From: Luscinia megarhynchos
Taxonomy: Eukaryota > Chordata > Aves > Passeriformes > Turdidae
Assembly: GCA_034336665.1 (NCBI GenBank)
Contig: CM067584.1
Coordinates: 372,001 to 436,000 of the forward strand
DNA length: 64,000 bases
Direction: 5' to 3'
How positions within the stretch are numbered: the first letter of the stretch is position 1; every line of letters starts with the position of its first letter. The position numbers and the translations under genes are program-made. Shown here in pieces: positions 1-64,000 of this stretch. The notes beneath the pieces were generated by a model. That model made no database searches. It was not told the DNA's origin and saw nothing but the letters and a program-made list of their open reading frames with translations.

Positions 1-1358
1 AGATCACCTTTGTCACCAGTGGATTGGTCAACAACCTCAGGAATTACGGAATAGACATCACCGCTATGTGCAGTGGACTCACCACCTACATGGCTTACGA
101 AGTTCACAGTGAGTGCAAGCATGGGAATTCTCAGTGCTACTGACCTGGCCTTTGTGTCTCCTGGGGCATGACTAAGGCACCACTGCCGCTCTTCCTCCTC
201 AAAACCCAGGGACACCAAGGGTTTCTTTCAGCAGTTGCACAAAGGGTTTGGCACCTCTGCAGATCAGGACTGCAAGAGGCTAGCATCACAGCCCCCATAA
301 ATGAACCAAAACAAGCCCTTATAGCTCATCTCCAGAAACCTTAAGGGGGATGAAAGTTTGGCTCAAAATGTTCCAGCCAGCACAGAACTCCCCAGTTATG
401 CCCAGTCAGGAAGAACGGTCATTCTACGGCCTGCTGTCCTACAGATTAGAGCTTGCTAATGAGTTTATCCAAGCAACCCCCAAACCCATGTGCTTCACAA
501 CACTAAATCAAGTGGCTTCGATCCTTGTAGTTTTTTCCCTGAGGCAACAATCCAATTCCCCGGGGCTTTAATGACCTACACTTGGTAGGAGTCTTTCAGA
601 ATATCACAGTCCATGTGACGGGGCCCATGAACTGGCAGCAGCCTCACCGTGTAATGCCCAGCCATCGGGACTCACAGAAGCCAGTGCAATAGAGCCCCAA
701 CTTGTGCACGGGAAATCCCAAAGGGTTTTCAAGAGCACGTCTTTGTGGGCATCCCTTCCTGAGCCACAGAGCCAGTGGTGCCAAGAGACTCTCTCCTGTG
801 TACAGCTCAAACATTCCGAATGCAGCAATTCATCAGAACCTTGCTGGCTCTGAGCAACACCAGCTCTCCTGCAGAAAGGCAGACAAGATCTTAGGCATTG
901 GCTCATGGCATTTTGTCTTTTCTTTTCCAGCCTTCCAAGGACCCCAGACGACTCTGGGATCTTGTATTACCCTCGATGTCCTGAGAGCTGTGGAGCTTCA
1001 GTACTGCATTGGCAATGGCAATTGGAATGGCAACTGGAATGGCAACTGGAATGGCAACTGGAATGGCAATTGGAATGGCAATGGCAATGGCAACTGGAAT
1101 GGCAATTGGAATGGCAACAGCAATTGGAATGGCGATTGGAACGGCGGTAACAATTGGAATGGCGGCTGGAATGGTGGCTGGAATGGCGGTAACAACTGGA
1201 ATGGCGGCTGGAATGGCGGTTGGAACAGTGGTAACAATTGGAATGGTGGTTGGAATGGTGGTATCAACTGGAATGGCGGTTGGAACAGCGGTTGGAATGG
1301 CGGCAACATTTGGAATGGCAGCGGCATTTGGAATGGCAATTGGAGTGGCAACGGACAG
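1..1358 (+). CDS. Gene 1 module 1 (partial, long type): BRICHOS end plus WNGN tail
   Basis: Exon 5 is cut by the window start (1-108, donor GTGAGT at 109) and encodes the end of the BRICHOS core, including the second conserved cysteine ([15 protein letters not shown]). Exon 6 spans 931-1358 after a polypyrimidine-AG acceptor. It encodes [11 protein letters not shown], then [14 protein letters not shown], the two gastrokine-specific cysteines, followed directly by a Trp-Asn-Gly repeat with 23 Trp. The exon ends GGA-CAG then GTGAGA. Unspliced reading would add Val-Arg-Ile-Pro and stop at TAG 1371-1373. A second acceptor AG sits 9 nt downstream (exon start 940) and keeps frame. Intron 5 (109-930) shows no other gene. 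Confidence 0.8.
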
Positions 1359-4300
1359 GTGAGAATTCCTTAGCCCGTACCAAATTTCTTAGACCAAATG
1401 GGGGGACTCCAGAGCTGCTGCCTAAAGCCAACCCTGATGCCCTTCTTTCTTGGCATCTCCTCTTTGAGAGCTTCCTGCTGGAGGCTGCAGATGCTTTAAA
1501 AGAGCAATGGCTGTGGTTTCCATTGAAGACCTTGAGCATGAATTTACTGTGGCCAGGGCTCTTGCACAAACCAACGTCTAAAGGCACAAAATGACAGCTC
1601 TCAGATGTGGCCATGATTCTCTGAATCCATGAAAAGATTTCTTACGGCCTCTGCCCAACACCACAGCCTTGATTCTGGGTCCTTTGGAAAACACTGGGGG
1701 CAGGGCTGGCACTTCCTGGGGGGGCAGCAATTCTTCCATTGTCACAGGGATTTTTCTAAAGCTTTGGGGACATCACTGTTGCCCTTCAAAAATGAAATCT
1801 CTTCTTTCCCTTGGCTTTTTAGTCTCAGCAGATTCCAGGCAGCATCTTCAACAACACGCAAGTCATCATTGGTGGCCAGTCCCAAATTGTGACCATCAAC
1901 AGGCAATGGCGCGTGGCAGTCATTGAGCAAATGAGCGGCGGCGGTTCCTGGAAAACCATCTGGAACTACAACACGGTGAGTGGCAGGGAGGTTGATCGAT
2001 GAAAAAATCATATGAGGACACTGTCTCCTCATACATCTGGCCTAGAGAGGATGATTGTTTCTTTATCCCAAACATTTGGAGTCCACAACATGGAGCAGTA
2101 AAAGTCAGCATGTGTTATGGTTTCCATCCTGACTTTACCCCAACATTAAGCAGTTGGAAAATACAGAATTGTGAGTGCTGAATAATTTCATTTCACAGGG
2201 CGTCATTGCAACCAAAGTCACGCAACAGAACACCTGCTACATTTCCATCATGAACAGAAGCGAGATGCCCCGCTTTGATAATCTGGCCCGCCTGGCACAA
2301 GAGAGCAGGGTAAGCTTCCAAAGGAGTAGCCGGTTCCTGGCCCTGGAGATCATCGGGCCACTTCTTCATGTGCTTTGTCTTTCTGGAGAGGATCAGGTTG
2401 TCTCTAGTGGCAGACTTTCTCTAAACAGTAATGCAGATAAGGAATTTATGGTAGGAACGCTTTGCCAAAAGAAGAAAGGGGCTGCATTAGTCCTTCCCCC
2501 AGCTCCACTTTCTCTGAGGATGTTGAGGATGTCTGCAGCTTGCTGGGCAAAGCCTTGCTCTGAGGAGCCCTTCAAGGACCTTAATCCTTTTGGAATGCCT
2601 GGATCTCAGAGTTCCTCATAGACTGTTCAGTACCAAGCTGCATTGGTCAGCTCCAAACTTGTTGTCGCAGCTACTCTTGGCCAGACTCCCTTGTCCCTTG
2701 GGGCATGAGAGAGCGTCACCCTATTCCTGAACCCTTCCCCCACATTCATGGGATGAGCCACAACTGGAGGCTTGTGGCCCTAGCTAAGGAAAGTGCTAGA
2801 GAGCAGAGGGAAGCCAAGGGCGTGGGAGGAGACAGTAGGAAAGCAGCAAGAGACGTGAGCCAGGCCACACATCATTCCAGGAGGGACAAGAGAGCGGCAA
2901 TTTATCTGAAACAAAGCCCTCTGGAACTGTTTGAAAAGACCTGTCCCACTAGAGCACCCAGAGGTCACAGAGAGGGGCCCTAAGCATCTCCCTGCAAGTC
3001 GCCCGAGAGCAAACGATATCGGCCCGGGCTTGCTGCTGCTCTCTCGGCTTCCAGGTTAGAACGGGCTGCAGGAAGAGACTTCTCCTGCCGGCCTTCTACC
3101 CGACAGCCTGAGTGCCTCTGAGGGGCCAGGGCAGCGACTGAGCAAATGCTCTGGAAGGAGCTCTGGCTCCACAGAGCGGCCGCGACTCCACATCTCCTCT
3201 TCAGTGCTTTCCTTGTGCTGCCACTTCCCTTCACGCTCCGTGCACCTTGACTCCCCTTAGAACAACCTCCGCCTTTAGAGATGCCTACAAAGCTTGCTAG
3301 TGGTTCCACAGCCCCCAGGGGAAAAAAAGGCATCCCTAAAGGCAGCTTGGACTCAAACACCCCGCCACAGGTCAACATTCCAGAGGAACAGCCCTAGCAA
3401 AACCAGCTCCTGACACTGAGCTTGCTGAATGTTGGGTTTTCATGTTTAGAACCTGCTCGGTTTTGGACGACCTAACAAGAAGATCACCTTTGTCACCAGT
3501 GGATTGGTCAACAACCTCAGGAATTACGGAATAGACATCACCGCTATGTGCAGCGGACTCACCACCTACATGGCTTACGAAGTTCACAGTGAGTGCAAGC
3601 ATGGGAATTCTCAGTGCTACTGACCTGGCCTTTGTGTCTCCTGGGGCATGACTAAGGCACCACTGCCGCTCTTCCTCCTCAAAACCCAGGGACACCAAGG
3701 GTTTCTTTCAGCAGTTGCACAAAGGGTTTGGCACCTCTGCAGATCAGGACTGCAAGAGGCTGGCGTCACAGCCCCCATAAATGAACCAAACCAAACCCTT
3801 ACAGCTCATCTCCAGGAAGCTGATGGGGCTTAGATTCGGGCCCAGAGGGTTTTAGTTGACACGACGCTCCCCTGAAATATCCAGTCAAGAAAAAGGGTCG
3901 TACTAAGAACCGCTGTCCTTCAGCGCAGAGCTTGCTGACAACATGATCCAGGAGACCACGAAAGCCTTGGGCTTGGCAACACAAAGCCAAACGGCTTCGA
4001 TCCCTGTAGATCTATCCTTACGTACTTAAAGGACTTACGCTTGCTAGGATTCTTTCAGAACGTCACAGCCCATGTGACTGGGCCCATGAACTGGCAGCGG
4101 CCTCACCGTGTAATGCCCAGCCTTCAGGACTCACAGGAGCCAGTGCCATAGAGTCCTGATTTCTGCACGGGAAATCTCAAAGGGTTTCAGGAGCATGTCT
4201 TTGTGGGCATTCCTTGCTGAGGCACCGAGCCGGTGCTCTATGGGGGTTTCAAGAGAATCTGTCCCTTGTACAGCTCAAACAATCCCAGTTCAGTGAATCT

Positions 4301-7300
4301 TCAGAAACTGTCTGACTCTGAGCAGCACCAGCAGAACACCCTCCTGCAGAAAGGCAGCCCAGGTCTTAGACTTTGGCTCATGGCGTTTTGTCTTTTCTTT
4401 TCCAGCCTTCCAAGGACCCCAGGTGACTCTGGGATCTTGCATTACCCTCGATGTCCTGAGAGCTGTGGAGCTTCAGTACTGCATTGGCAATGGCAGTGTC
4501 AATTTCCCGGTGAGAAAACCTTAGTCCTTGCATTTCTTGGACAAAATGGGGGGACTCCAGAACTGCTGCCCAAAGCCAACCCTGATGCCTTTCTTGCCTG
4601 GCATCTCCTCCCTGAGAGCATCCTGCTTGACAGTGCAGATGCTCTAAACAGAGCGATGGCTGAGTGGAGGTTTCCATTCAAGACCTTGAGCATGGATTTA
4701 CTGTAGCCAGTGCTCTTGCACTCATCAAAATCTAAAGGCACCAGATGAGAGCTGACAGATGTGGCAATGATTTCCTGAATCCATGAAAAGAATTCTTATG
4801 GCCCCCGCCCAAAAGCAGAGCATTGACTGGGGTACTTCGGAAAAGACTGTGAGCAGTGCCAACACTTTCCGAGGGGCAGCAATTCCTCCATTGTAGCAGG
4901 GATTTTTCTAAAGCTTTGGGGCCATCACTGTCTCCATTCAAAGGCAAAATCTCTTCTTTCCCTTGGCTTTTTAGTCTCAGCAGATTCCAGGCAGCATCTT
5001 CAACAACACGCAAGTCATCGTTGGTGGCCAGTCCCAATTTGTGACCATCAACAGGCAATGGCGCGTGGCAGTCATTGAGCAAATGAGCGGCGGCGGTTCC
5101 TGGAAAACCATCTGGAACTACAACACGGTGAGTGGCAGGGACGGGGCTCATTCAAAAAGCATCCAAGAATTCTGGCTCCTAGTACAGCCGGCCCAGGGGT
5201 GGCAAATGTTTCTTTTTCTAAACATTTGCATTCCACGATGCAGGGCTATAAACTCTCAGAATTTGGTATGGTTTCCATCCTGACTTTAACGCAATACTGA
5301 CAGTTGGAAAAAACGGAATTGTGAGAGCTGGATAATTTCATTTCACAGGGCATCATTGCAACCAAAGTCACGCAACAGAACACCTGCTACATTTCCATCA
5401 TGAACAGAAGCGAGATGCCCCGCTTTGATAATCTGGCCCGCCTGGCACAAGAGAGCAGGGTAAGCTTCCAAAGGAGTAGCAGGTTCCTGGCCCCGGAGAT
5501 CATCGGGCCATTTCTTCATGTGCTTTTTCTTTCTGGAGAGGATCAGGTTGCCTCTAGTGGCAGATTTTCTTTTCACTCACCCGTAATATAGAGGGGAAAT
5601 TTGTTAGAGAAATGCTTTGCCAAAAGAAGAAAGGGACTGCATTATAGTCTCCCCGACTTTCTCTGAGGATGTTGAGACTGTCTGCAGCTGGCTGGGCAAA
5701 CCTGGTTTCTGTGCAGCCCTGCAGTGCTTTCCTTGCACTGCTACTTCCTTTCAGCATACCTGCACCTTGACTCTCTTAGAACAACCTCTACCCTTAGATA
5801 TGCCTACAAGGCTTGCTAGTGGTTCCACAGTCACCCCGGGAATTAAAAGTTGTCTCTAAAGGCAGCTTGGACTCAAACACCCCGCCACAGGTCAACATTC
5901 CAGAGCTAGGAACAGCCCAAGCTACCAGCTCCTGACACTGAGCTTGCTGAATGTTGGGTTTTCATGTTTAGAACCTGCTCGGCCTTGGACGACCTACCAG
6001 GAAGATCACCTTTGTCACCAGTGGATTGGTCAACAACCTCAGGAATTACGGAATAGACATCACCGCTATGTGCAGTGGACTCACCACCTACATGGCTTAC
6101 GAAGTTCACAGTGAGTGCAAGCATGGGAATTCTCAGTGCTACTGACCTGGCCTTTGTGTCTCCTGGGGCATGACTAAGGCACCACTGCCGCTCTTCCTCC
6201 TCAAAACCCAGGGACACCAAGGGTTTCTTTCAGCAGTTGCACAAAGGGTTTGGCACCTCTGCAGATCAGGACTGCAAGAGGCTAGCATCACAGCCCCCAT
6301 AAATGAACCAAAACAAGCCCTTATAGCTCATCTCCAGAAACCTTAAGGGGGATGAAAGTTTGGCTCAAAATGTTCCAGCCAGCACAGAACTCCCCAGTTA
6401 TGCCCAGTCAGGAAGAACGGTCATTCTACGGCCTGCTGTCCTACAGATTAGAGCTTGCTAATGAGTTTATCCAAGCAACCCCCAAACCCATGTGCTTCAC
6501 AACACTAAATCAAGTGGCTTCGATCCTTGTAGTTTTTTCCCTGAGGCAACAATCCAATTCCCCGGGGCTTTAATGACCTACACTTGGTAGGAGTCTTTCA
6601 GAATATCACAGTCCATGTGACGGGGCCCATGAACTGGCAGCAGCCTCACCGTGTAATGCCCAGCCATCGGGACTCACAGGAGCCAGTGCAATAGAGCCCC
6701 AACTTGTGCACGGGAAATCCCAAAGGGTTTTCAAGAGCACGTCTTTGTGGGCATCCCTTCCTGAGCCACAGAGCCAGTGATGCCAAGAGACTCTCTCCTG
6801 TGTACAGCTCAAACATTCCGAATGCAGCAATTCATCAGAACCTTGCTGGCTCTGAGCAACACCAGCTCTCCTGCAGAAAGGCAGACAAGGTCTTAGGCAT
6901 TGGCTCATGGCATTTTGTCTTTTCTTTTCCAGCCTTCCAAGGACCCCAGACGACTCTGGGATCTTGCATTACCCTCGATGTCCTGAGAGCTGTGGAGCTT
7001 CAGTACTGCATTGGCAATGGCAATTGGAATGGCAACTGGAATGGCAACTGGAATGGCAATTGGAATGGCAACGGCAATGGCAACTGGAATGGCAATTGGA
7101 ATGGCAATTGGAATGGCAACAGCAATTGGAATGGCGGTTGGAACGGCGGTAACAATTGGAATGGCGGCTGGAATGGTGGCTGGAACGGCGGTAACAACTG
7201 GAATGGCGGCTGGAACAGCGGCAACAACTGGAATGGCGGTTGGAATGGCGGTTGGAACAGTGGTAACAATTGGAATGGTGGTTGGAACGGTGGTATCAAC

Positions 7301-10300
7301 TGGAATGGCGGTTGGAACAGCGGTTGGAATGGCGGCAACATTTGGAATGGCAATTGGAGTGGCAACGGACAGGTGAGAATTCCTTAGCCCGTACCAAATT
7401 TCTTAGACCAAATGGGGGGACTCCAGAGCTGCTGCCTAAAGCCAACCCTGATGCCCTTCTTTCTTGGCATCTCCTCTTTGAGAGCTTCCTGCTGGAGGCT
7501 GCAGATGCTTTAAAAGAGCAATGGCTGTGGTTTCCATTGAAGACCTTGAGCATGAATTTACTGTGGCCAGGGCTCTTGCACAAACCAACGTCTAAAGGCA
7601 CAAAATGACAGCTCTCAGATGTGGCAATGATTCTCTGAATCCATGAAAAGATTTCTTACGGCCTCTGCCCAACACCACAGCCTTGATTCTGGGTCCTTTG
7701 GAAAACACTGGGGGCAGGGCTGGCACTTCCTGGGGGGGCAGCAATTCTTCCATTGTCACAGGGATTTTTCTAAAGCTTTGGGGACATCACTGTTGCCCTT
7801 CAAAAATGAAATCTCTTCTTTCCCTTGGCTTTTTAGTCTCAGCAGATTCCAGGCAGCATCTTCAACAACACGCAAGTCATCATTGGTGGCCAGTCCCAAA
7901 TTGTGACCATCAACAGGCAATGGCGCGTGGCAGTCATTGAGCAAATGAGCGGCGGCGGTTCCTGGAAAACCATCTGGAACTACAACACGGTGAGTGGCAG
8001 GGAGGTTGATCGATGAAAAAATCATATGAGGACACTGTCTCCTCATACATCTGGCCTAGAGAGGATGATTGTTTCTTTATCCCAAACATTTGGAGTCCAC
8101 AACATGGAGCAGTAAAAGTCAGCATGTGTTATGGTTTCCATCCTGACTTTACCCCAACATTAAGCAGTTGGAAAATACAGAATTGTGAGTGCTGAATAAT
8201 TTCATTTCACAGGGCGTCATTGCAACCAAAGTCACGCAACAGAACACCTGCTACATTTCCATCATGAACAGAAGCGAGATGCCCCGCTTTGATAATCTGG
8301 CCCGCCTGGCACAAGAGAGCAGGGTAAGCTTCCAAAGGAGTAGCCGGTTCCTGGCCCTGGAGATCATCGGGCCACTTCTTCATGTGCTTTGTCTTTCTGG
8401 AGAGGATCAGGTTGTCTCTAGTGGCAGACTTTCTCTAAACAGTAATGCAGATAAGGAATTTATGGTAGGAACGCTTTGCCAAAAGAAGAAAGGGGCTGCA
8501 TTAGTCCTTCCCCCAGCTCCACTTTCTCTGAGGATGTTGAGGATGTCTGCAGCTTGCTGGGCAAAGCCTTGCTCTGAGGAGCCCTTCAAGGACCTTAATC
8601 CTTTTGGAATGCCTGGATCTCAGAGTTCCTCATAGACTGTTCAGTACCAAGCTGCATTGGTCAGCTCCAAACTTGTTGTCGCAGCTACTCTTGGCCAGAC
8701 TCCCTTGTCCCTTGGGGGCATGAGAGAGCGTCACCCTATTCCTGAACCCTTCCCCACATTCATGGGATGAGCCACAACTGGAGGCTTGTGGCCCTAGCTA
8801 AGGAAAGTGCTAGAGAGCAGAGGGAAGCCAAGGGCGTGGGAGGAGACAGTAGGAAAGCAGCAAGAGACGTGAGCCAGGCCACACATCATTCCAGGAGGAC
8901 AAGAGAGCGGCAATTTATCTGAAACAAAGCCCTCTGGAACTGTTTGAAAAGACCTGTCCCACTAGAGCACCCAGAGGTCACAGAGAGGGGCCCTAAGCAT
9001 CTCCTGCAAGTCGCCCGAGAGCAAACGTATCGGCCCGGGCTTGCTGCTGCTCTCTCTCGGCTTCCAGGTTAGAACGGGCTGCAGGAAGAGACTTCTCCTG
9101 CCGGCCTTCTACCCGACAGCCTGAGTGCCTCTGAGGGGCCAGGGCAGCGACTGAGCAAATGCTCTGGAAGGAGCTCTGGCTCCACAGAGCGGCCGCACTC
9201 CACATCTCCTCTTCAGTGCTTTCCTTGTGCTGCCACTTCCCTTCACGCTCCGTGCACCTTGACTCCCTTAGAACAACCTCCGCCTTTAGAGATGCCTACA
9301 AAGCTTGCTAGTGGTTCCACAGCCCCCAGGGGAAAAAAAGGCATCCCTAAAGGCAGCTTGGACTCAAACACCCCGCCACAGGTCAACATTCCAGAGGAAC
9401 AGCCCTAGCAAAAACCAGCTCCTGACACTGAGCTTGCTGAATGTTGGGTTTTCATGTTTAGAACCTGCTCGGTTTTGGACGACCTAACAAGAAGATCACC
9501 TTTGTCACCAGTGGATTGGTCAACAACCTCAGGAATTACGAATAGACATCACCGCTATGTGCAGCGGACTCACCACCTACATGGCTTACGAAGTTCACAG
9601 TGAGTGCAAGCATGGGAATTCTCAGTGCTACTGACCTGGCCTTTGTGTCTCCTGGGGCATGACTAAGGCACCACTGCCGCTCTTCCTCCTCAAAACCCAG
9701 GGACACCAAGGGTTTCTTTCAGCAGTTGCACAAAGGGTTTGGCACCTCTGCAGATCAGGACTGCAAGAGGCTGGCGTCACAGCCCCCATAAATGAACCAA
9801 ACCAAACCCTTACAGCTCATCTCCAGGAAGCTGATGGGGCTTAGATTCGGGCCCAGAGGGTTTTAGTTGACACGACGCTCCCCTGAAATATCCAGTCAAG
9901 AAAAAGGGTCGTACTAAGAACCGCTGTCCTTCAGCGCAGAGCTTGCTGACAACATGATCCAGGAGACCACGAAAGCCTTGGGCTTGGCAACACAAAGCCA
10001 AACGGCTTCGATCCCTGTAGATCTATCCTTACGTACTTAAAGGACTTACGCTTGCTAGGATTCTTTCAGAACGTCACAGCCCATGTGACTGGGCCCATGA
10101 ACTGGCAGCGGCCTCACCGTGTAATGCCCAGCCTTCAGGACTCACAGGAGCCAGTGCCATAGAGTCCTGATTTCTGCACGGGAAATCTCAAAGGGTTTCA
10201 GGAGCATGTCTTTGTGGGCATTCCTTGCTGAGGCACCGAGCCGGTGCTCTATGGGGGTTTCAAGAGAATCTGTCCCTTGTACAGCTCAAACAATCCCAGT

Positions 10301-13300
10301 TCAGTGAATCTTCAGAAACTGTCTGACTCTGAGCAGCACCAGCAGAACACCCTCCTGCAGAAAGGCAGCCCAGGTCTTAGACTTTGGCTCATGGCGTTTT
10401 GTCTTTTCTTTTCCAGCCTTCCAAGGACCCCAGGTGACTCTGGGATCTTGCATTACCCTCGATGTCCTGAGAGCTGTGGAGCTTCAGTACTGCATTGGCA
10501 ATGGCAGTGTCAATTTCCCGGTGAGAAAACCTTAGTCCTTGCATTTCTTGGACAAAATGGGGGACTCCAGAACTGCTGCCCAAAGCCAACCCTGATGCCT
10601 TTCTTGCCTGGCATCTTCTCCTCCCTGAGAGCATCCTGCTTGACAGTGCAGATGCTCTAAACAGAGCGATGGCTGAGTGGAGGTTTCCATTCAAGACCTT
10701 GAGCATGGATTTACTGTAGCCAGTGCTCTTGCACTCATCAAAATCTAAAGGCACCAGATGAGAGCTGACAGATGTGGCAATGATTTCCTGAATCCATGAA
10801 AAGAATTCTTATGGCCCCCGCCCAAAAGCAGAGCATTGACTGGGGTACTTCGGAAAAGACTGTGAGCAGTGCCAACACTTTCCGAGGGGCAGCAATTCCT
10901 CCATTGTAGCAGGGATTTTTCTAAAGCTTTGGGGCCATCACTGTCTCCATTCAAAGGCAAAATCTCTTCTTTTCCTTGGCTTTTTAGTCTCAGCAGATTC
11001 CAGGCAGCATCTTCAACAACACGCAAGTCATCGTTGGTGGCCAGTCCCAATTTGTGACCATCAACAGGCAATGGCGCGTGGCAGTCATTGAGCAAATGAG
11101 CGGCGGCGGTTCCTGGAAAACCATCTGGAACTACAACACGGTGAGTGGCAGGGACGGGGCTCATTCAAAAAGCATCCAAGAATTCTGGCTCCTAGTACAG
11201 CCGGCCCAGGGGTGGCAAATGTTTCTTTTTCTAAACATTTGCATTCCACGATGCAGGGCTATAAACTCTCAGAATTTGGTATGGTTTCCATCCTGACTTT
11301 AACGCAATACTGACAGTTGGAAAAAACGGAATTGTGAGAGCTGGATAATTTCATTTCACAGGGCATCATTGCAACCAAAGTCACGCAACAGAACACCTGC
11401 TACATTTCCATCATGAACAGAAGCGAGATGCCCCGCTTTGATAATCTGGCCCGCCTGGCACAAGAGAGCAGGGTAAGCTTCCAAAGGAGTAGCAGGTTCC
11501 TGGCCCCAGAGATCATCGGGCCATTTCTTCATGTGCTTTTTCTTTCTGGAGAGGATCAGGTTGCCTCTAGTGGCAGATTTTCTTTTCACTCACCCGTAAT
11601 ATAGAGGGGAAATTTGTTAGAGAAATGCTTTGCCAAAAGAAGAAAGGGACTGCATTATAGTCTCCCCGACTTTCTCTGAGGATGTTGAGACTGTCTGCAG
11701 CTGGCTGGGCAAACCTGGTTTCTGTGCAGCCCTGCAGTGCTTTCCTTGCACTGCTACTTCCTTTCAGCATACCTGCACCTTGACTCTCTTAGAACAACCT
11801 CTACCCTTAGATATGCCTACAAGGCTTGCTAGTGCTTCCACAGTCACCCCGGGAATTAAAAGTTGTCTCTAAAGGCAGCTTGGACTCAAACACCCCGCCA
11901 CAGGTCAACATTCCAGAGCTAGGAACAGCCCAAGCTACCAGCTCCTGACACTGAGCTTGCTGAATGTTGGGTTTTCATGTTTAGAACCTGCTCGGCCTTG
12001 GACGACCTACCAGGAAGATCACCTTTGTCACCAGTGGATTGGTCAACAACCTCAGGAATTACGGAATAGACATCACCGCTATGTGCAGTGGACTCACCAC
12101 CTACATGGCTTACGAAGTTCACAGTGAGTGCAAGCATGGGAATTCTCAGTGCTACTGACCTGGCCTTTGTGTCTCCTGGGGCATGACTAAGGCACCACTG
12201 CCGCTCTTCCTCCTCAAAACCCAGGGACACCAAGGGTTTCTTTCAGCAGTTGCACAAAGGGTTTGGCACCTCTGCAGATCAGGACTGCAAGAGGCTAGCA
12301 TCACAGCCCCCATAAATGAACCAAAACAAGCCCTTATAGCTCATCTCCAGAAACCTTAAGGGGGATGAAAGTTTGGCTCAAAATGTTCCAGCCAGCACAG
12401 AACTCCCCAGTTATGCCCAGTCAGGAAGAACGGTCATTCTACGGCCTGCTGTCCTACAGATTAGAGCTTGCTAATGAGTTTATCCAAGCAACCCCCAAAC
12501 CCATGTGCTTCACAACACTAAATCAAGTGGCTTCGATCCTTGTAGTTTTTTCCCTGAGGCAACAATCCAATTCCCCGGGGCTTTAATGACCTACACTTGG
12601 TAGGAGTCTTTCAGAATATCACAGTCCATGTGACGGGGCCCATGAACTGGCAGCAGCCTCACCGTGTAATGCCCAGCCATCGGGACTCACAGGAGCCAGT
12701 GCAATAGAGCCCCAACTTGTGCACGGGAAATCCCAAAGGGTTTTCAAGAGCACGTCTTTGTGGGCATCCCTTCCTGAGCCACAGAGCCAGTGATGCCAAG
12801 AGACTCTCCCCTGTGCACAGCTCAAACATTCCGAATGCAGCAATTCATCAGAACCTTGCTGGCTCTGAGCAACACCAGCTCTCCTGCAGAAAGGCAGACA
12901 AGGTCTTAGGCATTGGCTCATGGCATTTTGTCTTTTCTTTTCCAGCCTTCCAAGGACCCCAGACGACTCTGGGATCTTGCATTACCCTCGATGTCCTGAG
13001 AGCTGTGGAGCTTCAGTACTGCATTGGCAATGGCAATTGGAATGGCAACTGGAATGGCAACTGGAATGGCAATTGGAATGGCAACGGCAATGGCAACTGG
13101 AATGGCAATTGGAATGGCAATTGGAATGGCAACAGCAATTGGAATGGCGGTTGGAACGGCGGTAACAATTGGAATGGCGGCTGGAATGGTGGCTGGAACG
13201 GCGGTAACAACTGGAATGGCGGCTGGAACAGCGGCAACAACTGGAATGGCGGTTGGAATGGCGGTTGGAACAGTGGCAACAATTGGAATGGTGTTTGGAA

Positions 13301-16300
13301 CGGTGGTATCAACTGGAATGGCGGTTGGAACAGCGGTTGGAATGGCGGCAACATTTGGAATGGCAGCGGCATTTGGAATGGCAATTGGAGTGGCAACGGA
13401 CAGGTGAGAATTCCTTAGCCCGTACCAAATTTCTTAGACCAAATGGGGGGACTCCAGAGCTGCTGCCTAAAGCCAACCCTGATGCCCTTCTTTCTTGGCA
13501 TCTCCTCTTTGAGAGCTTCCTGCTGGAGGCTGCAGATGCTTTAAAAGAGCAATGGCTGTGGTTTCCATTGAAGACCTTGAGCATGAATTTACTGTGGCCA
13601 GGGCTCTTGCACAAACCAACGTCTAAAGGCACAAGATGACAGCTCTCAGATGTGGCAATGATTCTCTGAATCCATGAAAAGATTTCTTACGGCCTCTGCC
13701 CAACACCACAGCCTTGATTCTGGGTCCTTTGGAAAACACTGGGGGCAGGGCTGGCACTTCCTGGGGGGGCAGCAATTCTTCCATTGTCACAGGGATTTTT
13801 CTAAAGCTTTGGGGACATCACTGTTGCCCTTCAAAAATGAAATCTCTTCTTTCCCTTGGCTTTTTAGTCTCAGCAGATTCCAGGCAGCATCTTCAACAAC
13901 ACGCAAGTCATCATTGGTGGCCAGTCCCAAATTGTGACCATCAACAGGCAATGGCGCGTGGCAGTCATTGAGCAAATGAGCGGCGGCGGTTCCTGGAAAA
14001 CCATCTGGAACTACAACACGGTGAGTGGCAGGGAGGTTGATCGATGAAAAAATCATATGAGGACACTGTCTCCTCATACATCTGGCCTAGAGAGGATGAT
14101 TGTTTCTTTATCCCAAACATTTGGAGTCCACAACATGGAGCAGTAAAAGTCAGCATGTGTTATGGTTTCCATCCTGACTTTACCCCAACATTAAGCAGTT
14201 GGAAAATACAGAATTGTGAGTGCTGAATAATTTCATTTCACAGGGCGTCATTGCAACCAAAGTCACGCAACAGAACACCTGCTACATTTCCATCATGAAC
14301 AGAAGCGAGATGCCCCGCTTTGATAATCTGGCCCGCCTGGCACAAGAGAGCAGGGTAAGCTTCCAAAGGAGTAGCCGGTTCCTGGCCCTGGAGATCATCG
14401 GGCCACTTCTTCATGTGCTTTGTCTTTCTGGAGAGGATCAGGTTGTCTCTAGTGGCAGACTTTCTCTAAACAGTAATGCAGATAAGGAATTTATGGTAGG
14501 AACGCTTTGCCAAAAGAAGAAAGGGGCTGCATTAGTCCTTCCCCCAGCTCCACTTTCTCTGAGGATGTTGAGGATGTCTGCAGCTTGCTGGGCAAAGCCT
14601 TGCTCTGAGGAGCCCTTCAAGGACCTTAATCCTTTTGGAATGCCTGGATCTCAGAGTTCCTCATAGACTGTTCAGTACCAAGCTGCATTGGTCAGCTCCA
14701 AACTTGTTGTCGCAGCTACTCTTGGCCAGACTCCCTTGTCCCTTGGGGCATGAGAGAGCGTCACCCTATTCCTGAACCCTTCCCCCACATTCATGGGATG
14801 AGCCACAACTGGAGGCTTGTGGCCCTAGCTAAGGAAAGTGCTAGAGAGCAGAGGGAAGCCAAGGGCGTGGGAGGAGACAGTAGGAAAGCAGCAAGAGACG
14901 TGAGCCAGGCCACACATCATTCCAGGAGGACAAGAGAGCGGCAATTTATCTGAAACAAAGCCCTCTGGAACTGTTTGAAAAGACCTGTCCCACTAGAGCA
15001 CCCAGAGGTCACAGAGAGGGGCCCTAAGCATCTCCTGCAAGTCGCCCGAGAGCAAACGTATCGGCCCGGGCTTGCTGCTGCTCTCTCTCGGCTTCCAGGT
15101 TAGAACGGGCTGCAGGAAGAGACTTCTCCTGCCGGCCTTCTACCCGACAGCCTGAGTGCCTCTGAGGGGCCAGGGCAGCGACTGAGCAAATGCTCTGGAA
15201 GGAGCTCTGGCTCCACAGAGCGGCCGCACTCCACATCTCCTCTTCAGTGCTTTCCTTGTGCTGCCACTTCCCTTCACGCTCCGTGCACCTTGACTCCCTT
15301 AGAACAACCTCCGCCTTTAGAGATGCCTACAAGGCTTGCTAGTGGTTCCACAGCCCCCAGGGGAAAAAAAGGCATCCCTAAAGGCAGCTTGGACTCAAAC
15401 ACCCCGCCACAGGTCAACATTCCAGAGGAACAGCCCTAGCAAAAACCAGCTCCTGACACTGAGCTTGCTGAATGTTGGGTTTTCATGTTTAGAACCTGCT
15501 CGGTTTTGGACGACCTAACAAGAAGATCACCTTTGTCACCAGTGGATTGGTCAACAACCTCAGGAATTACGGAATAGACATCACCGCTATGTGCAGCGGA
15601 CTCACCACCTACATGGCTTACGAAGTTCACAGTGAGTGCAAGCATGGGAATTCTCAGTGCTACTGACCTGGCCTTTGTGTCTCCTGGGGCATGACTAAGG
15701 CACCACTGCCGCTCTTCCTCCTCAAAACCCAGGGACACCAAGGGTTTCTTTCAGCAGTTGCACAAAGGGTTTGGCACCTCTGCAGATCAGGACTGCAAGA
15801 GGCTGGCGTCACAGCCCCCATAAATAAACCAAACCAAACCCTTACAGCTCATCTCCAGGAAGCTGATGGGGCTTAGATTCGGGCCCAGAGGGTTTTAGTT
15901 GACACGACGCTCCCCTGAAATATCCAGTCAAGAAAAAGGGTCGTACTAAGAACCGCTGTCCTTCAGCGCAGAGCTTGCTGACAACATGATCCAGGAGACC
16001 ACGAAAGCCTTGGGCTTGGCAACACAAAGCCAAACGGCTTCGATCCCTGTAGATCTATCCTTACGTACTTAAAGGACTTACGCTTGCTAGGATTCTTTCA
16101 GAACGTCACAGCCCATGTGACTGGGCCCATGAACTGGCAGCGGCCTCACCGTGTAATGCCCAGCCTTCAGGACTCACAGGAGCCAGTGCCATAGAGTCCT
16201 GATTTCTGCACGGGAAATCTCAAAGGGTTTCAGGAGCATGTCTTTGTGGGCATTCCTTGCTGAGGCACAGAGCCGGTGCTCTATGGGGGTTTCAAGAGAA

Positions 16301-19300
16301 TCTGTCCCTTGTACAGCTCAAACAATCCCAGTTCAGTGAATCTTCAGAAACTGTCTGACTCTGAGCAGCACCAGCAGAACACCCTCCTGCAGAAAGGCAG
16401 CCCAGGTCTTAGACTTTGGCTCATGGCGTTTTGTCTTTTCTTTTCCAGCCTTCCAAGGACCCCAGGTGACTCTGGGATCTTGCATTACCCTCGATGTCCT
16501 GAGAGCTGTGGAGCTTCAGTACTGCATTGGCAATGGCAGTGTCAATTTCCCGGTGAGAAAACCTTAGTCCTTGCATTTCTTGGACAAAATGGGGGGACTC
16601 CAGAACTGCTGCCCAAAGCCAACCCTGATGCCTTTCTTGCCTGGCATCTCCTCCCTGAGAGCATCCTGCTTGACAGTGCAGATGCTCTAAACAGAGCGAT
16701 GGCTGAGTGGAGGTTTCCATTCAAGACCTTGAGCATGGATTTACTGTAGCCAGTGCTCTTGCACTCATCAAAGTCTAAAGGCACCAGATGAGAGCTGACA
16801 GATGTGGCAATGATTTCCTGAATCCATGAAAAGAATTCTTATGGCCCCCGCCCAAAAGCAGAGCATTGACCGGGGTACTTTGGAAAAGATTGTGAGCAGT
16901 GCCAACGCTTCCCGAGGGGCAGCAATTCCTCCATTGTAGCAGGAATTTTTCTAAAGCTTTGGGACCATCACTGTCTCCATTCAAAGGCAAAATCTCTTCT
17001 TTCCCTTGGCTTTTTAGTCTCAGCAGATTCCAGGCAGCATCTTCAACAACACGCAAGTCATCGTTGGTGGCCAGTCCCAATTTGTGACCATCAACAGGCA
17101 ATGGCGCGTGGCAGTCATTGAGCAAATGAGCGGCGGCGGTTCCTGGAAAACCATCTGGAACTACAACACGGTGAGTGGCAGGGACGGGGCTCATTCAAAA
17201 AGCATCCAAGAATTCCGGCTCCTAGTACAGCCGGCCCAGGGGTGGCAAATGTTTCTTTTTCTAAACATTTGCATTCCACGATGCAGGGCTATAAACTCTC
17301 AGAATTTGGTATGGTTTCCATCCTGACTTTAACGCAATACTGACAGTTGGAAAAAACGGAATTGTGAGAGCTGGATAATTTCATTTCACAGGGCATCATT
17401 GCAACCAAAGTCACGCAACAGAACACCTGCTACATTTCCATCATGAACAGAAGCGAGATGCCCCGCTTTGATAATCTGGCCCGCCTGGCACAAGAGAGCA
17501 GGGTAAGCTTCCAAAGGAGTAGCAGGTTCCTGGCCCCGGAGATCATCGGGCCATTTCTTCATGTGCTTTTTCTTTCTGGAGAGGATCAGGTTGCCTCTAG
17601 TGGCAGATTTTCTTTTCACTCACCCGTAATATAGAGGGGAAATTTGTTAGAGAAATGCTTTGCCAAAAGAAGAAAGGGACTGCATTATAGTCTCCCCGAC
17701 TTTCTCTGAGGATGTTGAGACTGTCTGCAGCTGGCTGGGCAAACCTGGTTTCTGTGCAGCCCTGCAGTGCTTTCCTTGCACTGCTACTTCCTTTCAGCAT
17801 ACCTGCACCTTGACTCTCTTAGAACAACCTCTACCCTTAGATATGCCTACAAGGCTTGCTAGTGGTTCCACAGTCACCCCGGGAATTAAAAGTTGTCTCT
17901 AAAGGCAGCTTGGACTCAAACACCCCGCCACAGGTCAACATTCCAGAGCTAGGAACAGCCCAAGCTACCAGCTCCTGACACTGAGCTTGCTGAATGTTGG
18001 GTTTTCATGTTTAGAACCTGCTCGGCCTTGGACGACCTACCAGGAAGATCACCTTTGTCACCAGTGGATTGGTCAACAACCTCAGGAATTACGGAATAGA
18101 CATCACCGCTATGTGCAGTGGACTCACCACCTACATGGCTTACGAAGTTCACAGTGAGTGCAAGCATGGGAATTCTCAGTGCTACTGACCTGGCCTTTGT
18201 GTCTCCTGGGGCATGACTAAGGCACCACTGCCGCCTCTTCCTCCCTGAAAACCCAGGGACACCAAGGGTTTCTTTCAGCAGTTGCACAAAGGGTTTGGCA
18301 CCTCTGCAGATCAGGACTGCAAGAGGCTAGCATCACAGCCCCCATAAATGAACCAAAACAAGCCCTTATAGCTCATCTCCAGAAACCTTAAGGGGGATGA
18401 AAGTTTGGCTCAAAATGTTCCAGCCAGCACAGAACTCCCCAGTTATGCCCAGTCAGGAAGAACGGTCATTCTACGGCCTGCTGTCCTACAGATTAGAGCT
18501 TGCTAATGAGTTTATCCAAGCAACCCCCAAACCCATGTGCTTCACAACACTAAATCAAGTGGCTTCGATCCTTGTAGTTTTTTCCCTGAGGCAACAATCC
18601 AACTCCCCGGGCTTTAATGACCTACACTTGGTAGGAGTCTTTCAGAATATCACAGTCCATGTGACGGGGCCCATGAACTGGCAGCAGCCTCACCGTGTAA
18701 TGCCCAGCCATCGGGACTCACAGGAGCCAGTGCAATAGAGCCCCAACTTGTGCACGGGAAATCCCAAAGGGTTTTCAAGAGCACGTCTTTGTGGGCATCC
18801 CTTCCTGAGCCACAGAGCCAGTGATGCCAAGAGACTCCCTCCTGTGTACAGCTCAAACATTCCGAATGCAGCAATTCATCAGAACCTTGCTGGCTCTGAG
18901 CAACACCAGCTCTCCTGCAGAAAGGCAGACAAGGTCTTAGGCATTGGCTCATGGCATTTTGTCTTTTCTTTTCCAGCCTTCCAAGGACCCCAGACGACTC
19001 TGGGATCTTGCATTACCCTCGATGTCCTGAGAGCTGTGGAGCTTCAGTACTGCATTGGCAATGGCAATTGGAATGGCAACTGGAATGGCAACTGGAATGG
19101 CAATTGGAATGGCAACGGCAATGGCAACTGGAATGGCAATTGGAATGGCAATTGGAATGGCAACAGCAATTGGAATGGCGGCTGGAATGGTGGCTGGAAT
19201 GGCGGTAACAACTGGAATGGCGGCTGGAACAGCGGCAACAATTGGAATGGCGGTTGGAATGGTGGTAACAACTGGAATGGCGGCTGGAACAGCGGCAACA

Positions 19301-22300
19301 ACTGGAATGGCGGTTGGAATGGCGGTTGGAACAGTGGCAACAATTGGAATGGTGTTTGGAACGGTGGTATCAACTGGAATGGCGGTTGGAACAGCGGTTG
19401 GAATGGCGGCAACATTTGGAATGGCAGCGGCATTTGGAATGGCAATTGGAGTGGCAACGGACAGGTGAGAATTCCTTAGCCCGTACCAAATTTCTTAGAC
19501 CAAATGGGGGGACTCCAGAGCTGCTGCCTAAAGCCAACCCTGATGCCCTTCTTTCTTGGCATCTCCTCTTTGAGAGCTTCCTGCTGGAGGCTGCAGATGC
19601 TTTAAAAGAGCAATGGCTGTGGTTTCCATTGAAGACCTTGAGCATGAATTTACTGTGGCCAGGGCTCTTGCACAAACCAACGTCTAAAGGCACAAGATGA
19701 CAGCTCTCAGATGTGGCAATGATTCTCTGAATCCATGAAAAGATTTCTTACGGCCTCTGCCCAACACCACAGCCTTGATTCTGGGTCCTTTGGAAAACAC
19801 TGGGGGCAGGGCTGGCACTTCCTGGGGGGGCAGCAATTCTTCCATTGTCACAGGGATTTTTCTAAAGCTTTGGGGACATCACTGTTGCCCTTCAAAAATG
19901 AAATCTCTTCTTTCCCTTGGCTTTTTAGTCTCAGCAGATTCCAGGCAGCATCTTCAACAACACGCAAGTCATCATTGGTGGCCAGTCCCAAATTGTGACC
20001 ATCAACAGGCAATGGCGCGTGGCAGTCATTGAGCAAATGAGCGGCGGCGGTTCCTGGAAAACCATCTGGAACTACAACACGGTGAGTGGCAGGGAGGTTG
20101 ATCGATGAAAAAATCATATGAGGACACTGTCTCCTCATACATCTGGCCTAGAGAGGATGATTGTTTCTTTATCCCAAACATTTGGAGTCCACAACATGGA
20201 GCAGTAAAAGTCAGCATGTGTTATGGTTTCCATCCTGACTTTACCCCAACATTAAGCAGTTGGAAAATACAGAATTGTGAGTGCTGAATAATTTCATTTC
20301 ACAGGGCGTCATTGCAACCAAAGTCACGCAACAGAACACCTGCTACATTTCCATCATGAACAGAAGCGAGATGCCCCGCTTTGATAATCTGGCCCGCCTG
20401 GCACAAGAGAGCAGGGTAAGCTTCCAAAGGAGTAGCCGGTTCCTGGCCCTGGAGATCATCGGGCCACTTCTTCATGTGCTTTTGTCTTTCTGGAGAGGAT
20501 CAGGTTGTCTCTAGTGGCAGACTTTCCTTTCTCTAAACAGTAATGCAGATAAGGAATTTATGGTAGGAACGCTTTGCCAAAAGAAGAAAGGGGCTGCATT
20601 AGTCCTTCCCCCAGCTCCACTTTCTCTGAGGATGTTGAGGATGTCTGCAGCTTGCTGGGCAAAGCCTTGCTCTGAGGAGCCCTTCAAGGACCTTAATCCT
20701 TTTGGAATGCCTGGATCTCAGAGTTCCTCATAGACTGTTCAGTACCAAGCTGCATTGGTCAGCTCCAAACTTGTTGTCGCAGCTACTCTTGGCCAGACTC
20801 CCTTGTCCCTTGGGGCATGAGAGAGCGTCACCCTATTCCTGAACCCTTCCCCCACATTCATGGGATGAGCCACAACTGGAGGCTTGTGGCCCTAGCTAAG
20901 GAAAGTGCTAGAGAGCAGAGGGAAGCCAAGGGCGTGGGAGGAGACAGTAGGAAAGCAGCAAGAGACGTGAGCCAGGCCACACATCATTCCAGGAGGACAA
21001 GAGAGCGGCAATTTATCTGAAACAAAGCCCTCTGGAACTGTTTGAAAAGACCTGTCCCACTAGAGCACCCAGAGGTCACAGAGAGGGGCCCTAAGCATCT
21101 CCTGCAAGTCGCCCGAGAGCAAACGTATCGGCCCGGGCTTGCTGCTGCTCTCTCTCGGCTTCCAGGTTAGAACGGGCTGCAGGAAGAGACTTCTCCTGCC
21201 GGCCTTCTACCCGACAGCCTGAGTGCCTCTGAGGGGCCAGGGCAGCGACTGAGCAAATGCTCTGGAAGGAGCTCTGGCTCCACAGAGCGGCCGCACTCCA
21301 CATCTCCTCTTCAGTGCTTTCCTTGTGCTGCCACTTCCCTTCACGCTCCGTGCACCTTGACTCCCTTAGAACGACCTCTGCCTTTAGAGAAGCCTACAAG
21401 GCTTGCTAGTGGTTCCACAGCCCCCAGGGGAAAAAAAGGCATCCCTAAAGGCAGCTTGGACTCAAACACCCCGCCACAGGTCAACATTCCAGAGGAACAG
21501 CCCTAGCAAAAACCAGCTCCTGACACTGAGCTTGCTGAATGTTGGGTTTTCATGTTTAGAACCTGCTCGGCCTTGGACGACCTACCAGGAAGATCACCTT
21601 TGTCACCAGTGGATTGGTCAACAACCTCAGGAATTACGGAATAGACATCACCGCTATGTGCAGCGGACTCACCACCTACATGGCTTATGAAGTTCACAGT
21701 GAGTGCAAGCATGGGAATTCTCAGTGCTACTGACCTGGCCTTTGTGTCTCCTGGGGCATGACTAAGGCACCACTGCCGCTCTTCCTCCTCAAAACCCAGG
21801 GACACCAAGGGTTTCTTTCAGCAGTTGCACAAAGGGTTTGGCACCTCTGCAGATCAGGATTGCAAGAGGCTGCCATCACAGCCCCCATAAATGAACCAAA
21901 CCAACACTTACAGCTCATCTCCAGGAAGCTGATGGGGCTTAGGTTCGGGCCCAGAGGGTTTTAGTTGACACGACGCTCCCCTGAAATATCCAGTCAAGAA
22001 AAAGGGTCGTACTAAGAACCGCTGTCCTTCAGCGCAGAGCTTGCTGACAACATGATCCAGGAGACCACGAAAGCCTTGGGCTTGGCAACACAAAGCCAAA
22101 CGGCTTCGATCCCTGTAGATCTATCCTTACGTACTTAAAGGACTTACGCTTGCTAGGATTCTTTCAGAACGTCACAGCCCATGTGACTGGGCCCATGAAC
22201 TGGCAGCGGCCTCACCGTGTAATGCCCAGCCTTCAGGACTCACAGGAGCCAGTGCCATAGAGTCCTGATTTCTGCACGGGAAATCTCAAAGGGTTTCAGG

Positions 22301-25300
22301 AGCATGTCTTTGTGGGCATTCCTTGCTGAGGCACCGAGCCGGTGCTCTATGGGGGTTTCAAGAGAATCTGTCCCTTGTACAGCTCAAACAATCCCAGTTC
22401 AGTGAATCTTCAGAAACTGTCTGACTCTGAGCAACACCAGCAGAACACCCTCCTGCAGAAAGGCAGCCCAGGTCTTAGACTTTGGCTCATGGCGTTTTGT
22501 CTTTTCTTTTCCAGCCTTCCAAGGACCCCAGGTGACTCTGGGATCTTGCATTACCCTCGATGTCCTGAGAGCTGTGGAGCTTCAGTACTGCATTGGCAAT
22601 GGCAGTGTCAATTTCCCGGTGAGAAAACCTTAGTCCTTGCATTTCTTGGACAAAATGGGGGGACTCCAGAACTGCTGCCCAAAGCCAACCCTGATGCCTT
22701 TCTTGCCTGGCATCTCCTCCCTGAGAGCATCCTGCTTGACAGTGCAGATGCTCTAAACAGAGCGATGGCTGAGTGGAGGTTTCCATTCAAGACCTTGAGC
22801 ATGGATTTACTGTAGCCAGTGCTCTTGCACTCATCAAAATCTAAAGGTACCAGATGAGAGCTGACAGATGTGGCAATGATTTCCTGAATCCATGAAAAGA
22901 ATTCTTATGGCCCCCGCCCAAAAGCAGAGCATTGACCGGGGTACTTTGGAAAAGATTGTGAGCAGTGCCAACACTTCCCGAGGGGCAGCAATTCCTCCAT
23001 TGTAGCAGGGATTTTTCTAAAGCTTTCGGGACATCACTGTCTCCATTCAAAAGCAAAATCTCTTCTTTTCCTTGGCTTTTTAGTCTCAGCAGATTCCAGG
23101 CAGCATCTTCAACAACACGCAAGTCATCGTTGGTGGCCAGTCCCAATTTGTGACCATCAACAGGCAATGGCGCGTGGCAGTCATTGAGCAAATGAGCGGC
23201 GGCGGTTCCTGGAAAACCATCTGGAACTACAACACGGTGAGTGGCAGGGACGGGGCTCATTCAAAAAGCATCCAAGAATTCCGGCTCCTAGTACAGCCGG
23301 CCCAGGGGTGGCAAATGTTTCTTTTTCTAAACATTTGCATTCCACGATGCAGGGCTATAAACTCTCAGAATTTGGTATGGTTTCCATCCTGACTTTAACG
23401 CAATACTGACAGTTGGAAAAAACGGAATTGTGAGAGCTGGATAATTTCATTTCACAGGGCATCATTGCAACCAAAGTCACGCAACAGAACACCTGCTACA
23501 TTTCCATCATGAACAGAAGCGAGATGCCCCGCTTTGATAATCTGGCCCGCCTGGCACAAGAGAGCAGGGTAAGCTTCCAAAGGAGTAGCCGGTTCCTGGC
23601 CCTGGAGGTCATCGGGCCATTTCTTCATGTGCTTTGTCTTTCTGGAGAGGATCAGGTTGCCGCTAGTGTCAGATTTTCTTTTCACTCACCCGTAATATAG
23701 AGGGGAAATTTGTTAGAGAAATGCTTTGCCAAAAGAAGAAAGGGACTGCATTATAGTCTCCCCGACTTTCTTTGAGGATGTTGAGACTGTCTGCAGCTGG
23801 CTGGGCAAACCTGGTTTCTGTGCAGCCCTGCAGTGCTTTCCTTGCACTGCTACTTCCTTTCAGCATACCTGCACCTTGACTCTCTTAGAACAACCTCTAC
23901 CCTTAGATATGCCTACAAGGCTTGCTAGTGGTTCCACAGTCACCCCGGGAATTAAAAGTTGTCTCTAAAGGCAGCTTGGACTCAAACACCCCGCCACAGG
24001 TCAACATTCCAGAGCTAGGAACAGCCCAAGCTACCAGCTCCTGACACTGAGCTTGCTGAATGTTGGGTTTTCATGTTTAGAACCTGCTCGGCCTTGGACG
24101 ACCTACCAGGAAGATCACCTTTGTCACCAGTGGATTGGTCAACAACCTCAGGAATTACGGAATAGACATCACCGCTATGTGCAGTGGACTCACCACCTAC
24201 ATGGCTTACGAAGTTCACAGTGAGTGCAAGCATGGGAATTCTCAGTGCTACTGACCTGGCCTTTGTGTCTCCTGGGGCATGACTAAGGCACCACTGCCGC
24301 TCTTCCTCCTCAAAACCCAGAGACACCAAGGGTTTCTTTCAGCAGTTGCACAAAGGGTTTGGCACCTCTGCAGATCAGGACTGCAAGAGGCTAGCATCAC
24401 AGCCCCCATAAATGAACCAAAACAAGCCCTTATAGCTCATCTCCAGAAACCTTAAGGGGGATGAAAGTTTGGCTCAAAATGTTCCAGCCAGCACAGAACT
24501 CCCCAGTTATGCCCAGTCAGGAAGAACGGTCATTCTACGGCCTGCTGTCCTACAGATTAGAGCTTGCTAATGAGTTTATCCAAGCAACCCCCAAACCCAT
24601 GTGCTTCACAACACTAAATCAAGTGGCTTCGATCCTTGTAGTTTTTTCCCTGAGGCAACAATCCAATTCCCCGGGGCTTTAATGACCTACACTTGGTAGG
24701 AGTCTTTCAGAATATCACAGTCCATGTGACGGGGCCCATGAACTGGCAGCAGCCTCACCGTGTAATGCCCAGCCATCGGGACTCACAGGAGCCAGTGCAA
24801 TAGAGCCCCAACTTGTGCACGGGAAATCCCAAAGGGTTTTCAAGAGCACGTCTTTGTGGGCATCCCTTCCTGAGCCACAGAGTCAGTGCTTTATGGGGAC
24901 TCTGAACAAATCTGTCCCTCATACAGCTCAAACATTCCCAGTGCAGAAATTCTTCAGAATCTCGCTGGCTCTGAGCAACACCAGCTCTCCTGCAGAAAGG
25001 CAGACAAGATCTTAGGCATTGGCTCATGGCGTTTTGTCTTTTCTTTTCCAGCCTTCCAAGGACCCCAGACGACTCTGGGATCCTGCATTACCCTCGATGT
25101 CCTGAGGGCTGTGGAGCTTCAGTACTGCATTGGCAATGGCAACTGGAATGGCAATTGGAATGGCAACAGCAATTGGAATGGCGGTTGGAACGGCGGTTGG
25201 AACAGTGTTTGGAATGGCGGTAACAATTGGAATGGTGGTTGGAATGGTGGTTGGAACAATGGTAACAACTGGAATGGCAACTGGAATGGCAGTGGCAATT

Positions 25301-28184
25301 GGAATGGAAACGGCAATTGGAATGGCAATGGCAATTGGAATGGCGGTTGGAATGGAGGTTGGAACGGCGGTAACAACTGGACTGGCGGTTGGAATGACAT
25401 TTGGAATGGCGAAAACATTTGGAATGGCAGTGGCATTTGGAATGGTGGTTGGAATAGTGGTAGCAATTGGAATGGCACTTGGAATGGCAATTGGAATAGC
25501 AATGGCAACTGGAATGGCAATTGGAATGGCAATGGACAGGTGAGAAAACCTTATCCCTTACCATGTCTTAAACCAAATGGGGTGATTCCAGAGCTTCTGC
25601 CAAAAGCCAGCCCTGATGCCCTTCTAACCTGGCATCTCCTCATTGAGAACTTCCTGCTGGAGAGTGCAGATTAGGTCAGCAGAGGTCTCCATTCAAGACC
25701 TTGAGCATGAATTTACTGTGGCCAGTGCTTTTGCACTCATCAAAACTTAAAGTCACCAGATGACAGCTGTCAGATGCAGCAATGATTCTCAGAATCCATG
25801 AAAAGAATTCTTATGGCCTCTGCTGTACTCTTATGCCTTTTTTTTTGTTTTTATTTCACATATCTCTCTCATTTTAAAATACACCTCTACTGCTACCTAT
25901 TCTTTTTCTGGACGTATTTTTTAATATATATTGTGTGAGACCCAGCTATTTGCATAGTCTGAAAATATTTCATGTGTTTTTCTTATCTCAGCAGACAAAT
26001 AACCAACAAATCATCACTGATGGAGATTCTCAAATCTCCATCTCTGGTGGGGACTCTCACATCTCCATCTCTGGTGTATCCCAGAGCATGAGCATCAATA
26101 GTCAAACACAAACAGCAATTTTTGAGCAAAAGAGCAACCGCTTGTCTTGGAAAACCATCTGGAACTACAACACGGTGAGTGGCAAGGAGGGGGCTTTTTC
26201 AAAATGTATACAAGCAGACTGGCTCCTTACACAGCTGGCCCACACGTGGGGAGTGTTTTCGTTATCCTAAATTTTGGAGTCCATGATATCGTGTAGAAAG
26301 TCTCAGCATTTGTTATTGTTTCAGTCTAAACTTATTTCAATGTTAACAGTTGGGAAAAACTGAATTGTGAGTGCTCAATAATTTTATTTTACAGGGTGTC
26401 ATTGCAACAAAAGTGATGCAAGAGAGAACATGCTACATTTCCACCATGAACAGGAGTGAGATGCCCAGCTTTGCTGCACTTATGAAAGTGGCTGCAGAGA
26501 GGAGGGTAAGAATTTAATGGAGTCACTTGGAATATTGCTCAGTATTTGAAAGTAAACAGATGTGGAAGACTGCTATTTTCGAGGCCTTTTAAACCATTAG
26601 ATATTTAGAAGTGATTTATATCACACTGTTAATTATGTAGTTCAATTTATTTTGAGTTTTATTTTATTTTAAAAGGTTCAAAAATAAGAATAAGTTCTTT
26701 AAGGTGAAGGTTTCTCATTTTTTATTAATGTTGTAGATATCCTGGGTAATTTTTACGTTGTTTGCAATGAGTTGTTAAACTGACCTCTTTTTAATCCTCT
26801 CTTGTGACCCAAGAGTGTAGATATGTGGTAAGGTACCCTTTAAAATCTTCCATTCCTTGCATGGTAAAAAAACTAGTTTCTTGTGTTGAGGTGCATTTGA
26901 TGAAGAACAAATATCTCAATAACCTGGAAAGTTTTAAATCATCTCTCAAAATGTTTGCAAATAACTACCATGTTCACATGAGGTCCACCCACTAAATTAA
27001 CATGGCATTTAAAAAATAGTATCAGCATTTAGCATATTCACCTTTGGTAGGCACTGGCATCCACTGAAGACTCAGAACTGAATCCTTAAAAACATGAAGG
27101 CTTTAAAGAGCAAGAACACCTAGGGGGCAGAAGAAAACCAGCAGAGTGTTATCAGTAAAGGCATAAGCAAAAAGATTCAGCTTTAGCTATAGATTGTGTC
27201 TTGCTTCAAGGCTTGACTCCCTTAGAACGAGCTCTGCCTTTGGAGCTGCCTTCAAGGCTTTCTAGTGCTTCCACAGGCCCCCAGGGGATTAAAAGATGTC
27301 CCTAAAGGCAGGTTGGACTCAAACACCCAGCCCCAAGTCATCATTCCAGAAATAGGAATAGGCCTAGAAGGGAAGGAGCTCCTGACACTGAGCTTGCTGA
27401 ATGCTTGTTTTTGTTGTTCAGAACCAGATTGGTTTTGGAAGACCTAACAAGATGATCACCTTTGTCACCAACGGACTGGTCAACAACCTCATGTCTTATG
27501 GAGCAAATGTCTTCTCCATGTGCAGTGGACTCACCACCTACATGACTCGTGAAGTTTACGGTGAGTGCAAAGGAATTCTGTCTCTAAGTGATGTGGCATT
27601 TTTTTCCCTTGGGAATGAAGAATGCACACTTGCTGCTCTTCCACTTTGAGATGCACAGTTTCAGCAGTTGCGCAAAGGGTTTGACATCTCCACAGCTCAG
27701 GACTGAAAAAAGGTTGAGTCACAGCCTCCATAAATGACCTGATCTATACCATTACTACCCATTTTTGTGAAGTTTAAGGTGGCTTAAGTTATTGTGTAGG
27801 ATTTTACACACTGATATCCTCTGCAGTGCCTACACTATACTAAGAGAAAGAATAGCTCTAAGCACCACTATTCTCTCATTTCTGTATTATAGACCCAGCG
27901 TTGTTTTGTGACTTCAAAGAGATTCTTTGTCTATTAAAAGATTTCTTATATAGCAATTATATTCTTAAACATCATAGTTTACTAGGCTACTTTTCATTTT
28001 TGTTACTAGAAAGCAACAAAAATGAGCTCTCATAGATTACCTAAGAATATCTTCCCTATGAACTAATTGTAATTTTTTCATTTGTTTTTTTAAAGGACCC
28101 CAATACAATCAACAATCGTGCACTGCACTTAACGTCTTGAGACTCGTGGAGTTGAAGTACTGCAGAGGCAATGGACACATTTGA
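1..28184 (+). CDS. Gene 1: multi-BRICHOS gastrokine-like gene, 5'-truncated by the window
   Basis: This is a spliced gene of ten gastrokine modules, the first cut by the window start. The exons total about 2,190 codons if every module is joined. Each complete module has exons 3-4-5-6 with phases 0/0, 0/0, 0/1 and 1/0. Exon 6 of modules 1-9 ends in CAG or CCG followed by GTGAGA, in phase 0, and a phase-0 acceptor of the next exon 3 follows 450-470 nt later. No signal-peptide exon or TATA box lies between modules. Only the last module ends in a stop (TGA 28182-28184) with no donor. Known family role: gastrokines are secreted by gastric surface mucous cells, and BRICHOS is a chaperone domain that blocks amyloid formation. 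The chain architecture is my inference. The alternative is a cluster of separate gastrokine-like genes or pseudogenes that have lost exons 1-2. The gene's start is upstream of the window. Confidence 0.65.
1011..1358 (+). repeat. In-frame WNGN/WNGG minisatellite, gene 1 module 1
   Basis: A coding repeat built from a 12-nt unit of the form AAT-GGC-AAT/C-TGG. It starts as perfect Asn-Trp-Asn-Gly units and drifts to Gly-Gly-Trp-Asn with GGT/GGC codons towards the 3' end. I count 23 Trp. Nearly all residues are Trp, Asn or Gly, with scattered Ser, Ile and one Asp. The repeat keeps frame to the exon-6 donor, which argues for selection on the protein and against neutral microsatellite growth. Confidence 0.9.
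1823..4509 (+). CDS. Gene 1 module 2 (short type BRICHOS module)
   Basis: Exons are 1823-1975, 2199-2309, 3450-3588 and 4406-4509. Exon 3 reads [18 protein letters not shown] and ends [10 protein letters not shown], and contains an NNT glycosylation sequon. Exon 4 begins [16 protein letters not shown] with the first BRICHOS cysteine. Exon 5 begins [14 protein letters not shown]. Exon 6 lacks the WNGN tail and ends in IGNGSVNFP before GTGAGA; unspliced reading would stop at TAG 4522-4524. The exon-3 start could instead be 1829, since TCTCAG gives a second acceptor and removes two codons. Intron 4 (2310-3449, 1,140 nt) is twice as long as in long modules; it and intron 5 (3589-4405) show no other gene. 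Confidence 0.8.
4975..7372 (+). CDS. Gene 1 module 3 (long type BRICHOS module)
   Basis: Exons are 4975-5127, 5349-5459, 5972-6110 and 6933-7372. It differs from the short module at fixed sites: exon 3 has [11 protein letters not shown] where module 2 has [11 protein letters not shown], exon 4 starts GIIATK, and exon 5 starts [12 protein letters not shown]. Exon 6 encodes 147 codons (including the split codon) with a WNGN tail of 24 Trp. The donor is CAG/GTGAGA, with the readthrough TAG at 7385-7387. Intron 4 is 512 nt, the standard length for long modules. Introns hold nothing else I can identify. Confidence 0.8.
7013..7372 (+). repeat. In-frame WNGN/WNGG minisatellite, gene 1 module 3
   Basis: The same Trp-Asn-Gly coding repeat, with 24 Trp by my count. 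Compared with module 1 it lacks one early NWNG unit and one terminal SGIWNG unit and gains an internal NSGNNWNGG unit. All differences are multiples of three, so the repeat changed length by whole in-frame units. Confidence 0.9.
7837..10520 (+). CDS. Gene 1 module 4 (short type) with a 1-nt deletion in exon 5
   Basis: Exons are 7837-7989, 8213-8323, 9462-9599 and 10417-10520. Exons 3, 4 and 6 match module 2. Exon 5 is 138 nt where all other gene 1 copies have 139. A single G is missing near 9540, so the sequence reads TACGAATAG where sister copies read TACGGAATAG. This puts a TAG at 9543-9545 in frame, upstream of the second BRICHOS cysteine. If real, it would truncate a joined polyprotein here. 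It could also be a consensus error in a near-identical repeat. Intron 4 is 1,138 nt. Confidence 0.75.
10988..13403 (+). CDS. Gene 1 module 5 (long type BRICHOS module)
   Basis: Exons are 10988-11140, 11362-11472, 11985-12123 and 12946-13403, all of the expected length and in frame. The BRICHOS part is the same as module 3. Exon 6 is 153 codons including the split codon, with a WNGN tail of 25 Trp that regains the SGIWNG unit and has one Gly-to-Val change (GVWNGG). Donor CAG/GTGAGA is followed by an in-frame TAG at 13416-13418 if unspliced. Confidence 0.8.
13026..13403 (+). repeat. In-frame WNGN/WNGG minisatellite, gene 1 module 5
   Basis: Trp-Asn-Gly coding repeat with 25 Trp by my count, intermediate in length between modules 3 and 7. 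It carries the WNGVWNGG variant shared only with module 7, which suggests these two repeats are the closest relatives. Confidence 0.9.
13868..16552 (+). CDS. Gene 1 module 6 (short type BRICHOS module)
   Basis: Exons are 13868-14020, 14244-14354, 15493-15631 and 16449-16552, all in frame. Here exon 5 has the full 139 nt, in contrast to module 4, so the short type is intact in this copy. The C-terminus before the donor is IGNGSVNFP. Intron 4 is 1,138 nt and intron 5 is 817 nt; I see no other feature in either. Confidence 0.8.
17018..19464 (+). CDS. Gene 1 module 7 (long type BRICHOS module)
   Basis: Exons are 17018-17170, 17392-17502, 18015-18153 and 18977-19464. BRICHOS exons match modules 3 and 5. 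Exon 6 has 163 codons including the split codon and 27 Trp, one of the two longest WNGN tails in the window, with an extra block of [10 protein letters not shown] units. Donor CAG/GTGAGA; readthrough TAG at 19477-19479. Intron 5 has small indels against other copies near 18235-18245 and 18600. Confidence 0.8.
19057..19464 (+). repeat. In-frame WNGN/WNGG minisatellite, gene 1 module 7
   Basis: Trp-Asn-Gly coding repeat with 27 Trp by my count. Relative to module 5 it has gained in-frame [22 protein letters not shown] units in the middle, as expected from unequal exchange or slippage within the repeat. Confidence 0.9.
19929..22618 (+). CDS. Gene 1 module 8 (short type BRICHOS module)
   Basis: Exons are 19929-20081, 20305-20415, 21560-21698 and 22515-22618, all in frame. 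Exons 3 and 4 are of the short type, but exon 5 begins [14 protein letters not shown], the residues typical of long modules. This looks like a small gene-conversion tract from a neighbouring long module. Intron 4 is 1,144 nt. Confidence 0.8.
23084..25539 (+). CDS. Gene 1 module 9 (long type, diverged WNGN exon)
   Basis: Exons are 23084-23236, 23458-23568, 24081-24219 and 25052-25539. The BRICHOS exons are homogenised with the rest of the array. From about 24880 onward, in intron 5, the sequence diverges, and exon 6 carries a different WNGN tail of 27 Trp with units such as [21 protein letters not shown] and WNGENIW. It ends NGNGQ before GTGAGA. The TAG found 12 nt past the donor in most other copies is TAT here, so unspliced reading runs on to 25674. 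This favours true splicing at this donor. Confidence 0.8.
25132..25539 (+). repeat. Diverged in-frame WNGN minisatellite, gene 1 module 9
   Basis: Trp-Asn-Gly coding repeat with 27 Trp by my count. It is not a simple copy of the other four: the order of units differs and it includes Asp, Glu, Thr, Ile and Ser substitutions. The frame is still open throughout, so the Trp/Asn/Gly composition has been kept while the exact sequence changed. Confidence 0.9.
25992..28184 (+). CDS. Gene 1 module 10: terminal BRICHOS module with stop
   Basis: Exons are 25992-26174, 26395-26505, 27422-27560 and 28096-28184. Exon 3 is longer (61 codons) because of a duplicated stretch, [10 protein letters not shown] then GDSHISISG. 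Only the TCTCAG acceptor is available here, so the exon starts with CAG. Exon 4 reads [17 protein letters not shown] and has [10 protein letters not shown] instead of [10 protein letters not shown]. Exon 5 starts [14 protein letters not shown] and resembles gene 2 modules. Exon 6 reads [20 protein letters not shown], then KYCRGNGHI and TGA. No GT donor follows, so this is the 3' end of the gene. Intron 4 (26506-27421) is AT-rich and holds no other gene. Confidence 0.85.
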
Positions 28185-28327
28185 AAACCTTACCTTTCTT
28201 GAAACAAGATCCAGCCTTCAGAGCTGCTGCCCAAAGCCAACCCTGATGCCTTTCTTCCCTGACATTTCTTCTTTCAAGAGTTTTGTTCTTGATACTGAAA
28301 CAGATCATTTGTTGACTAGAGATTTCA

Positions 28328-28333
28328 ATTAAA
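28328..28333 (+). terminator. ATTAAA polyadenylation signal candidate for gene 1
   Basis: ATTAAA lies 144 nt after the TGA of the terminal exon. ATTAAA is the commonest variant of AATAAA. The distance gives a short 3' UTR. I cannot confirm the cleavage site from sequence. Confidence 0.5.
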
Positions 28334-29168
28334 AACCTTTTGCATAGATGACCTCTGGCTTGTTTGTCATTACTCCACCCTTCAACCATCTTTGAAATCT
28401 CCATGGAAATATTTTGATTGCCACCCTTCTGCCCCATTTGAGACCTTCAAGTGCTCTTTTCATTGCCAGCTCTCAACACTAGGCACAGCCAGAGAGCTGG
28501 GCAAACCCCAGGTTGTGTATGGTACAAACAAGGCATTCACAGTTAGGACTTTCCTTCCCTGTTTGAGGAAAGATGCCCCACATTAAGAATCTTGATTAAT
28601 GGGGCACAAAAGGCAGAAAGAAAGAAGTGCAAAGCAGTGAATTTGCCTTCTTTAGGGAAAGGGAAGTCTGTGGAATTTATCATGTAGTTCTTATAGAGCC
28701 CTCCATTTCATTTTCCAGTGTATAGCAAGGACTGGCTACAGGGCACCACGTTGAACACAGAAGTAGATGAAAATGTGCTCCAAAGATGCATACACAGCAT
28801 AAACACAACAGTTATTCCCTTGAGACAGTACAAGATTCCCACTTATCTCCTCCCAAATGCCTTTAGCTTAGACATGAACATAAAAAAAAATAAATAAAAA
28901 GCTGTCTTCCTTAATGCTGCAATGCTACCTACAAGAAGATGAGATTTTTTCCATTTTTGCTTCCAGGAACATGTTTCTTCTCGGACAGCAAATTCCAGAT
29001 TCCCTCTATGAGATCTTCCCAGTGTTCAGTAGTATTAATTGGACACAAATCAAGCTAGGAATAGAGTCATGTTTCTGTTGAGTTTACGAGCATTTAACAA
29101 AATGTCAATCCCCATCTATTGTGACCCAACACCTAACCTGTAGTTTCAAAGTTCACTTTTTGGGATGT

Positions 29169-29216
29169 GTTTGGTTGGTTGGTTGGTTGGTTGTTGTTTG
29201 GTTTGTTGTTGTTGTT
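29169..29216. repeat. GGTT/GTT microsatellite
   Basis: A run of TTGG units passes into TTG units. It is simple sequence in intergenic DNA with no coding role that I can see. Confidence 0.8.
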
Positions 29217-32200
29217 TCTGTTGGTTTTTTTTTTAACAAGTGGGACTTAAAGGATTTAATTATCTTGGACTCTTGTCACACAAGAATTTTCCCCTCCTCA
29301 ATCATTCAGTAGACTCCTGAACACAACTTTTCTAAATGGTCAAGCCACTGTCAGAGAAAAATCAAAGATAGTGAAAATCCCAAACAAGTGACAGTTGAGA
29401 ATTTTAGAGGAAAATTAGAACAGACTGGTTTTTTTTAGCAAGCCATAGTCTCTGTTTCTCAAGATTTTAGAATCAAGATTATTTCTTCTTCTCTAACAAA
29501 AATGGCAGAAGGTCACAGGTTATCCAGGTGAATACAAATCTGCCTTTAGTACCAACACCAGCCATGCAACATCCCTCAGTTTCTGATGCCCTCTTACTGG
29601 TCCCAAAGGCTTCATTCTGTAGCAGGTTGTAAGGATGCAGAATTCACTGAGGCAGCTGTCAGACAAAGGTATGTGAATTCTCAAATTGATATTCTTGAAG
29701 TCAGGCTTGTGCTTTCCATACTTCAGATCTCTCAAACCTCTTGGAGTCTCTCCAACCTTTCCTCAAATAAAATCACTTTTTTCTCAACTGTTACACTTAC
29801 AGGCAGGTTGGCTGTATCAGGGAAGCCAAAACAAAATGGAATGTGAGAAATGTGCAGAACAATTAACACGGTGTTACAGCTACAGCACAGCAATGCTTAT
29901 TTTCACACAAAACTAAATTTCTCTGTTTTTTTCATAAGGTCAAATATTTTTAAATACATTCCATGTTATCCTGATGAAACATTTTAAAGCCACAGAACTA
30001 TTCTTAACTTATAAAATTGTCAGAATTGGACCCATTATTTGACACTGTCATCCACTGACAACCAGGTAAACAGGAGAACCCTGAGCATCAAGAGAAAAGT
30101 AAAATTGCAGCATTTCAGTTCAAGTCCGATTAACAAACAGAAATTTAAACATGTAAAGGAGGATTCAATCAAGTTATGATGGGATTATATGACCACAATA
30201 AACTCTCACGGTGACTCATGGGGCTTTTCATAAATATTTACTTTATTGGGGAGTCAGCAGGTAGCGGGAGAAAAGGTAAAGAGTGAAGCAACACCTCTAA
30301 AAACCAAGATAATTCTCCATGCTCCCATTTGCACTCAGGTGGGCATGCCATGCTGTATGTAAAGGGAGCCTGATAACTTCTTTAGCCTCGAAAACTGTGG
30401 CTCAAGAACAGAATGAATCATAGTTAAAAGAAAACCTTCAAGCTCCAGATTCCAAGGATGAAACCAGAAATAATTTTTACTCTAATCAGTTTTACTCTTG
30501 CTAGACAGCAAGGAGCAGAAAAAACACAGGAAAATGTGTGTGCACAGAATGAAACAGTAATTTGAGGAAAGGCTGAAATCTGGAATTTTCTTTCCCTTGG
30601 GAGGTTGCTGCACAGTGGGACAAGAACAGAATGCCTTGAGCAGAGCCTTTAAAGAGGATGCAGAGACAAACCTGTACTGGAAAGAAAACAGGGTCTTAGG
30701 CAGACAAAGCCCCATTCCCTGCACTTCTTCCTGGATATTCTACTGCTGTCACAAATTCTGTAAGCTGTGCTTAATGGCAAGTCCTGAGGTGTGCGTTTGC
30801 CACACAAACTGCTCAAGCACTCAGAAGTTGATGGGGAGCTGATGGGAGGGTCAGGGCTCCAAGGGTGATGCATTTCTGTAATGGCCAAGTTGGCTTGGCT
30901 TGGTGGAAGCCAGGGAAAAAACTGCTTTCTAAATCATTGCTAACGACACTGGAGGGAGGAGGATTGTACAGCTCAGTTTCTCTTGCCTTTCTTGAAGAGG
31001 GCTCAGTTTATGGAATTTCCAGAGTGTCCTGGTTCAGGGCAAATTTGGGAGAAAAACTCCAAAGGGCTGCCCCCCCCCGGGAAAAAAACCCAAGAGGCCC
31101 CTCCCCCAATCAGTTCGGGAAGAAATTTCCTCATAGAGAAGTGGAAAAATCTGTTTATTCAACAGGCAAAGCACGGCCCAGCACACAAAAATGAACAAAA
31201 AAATGAACAACAAAACTTCTCACCGCTCTGAGGAGATGACAAAGTCAGAAAGTCTCTCTCCTGTGGTTGGTAGCTCAGCTCAGTCTGTTATCAATCCCTC
31301 CAGTGCTGGAAAATGCCGCTGACCAGGCCAGACCCCAGTGGGCCACAGATCCAAGCTCCTGGTGCTGCCCCTGGGTCCCCAGTACAGAGCAGGTTCAAAT
31401 AATTCCAGGGGAGAAAAAGGAAAAAACTGTCTGGGGAACTTCTCTGCTTCAGTTAGTCAAAAACTAACTAAAAGCAAAGCAGAGCTCTCTCCCACTGCCC
31501 ACTACAGTGACACAGTCCCGGAGATGAAGCAATGGAACTCCTATCTCTATGTTCTGAAAACAACCACCTCAGACATTCCACTGTTTCTCCTTCCTCTCCT
31601 TCACTCTCAAATCCAACCTTAAATATACAAAACTTATTTCTGAGCTGAACAGACGAATGGGGATACAATTCAACATCACAAAGTCACCCCAGAACACAGA
31701 GGCTAAAAGAGGATTTTATAACATACAAATTAAGACACTGATATGTATTTGGTATCTTGGAGAGAAGGACATAACCTGTCTCCACTTGGCATCCACAAAT
31801 CAGTCTGATTACAAGATCTATAAATCTTCCCCTCGGTAATTTATCACTTTTATTCCCTGCATTTGACACCTCGAGCAAAGTATGAAGTGGATGTGAAACA
31901 GATGAACAGCCGAGCGCTCTGCTCACAGCACTGGCACACTGCTGCACCCACAGAGCCCCAGCAAGGCCCCAGGCAGGAGCAGAAGGACAGAGTGTGACCC
32001 TGAGCAGCACAAGTGACAACTGGCCTCCCCTTCCCAATGAAAGTAACATCCCCTGGCTTTTCCAGGAACAGGTACAACAACGATCCTCAGCAATGGATGG
32101 CAGAGGAGAAGAGTGTTCAGAGACATCAGATCAGAGTGACACCGAGTGCCCATCCTGCCAGTCTGGCAATGCAGAGGAGCTTTAGTGCACAAACTCACCC

Positions 32201-33137
32201 CAAACTGCAGCCGAGGACACAATCAGCACATGGGCACTGGCAAAACTGCTGTCAAATACAAAGCACTTGGGGAGTTGGGAACTGAGCTCCTCTGGGAGTG
32301 CTGCTTCTGGAACCCGGAACAGGCACAGCACAAAAGCAAATCCAAATTACCACAGGCTTCTGGACCATGGCTCTGTATATCAAATTCAGAGAAAGAATAA
32401 AATCAACTTCCTAAATAACAGGGGACATAAAATGCCCCATGTCACTGCTCCTCCCTGAGACATTTTGCTACCACTAGTTTCTGGACCCTTTCTCAAATCA
32501 GCCCTTAGCCCACAATCAGGTGCTACTCTCCTGAAGAGGCTCTGAGAAGATTCAGGGCCATGTCTGACAAGCAGAAAGCAGACCTTGAACGAGCTTGGGA
32601 AGGAAGGTCAGCAAAAGAACTCAGCAATTCCTATGATTTAGAACCAACCTCATCATCTCTGGGGACTCACTTAACACTTTTCACATAGCAAGATTACCAC
32701 CCCTTGGTTTGAATGGTGCTTTTGGTTAGAGGCACGACTTCAGGCTGAGTCCTTTACCACACCAGCACAGAGCATCAATCACTACAAATTTACTGGGAAT
32801 CTGTGCTGTCCTTCTGATGATCCTTGGTTTCCAGTTAAAAGTGCCTGTGAAACACAGAGTTTACCATGAGCAGTTTTCTCTCCCTTCCCTGTATGCAGTG
32901 AATTCAATCAGGCAGGTATCAAAGCCTCCTCTTATCAGAGCACTTCCCCAGGAAACTCGTCATGCTTCTGTGAACACAGGGCACCTGCCAATAAGGTAAA
33001 CCCATTTTCAGATTTAACTTTGGGACATTATGTATAAAAAGTATGAGTACACATCAATTAGCAGCAGAGTTGGCCTGGCCTACCATCCAAATGAAGTTCC
33101 CTGTAAGTTTATCTATCACTTTCCCATAGAAGGGAAG

Positions 33138-33595
33138 GATGTTGAGATGCTGGAGTGTGTCCAAAGAAGGGCAACAAGGCTGGCGGAGAGTCAGGAACAC
33201 AAGCCTCCTGTGGAGGGAGCTGGGGGTGTTTAATGTGGACAAGAGGAGGCTCAGGGGAGACCTCACCACTCCCTACAACTCCCTGAAAGGAGGGTGCAGC
33301 CAGGTGGGGGTTGATCTCTGCTCCCAGGCAACTTGCAATACGACAAGGGGATTCAGCACCAGGGGAAGTGTAGGCAGAGCATTAGGAGGAATTTCCTCAC
33401 ATAAAGCGTGATGAGGCATTGGAATGGCCTGCCCAGGGGAGGTGGTGGAGTCACTGTCCCTGGAGGGGTTTAAGAGAAGATTGGATGTGGCCCTCAGTGC
33501 CGTGGTCTGATTGACAAGGAGGTGTTAAGGTCATAGGTTAGACTGGATGATCTCAAAGGTGTTTTCCAGCCTGGTTGATTCTTTGATTCTGTAAA
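33138..33595 (+). mobile_element. CR1-type LINE 3' fragment
   Basis: The sequence follows the well-known avian CR1 3' region: GAGTGTGTCCAAAGAAGGGC near the start, then the GGAGCTGGGGGTGTTTAATG and AAGAGGAGGCTCAGGGGAGA stretches. Near the end comes the GACTGGATGATCTCAAAGG segment and a decayed form of the CR1 terminal octamer (TTGATTCTTTGATTCTG). It is a 5'-truncated, non-coding copy. Confidence 0.85.
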
Positions 33596-33959
33596 AGTTC
33601 ACCAGGTTTCAGAGAAGATGCATGAAAACATGCTCCTTCAGCCTTGGGATTGTTTCTGGTGCACTGTGTGCTGTGTTAGCTCTTCAGCAGCGAATTACTT
33701 CACGTGTCCTAAGCAGCAGAACACATCATACACGTGGCCTTACTGAAGGAGGCAATTTACCTTTTACCAAAGCCTCTTGTCAGCCTCCATGACACATTTA
33801 CCTAAACAATATAATTGAAAGGATCAATATTTTTCTTTCCCTGTGACTATTTGCACTGTAGGAAGCACTTCTTTTAGCCAGTGCCTCTCTCTGGCAACAC
33901 ACTTCTCTTTCACTGTATATTGTTTGCAACAAAAAAGGGTTTTTGTTTAATATTAATAG

Positions 33960-34469
33960 GGCTACGTTGCAACCAAGGTGTTTTCAAAGAACACCTGCAT
34001 CATTGCGACAACCAGCAAGAGGTTTTGGCTTGGCAAACATCTGCCTACACCACCTCCAGGAGAGGTAGGTAGGATGGTGGTTGAAAGTGGGGCAAAAGCT
34101 GATTGATTGTCAGTGAAAAGCACTTGTTCCTACACACGCAGGAGAAAAGTCTCCAAGAACTGAAGAGAACCTTCTCAGAGGAGCAGAATTGCTCTAAAAG
34201 TTCCTCCAAAATTTGCATTGCCCAGGACTAACCCCTTCCTCCACGCCCAAGAAGTGTGTACAGGCTCTGAACTACAGTGGTGTTTTTCCTAAACGCTGCT
34301 TTCTGGCTTTGTTTCTGTGATGCTCAGGGACTTGGGCCTTACCAATTGCCACCCAGAGAGAATCTCTTCATTATCTCCAGTAATGGATTCCAAAGCTTGA
34401 GCCCATATGGAAAACGCATCCAAGCCCTGTGCAGAGGAATTCCCTCCTACCTCGCTTACCCAGCTCCTG
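33960..34469 (+). pseudogene. Relict single gastrokine-like BRICHOS exons 4 and 5
   Basis: Two exon-like blocks with correct splice sites resemble gastrokine exons 4 and 5. Block 33960-34064 starts GYVATKVFSKNTCII, matching the first BRICHOS cysteine region, but then loses family resemblance; the family-like reading continues in another frame (NQQEVLA), which suggests a frameshift. Block 34328-34469 reads GLGPYQLPPRENLFI and then YGKRIQALCRGIPSYLAY. That is close to the GKN1 pattern of a Lys/Gly/Pro segment followed by FGKN.I..MCRGIPTYMA, and it ends in phase 1 before GTGAGT like every exon 5 here. I could not find exons 1-3 or 6 nearby. It is closer to mammalian GKN1 than the array modules are. 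It is either a decayed gene or part of a gene with very diverged remaining exons. Confidence 0.6.
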
Positions 34470-36780
34470 GTGAGTCTGCTACTGACAGCCTTTGTGTTCC
34501 AAAATAAACAAGTGCTCCCTGTACACGTTTAGAATGATGTAGCTCAGTTTTTAAGTGACTTTTCCTGGTACATTTCCAACATTAAGTTGGAAAAATTTCC
34601 ACTACAATGTTCTCTTATTTTCTCAGTCTAAATCTAATCAGTTTTTCTTTCAGCATCAAAGTTCTTATCAAGCTCAAAGTTCTTAGAGCAAGATATTTCA
34701 CACTTAAAATTTAAGATAAATTAACTGCCTATTACTTTGCTATATCTTCTACATTAACCATTTAAAATCAGGTTAACTGAAGTCTAGATGTATAGAGATC
34801 AGCATAACTAAGCTATTTTTATTTTAATGTCTTAGCAACATAGTAAGAATTGCAATGATTTATTTTAGAAATAAGCATTGCCATGCCATAGGGCCAATTG
34901 CAAATAGAGAGATGCACTATTATTCCAAGAAACCCAGAAATCAAGGTGCAAATACAGAATTAAGAAGTGTATTAGATGCAGTCTGGAGTTGAACACAGGT
35001 GCTATATAAGAATGTTTCATAAACGTTTAACACAGGAAGCAAAGAAACATTCTAACCAACTGCAAATTGGAAATTTGAAAGACTCAAATTTTAGTTAGGC
35101 TAAAAGGAGAGCAAAAAGCCTGGGCCTACTTTCTTCATCAAAAACTTGAGCAACTCAGTCTGTCTGGAAAACACATCCTCACTTTCCCTTCTCACTCAGG
35201 GGCCCTTCCCTTGCTCTTTGAAAGGAATTTCTCCAAGAGACACTTTACCCACTCAGGAGCACCCCAGGGTTACCCTAAGGAAAGGATGCAGCAGCCTGTT
35301 CTCTTCAGTAAAGTCCCTCTTTTGGGGACTCTAAGGGTCAACTGGCATGAAAACCAAAGCAAAACTGCACCCAAGAATGTTTTAGCACCTGCAAAGAAAG
35401 GCAACCATAGGGTTGCAACATTTAAACAACAGCTCCTGCCTGACTTGCCTCGGGTTTCAGGAGAGACCCTCTTTTCCTTTTCCAACTTGGCCCTGCGTTT
35501 TCCTTGAGATGCCACAGGCTCTTCCCTGATCCTGTTGGGAGGCACTGGCAATGTCTCCCTGGGGCCGTGAGCCCTGTCCCAGAGGATGATGCCCCGCGAC
35601 CCCAGCAGCCGGGATGTGACCTGAGCAGAGTCTGGCGCGGATCTCACAGCACCAAGAGCCAGCAGCCTCGCCGGCAAACAGGGGCAGCCACTGCCCGCTC
35701 CGAGCTGAGCCTCCCTGGGCTCCAGGCAGGGAATAGCAGGGCACGGCTGCTCCTGGCAAGGGACAGTGCCTGCCGCAAAACCGTCCTGCTTAAAGCCAGA
35801 GCTCCAACAGGAGAGCAAAACACCGGCAGCAAAGTCCAGCTGCTCGCAAAACTGCATTAACATCACAGACACGGATTCCTGCTTTTATGAAAATATTACG
35901 CATTGTAATGCTTAATACATCTCCAGGGGTTTTGTTGCTGTTATTTCATGAAAAGCCTTAATTCACCATGTGTCCTATGGTAACATTTCAAACTTTCGCA
36001 CAAAACGTGGAAGTAGCACTGAACGAATGAAGCAAATCAGTTGCTCTTTCCAGACCCGAAGAATGTGATTGCAATACGACACCTTGGAAGGTTTCTTGCT
36101 CTGATTGGGACGTCATTACATTTCACAATGTTCACTAGTCAAATTTAAACTGATTCAGGTTTTGACTGATCAAGAAGAGAACAAAACTTAAAAAGAGATT
36201 TTTAAACAGGGACACGACACCAAAGATTCCAGTGAACCTCAGAAGACATCAACACTGCAACTCTAAAAATATCCATTTAAGTACACAGGTCCAGAAATAT
36301 CCGTAACAGCGCAGAAGATCGGAGTTGCTTACCTTGTCAGAAAAGATCTCTCTCAACAAGGGTGAGGCCTGAGCTTCATTTAAATTTTAAATTGTGAGCG
36401 CAACCCATAAGCATTCCACATCAGTGTAACAAAGTGGCAGGATTTTATCCAGTCCGAAGTCTGCTTTTCTGCTCATCCTACAGCAGACAGAATAAGAAGT
36501 TAAAGAACACCTGAAAAACTATGAACAAAAAATGTTTTAACAGTGACTTGACTATAATTAAAATGCCATCACACAATCTAATAAATCTGTTTTAATTCCC
36601 TCACGTATTTTAAGACAAATTGGAGATTTTGAAAGAACCTGATTTCTGAGTTTTTTGAGTGGTTTGTTTTTGTTTTTTTACACACAAAATAGGTATTTGG
36701 AGACACGGCTAGCAGGCCTTATACGGGTGCTGGGAGTAACAATTACCTCAAGAACTGTAAATTAATCAAACTGCAACGAC
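34470..36780. other. Intergenic DNA without identifiable gene
   Basis: This holds AT-rich sequence (34500-35100) and a GC-richer block (about 35180-35870) with a 200-codon open frame on the minus strand that has no recognisable domain and is probably chance. On the minus strand at 36323-36369 a short stretch could be a small exon between AG and GTAAGC (reading PLLREIFSDK), but this is weak. No RNA gene was recognised. Confidence 0.4.
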
Positions 36781-36790
36781 ATGGAGGTTC

Positions 36791-37140
36791 CAGGGCCACT
36801 CTGCCGGGTCCGTGAGGCACCGCCGCCTCAGAGGGGCTTTCCCGCCCTTTTTCCGCCCGCCCTAGTTCCTCCCCCCCGCGCCGTCTACCCGGGCCTTTCC
36901 CGCCCTTTCCTGCTCCCCTCACGGCCTGGCGCCGCCTCAGCCCCGCTCGCTCCGGGCCTCTCAAGCCGTCCCGCACCGCAGCAAAAGCACGATCGTTATT
37001 CCTTCAGCAAAGGGAGAATTCCTCGCGGGCAGCGCGGGGATTTTCTCGGTGTTTCTCGTCGGGCAGCAGTGAGGGAGGCAGAGCGCCGTCCGCCCCTCAC
37101 AAATCCACACCGGCGCTGCTGCTCGCAACGCAACCGGGAA
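36791..37140. promoter_or_regulatory. CpG-rich block, possible CpG-island promoter
   Basis: A sharply GC- and CpG-rich stretch, with many CCGCC and CGCGG words and a NotI-like CG density, set in AT-rich DNA. This is typical of a vertebrate CpG-island promoter. It may drive a gene on the minus strand: just downstream on that strand a donor-like CTTGAG/GTAATT occurs near 36755. I cannot name the gene, and a transposon-derived GC-rich block is possible. Confidence 0.4.
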
Positions 37141-37394
37141 TGTAAAATGCTGGTTTGGTGTAGCGGGACGGATCAAAAATGACGCTTCAGGCTTGCAGAT
37201 TCAAGAAGTGAAACTGATTTTAGAATTCAGTTTCATACCGCACGTGCAACAACGTTTAGATCTTATTTTTATGTATAAACCCCCAGACATTGCCTTACTG
37301 CCTTTTAAAACAAGCTGCTGGATTGCAGCTGAAAAGTAGTTTCCAGGCCATGAGCCCGGGTTGCTCACAGAATGAAACTGAAAACTCGGCATTG

Positions 37395-37803
37395 GGCTAT
37401 GAAGACCGTCTCAGGGAGAAACCATGGGAGGAACAGCTGAGGGTATTTGGTGTGCTCAGCTGGGGGAGGCTGAGGGGAGATTGAGCTCTTCAACATCCTC
37501 CCAGGGGCGGTGGAGAAGCAGCTTCGATCTCTGCCCTCTGTGACCAGTGACAGGGCCCAGGCAATGGCTGGAGCTGACAGGTGAAGTTTAGGCTGAATAT
37601 CACCGTGGTCCCTAAGGGTGATCAGGCACTGAACAGGCTCCCCAGGGAATGGGCACAGCCCCAAGTTGGCCAGAGCTCCAGGAGCATTTGGACAATACTC
37701 CCAGGCATAGGGTGGGATTGTTGAGGTGTCTGTGCAGGGTCAGGGGTTGGACTGGATGGTCCTTGTGGGTCCTTCCAACTCAGAAGCTTCCAATATTCTA
37801 TGA
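37395..37803 (+). mobile_element. CR1-type LINE 3' fragment
   Basis: CR1 3' region words are present in order: a GAGGCTGAGGGGAGATTGAG segment, a CTGTGACCAGTGACAGGGCC segment, then GGTTGGACTGGATGGTCCTT and a terminal ATTCTATGA. It is a 5'-truncated and diverged copy on the + strand with no coding capacity. Confidence 0.85.
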
Positions 37804-37999
37804 CATAAAAACAAGTATTCAAAACCTGCCTCCTAAGTACTATGCCAAAAAGTATTTACACCACCACAGGAAATAAACGGTTGCTACCTAAACTAACAAA
37901 GGGACTCCACAGACTTACCCATATATATGCAACATTTCACTTGAGCTGGAGTTAAAGCTGGCTTGAACTGTGAGGGACAATAAAATTTTGTTTTTCAAA

Positions 38000-39090
38000 T
38001 GTATCAGTGGCAAAATGTCCAGCCCACAGTTGGAATAACACATCACGTAGTAGGTGAGCAACTGGCTCACTGGTCAGGCACAAAGGTCTGTAGTGAATGG
38101 GGTGACATCACGCTGGCACTGGTCACTAGTGGTGCTCCACAGGGCTCCATCCTTGGCCCTGTGCTTTTCAAGACCTTAATAAATTACTTGGGTACAAGAC
38201 TGGAAGGAGTACGAAGCAAGTTTGCAGATGATACGAAATGGATAGGAGCAGTTGACTGACTCCTTTGAATTCAGGGAGGCCCTGCAGAGGGACCTCAACA
38301 AATTAGAGGAGTGGCCATCACCAACTGTTTGAAGCTGAACAAGAGATAGTGCTGGATTCTGCACCTGGGATGGGGTAACCCTGGATATAAATGCAGAATG
38401 AAGACTGAGATGCTGGAAAGCAGTGTCGCAGCAGGGGATCTCGGTGTCCTGGTTGATGGAAAGTTGAATGTGAATCAGCACTGCCCTGGAAGCCAGGAGG
38501 GACATCAGGATCCTGGATCAGGCACAGAGTCACCAGCTGGTCAAGGGAGAGGACTGTCCTGCTCTGCTCTGCGCTGGGGCAGCCTCACCTTGAATATTTT
38601 GTGCAGTTTTGATCACTGCAATTTAAGAAAGATATTAAGCTATTAGAGAACCTCCAAAGGAGGGCAGCGAAGATGGTGAAGGGCCTTGAGGGGAAGCTGT
38701 GTGAGGACGAGCTGAGAGCACTTGGTGTGTTCAGATGGAGGAGACTGAGGAGAGACCTCACTGCAGTTAAGACTTTTTTGTGAGAGAAGGAAGAGGGGCA
38801 GACTCCGATCTCCTGTCTTGGTGACCAGTGACAGGACCCAAGGAAATAACCTGAAATTGTGTCAGGGGAGGTTTAGGTTGGATATTAGAAAAAGGTTCCT
38901 CACCCAGAGGGTGGTTGGGGGCTGGAACAGACTCCCCAGAAAAGTGGTCACAGGACCAAGCCTGATGGAGCTCAAGGAGTGTTTGGACAATGCTCTCAGG
39001 TACAGGGTGGGACTCCTGGGGATTGTTCTTGTGCAGGCCCAGGAGATGGACTTGATGATCCTTGTGGGTCCTCTGTGACTCTGTGATTCC
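38000..39090 (+). mobile_element. CR1-type LINE fragment with reverse-transcriptase remnant
   Basis: The 5' part still reads as the end of the CR1 ORF2 reverse transcriptase: [11 protein letters not shown] followed by the catalytic-box remnant KFADDTK (frame ending near 38259). The rest follows the CR1 3' region, including a GGAGACTGAGGAGAGACCTC segment and GTGGGTCCTCTGTGACTCTG near the end. Frames are broken, so the element is dead. It lies about 400 nt upstream of the gene 2 promoter. Confidence 0.85.
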
Positions 39091-39500
39091 TGTAAAACAA
39101 CAGTGGCCGTCTTGTACTTGGGGCATGTATTTTGGTGGTGCTATGGTTACAAAGAACGTAAAGTGCATTTTGGAAGGTGCAAAGGCTTTTCTTTATTCAG
39201 ACTGATTGAAAGCGGGTTTTTTTGTTTGCTTAAAGTCAAGGCTATCTCTGATCGTAAGTTTGATGTGAAGTTTCAGAAGTAATTAGTACATGTCAGAGAG
39301 TTACCAAAAAGCATATTTAATTTTTTACTAGAAATGGAGCCTTATCTGATAATTATTACGTCAAAATTTGCAGAAATACAATCCCATGTTTATCAAGCAG
39401 TTACAGCAGGAAATAATTTTCAGTGAAATGCAGCAGGGATACAAATCACAAAATAATTTTATTGCAACACTCAGTCCTTCTACACCTAATTCTGAAAACA

Positions 39501-39509
39501 TATAAAAGG
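39501..39509 (+). promoter_or_regulatory. TATA box of gene 2
   Basis: TATAAAAGG lies 63 nt upstream of the gene 2 start codon, which would place transcription start at roughly 39530 and give a 5' UTR of about 30-35 nt. No comparable TATA plus exon 1 pair occurs between modules in either array. This is a main reason for treating each array as one gene. Confidence 0.75.
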
Positions 39510-39563
39510 TGGAGGGTTCACACTGTTCTTTCTACTTGCAGCAGCATCAGCTCTGCAGTCAGC

Positions 39564-39575
39564 ATGAATCTCCCT
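39564..39575 (+). CDS. Gene 2 exon 1 (start codon, MNLP)
   Basis: ATG-AAT-CTC-CCT then GTGAGT. Human GKN1 exon 1 also contributes only four residues before the hydrophobic signal exon, so the split position is conserved. The ATG is the first after the expected transcription start. Confidence 0.85.
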
Positions 39576-42500
39576 GTGAGTATGCCTGCTTTTCTTCCTT
39601 ATACACTGAAACTTTGATTCAAACCCATTCCTTTACCCCTCAGAAGGGCTTCTGCCTCTCTGCAGCACTAAGGCTTTCTCTGGGGACATTTTGCTGCTCC
39701 AGAATGAGCAGCTCACACCTGTTCCCCAGAGGAGCTGAGGAGGTAAGGATTTTTTCACAGCTTGGCTGTACATTATTCAGAAAATAGGAAGCCTAATCCA
39801 TGTCCATTATTATCACTGCTTTTGCACAACTGGAGCACTGCAGCAGTGGATCAAGCCCTGTAATGCCAGAGCAGAAGAAATGGAAAAGCTTTCTCCTCAC
39901 TCTTGTAAAACACCTGTGTGCACCTGCACAGGTCTGAGAAACTTGAGATTCAGGTCTTGAAAGAGCAAGTGTGAAATGTGTCTGCTTTGCAGCACCCTGG
40001 GGTGGAGCAAGGCTGCCTCCCTTTTGGGACACGGATGCAATCCCAGGATGAAAGCAAAAAAGGATCCAATGAGAGTCCTTAAACATCAGATGAAGAAAAA
40101 GGGAAGGAGGATTCTTACGACCAGATTTGTCAGCCAGTGCTGCAGTTACACTTTTTTATTTGATTTTCATTTCAGATTTTGACTGCAGTCCTTCTTGGAC
40201 TGGTCCTGTCTCCAGCCCTTGCTGATCATGTGAGTACAAGTGACCAATTCCCACATGACTGGCTGCTCTATGTTCTCCACTTCATGAAATCTCCTTTTTC
40301 TTTCACCACTCCTTTGGAGGAAACAAATTGAAATCTTCTCTGACACATGAAACTCTGGCGCGCTCTATGGGGTAGAACTTATTCTAGTCTAGCAAAGATT
40401 TTTATAAAAATTTTGGGAGATCAGTGACTAGTTTGGAAATCTAAAAATGTCTCATGTTTTAAGTGAGTCTCAACAAAAATTGAAAACCAGCAAGTCATCC
40501 TTGGTGTAAAGACCGAGGTTCCCATCACTAGAGGCCAATCACAGATCATGATGGCACTTACCAGAGAGCAGCACTTCCAATGCAGCAGCAATTTTTCTAA
40601 AACTCTGGGGACATCACTGCCTCCCTTCAAAGACTAAACATCTTCTTCCCCTCGGTTTTTCAGTCTCAGCAGGCGGATAACAACTGCCAGGTCTCTGTTG
40701 GAGGTGTTTTCCAAAATATGACTCTCAGTAGTCAAACACTTGTGGTGGTAATTGAACAAAGGAGTGACCACTTGTCATGGAAAACCGTCTGGCACTACAA
40801 AACGGTGAGTGGCAAGGAGGGGGCTTGTTCACAAAGCATATGAGGAGACCGGTTGCTGGTAGAGCTGGTCCAGGGATGGGGACTGTTTCCTTCTTCTGAC
40901 TGTCTGGAGCTCATGATTTGGGGTAACAACTCTTGCTATTCATTCCTCTTTTACCAAAGGGTTTTATCCAATCCCGTGGGTAGACAAACTGAATTGCAAG
41001 TGGTCAATAACTTTTTATTACAGGGTATCATTGCAACCAAAGTGATGCCAGAGAGAACTTGCTACATTTCTACCATGAACAGAAATGAGATGCCCAGCTT
41101 TGAAAATCTGGCCAAACTGGCTTCACAGAATAGGGTAAGATTCAAAATTAGTGGTACCAAATGTTTTAGTGTAGTTGATAATCATTTTTGGCTGAGATAC
41201 TATTTTCCAAACCTTTTAAACCAATGGGCAAATAAAAAGACATTTTAGTGGTGATATGTTTAGTAATATTTTTCAGTTATACCATTTGTAAATATTCAAA
41301 AACGACAATATCCTTTTTCGAGGTCTTTAGTGCAGGTACATCATATTGAGTCCAAGTCCCAGAGTAGATAGATTATTTTTTCAATAATTTAAATTATTAT
41401 AAAATTGAATCTTTTTTTACTGTCCTAGTATCTACAATATCGATTTTTTTCTAAGTATGTTTCATAATTTCTCACACTCAGAGTCTTAAAACAATAATTT
41501 TTCTTCAGAATATCTACTTGAGGAAGAAGGACTATTGCAGTATTGCAAAAAAAATATTTACGTAAGCTTTCAAACATTTGAAAGAAAATTATGCACCGAT
41601 GTTCCTTTAGTTCGGCCATCCACATTAGCATAGACATTACAAAAATTATCTCAGCACAACTGTATTAATCTTTGCTAAACACTGCCTTCCCTTGAAATCT
41701 GAGAACTGAGTCTGTAAAACACCCACACATTAAAAAGCAGGAAGACCTGCAGGGCACACAGAAATCAAAAGGAGATTTCTCCTGCCGGCCTTCCAGCCCA
41801 AGTGCCTCTGAGGGGCCAGGGCAGTGACTGAGCAAATGCTCTGGAAGGAGCTCTGGCTCCACAGAGTGGCTGCACTCCAGATCTCCTCTTCAGTGCTTTC
41901 CTTGCTCTGCCACTTCCCCTCAGGCTCCATGCACCTTGACTCCATTAGAATAATCTGCCTTTAGAGATGCCTACAAGGCTGGCTAGCGGTTCCACAGCCC
42001 CCAGGGGAAAAAAAAGGCATCCCTAAAGGCAGCTTGGACTCAAACACCCAGCTCCAACAGGAACAGGCCTATCAGGAACCAGCTCCTGACACTCAGCTTG
42101 CTGAATGTTGGTTTTTCATGCTTAGAACCTGCTCGGTTTTGGACGACCTACCAAGAAGATCACCTTTGTCACCAATGGATTGGTCAACAACCTCAATTCT
42201 TATGGAATAGACATCACTGCTATGTGCAGCGGACTCACCACCTACATGGCTTATGAAGTTCACAGTGAGTGCAAGCATGGGAATTCTAAGTATGTTTTTT
42301 GGCCTTTTTGTCTCCTGGGGCTTGACTAAGGCACCATTGCTGCTCTTCTACCATGAAACCCATGGACATCAAGGGTTTCTTTCAGCAATTGCACCAAGGG
42401 TTTGGCACCTCTGCAGATCAGGACTGCAATAGGCTGGTGTCACAGCCCCCATTAAATGACCCAAAACAAACCCTTACAGCTGCTTTCCAGAAAACTTTAT

Positions 42501-45500
42501 GTGCCCTTCCCTCACACCTGAGTTTCCCTGTAATACCCAGTCACGAAGAAAACTTGTTCTAAGAATCACGGTCCTTCAAGTCCGAGCTTGCTGCTGAACT
42601 TAACCCAGACAGGCACCAAAACCATTTGCTTCACCGCACGAAGCCAAGAGCCTTCAATCCTTGCAGCTTTTTTCCATGAGCCACAGTCCAATTCCCCAGG
42701 ACTTTACTGACCTAAACTTCTTAGGATTCTTTAAGGATGTCACAGGCCATATGACTGGGCCCATAAACTGGCAGCAGCCCCACAATATAATGCCCAGCCA
42801 TTCGGACACACAGAAGCCAGTGCAATAGAGCCGCAATTTCTCCACGGGAAATCCCAAAAGCTTTTCAAGAACACGTCTTTGTGGGCATCCCTTCCTGAGC
42901 CACAGAGCCGATGCTCTTCTAGGAATCCAAGATTATCCGTCCCTTGTAGAGCTCAAATATTCTGAATGCAGCAGTTCCTCAGATATACCAGCAACCCCTT
43001 TTGAAAGGCAGCCAAGGTCTTAGGAATTGGCTCATGGGGTTTTGTTTCTTCCTTCCTTGCTTTCCAAGGACCCCAAGTGAATCTGGGATCATGCGTTACA
43101 TTGGATGTCCTGAGAGTTGTAGAACTTCAGTACTGCAATAGACATAGCAATGGACAGGTGAGCAAACCTTAGCCCTTACCTTTCTTGAACCACATGGGGG
43201 AGGCATCAGAGCTGCTGCCCAAAGGCAACTCTGATGCCGTTCTTCCTAGAATGTCCACATTTGAGAGATTACTGCTTCAGATTACTGAATGTGAAATACA
43301 GCATTGGGTCGGCAGAGGTTCCCCTCATTTAGGAAGGAGGTTCCCGAAATGAAGGCAATGTTCTTCTATATTTACATATCAGAAGGCACCAGATGACAGC
43401 TGTCAGATGCAGCAATGTTTCACTGAATGCTTAAAACGCTTTCTTACGGCCTTTGCCCAACACCAGAGCTTTGATTCTGGGTCCTTTGGAAAAGACTGAG
43501 GGCAGGGCAGGCGCTTCCTGGGGGGCAGCAATTCTTCTTCCATTGTGGCAGGGATTTTTCAGAAGCTTTGGAGACATCACTGTTATTACCCTTCAGAGGT
43601 GAAACGTCTTCTTTCCCTTGGCGTTTTTTTAGATTCCTCAGTTTCCCGGCGACCTCGGCAACAGCACGCAAGTCATCATTGGTGGCCAGTCCCAAATTGT
43701 GACCATCAACATGCAGTGGCGCGTGGCAATCATTGAGCAAAACAGCATCAGCGGGTCCTGGAAAACCATCTGGAACTACAACACGGTGAGTGGCAGGGAC
43801 GGGGCTCATTCCAAAAGTATCCTCCAAGGAGACTGGCTCCTTGTGGAGCTGGCCCAGGGGTGGCGTTTGTTTCCTTTTTCTGACCGTGCTGAGTGCGCGA
43901 TTTTGGGTAGGAACTCTTGGGCACTCGTGCCTGTTTTAACAGAGGGTTTTCTCCAATCGCCAGGCTTGAAAGAATGAAGTGCCAGTACTGAATAATTTTT
44001 TTTTTTTTTTTTTTTTTTTGCAGGGCGTCATTGCAACCAAAGTCACGCAACAGAACACCTGCTACATTTCCATCATGAACAAAAATGAGATGCCCAGCTT
44101 CAATAATCTGGCCCGCCTGGCACAAGAGAGCAGGGTAAGATGCCAAAGGAGTAGCACGTTCCTCAGCCTGGAGCTCATTGGCCCATTTCTTCATGTGCTT
44201 TTTCCGTCTTGGCAGGATGAGGGTGTCAGAAGTGGCAGGATTTTCCTTCTCTCACCAGTAGTGGGGCTTGAGAATTTTTTCCGTAAGGAAGCTTTGCTGA
44301 AAGAAGAAGGGGGCTGCACCATTGCCTTCCCCCTCTTTCTCTGATGATGTTGAGCTCTGATTCTTGCTGGGCAAAGGCTGTTTCTCAGAAGCCCTTCAAG
44401 GGTCTTCATTCTCTTGGCCTGCCAAGATGTCAAAGTCGTGACGCAGACTATTCAGTACCAAAGTGCGTTGGTCAGCTCAGAACTTTGCACTGCAGCTGCT
44501 CTTGGCCAGGCTCCCTTTTTCCTTTGGGGGCTTAAGAGAGCGTCTCCCTGTTCCACGGCCTTTCCCCGAAGGGAATATGCCTGGCAGGAACCAGGTCCCA
44601 GCACTGATCTTGCTGAATGCTGGTTTTGTTGTTCAGAACCAGATCGGTTTTGGACGACCTACCAAGAAGATCACCTTTGTGGCCAATGGCTTGGTCAACA
44701 ACCTCAGGTCTTACGGAGCAGATGTCTTTTCCATGTGCAATGGACTCACCACCTACATGGCTTACGAAGTTCACGGTGAGTGCCAGCAAAGGGGGTCTAA
44801 GCGACCTGGCACGGGTTTCCCGGTGGAATGACCAATGCACGATGGTTGCTCTTCCACCTTGAGTCGCACAGACTCCAAGAGCTTCAGCAGTTGCACCAAG
44901 GGTTCAACATCTGTGCAGTTCCGCTACAGGAGCAGGGTGGTGTCCCAGCTGCAATAAAGGACGCGATGCAAACCCTTGCAGCTCCTTCCTGGGAAGCTTA
45001 GGGAGGCTGAAATTTGGGCCCATGAGAGCTTCAGCTCCCACTGAGCTCCCCCGGCAATGCCCGTCAAGAAAAAGGGTCTTTCTAAGAACGGCTGTCCTTC
45101 AGGTCAGAGGTGACGGAGGGTTTGAATGGCAGCCAAGGTCTTAGGCATTAGCTCATGGGGTTTTGTTTCTTCCTTCCTTGCTTTCCAAGGACCCCAAGTG
45201 AATCTGGGATCATGCGTTACGCTCGATGTCCTGAGAGTCGTGGATCTGAAGTACTGCACTGGCAATGGCAATGGACAGGTGAGAAAACCTTAGCCCTTAC
45301 CTTTCTTGAACCTGATAGGGGGCCTTCAGAGCTGCTGCCCAAAGGCAACCCTGATGCCCTTCTTGCCTGGCATCTCCTCCTTGAGAGCTTCCTGCTTGAG
45401 GCTGCAAATGCTGAAACAGAGCATCGGGTCGGCAGAGGTTTCCGTCCAGGACTTTATTGTGGATTAACTGTGGCCAGTGCTCTTGCACGCATCAGCTTCT

Positions 45501-48500
45501 AAAGGCACCAGATGACAGCTGTCAGATGCAGCAATGTTTCACTGAATGCTTAAAACGCTTTCTTACGGCCTTTGCCCAACACCAGAGCCTTGATTCTGGG
45601 TCCTTTGGAAAAGACTGAGGGCAGGGCAGGCGCTTCCTGGGGGGCAGCAATTCTTCTTCCATTGTGGCAGGGATTTTTCAGAAGCTTTGGAGACATCACT
45701 GTTATTACCCTTCAGAGGTGAAACGTCTTCTTTCCCTTGGCGTTTTTTTAGATTCCTCAGTTTCCCGGCGACCTCGGCAACAGCACGCAAGTCATCATTG
45801 GTGGCCAGTCCCAAATTGTGACCATCAACATGCAGTGGCGCGTGGCAATCATTGAGCAAAAACAGCATCAGCGGGTCCTGGAAAACCATCTGGAACTACA
45901 ACACGGTGAGTGGCAGGGACGGGGCTCATTCCAAAAGTATCCTCCAAGGAGACTGGCTCCTTGTGGAGCTGGCCCAGGGGTGGCGTTTGTTTCCTTTTTT
46001 CTGACCGTGCTGAGTGCGCGCGATTTTGGGTAGGAACTCTTGGGCACTCGTGCCTGTTTTAACAGAGGGTTTTCTCCAATCGCCAGGCTTGAAAGAATGA
46101 AGTGCCAGTACTGAATAATTTTTTTTTTTTTTTTTTTTTTTGCAGGGCGTCATTGCAACCAAAGTCACGCAACAGAACACCTGCTACATTTCCATCATGA
46201 ACAAAAATGAGATGCCCAGCTTCAATAATCTGGCCCGCCTGGCACAAGAGAGCAGGGTAAGATGCCAAAGGAGTAGCACGTTCCTCAGCCTGGAGCTCAT
46301 TGGCCCATTTCTTCATGTGCTTTTTCCGTCTTGGCAGGATGAGGGTGTCAGAAGTGGCAGGATTTTCCTTCTCTCACCAGTAGTGGGGCTTGAGAATTTT
46401 TCCGTAAGGAAGCTTTGCTGAAAGAAGAAGGGGGGCTGCACCATTGCCTTCCCCCTCTTTCTCTGATGATGTTGAGCTCTGATTCTTGCTGGGCAAAGGC
46501 TGTTTCTCAGAAGCCCTTCAAGGGTCTTCATTCTCTTGGCCTGCCAAGATGTCAAAGTCGTATCGCAGACTATTCAGTACCAAAGTCGTTGGTCAGCTCA
46601 GAACTTTGCACTGCAGCTGCTCTTGGCCAGGCTCCCCTTTTTCCTTTGGGGGGCATGAGAGCGTCTCCCTGTTCCACGGCCTTTCCCCGAAGGGAATATG
46701 CCTGGCAGGAACCAGGTCCCAGCACTGATCTTGCTGAATGCTGGTTTTTGTTGTTCAGAACCAGATCGGTTTTGGACGACCTACCAAGAAGATCACCTTT
46801 GTGGCCAATGGCTTGGTCAACAACCTCAGGTCTTACGGAGCAGATGTCTTTTCCATGTGCAATGGACTCACCACCTACATGGCTTACGAAGTTCACGGTG
46901 AGTGCCAGCAAAGGGGGTCTAAGCGACCTGGCACGGGTTTCCCCGGTGGAATGACCAATGCACGATGGTTGCTCTTCCACCTTGAGTCGCACAGACTCCA
47001 AGAGCTTCAGCAGTTGCACCAAGGGTTCAACATCTGTGCAGTTCCGCACAGGAGCAGGGTGGTGTCCCAGCTGCAATAAAGGACGCGATGCAAACCCTTG
47101 CAGCTCCTTCCTGGGAAGCTTAGGGAGGCTGAAATTTGGGCCCATGAGAGCTTCAGCTCCCACTGAGCTCCCCGGCAATGCCCCGTCAAGAAAAAGGGTC
47201 TTTCTAAGAACGGCTGTCCTTCAGGTCAGAGGTGACGGAGGGTTTGAATGGCAGCCAAGGTCTTAGGCATTAGCTCATGGGGTTTTGTTTCTTCCTTCCT
47301 TGCTTTCCAAGGACCCCAAGTGAATCTGGGATCATGCGTTACGCTCGATGTCCTGAGAGTCGTGGATCTGAAGTACTGCACTGGCAATGGCAATGGACAG
47401 GTGAGAAAACCTTAGCCCTTACCTTTCTTGAACCTGATAGGGGGGCCTTCAGAGCTGCTGCCCAAAGGCAACCCTGATGCCCTTCTTGCCTGGCATCTCC
47501 TCCTTGAGAGCTTCCTGCTTGAGGCTGCAAATGCTGAAACAGAGCATCGGGTCGGCAGAGGTTTCCGTCCAGGACTTTATTGTGGATTAACTGTGGCCAG
47601 TGCTCTTGCACGCATCAGCTTCTAAAGGCACCAGATGACAGCTGTCAGATGCAGCAATGTTTCACTGAATGCTTAAAACGCTTTCTTACGGCCTTTGCCC
47701 AACACCAGAGCCTTGATTCTGGGTCCTTTGGAAAAGACTGAGGGCAGGGCAGGCGCTTCCTGGGGGGCAGCAATTCTTCTTCCATTGTGGCAGGGATTTT
47801 TCAGAAGCTTTGGAGACATCACTGTTATTACCCTTCAGAGGTGAAACGTCTTCTTTCCCTTGGCGTTTTTTTAGATTCCTCAGTTTCCCGGCGACCTCGG
47901 CAACAGCACGCAAGTCATCATTGGTGGCCAGTCCCAAATTGTGACCATCAACATGCAGTGGCGCGTGGCAATCATTGAGCAAAACAGCATCAGCGGGTCC
48001 TGGAAAACCATCTGGAACTACAACACGGTGAGTGGCAGGGACGGGGCTCATTCCAAAAGTATCCTCCAAGGAGACTGGCTCCTTGTGGAGCTGGCCCAGG
48101 GGTGGCGTTTGTTTCCTTTTTCTGACCGTGTTGAGTGCGCGATTTTGGGTAGGAACTCTTGGGCACTCGTGCCTGTTTTAACAGAGGGTTTTCTCCAATC
48201 GCCAGGCTTGAAAGAATGAAGTGCCAGTACTGAATAATTTTTTTTTTTTTTTTTTTTTTTTGCAGGGCGTCATTGCAACCAAAGTCACGCAACAGAACAC
48301 CTGCTACATTTCCATCATGAACAAAAATGAGATGCCCAGCTTCAATAATCTGGCCCGCCTGGCACAAGAGAGCAGGGTAAGATGCCAAAGGAGTAGCACG
48401 TTCCTCAGCCTGGAGCTCATTGGCCCATTTCTTCATGTGCTTTTTCCGTCTTGGCAGGATGAGGGTGTCAGAAGTGGCAGGATTTTCCTTCTCTCACCAG

Positions 48501-51500
48501 TAGTGGGGCTTGAGAATTTTTCCGTAAGGAAGCTTTGCTGAAAGAAGAAGGGGGCTGCACCATTGCCTTCCCCCTCTTTCTCTGATGATGTTGAGCTCTG
48601 ATTCTTGCTGGGCAAAGGCTGTTTCTCAGAAGCCCTTCAAGGGTCTTCATTCTCTTGGCCTGCCAAGATGTCAAAGTCGTACGCAGACTATTCAGTACCA
48701 AAGTGCGTTGGTCAGCTCAGAACTTTGCACTGCAGCTGCTCTTGGCCAGGCTCCCTTTTTCCTTTGGGGGCATAAGAGAGCGTCTCCCCTGTTCCACGGC
48801 CTTTCCCCGAAGGGAATATGCCTGGCAGGAACCAGGTCCCAGCACTGATCTTGCTGAATGCTGGTTTTTGTTGTTCAGAACCAGATCGGTTTTGGACGAC
48901 CTACCAAGAAGATCACCTTTGTGGCCAATGGCTTGGTCAACAACCTCAGGTCTTACGGAGCAGATGTCTTTTCCATGTGCAATGGACTCACCACCTACAT
49001 GGCTTACGAAGTTCACGGTGAGTGCCAGCAAAGGGGGTCTAAGCGACCTGGCACGGGTTTCCCCGGTGGAATGACCAATGCACGATGGTTGCTCTTCCAC
49101 CTTGAGTCGCACAGACTCCAAGAGCTTCAGCAGTTGCACCAAGGGTTCAACATCTGTGCAGTTCCGCTTTACAGGAGCAGGGGTGGTGTCCCAGCTGCAA
49201 TAAAGGACGCGATGCAAACCCTTGCAGCTCCTTCCTGGGAAGCTTAGGGAGGCTGAAATTTGGGCCCATGAGAGCTTCAGCTCCCACTGAGCTCCCCGGC
49301 AATGCCCGTCAAGAAAAAGGGTCTTTCTAAGAACGGCTGTCCTTCAGGTCAGAGGTGACGGAGGGTTTGAATGGCAGCCAAGGTCTTAGGCATTAGCTCA
49401 TGGGGGTTTTGTTTCTTCCTTCCTTGCTTTCCAAGGACCCCAAGTGAATCTGGGATCATGCGTTACGCTCGATGTCCTGAGAGTCGTGGATCTGAAGTAC
49501 TGCACTGGCAATGGCAATGGACAGGTGAGAAAACCTTAGCCCTTACCTTTCTTGAACCTGATAGGGGGGCCTTCAGAGCTGCTGCCCAAAGGCAACCCTG
49601 ATGCCCTTCTTGCCTGGCATCTCCTCCTTGAGAGCTTCCTGCTTGAGGCTGCAAATGCTGAAACAGAGCATCGGGTCGGCAGAGGTTTCCGTCCAGGACT
49701 TTATTGTGGATTAACTGTGGCCAGTGCTCTTGCACGCATCAGCTTCTAAAGGCACCAGATGACAGCTGTCAGATGCAGCAATGTTTCACTGAATGCTTAA
49801 AACGCTTTCTTACGGCCTTTGCCCAACACCAGAGCCTTGATTCTGGGTCCTTTGGAAAAGACTGAGGGCAGGGCAGGCGCTTCCTGGGGGGCAGCAATTC
49901 TTCTTCCATTGTGGCAGGGATTTTTCAGAAGCTTTGGAGACATCACTGTTATTACCCTTCAGAGGTGAAACGTCTTCTTTCCCTTGGCGTTTTTTAGATT
50001 CCTCAGTTTCCCGGGCGACCTCGGCAACAGCACGCAAGTCATCATTGGTGGCCAGTCCCAAATTGTGACCATCAACATGCAGTGGCGCGTGGCAATCATT
50101 GAGCAAAACAGCATCAGCGGGTCCTGGAAAACCATCTGGAACTACAACACGGTGAGTGGCAGGGACGGGGCTCATTCAAAAGTATCCTCCAAGGAGACTG
50201 GCTCCTTGTGGAGCTGGCCCAGGGGTGGCGTTTGTTTCCTTTTTTCTGACCGTGTTGAGTGCGCGATTTTTGGGTAGGAACTCTTGGGCACTCGTGCCTG
50301 TTTTAACAGAGGGTTTTCTCCAATCGCCAGGCTTGAAAGAATGAAGTGCCAGTACTGAATAATTTTTTTTTTTTTTTTTTTTTTTGCAGGGCGTCATTGC
50401 AACCAAAGTCACGCAACAGAACACCTGCTACATTTCCATCATGAACAAAAATGAGATGCCCAGCTTCAATAATCTGGCCCGCCTGGCACAAGAGAGCAGG
50501 GTAAGATGCCAAAGGAGTAGCACGTTCCTCAGCCTGGAGCTCATTGGCCCATTTCTTCATGTGCTTTTTCCGTCTTGGCAGGATGAGGGTGTCAGAAGTG
50601 GCAGGATTTTCCTTCTCTCACCAGTAGTGGGGCTTGAGAATTTTTCCGTAAGGAAGCTTTGCTGAAAGAAGAAGGGGGCTGCACCATTGCCTTCCCCCTC
50701 TTTCTCTGATGATGTTGAGCTCTGATTCTTGCTGGGCAAAGGCTGTTTCTCAGAAGCCCTTCAAGGGTCTTCATTCTCTTGGCCTGCCAAGATGTCAAAG
50801 TCGTACGCAGACTATTCAGTACCAAAGTGCGTTGGTCAGCTCAGAACTTTGCACTGCAGCTGCTCTTGGCCAGGCTCCCTTTTCCTTTGGGGCGCAAGAG
50901 AGCGTCTCCCTGTTCCACGGCCTTTCCCCGAAGGGAATATGCCTGGCAGGAACCAGGTCCCAGCACTGATCTTGCTGAATGCTGGTTTTTGTTGTTCAGA
51001 ACCAGATCGGTTTTGGACGACCTACCAAGAAGATCACCTTTGTGGCCAATGGCTTGGTCAACAACCTCAGGTCTTACGGAGCAGATGTCTTTTCCATGTG
51101 CAATGGACTCACCACCTACATGGCTTACGAAGTTCACGGTGAGTGCCAGCAAAGGGGGTCTAAGCGACCTGGCACGGGTTTCCCCGGTGGAATGACCAAT
51201 GCACGATGGTTGCTCTTCCACCTTGAGTCGCACAGACTCCAAGAGCTTCAGCAGTTGCACCAAGGGTTCAACATCTGTGCAGTTCCGCACAGGAGCAGGG
51301 TGGTGTCCCAGCTGCAATAAAGGACGCGATGCAAACCCTTGCAGCTCCTTCCTGGGAAGCTTAGGGAGGCTGAAATTTGGGCCCATGAGAGCTTCAGCTC
51401 CCACTGAGCTCCCCGGCAATGCCCCGTCAAGAAAAAGGGTCTTTCTAAGAACGGCTGTCCTTCAGGTCAGAGCTGACGGAGGGTTTGAATGGCAGCCAAG

Positions 51501-54500
51501 GTCTTAGGCATTAGCTCATGGGGTTTTGTTTCTTCCTTCCTTGCTTTCCAAGGACCCCAAGTGAATCTGGGATCATGCGTTACGCTCGATGTCCTGAGAG
51601 TCGTGGATCTGAAGTACTGCACTGGCAATGGCAATGGACAGGTGAGAAAACCTTAGCCCTTACCTTTCTTGAACCTGATAGGGGGCCTTCAGAGCTGCTG
51701 CCCAAAGGCAACCCTGATGCCCTTCTTGCCTGGCATCTCCTCCTTGAGAGCTTCCTGCTTGAGGCTGCAAATGCTGAAACAGAGCATCGGGTCGGCAGAG
51801 GTTTCCGTCCAGGACTTTATTGTGGATTAACTGTGGCCAGTGCTCTTGCACGCATCAGCTTCTAAAGGCACCAGATGACAGCTGTCAGATGCAGCAATGT
51901 TTCACTGAATGCTTAAACGCTTTCTTACGGCCTTTGCCCAACACCAGAGCCTTGATTCTGGGTCCTTTGGAAAAAGACTGAGGGCAGGGCAGGCGCTTCC
52001 TGGGGGGCAGCAATTCTTCTTCCATTGTGGCAGGGATTTTTCAGAAGCTTTGGAGACATCACTGTTATTACCCTTCAGAGGTGAAACGTCTTCTTTCCCT
52101 TGGCGTTTTTTTAGATTCCTCAGTTTCCCGGCGACCTCGGCAACAGCACGCAAGTCATCATTGGTGGCCAGTCCCAAATTGTGACCATCAACATGCAGTG
52201 GCGCGTGGCAATCATTGAGCAAAACAGCATCAGCGGGTCCTGGAAAACCATCTGGAACTACAACACGGTGAGTGGCAGGGACGGGGCTCATTCCAAAAGT
52301 ATCCTCCAAGGAGACTGGCTCCTTGTGGAGCTGGCCCAGGGGTGGCGTTTGTTTCCTTTTTCTGACCGTGTTGAGTGCGCGATTTTGGGTAGGAACTCTT
52401 GGGCACTCGTGCCTGTTTTAACAGAGGGTTTTCTCCAATCGCCAGGCTTGAAAGAATGAAGTGCCAGTACTGAATAATTTTTTTTTTTTTTTTTTTTTTT
52501 TTTTGCAGGGCGTCATTGCAACCAAAGTCACGCAACAGAACACCTGCTACATTTCCATCATGAACAAAAATGAGATGCCCAGCTTCAATAATCTGGCCCG
52601 CCTGGCACAAGAGAGCAGGGTAAGATGCCAAAGGAGTAGCACGTTCCTCAGCCTGGAGCTCATTGGCCCATTTCTTCATGTGCTTTTTCCGTCTTGGCAG
52701 GATGAGGGTGTCAGAAGTGGCAGGATTTTCCTTCTCTCACCAGTAGTGGGGCTTGAGAATTTTTCCGTAAGGAAGCTTTGCTGAAAGAAGAAGGGGGCTG
52801 CACCATTGCCTTCCCCCTCTTTCTCTGATGATGTTGAGCTCTGATTCTTGCTGGGCAAAGGCTGTTTCTCAGAAGCCCTTCAAGGGTCTTCATTCTCTTG
52901 GCCTGCCAAGATGTCAAAGTCGTACGCAGACTATTCAGTACCAAAGTGCGTTGGTCAGCTCAGAACTTTGCACTGCAGCTGCTCTTGGCCAGGCTCCCTT
53001 TTTCCTTTGGGGGCTTAAGAGAGCGCTCTCCCCTGTTCCACGGCCTTTCCCCGAAGGGAATATGCCTGGCAGGAACCAGGTCCCAGCACTGATCTTGCTG
53101 AATGCTGGTTTTTGTTGTTCAGAACCAGATCGGTTTTGGACGACCTACCAAGAAGATCACCTTTGTGGCCAATGGCTTGGTCAACAACCTCAGGTCTTAC
53201 GGAGCAGATGTCTTTTCCATGTGCAATGGACTCACCACCTACATGGCTTACGAAGTTCACGGTGAGTGCCAGCAAAGGGGGTCTAAGCGACCTGGCACGG
53301 GTTTCCCCGGTGGAATGACCAATGCACGATGGTTGCTCTTCCACCTTGAGTCGCACAGACTCCAAGAGCTTCAGCAGTTGCACCAAGGGTTCAACATCTG
53401 TGCAGTTCCGCACAGGAGCAGGGTGGTGTCCCAGCTGCAATAAAGGACGCGATGCAAACCCTTGCAGCTCCTTCCTGGGAAGCTTAGGGAGGCTGAAATT
53501 TGGGCCCATGAGAGCTTCAGCTCCCACTGAGCTCCCCGGCAATGCCCCGTCAAGAAAAAGGGTCTTTCTAAGAACGGCTGTCCTTCAGGTCAGAGCTGAC
53601 GGAGGGTTTGAATGGCAGCCAAGGTCTTAGGCATTAGCTCATGGGGTTTTGTTTCTTCCTTCCTTGCTTTCCAAGGACCCCAAGTGAATCTGGGATCATG
53701 CGTTACGCTCGATGTCCTGAGAGTCGTGGATCTGAAGTACTGCACTGGCAATGGCAATGGACAGGTGAGAAAACCTTAGCCCTTACCTTTCTTGAACCTG
53801 ATAGGGGGCCTTCAGAGCTGCTGCCCAAAGGCAACCCTGATGCCCTTCTTGCCTGGCATCTCCTCCTTGAGAGCTTCCTGCTTGAGGCTGCAAATGCTGA
53901 AACAGAGCATCGGGTCGGCAGAGGTTTCCGTCCAGGACTTTATTGTGGATTAACTGTGGCCAGTGCTCTTGCACGCATCAGCTTCTAAAGGCACCAGATG
54001 ACAGCTGTCAGATGCAGCAATGTTTCACTGAATGCTTAAAACGCTTTCTTACGGCCTTTGCCCAACACCAGAGCCTTGATTCTGGGTCCTTTGGAAAAGA
54101 CTGAGGGCAGGGCAGGCGCTTCCTGGGGGGCAGCAATTCTTCTTCCATTGTGGCAGGGATTTTTCAGAAGCTTTGGAGACATCACTGTTATTACCCTTCA
54201 GAGGTGAAACGTCTTCTTTCCCTTGGCGTTTTTTTAGATTCCTCAGTTTCCCGGCGACCTCGGCAACAGCACGCAAGTCATCATTGGTGGCCAGTCCCAA
54301 ATTGTGACCATCAACATGCAGTGGCGCTGTGGCAATCATTGAGCAAAAACAGCATCAGCGGGTCCTGGAAAACCATCTGGAACTACAACACGGTGAGTGG
54401 CAGGGACGGGGCTCATTCCAAAAGTATCCTCCAAGGAGACTGGCTCCTTGTGGAGCTGGCCCAGGGGTGGCGTTTGTTTCCTTTTTCTGACCGTGTTGAG

Positions 54501-57500
54501 TGCGCGATTTTGGGTAGGAACTCTTGGGCACTCGTGCCTGTTTTAACAGAGGGTTTTCTCCAATCGCCAGGCTTGAAAGAATGAAGTGCCAGTACTGAAT
54601 AATTTTTTTTTGCAGGGCGTCATTGCAACCAAAGTCACGCAACAGAACACCTGCTACATTTCCATCATGAACAAAAATGAGATGCCCAGCTTCAATAATC
54701 TGGCCCGCCTGGCACAAGAGAGCAGGGTAAGATGCCAAAGGAGTAGCACGTTCCTCAGCCTGGAGCTCATTGGCCCATTTCTTCATGTGCTTTTTCCGTC
54801 TTGGCAGGATGAGGGTGTCAGAAGTGGCAGGATTTTCCTTCTCTCACCAGTAGTGGGGCTTGAGAATTTTTTCCGTAAGGAAGCTTTGCTGAAAGAAGAA
54901 GGGGGGCTGCACCATTGCCTTCCCCTCTTTCTCTGATGATGTTGAGCTCTGATTCTTGCTGGGCAAAGGCTGTTTCTCAGAAGCCCTTCAAGGGTCTTCA
55001 TTCTCTTGGCCTGCCAAGATGTCAAAGTCGTACGCAGACTATTCAGTACCAAAGTGCGTTGGTCAGCTCAGAACTTTGCACTGCAGCTGCTCTTGGCCAG
55101 GCTCCCTTTTCCTTTGGGGCGCAAGAGAGCGTCTCCCTGTTCCACGGCCTTTCCCCGAAGGGAATATGCCTGGCAGGAACCAGGTCCCAGCACTGATCTT
55201 GCTGAATGCTGGTTTTTGTTGTTCAGAACCAGATCGGTTTTGGACGACCTACCAAGAAGATCACCTTTGTGGCCAATGGCTTGGTCAACAACCTCAGGTC
55301 TTACGGAGCAGATGTCTTTTCCATGTGCAATGGACTCACCACCTACATGGCTTACGAAGTTCACGGTGAGTGCCAGCAAAGGGGGTCTAAGCGACCTGGC
55401 ACGGGTTTCCCCGGTGGAATGACCAATGCACGATGGTTGCTCTTCCACCTTGAGTCGCACAGACTCCAAGAGCTTCAGCAGTTGCACCAAGGGTTCAACA
55501 TCTGTGCAGTTCCGCACAGGAGCAGGGTGGTGTCCCAGCTGCAATAAAGGACGCGATGCAAACCCTTGCAGCTCCTTCCTGGGAAGCTTAGGGAGGCTGA
55601 AATTTGGGCCCATGAGAGCTTCAGCTCCCACTGAGCTCCCCGGCAATGCCCCGTCAAGAAAAAGGGTCTTTCTAAGAACGGCTGTCCTTCAGGTCAGAGC
55701 TGACGGAGGGTTTGAATGGCAGCCAAGGTCTTAGGCATTAGCTCATGGGGTTTTGTTTCTTCCTTCCTTGCTTTCCAAGGACCCCAAGTGAATCTGGGAT
55801 CATGCGTTACGCTCGATGTCCTGAGAGTCGTGGATCTGAAGTACTGCACTGGCAATGGCAATGGACAGGTGAGAAAACCTTAGCCCTTACCTTTCTTGAA
55901 CCTGATAGGGGGCCTTCAGAGCTGCTGCCCAAAGGCAACCCTGATGCCCTTCTTGCCTGGCATCTCCTCCTTGAGAGCTTCCTGCTTGAGGCTGCAAATG
56001 CTGAAACAGAGCATCGGGTCGGCAGAGGTTTCCGTCCAGGACTTTATTGTGGATTAACTGTGGCCAGTGCTCTTGCACGCATCAGCTTCTAAAGGCACCA
56101 GATGACAGCTGTCAGATGCAGCAATGTTTCACTGAATGCTTAAAACGCTTTCTTACGGCCTTTGCCCAACACCAGAGCCTTGATTCTGGGTCCTTTGGAA
56201 AAGACTGAGGGCAGGGCAGGCGCTTCCTGGGGGGCAGCAATTCTTCTTCCATTGTGGCAGGGATTTTTCAGAAGCTTTGGAGACATCACTGTTATTACCC
56301 TTCAGAGGTGAAACGTCTTCTTTCCCTTGGCGTTTTTTTAGATTCCTCAGTTTCCCGGCGACCTCGGCAACAGCACGCAAGTCATCATTGGTGGCCAGTC
56401 CCAAATTGTGACCATCAACATGCAGTGGCGCGTGGCAATCATTGAGCAAAACAGCATCAGCGGGTCCTGGAAAACCATCTGGAACTACAACACGGTGAGT
56501 GGCAGGGACGGGGCTCATTCCAAAAGTATCCTCCAAGGAGACTGGCTCCTTGTGGAGCTGGCCCAGGGGTGGCGTTTGTTTCCTTTTTCTGACCGTGTTG
56601 AGTGCGCGATTTTGGGTAGGAACTCTTGGGCACTCGTGCCTGTTTTAACAGAGGGTTTTCTCCAATCGCCAGGCTTGAAAGAATGAAGTGCCAGTACTGA
56701 ATAATTTTTTTTTTTTTTTTTTTTTTTTTTGCAGGGCGTCATTGCAACCAAAGTCACGCAACAGAACACCTGCTACATTTCCATCATGAACAAAAATGAG
56801 ATGCCCAGCTTCAATAATCTGGCCCGCCTGGCACAAGAGAGCAGGGTAAGATGCCAAAGGAGTAGCACGTTCCTCAGCCTGGAGCTCATTGGCCCATTTC
56901 TTCATGTGCTTTTTCCGTCTTGGCAGGATGAGGGTGTCAGAAGTGGCAGGATTTTCCTTCTCTCACCAGTAGTGGGGCTTGAGAATTTTTCCGTAAGGAA
57001 GCTTTGCTGAAAGAAGAAGGGGGCTGCACCATTGCCTTCCCCCTCTTTCTCTGATGATGTTGAGCTCTGATTCTTGCTGGGCAAAGGCTGTTTCTCAGAA
57101 GCCCTTCAAGGGTCTTCATTCTCTTGGCCTGCCAAGATGTCAAAGTCGTACGCAGACTATTCAGTACCAAAGTGCGTTGGTCAGCTCAGAACTTTGCACT
57201 GCAGCTGCTCTTGGCCAGGCTCCCTTTTCCTTTGGGGCGCAAGAGAGCGTCTCCCTGTTCCACGGCCTTTCCCCGAAGGGAATATGCCTGGCAGGAACCA
57301 GGTCCCAGCACTGATCTTGCTGAATGCTGGTTTTTGTTGTTCAGAACCAGATCGGTTTTGGACGACCTACCAAGAAGATCACCTTTGTGGCCAATGGCTT
57401 GGTCAACAACCTCAGGTCTTACGGAGCAGATGTCTTTTCCATGTGCAATGGACTCACCACCTACATGGCTTACGAAGTTCACGGTGAGTGCCAGCAAAGG

Positions 57501-60500
57501 GGGTCTAAGCGACCTGGCACGGGTTTCCCCGGTGGAATGACCAATGCACGATGGTTGCTCTTCCACCTTGAGTCGCACAGACTCCAAGAGCTTCAGCAGT
57601 TGCACCAAGGGTTCAACATCTGTGCAGTTCCGCACAGGAGCAGGGTGGTGTCCCAGCTGCAATAAAGGACGCGATGCAAACCCTTGCAGCTCCTTCCTGG
57701 GAAGCTTAGGGAGGCTGAAATTTGGGCCCATGAGAGCTTCAGCTCCCACTGAGCTCCCCGGCAATGCCCCGTCAAGAAAAAGGGTCTTTCTAAGAACGGC
57801 TGTCCTTCAGGTCAGAGCTGACGGAGGGTTTGAATGGCAGCCAAGGTCTTAGGCATTAGCTCATGGGGTTTTGTTTCTTCCTTCCTTGCTTTCCAAGGAC
57901 CCCAAGTGAATCTGGGATCATGCTACGCTCGATGTCCTGAGAGTCGTGGATCTGAAGTACTGCACTGGCAATGGCAATGGACAGGTGAGAAAACCCTTAG
58001 CCCTTACCTTTCTTGAACCTGATAGGGGGGCCTTCAGAGCTGCTGCCCAAAGGCAACCCTGATGCCCTTCTTGCCTGGCATCTCCTCCTTGAGAGCTTCC
58101 TGCTTGAGGCTGCAAATGCTGAAACAGAGCATCGGGTCGGCAGAGGTTTCCGTCCCAGGACTTTATTGTGGATTAACTGTGGCCAGTGCTCTTGCACGCA
58201 TCAGCTTCTAAAGGCACCAGATGACAGCTGTCAGATGCAGCAATGTTTCACTGAATGCTTAAAACGCTTTCTTACGGCCTTTGCCCAACACCAGAGCCTT
58301 GATTCTGGGTCCTTTGGAAAAGACTGAGGGCAGGGCAGGCGCTTCCTGGGGGGCAGCAATTCTTCTTCCATTGTGGCAGGGATTTTTCAGAAGCTTTGGA
58401 GACATCACTGTTATTACCCTTCAGAGGTGAAACGTCTTCTTTCCCTTGGCGTTTTTTTAGATTCCTCAGTTTCCCGGCGACCTCGGCAACAGCACGCAAG
58501 TCATCATTGGTGGCCAGTCCCAAATTGTGACCATCAACATGCAGTGGCGCGTGGCAATCATTGAGCAAAACAGCATCAGCGGGTCCTGGAAAACCATCTG
58601 GAACTACAACACGGTGAGTGGCAGGGACGGGGCTCATTCCAAAAGTATCCTCCAAGGAGACTGGCTCCTTGTGGAGCTGGCCCAGGGGTGGCGTTTGTTT
58701 CCTTTTTCTGACCGTGTTGAGTGCGCGATTTTGGGTAGGAACTCTTGGGCACTTTCGTGCCTGTTTTAACAGAGGGTTTTCTCCAATCGCCAGGCTTGAA
58801 AGAATGAAGTGCCAGTACTGAATAATTTTTTTTTGCAGGGGCGTCATTGCAACCAAAGTCACGCAACAGAACACCTGCTACATTTCCATCATGAACAAAA
58901 AATGAGATGCCCAGCTTCAATAATCTGGCCCGCCTGGCACAAAGAGAGCAGGGTAAGATGCCAAAGGAGTAGCACGTTCCTCAGCCTGGAGCTCATTGGC
59001 CCATTTCTTCATGTGCTTTTTCCGTCTTGGCAGGATGAGGGGTGTCAGAAGTGGCAGGATTTTCCTTCTCTCACCAGTAGTGGGGCTTGAGAATTTTTCC
59101 GTAAGGAAGCTTTGCTGAAAGAAGAAGGGGGCTGCACCATTGCCTTCCCCCTCTTTCTCTGATGATGTTGAGCTCTGATTCTTGCTGGGCAAAGGCTGTT
59201 TCTCAGAAGCCCTTCAAGGGTCTTCATTCTCTTGGCCTGCCAAGATGTCAAAGTCGCATCGCAGACTATTCAGTACCAAAGTGCGTTGGTCAGCTCAGAA
59301 CTTTGCACTGCAGCTGCTCTTGGCCAGGCTCCCTTTTTCCTTTGGGGGCTTAAGAGAGCGCTCTCCCTGTTCCACGGCCTTTCCCCGAAGGGGAATATGC
59401 CCTGGCAGGAACCAGGTCCCAGCACTGATCTTGCTGAATGCTGGTTTTTGTTGTTCAGAACCAGATCGGGTTTTGGACGCACCTACCAAGAAGATCACCT
59501 TTGTGGCCAATGGCTTGGTCAACAACCTCAGGTCTTACGGAGCAGATGTCTTTTTCCATGTGCAATGGACTCACCACCTACATGGCTTACGAAGTTCACG
59601 GTGAGTGCCAGCAAAGGGGGTCTAAGCTTGACCTGGCACGGGTTTCCCGGTGGAATGACCAATGCACGATGGTTGCTCTTCCACCTTGAGTCGCACAGAC
59701 TCCAAGAGCTTCAGCAGTTGCACCAAGGGTTCAACATCTGTGCAGTTCCGCGACAGGAGCAGGGTGGTGTCCCAGCTGCAATAAAGGGACGCTGATGCAA
59801 ACCCTTGCAGCTCCTTCCTGGGAAGCTTAGGGAGGCTGAAACTGGGGCCCATGAGAGCTTCAGCTCCCACTGAGCTCCCGGCAATGCCCTCGTCAAGAAA
59901 AAGGGGTCTTTCTAAGAACGGCTGTCCTTCAGGTCAGAGCTGACGGAGGGTTTGAATGGCAGCCAAGGTCTTAGGCATTAGCTCATGGGGTTTTGTTTCT
60001 TCCTTCCTTGCTTTCCAAGGACCCCAAGTGAATCTGGGATCATGCGTTACGCTCGATGTCCTGAGAGTCGTGGATCTGAAGTACTGCACTGGCAATGGCA
60101 ATGGACAGGTGAGAAAACCTTAGCCCTTACCTTTCTTTGAACCTGATAGGGGGCCTTCAGAGCTGCTGCCCAAAGGCAACCCTGATGCCCTTCTTGCCTG
60201 GCATCTCCTCCTTGAGAGCTTCCTGCTTGAGGCTGCAAATGCTGAAACAGAGCATCGGGTCGGCAGAGGTTTCCGTCCCAGGACTTTATTGTGGATTAAC
60301 TGTGGCCAGTGCTCTTGCACGCATCAGCTTCTAAAGGCACCAGATGACAGCTGTCAGATGCAGCAATGTTTCACTGAATGCTTAAAACGCTTTTACTTAC
60401 GGCCTTTGCCCAACACCAGAGCCTTGATTCTGGGTCCTTTGGAAAAGACTGAGGGCAGGGCAGGCGCTTCCTGGGGGGCAGCAATTCTTCTTCCATTGTG

Positions 60501-63500
60501 GCAGGGATTTTTCAGAAGCTTTGGAGACATCACTGTTATTACCCTTCAGAGGTGAAACGCCTTCTTTCCCTTGGCGCTTTTTTAGATTCCTCAGTTTCCG
60601 GGCGACCTCGGCAACAGCACGCAAGTCATCATTGGTGGCCAGTCCCAAATTGTGACCATCAACATGCAGTGGCGCTGCGGCAATCATTGAGCAAAACAGC
60701 ATCAGCGGGTCCTGGAAAACCATCTGGAACTACAACACGGTGAGTGGCAGGGGACGGGGCTCATTCCAAAAGTATCCTCCAGGAGACTGGCTCCTTGTGG
60801 AGCTGGCCCAGGGGTGGCGTTTGTTTCCTTTTTCTGACCGTGTTGAGTGCGCGATTTTGGGTAGGAACTCTTGGGCACTCGTGCCTGTTTTAACAGAGGG
60901 TTTTCTCCAATCGCCAGGCTTGAAAGAATGAAGTGCCAGTACTGAATAATTTTTTGCAGGGCGTCATTGCAACCAAAGTCACGCAACAGAACACCTGCTA
61001 CATTTCCATCATGAACAAAAATGAGATGCCCAGCTTCAATAATCTGGCCCGCCTGGCACAAGAGAGCAGGGTAAGATGCCAAAGGAGTAGCACGTTCCTC
61101 AGCCTGGAGCTCATTGGCCCATTTCTTCATGTGCTTTTTCCGTCTTGGCAGGATGAGGGTGTCAGAAGTGGCAGGATTTTCCTTCTCTCACCAGTAGTGG
61201 GGCTTGAGAATTTTTTCCCCGTAAGGAAGCTTTGCTGAAAGAAGAAGGGGGCTGCACCATTGCCTTCCCCTCTTTCTCTGATGATGTTGAGCTCTGATTC
61301 TTGCTGGGCAAAGGCTGTTTCTCAGAAGCCCTTCAAGGGTCTTCATTCTCTTGGCCTGCCAAGATGTCAAAGTCGGGTCGCAGACTATTCAGTACCAAAG
61401 TGCGTTGGTCAGCTCAGAACTTTGCACTGCAGCTGCTCTTGGCCAGGCTCCCTTTTCCTTTGGGGGCTAAGAGAGCGTCTCCCTGTTCCACGGCCTTTCC
61501 CCGAAGGGAATATGCCTGGCAGGAACCAGGTCCCAGCACTGATCTTGCTGAATGCTGGTTTTTGTTGTTCAGAACCAGATCGGGTTTTGGACGACCTACC
61601 AAGAAGATCACCTTTGTGGCCAATGGCTTGGTCAACAACCCTCAGGTCTTACGGAGCAGATGTCTTTTCCATGTGCAATGGACTCACCACCTACATGGCT
61701 TACGAAGTTCACGGTGAGTGCCAGCAAAGGGGTCTAAGCGACCTGGCACGGGTTTCCCGGTGGAATGACCAATGCACGATGGTTGCTCTTCCACCTTGAG
61801 TCGCACAGACTCCAAGAGCTTCAGCAGTTGCACCAAGGGTTCAACATCTGTGCAGTTCCGCTACAGGAGCAGGGTGGTGTCCCAGCTGCAATAAAGGACG
61901 CTGATGCAAACCCTTGCAGCTCCTTCCTGGGAAGCTTAGGGAGGCTGAAACTTTGGGGCCCATGAGAGCTTCAGCTCCCACTGAGCTCCCGGCAATGCCC
62001 CCGCCAAGAAAAAAGGGTCTTTCTAAGAACGGCTGTCCTTCCAGGTCAGAGCTGACGGAGGGTTTGAATGGCAGCCAAGGTCTTAGGCATTAGCTCATGG
62101 GGTTTTGTTTCTTCCTTCCTTGCTTTCCAAGGACCCCAAGTGAATCTGGGATCATGCTACGCCGATGTCCTGAGAGTCGTGGATCTGAAGTACTGCACTG
62201 GCAATGGCAATGGACAGGTGAGAAAACCTAGCCCTTACCTTTCTTGAACCTGATAGGGGGCCTTCAGAGCTGCTGCCCAAAGGCAACCCTGATGCCCTTC
62301 TTGCCTGGCATCTCCTCCTTGAGAGCTTCCTGCTTGAGGCTGCAAATGCTGAAACAGAGCATCGGGTCGGCAGAGGTTTCCGCCCAGGACTTTATTGTGG
62401 ATTAACTGTGGCCAGTGCTCTTGCACGCATCAGCTTCTAAAGGCACCAGATGACAGCTGTCAGATGCAGCAATGTTTCACTGAATGCTTAAAAGCGCTTT
62501 CGCGGCCTTTCTGCCCAACACCAGAGCCTTGATTCTGGGTCCTTTGGAAAAGACTGAGGGCAGGGCAGGCGCTTCCTGGGGGCAGCAATTCTTCTTCCAT
62601 TGTGGCAGGGATTTTTCAGAAGCTTTGGAGACNNNNNNNNNNNNNNNNNNNNNNNNNNNNNNNNNNNNNNNNNNNNNNNNNNNNNNNNNNNNNNNNNNNN
62701 NNNNNNNNNNNNNNNNNNNNNNNNNNNNNNNNCCTTCCTTGGGAAGCTTAGGGAGACTCTCCTCATGATGTTGCAGCTGCCCTGCCATCAGGACTTCTAG
62801 GAGGCAGTGCAATAATCCTGATTTCTATACGGGAAATCTCAAAGGGTTTCAAGATCGCATCTTTGCAGGCATTCCTGCCTGAATCGTAGAGCCAGTGCTC
62901 TATGGGGATTTCAAGAGAATCTGTCTTTTGTACAGCTCAAACATTCCAAGTGCAGTGATTCTTCAGAACCTTTCTGGCTGTCACCATCACCAGCACCCTC
63001 TTGTAGGAAGGCATTCAAAGTCTTAGGCATTGGCTCATGGGGTTTTGTCGTTTTGTTTTCCAGCTTTCCAAGGGTCCCAGGTGACTCTGGGATCATGCCT
63101 TACCCTTGATGTTCTGAGAGTTGTGGATCTGAAGTACTGCAATGGTAATTTCAGTGGCGGTGGACAGGTGAGAAAACCTTTGCCCTTACTTTGTTTGAAC
63201 CAATATGGGCTTCCAGAGGTGCTGCTGAAAGCCTGTCCTGATGCCCTTCTTTACTGGCATCTCATTTTTTGAGAGGTTTCTGCTTGTGGGTGCAGATCCT
63301 GAAATGGAGCAATGGGTTAGAAGAGGTTTCCATTCGAGACCTTGAGCATGGATTAACTGTGGCCAGTACTCTTGCACTCATCAACATCTAAAGGCACCAG
63401 ATGAGAGCTGACAGATGTCGCAATGATTCTCTGAGTCCATGAAAAGAATCCTTATGGCTTCTGCCCATCACCCCAGCCTTGATTCTGGGTCCTTTGGAGA

Positions 63501-64000
63501 AAACTGAGGGCATGGCAGGCACTTCCCAGGGGGCAGCAATTCTTCTTCCATTGTAGTAGGCATTTTTCAGAAGCTTTGGGGAGGGACATCACTGGTACTT
63601 TTCAGAGGTGAAAGTCTTCTTTCCCTTGGTTTTCCAGTCTCAGCAGACGAATCACAACTGCCATTTCTCTGGTGGGTGTATTTACCAAAATATGACCGTC
63701 AGTGGTCAAACACACTTGGCGATTTTCGAGCAAAGGAGCAACCAGTTCTCATGGAAAACCATTTGGAATTATAACACGGTGAGTGGTAGGGATGGGGTTG
63801 TTCACAAAGTTTTCGGGGAGACTGGCTCCTAGTAGAGCTGTTTCAGGGACAGGGCATGTTTCTATATTCTGACCGTCCTGAGTCCACAACTACGGGTAGA
63901 GACACTCAGCATTTGTTACTCTTGTTAGTCAGATGCTATCCCATTTTTTAGGTGTAAAACCAAACTGTGTGTGCTCAGTAACTTTTGTTTCACAGGGCAT
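39564..64000 (+). CDS. Gene 2: multi-BRICHOS gastrokine-like gene, 3' end beyond the window
   Basis: The gene starts with TATA box, ATG exon 1, signal-peptide exon 2 and then at least twelve modules, one of them mostly lost in the 100-N gap. Exons 1-2 and the first module have the same exon plan as human GKN1: four codons in exon 1, hydrophobic exon 2, BRICHOS over exons 3-5 and Cys-rich exon 6. The first module is followed by a donor (CAG/GTGAGC, phase 0) and eleven further modules without any new signal exon. Joined, it would be a secreted chain of BRICHOS domains. Stopping at the TAG just after the first exon-6 donor would give a classical single-domain gastrokine of 186 residues. Unlike gene 1, no WNGN tail is seen. 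Several modules carry frame-breaking indels that may be assembly errors. Confidence 0.65.
40176..40229 (+). CDS. Gene 2 exon 2: signal peptide core
   Basis: After TTTCATTTCAG the exon reads ILTAVLLGLVLSPALADH and ends at GTGAGT. With MNLP from exon 1 this makes a typical secretory signal peptide; cleavage is expected after PALA, as in GKN1. The intron before it (39576-40175) holds no other feature I can support. Confidence 0.88.
40664..43157 (+). CDS. Gene 2 module 1: first BRICHOS module
   Basis: Exons are 40664-40804, 41024-41134, 42126-42264 and 43069-43157. Exon 3 is 47 codons (SQQADNNCQVSVGG, with a QNMT sequon and ending SWKTVWHYKT). His stands where BRICHOS domains normally have Asp and the other modules have Asn. 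Exon 4 reads [17 protein letters not shown] and MPSFENLAKL. Exon 5 ([25 protein letters not shown]) is of gene 1 type, while exon 6 (RPQVNLGSCVTLDVLRVVEL, then QYCNRHSNGQ) is of gene 2 type. An unspliced reading stops at TAG 43170-43172. Intron 4 (41135-42125) shares about 300 nt, at 41770-42060, with short modules of gene 1. Confidence 0.88.
43633..45278 (+). CDS. Gene 2 module 2 (first of the 2.12 kb array)
   Basis: Exons are 43633-43785, 44024-44134, 44637-44775 and 45190-45278, all in frame; this is a good reference for the array. Exon 3 reads IPQFPGDLGNSTQVIIGG (NST sequon) and ends [12 protein letters not shown]. Exon 4 reads [16 protein letters not shown] and MNKNEMPSFNNLARL. Exon 5 reads [18 protein letters not shown] and YGADVFSMCNGLTTYMA. 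Exon 6 reads GPQVNLGSCVTLDVLRVVDL, then KYCTGNGNGQ before GTGAGA. A 24-T tract precedes the exon-4 acceptor. An AATAAA lies in intron 5 at 44953-44958. Confidence 0.85.
45752..47400 (+). CDS. Gene 2 module 3, exon 3 with 1-nt insertion
   Basis: Exons are 45752-45905, 46146-46256, 46759-46897 and 47312-47400. Exon 3 is 154 nt: one extra A in the run after GAGC (about 45857-45861) shifts the frame before the [10 protein letters not shown] part. Exons 4-6 are identical in length and frame to module 2. The extra base sits in a homopolymer, so a sequencing or consensus error is as likely as a real break. Confidence 0.75.
47875..49524 (+). CDS. Gene 2 module 4
   Basis: Exons are 47875-48027, 48266-48376, 48879-49017 and 49436-49524, all in frame and matching module 2 at protein level. 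The T-tract before exon 4 is 24 nt. Intron 5 has small indels against sister copies near 49166-49185, a region without coding sequence. Confidence 0.83.
49998..51641 (+). CDS. Gene 2 module 5, exon 3 with 1-nt insertion
   Basis: Exons are 49998-50151, 50390-50500, 51000-51138 and 51553-51641. Exon 3 is 154 nt: CCCGGGCGACC replaces CCCGGCGACC near 50012, adding a G and breaking frame early in the exon. The other exons are intact. The T-tract before exon 4 is 23 nt. Confidence 0.75.
52115..53764 (+). CDS. Gene 2 module 6
   Basis: Exons are 52115-52267, 52509-52619, 53123-53261 and 53676-53764, all in frame. It has the longest T-tract before exon 4 in the array (27 T by my count). Protein sequence as in module 2. 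Confidence 0.83.
54238..55868 (+). CDS. Gene 2 module 7, exon 3 with two 1-nt insertions
   Basis: Exons are 54238-54392, 54616-54726, 55227-55365 and 55780-55868. Exon 3 is 155 nt, with an extra T in GCGCTGTGG (about 54328) and an extra A in the run after GAGC (about 54345-54349). The net +2 breaks frame. Exons 4-6 are intact. The T-tract before exon 4 is only 9 nt. Confidence 0.72.
56342..57984 (+). CDS. Gene 2 module 8, exon 6 with 2-nt deletion
   Basis: Exons are 56342-56494, 56735-56845, 57345-57483 and 57898-57984. Exons 3-5 are intact. Exon 6 is 87 nt, not 89: TGCTACG replaces TGCGTTACG right after the third conserved cysteine, shifting the frame. The intron after the donor also has an extra C. 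The T-tract before exon 4 is 26 nt. Confidence 0.72.
58461..60108 (+). CDS. Gene 2 module 9, many single-base indels
   Basis: Exons are 58461-58613, 58839-58952, 59459-59600 and 60020-60108. Exon 3 and exon 6 are intact. Exon 4 has three separate +1 insertions (after the acceptor, in the A-run of ATGAACAAAAAATGAG, and in CACAAAGAGAG). Exon 5 also has three (GATCGGG, GGACGCACC, GTCTTTTTCC). Each sums to +3 while scrambling the frame between them. Independent +1 errors in short runs are typical of unpolished long-read consensus. Confidence 0.65.
60586..62217 (+). CDS. Gene 2 module 10, many indels, next to the gap
   Basis: Exons are 60586-60739, 60960-61070, 61573-61713 and 62132-62217. Exon 4 is intact. 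Exon 3 is +1 (GCGCTGCGGC), exon 5 is +2 (extra G in GATCGGG, extra C in AACCCTCAGG), and exon 6 is -3 (missing bases in TGCTACGCCGATG). The T-tract before exon 4 has shrunk to 6. Its outline is that of a normal module. Confidence 0.62.
62633..62732. other. Assembly gap of 100 N
   Basis: Exactly 100 N, the usual placeholder for a gap of unknown size. The left flank stops just before where an exon 3 should start. The right flank begins in what looks like intron 5 of a different, diverged module (CCTTCCTTGGGAAGCTTAGG matches the intron-5 stretch near 44984). At least exons 3, 4 and 5 of one module, and possibly many whole modules, are missing. Confidence 0.95.
63064..63167 (+). CDS. Gene 2 module 11, exon 6 only (rest in gap)
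   Basis: After TTTTGTTTTCCAG the exon reads FQGSQVTLGSCLTLDVLRVV, then DLKYCNGNFSGGGQ, and ends at GTGAGA in phase 0. The alternative acceptor 9 nt downstream (63073) is also present. Here the usual TAG 12 nt beyond the donor is TTG, so there is no early stop and splicing onward is the natural reading. Its exons 3-5 fall in the gap. Confidence 0.78.
63638..64000 (+). CDS. Gene 2 module 12 (partial): exon 3 and start of exon 4
   Basis: Exon 3 at 63638-63778 (47 codons) reads SQQTNHNCHFSGGCIYQNMT, has the QNMT sequon and ends [10 protein letters not shown] before GTGAGT. It is the same length as exon 3 of module 1 and most like it, not like the 2.12 kb array, with two extra cysteines. Exon 4 starts at 63996 after TTTCACAG and is cut by the window end. 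The gene continues to the right. Confidence 0.82.

Follow-up and report, generated by a model that had tools for sequence, protein, structure and literature searches.

The first 28,184 nucleotides of the window (the whole stretch of 64,000 nt analysed here, C25:372001-436000) contain the last three quarters of gene 1. To judge from the genomic sequence, gene 1 is very probably a single unit of about 36 kb, encoding a signal peptide and twelve gastrokine BRICHOS modules, that grew from a single-BRICHOS gene. The modules are probably spliced into one chain. The region compared covers 154 kb: the window, 40 kb upstream and 50 kb downstream. Unless indicated otherwise, coordinates are those of the window and features are on the forward strand.

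Organisation of the locus

Four exon types recur at regular spacing at positions 1-28184, as found by BLAST with the four exons. Gene 1 is represented in the window by nine complete modules and by exons 5 and 6 of one more. The first-pass annotation had counted about ten modules; there are indeed ten exon 6s in the window, but only nine modules are complete there, and the whole gene has twelve. Upstream of the window are found a TATA box, the start codon (C25:363793), the signal exon (C25:364407-364460) and three more modules, the third of which runs on into the window. The whole gene spans C25:363.7-400.3 kb, and the twelve modules read in the genome give a predicted chain of about 2,750 residues, in line with the earlier estimate of more than 2,000. 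The exons are mostly of 153, 111 and 139 nt, followed by an exon 6 of 104 or 428-488 nt; those of the terminal module are of 183, 111, 139 and 89 nt. The exon phases are 0-0, 0-0, 0-1 and 1-0, as had been proposed and as the exon lengths bear out.

Two kinds of modules alternate in gene 1, kind A with a short linker and kind B with a long Asn/Gly/Trp linker. Exons 3-4 and the first bases of exon 5 of module III (kind B) are at C25:370974-372000, the frame of exon 4 being broken; the end of exon 5, located by BLAST, is at 1-108, and exon 6, with the long linker and a phase-0 donor, is at 931-1358. The other kind B modules in the window are module 5 at 4975-7372 (exons 4975-5127, 5349-5459, 5972-6110, 6933-7372), module 7 at 10988-13403 (exons 10988-11140, 11362-11472, 11985-12123, 12946-13403), module 9 at 17018-19464 (exons 17018-17170, 17392-17502, 18015-18153, 18977-19464) and module 11 at 23084-25539 (exons 23084-23236, 23458-23568, 24081-24219, 25052-25539). 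Kind A is represented by module 4 at 1823-4509 (exons 1823-1975, 2199-2309, 3450-3588, 4406-4509), whose frame is intact, module 6 at 7837-10520 (exons 7837-7989, 8213-8323, 9462-9599, 10417-10520), module 8 at 13868-16552 (exons 13868-14020, 14244-14354, 15493-15631, 16449-16552) and module 10 at 19929-22618 (exons 19929-20081, 20305-20415, 21560-21698, 22515-22618). Terminal module 12 is at 25992-28184 (exons 25992-26174, 26395-26505, 27422-27560, 28096-28184), and an alternative acceptor 3 nt further on is possible for its first exon. The gene ends with one stop and one poly(A) signal: the tenth exon 6, already recognised as the terminator, ends with TGA at 28184, and ATTAAA follows at 28328-28333, 144 nt 3' of the stop.

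A second poly-BRICHOS gene, gene 2, starts with a TATAAA box (39501-39506), exon 1 with the coding part Met-Asn-Leu-Pro (39564-39575) and exon 2 encoding the signal peptide (40176-40229). Ten four-exon BRICHOS modules follow at 40664-62217, with exon 3 starting at 40664, 43633, 45752, 47875, 49998, 52115, 54238, 56342, 58461 and 60586. As assembled, the frame is intact in four of these ten modules, the first, second, fourth and sixth. From the second module onward the units, 2.1 kb each, are nearly identical. Next come an assembly gap of 100 N (62633-62732) and an exon 6 with a phase-0 donor (63064-63167), whose exons 3-5 are presumably in the gap. The terminal module (63638-64000) is represented by exon 3 (63638-63778) and the start of exon 4; it ends beyond the window, where its stop is at C25:437845 and AATAAA follows after 148 nt. 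Gene 2 has at least 12 modules, the gap included.

Gene 3 lies directly after gene 2 (ATG at C25:441185, stop at 444193, ATTAAA 158 nt later). It has the same exons 1-6 once, with a single BRICHOS domain and an intact frame of 182 residues, and exons 3-6 of each module match it exon by exon. An intact single-BRICHOS gene beside the arrays thus allows a before/after comparison within one genome. BLAST with the promoter/start exon and the signal exon of gene 2 as queries (E up to 1e-3) found the former once in each of the three genes and nowhere else in the 154 kb. The signal exon is likewise present once in each gene, with one additional, weaker match at C25:358581-358654 that belongs to an upstream gastrokine-like gene.

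Several other elements were observed around the arrays. An exon-like copy at 33960-34480 is 95-97% alike to part of a gastrokine-like gene at C25:359.4-360.8 kb; no signal exon was found beside it, and so it is probably a gene fragment. An exon-like match on the opposite strand (C25:352817-352924) represents a further gastrokine-type BRICHOS gene. A Pro/His/Trp-rich minisatellite with a long open frame was seen at C25:469351-471180. Genes 1 and 2 are preceded by blocks with 83-99% identity to one another, some of which may be dispersed repeats; the repeats at 33100-33600 and 37400-39080 resemble CR1 3' ends, fitting a bird genome. In the human gene order the gastrokine locus is beside BMP10; an open reading frame on the reverse strand at C25:335388-335822 reads like a BMP10 propeptide, which would fit a gastrokine locus. 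In a Pfam search of the species' own 1.09-Gb assembly, at least 26 exon matches were found, 22 on C25 and four on four other contigs.

Membership in the BRICHOS family was assigned by the Pfam model PF04089 above its cut-off of 25 bits, and the domain was found in all seven module classes or genes tested. Bit scores are 65.1-70.8 for five single units, 137.7 for a piece of gene 2 with two modules and 393.7 for a six-module chain of gene 1, the latter in six stretches. On this repetitive chain three unrelated Pfam families pass whole-protein cut-offs as well, as sums of weak pieces none of which passes alone. Cysteines C64 and C122 are invariant in all seven aligned units. C64 is aligned with the first conserved BRICHOS cysteine in a PDB-profile alignment, and C122 we take to be the second of the pair. 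The cysteine pair after the domain, C146 and C160, a gastrokine feature, is also invariant in 7/7 units. Together with it, one signal exon per gene and the six-exon plan of gene 3 match the gastrokines. The profile match to the proSP-C structure 2YAD is weak (E 0.1) and covers the domain core and the position of the conserved Asp, where 16 of the 17 modules read have Asn and one has His, 6 of the 23 modules being unreadable in frame. Gene 3 also carries Asn at this site. A PDB search by single sequence gave no match, and among viral contigs nine pattern matches were found, none of them a relative.

Inter-module introns and probable growth of the arrays

The first-pass annotation proposed one long poly-BRICHOS gene grown by tandem duplication, with a phase-0 donor on each exon 6 except the last and the next exon 3 about 460 nt on. 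Indeed, GTGAG was found at the start and AG at the end of all nine gene 1 inter-module introns of the window, and these introns are 452-467 nt long. The kind A example (4510-4974) separates an exon 6 with its last base at 4509 from an exon 3 with its first base at 4975, in agreement with the annotation; the intron has the GTGAG donor, an AG acceptor and no AATAAA or ATTAAA. Its 5' part matches the terminal 3'UTR and its 3' part matches intron 2 of gene 2.

The same composition was observed over six classes of inter-module introns, namely the two common kinds of gene 1, the module 11-to-12 intron, the first and the common introns of gene 2, and the intron after the gap. The 5' parts of all six classes match the 3'UTR of the gene 1 terminal exon (E from 7e-12 to 3e-22). 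The 3' parts of five classes match gene 2 intron 2 (E from 1e-9 to 5e-20), the module 11-to-12 intron being the only class whose 3' part has no such match. When the introns are aligned to the terminal exons of the three genes, their GTGAG donor falls roughly where those exons have the stop. The poly(A) hexamer (ATTAAA or AATAAA) occurs at the same alignment columns in all three terminal exons and in none of the six intron classes. The T/G-rich stretch after the hexamer site is 5 nt shorter and altered in the introns. Immediately 3' of the donor, all six classes have in common 7-10 bases with no counterpart in the terminal exons, which suggests a single origin before genes 1 and 2 parted. This homology to the 3'UTR and intron 2 speaks for the tandem duplication and explains how the chain may have arisen.

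The ancestor would have been a six-exon, single-BRICHOS gastrokine gene like gene 3. Tandem duplication may have affected a block that began within intron 2, included exons 3-6 and ended within the 3'UTR; the stop codon would have given way to a GTGAG splice donor, and the poly(A) signal would have been lost. By these changes the 3'UTR would turn into the 5' part of an intron, and what had been the last exon would become internal. With phase 0 at both ends, the block is symmetric, and further copies leave the reading frame intact. The block may then have multiplied, and another duplication of the locus would have produced gene 2. In the transcripts, every internal exon 6 would be spliced to the exon 3 of the following module, from one end of the array to the other.

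The splice sites agree with such transcripts. Scored with a matrix of assumed frequencies, the 19 exon 6 donors are all in the 97.8-100th percentile of the 2,829 GTs in the window, and the 19 exon 3 acceptors are all in the 97.8-98.9 percentile of all AGs. Donor strength is kept although the intron classes differ by up to 43%.

One possibility is that each module is a separate single-BRICHOS gene and that the starts and ends of these genes were missed. Translation continued across an exon 6 donor runs into an in-frame stop, after 12 nt in 16 of the 19 cases, so that a protein could terminate there if exon 6 were left unspliced. However, such a tandem cluster is very improbable. BLAST (E up to 1e-3) found no homologue of the promoter, start exon or signal exon inside either array, as the first-pass annotation had noted for gene 1. 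TATAAA is present in intron 3 of four gene 1 modules and in none of the introns that link one module to the following one. AATAAA and ATTAAA are absent from all 19 inter-module introns scanned in the window, nine of them in gene 1 (two upstream introns of gene 1 and the gapped intron of gene 2 lie outside the scan), and only weaker variants, AATGAA, TTTAAA, AATATA and AATACA, occur in some of them. The single-domain gene 3 shows what a genuine start and end look like. One gene per module was rejected because neither promoters nor signal exons nor poly(A) signals were found between the modules; one promoter, one start exon and one signal exon serve the whole array, in agreement with one long gene.

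The modules could also be false duplications, made in assembly, of a gene with one or few modules. The near-identical copies, the N gap in gene 2 and the many indel errors are consistent with this, and the copy number may still be off. On the other hand, kinds A and B alternate and differ by about 21% in introns but by 2% in exons 3-5. The copies have private substitutions and different linker lengths, the last module is distinct in both genes, and the first module is distinct in gene 2. Artefact alone was rejected because of the strong difference between the two kinds in introns, and false duplication is a highly unlikely source of the arrays.

The similarity of kinds A and B is concentrated in the exons: they are 98% alike in exons 3-5 and 79% in introns. 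Identity drops outside exons 3 and 4 and less around exon 5. For example, at 13868-19464 the two kinds are 95-100% alike in exons 3-5 and 60-92% alike over a large part of the sequence flanking exons 3 and 4. The dN/dS ratio is below 1 (0.42-0.82) in nine of the ten class pairs; between kinds A and B it is 1.16, on only 10 changes, two synonymous and eight other. With only two synonymous changes, exon-centred gene conversion seems likelier than selection alone.

Linkers and frame breaks

Every second module of gene 1 contains a long linker of 115-135 residues. The six linkers are at C25:367033-367377 and, in the window, at 1014-1358, 7016-7372, 13029-13403, 19060-19464 and 25135-25539. Taken together they have 744 residues, of which 38.4% are Asn, 32.1% Gly and 20.0% Trp. 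The exons 6 that encode them are of 428, 428, 440, 458, 488 and 488 nt, differing in steps of 12, 18 and 30 nt. In all six the length modulo 3 is 2 and there is no in-frame stop; the other frames contain 1 and 2-7 stops. One-transition neighbours of the main linker codons are synonymous in 186 cases and not in 40, an excess expected if the amino acids matter, repeat amplification also shaping these counts. The predicted fold of exon 6 with the linker is uninformative (mean pLDDT 38.6).

As assembled, the frame is broken in four of the 12 complete modules of gene 1 (I, II, III and 6) and in six of the 11 complete modules of gene 2; in module 6 of gene 1 the cause is a 1-nt deletion in exon 5 (9462-9599). 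The first three modules of gene 1 being among those affected, a literal reading would yield a truncated protein.

In gene 2 the breaks look like assembly error. Eight units were compared, copies 99-100% alike not being independent evidence. None of the 56 substitutions is in exons, which make up 23% of the length, and all 56 are in introns (p 6e-7); counting synonymous sites only, none was seen where 3.8 would be expected (p 0.02). The indels are distributed near proportion, ten of 63 in exons and 53 in introns (p 0.18), and 60 of the 63 touch CpG or homopolymers of at least 3, the background being 0.42. The eighth unit is error-rich: it alone accounts for 22 of the substitutions and 20 of the indels. 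This pattern is fitted better by uncorrected sequencing error in a hard-to-polish repeat than by decay. The same T insertion at GCGCGTGG was observed in module II of gene 1 and module 7 of gene 2, with a variant in module 10. Gene 3, which is unique sequence, has no frameshift.

For gene 1 the frame breaks may likewise be assembly error, although the case is weaker than for gene 2. Substitutions are not depleted in exons, which contain 7 of 45 in kind A and 25 of 103 in kind B, as length predicts. The indels at CpG or homopolymers are 14 of 21 in kind A (p 0.01) and 19 of 23 in kind B (p 1e-5).

Another explanation of the broken frames is that the arrays are mostly dead: one or few modules would be used, for example by splicing exon 2 to the last module, and the others would be skipped or pseudogenised. 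All modules are symmetric, so that skipping would preserve the frame. The lack of substitution depletion in gene 1 exons and the description of chicken gizzard GKN1 as a 20-kDa protein (PMC2588339) are also consistent with this. However, gene 2 exons carry no substitutions, the indels are at CpG and homopolymers, and one insertion recurs at the same motif in both genes. Moreover, the long linkers stay open and change in length in frame, and the donors are strong in all 19 internal exon 6s scored. We consider dead arrays unlikely.

Possible product and known BRICHOS proteins

The product of gene 1 would be a secreted, multivalent protein of the gastric surface or lining. Each BRICHOS domain may shield its own beta-prone tail, and the Asn/Gly/Trp spacers may add a sticky, matrix-forming character; a chaperone function is suggested by the family. 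The extreme linker chemistry (38% Asn, 32% Gly, 20% Trp) suggests a material role.

A more specific suggestion, rather doubtful, is that the two poly-BRICHOS genes encode a structural Trp-rich polymer of the stomach lining, e.g. of the koilin layer, the lining of the gizzard. BRICHOS would keep the beta-prone tails and the spacers soluble in the secretory pathway, the secreted chain would set into a tough cuticle, and its length would evolve by addition of phase-0 modules.

The gastrokine ovocalyxin-21 is abundant in chicken eggshell (PMC4666066, PMC3766105, PMC2827412). Among eggshells it is reported from that of the chicken only, and it was not detected in those of turkey and zebra finch; this argues against a role in eggshells generally (PMC4666066, PMC3766105). 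Gastrokine-1 purified from chicken gizzard is a 20 kDa protein with one BRICHOS domain (PMC2588339). The predicted protein has in common with GKN1 and ovocalyxin-21 the gastrokine-type BRICHOS domain, the signal peptide and the four cysteines. In contrast, the latter have one domain, about 175-180 residues and a stop in exon 6, whereas twelve domains and about 2,750 residues are predicted for gene 1 (PMC2588339, PMC4666066). proSP-C, a pro-protein that combines a single BRICHOS domain with a transmembrane region prone to aggregation (PMC10182729), gives the weak profile match in which the core and the Asp position are aligned.

The first-pass annotation took gastrokines to be single-BRICHOS proteins. 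One-domain GKN1 proteins do exist, but GKN1-family precursors with multiple BRICHOS domains have been published (PMC9627735). Chen 2022 describes precursors that combine several BRICHOS domains and the beta-prone regions belonging to them, with a maximum of nineteen domains per precursor; GKN1 is one of the four families with such proteins (PMC9627735). The conserved Asp, which is not a strict criterion, was found there in 97% of the BRICHOS domains that occur singly and in 31% of those that occur in multiples; in multi-BRICHOS precursors Asn replaces it in 68% of domains, and the domains without Asp are all GKN1 (PMC9627735). Since such precursors with Asn for Asp were already reported, the chain predicted from gene 1 is of a published kind, the GKN1-family multi-BRICHOS precursors. 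A 2023 review calls the biological functions of the class unknown (PMC10182729).

In the literature on multiple or tandem BRICHOS domains, as far as covered and the supplement of Chen 2022 aside, no description of such a gene structure or such linkers was found. Gene 1 gives gene-level support to this protein class. It suggests a checkable route from a one-domain secreted protein to a giant chain, in which a donor at the stop codon makes the 3'UTR an intron. Like the precursors of Chen 2022 (PMC9627735), it would have several BRICHOS domains per chain and Asn at the Asp site, here in 16 of 17 modules read from the genome. The proteins of that study are from databases, and in the parts covered no gene structure, Asn/Gly/Trp linkers, alternation of two module kinds or stop-to-donor origin was found. 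The kind itself being known, the stop-to-donor origin and the Asn/Gly/Trp linkers are the points of real interest.
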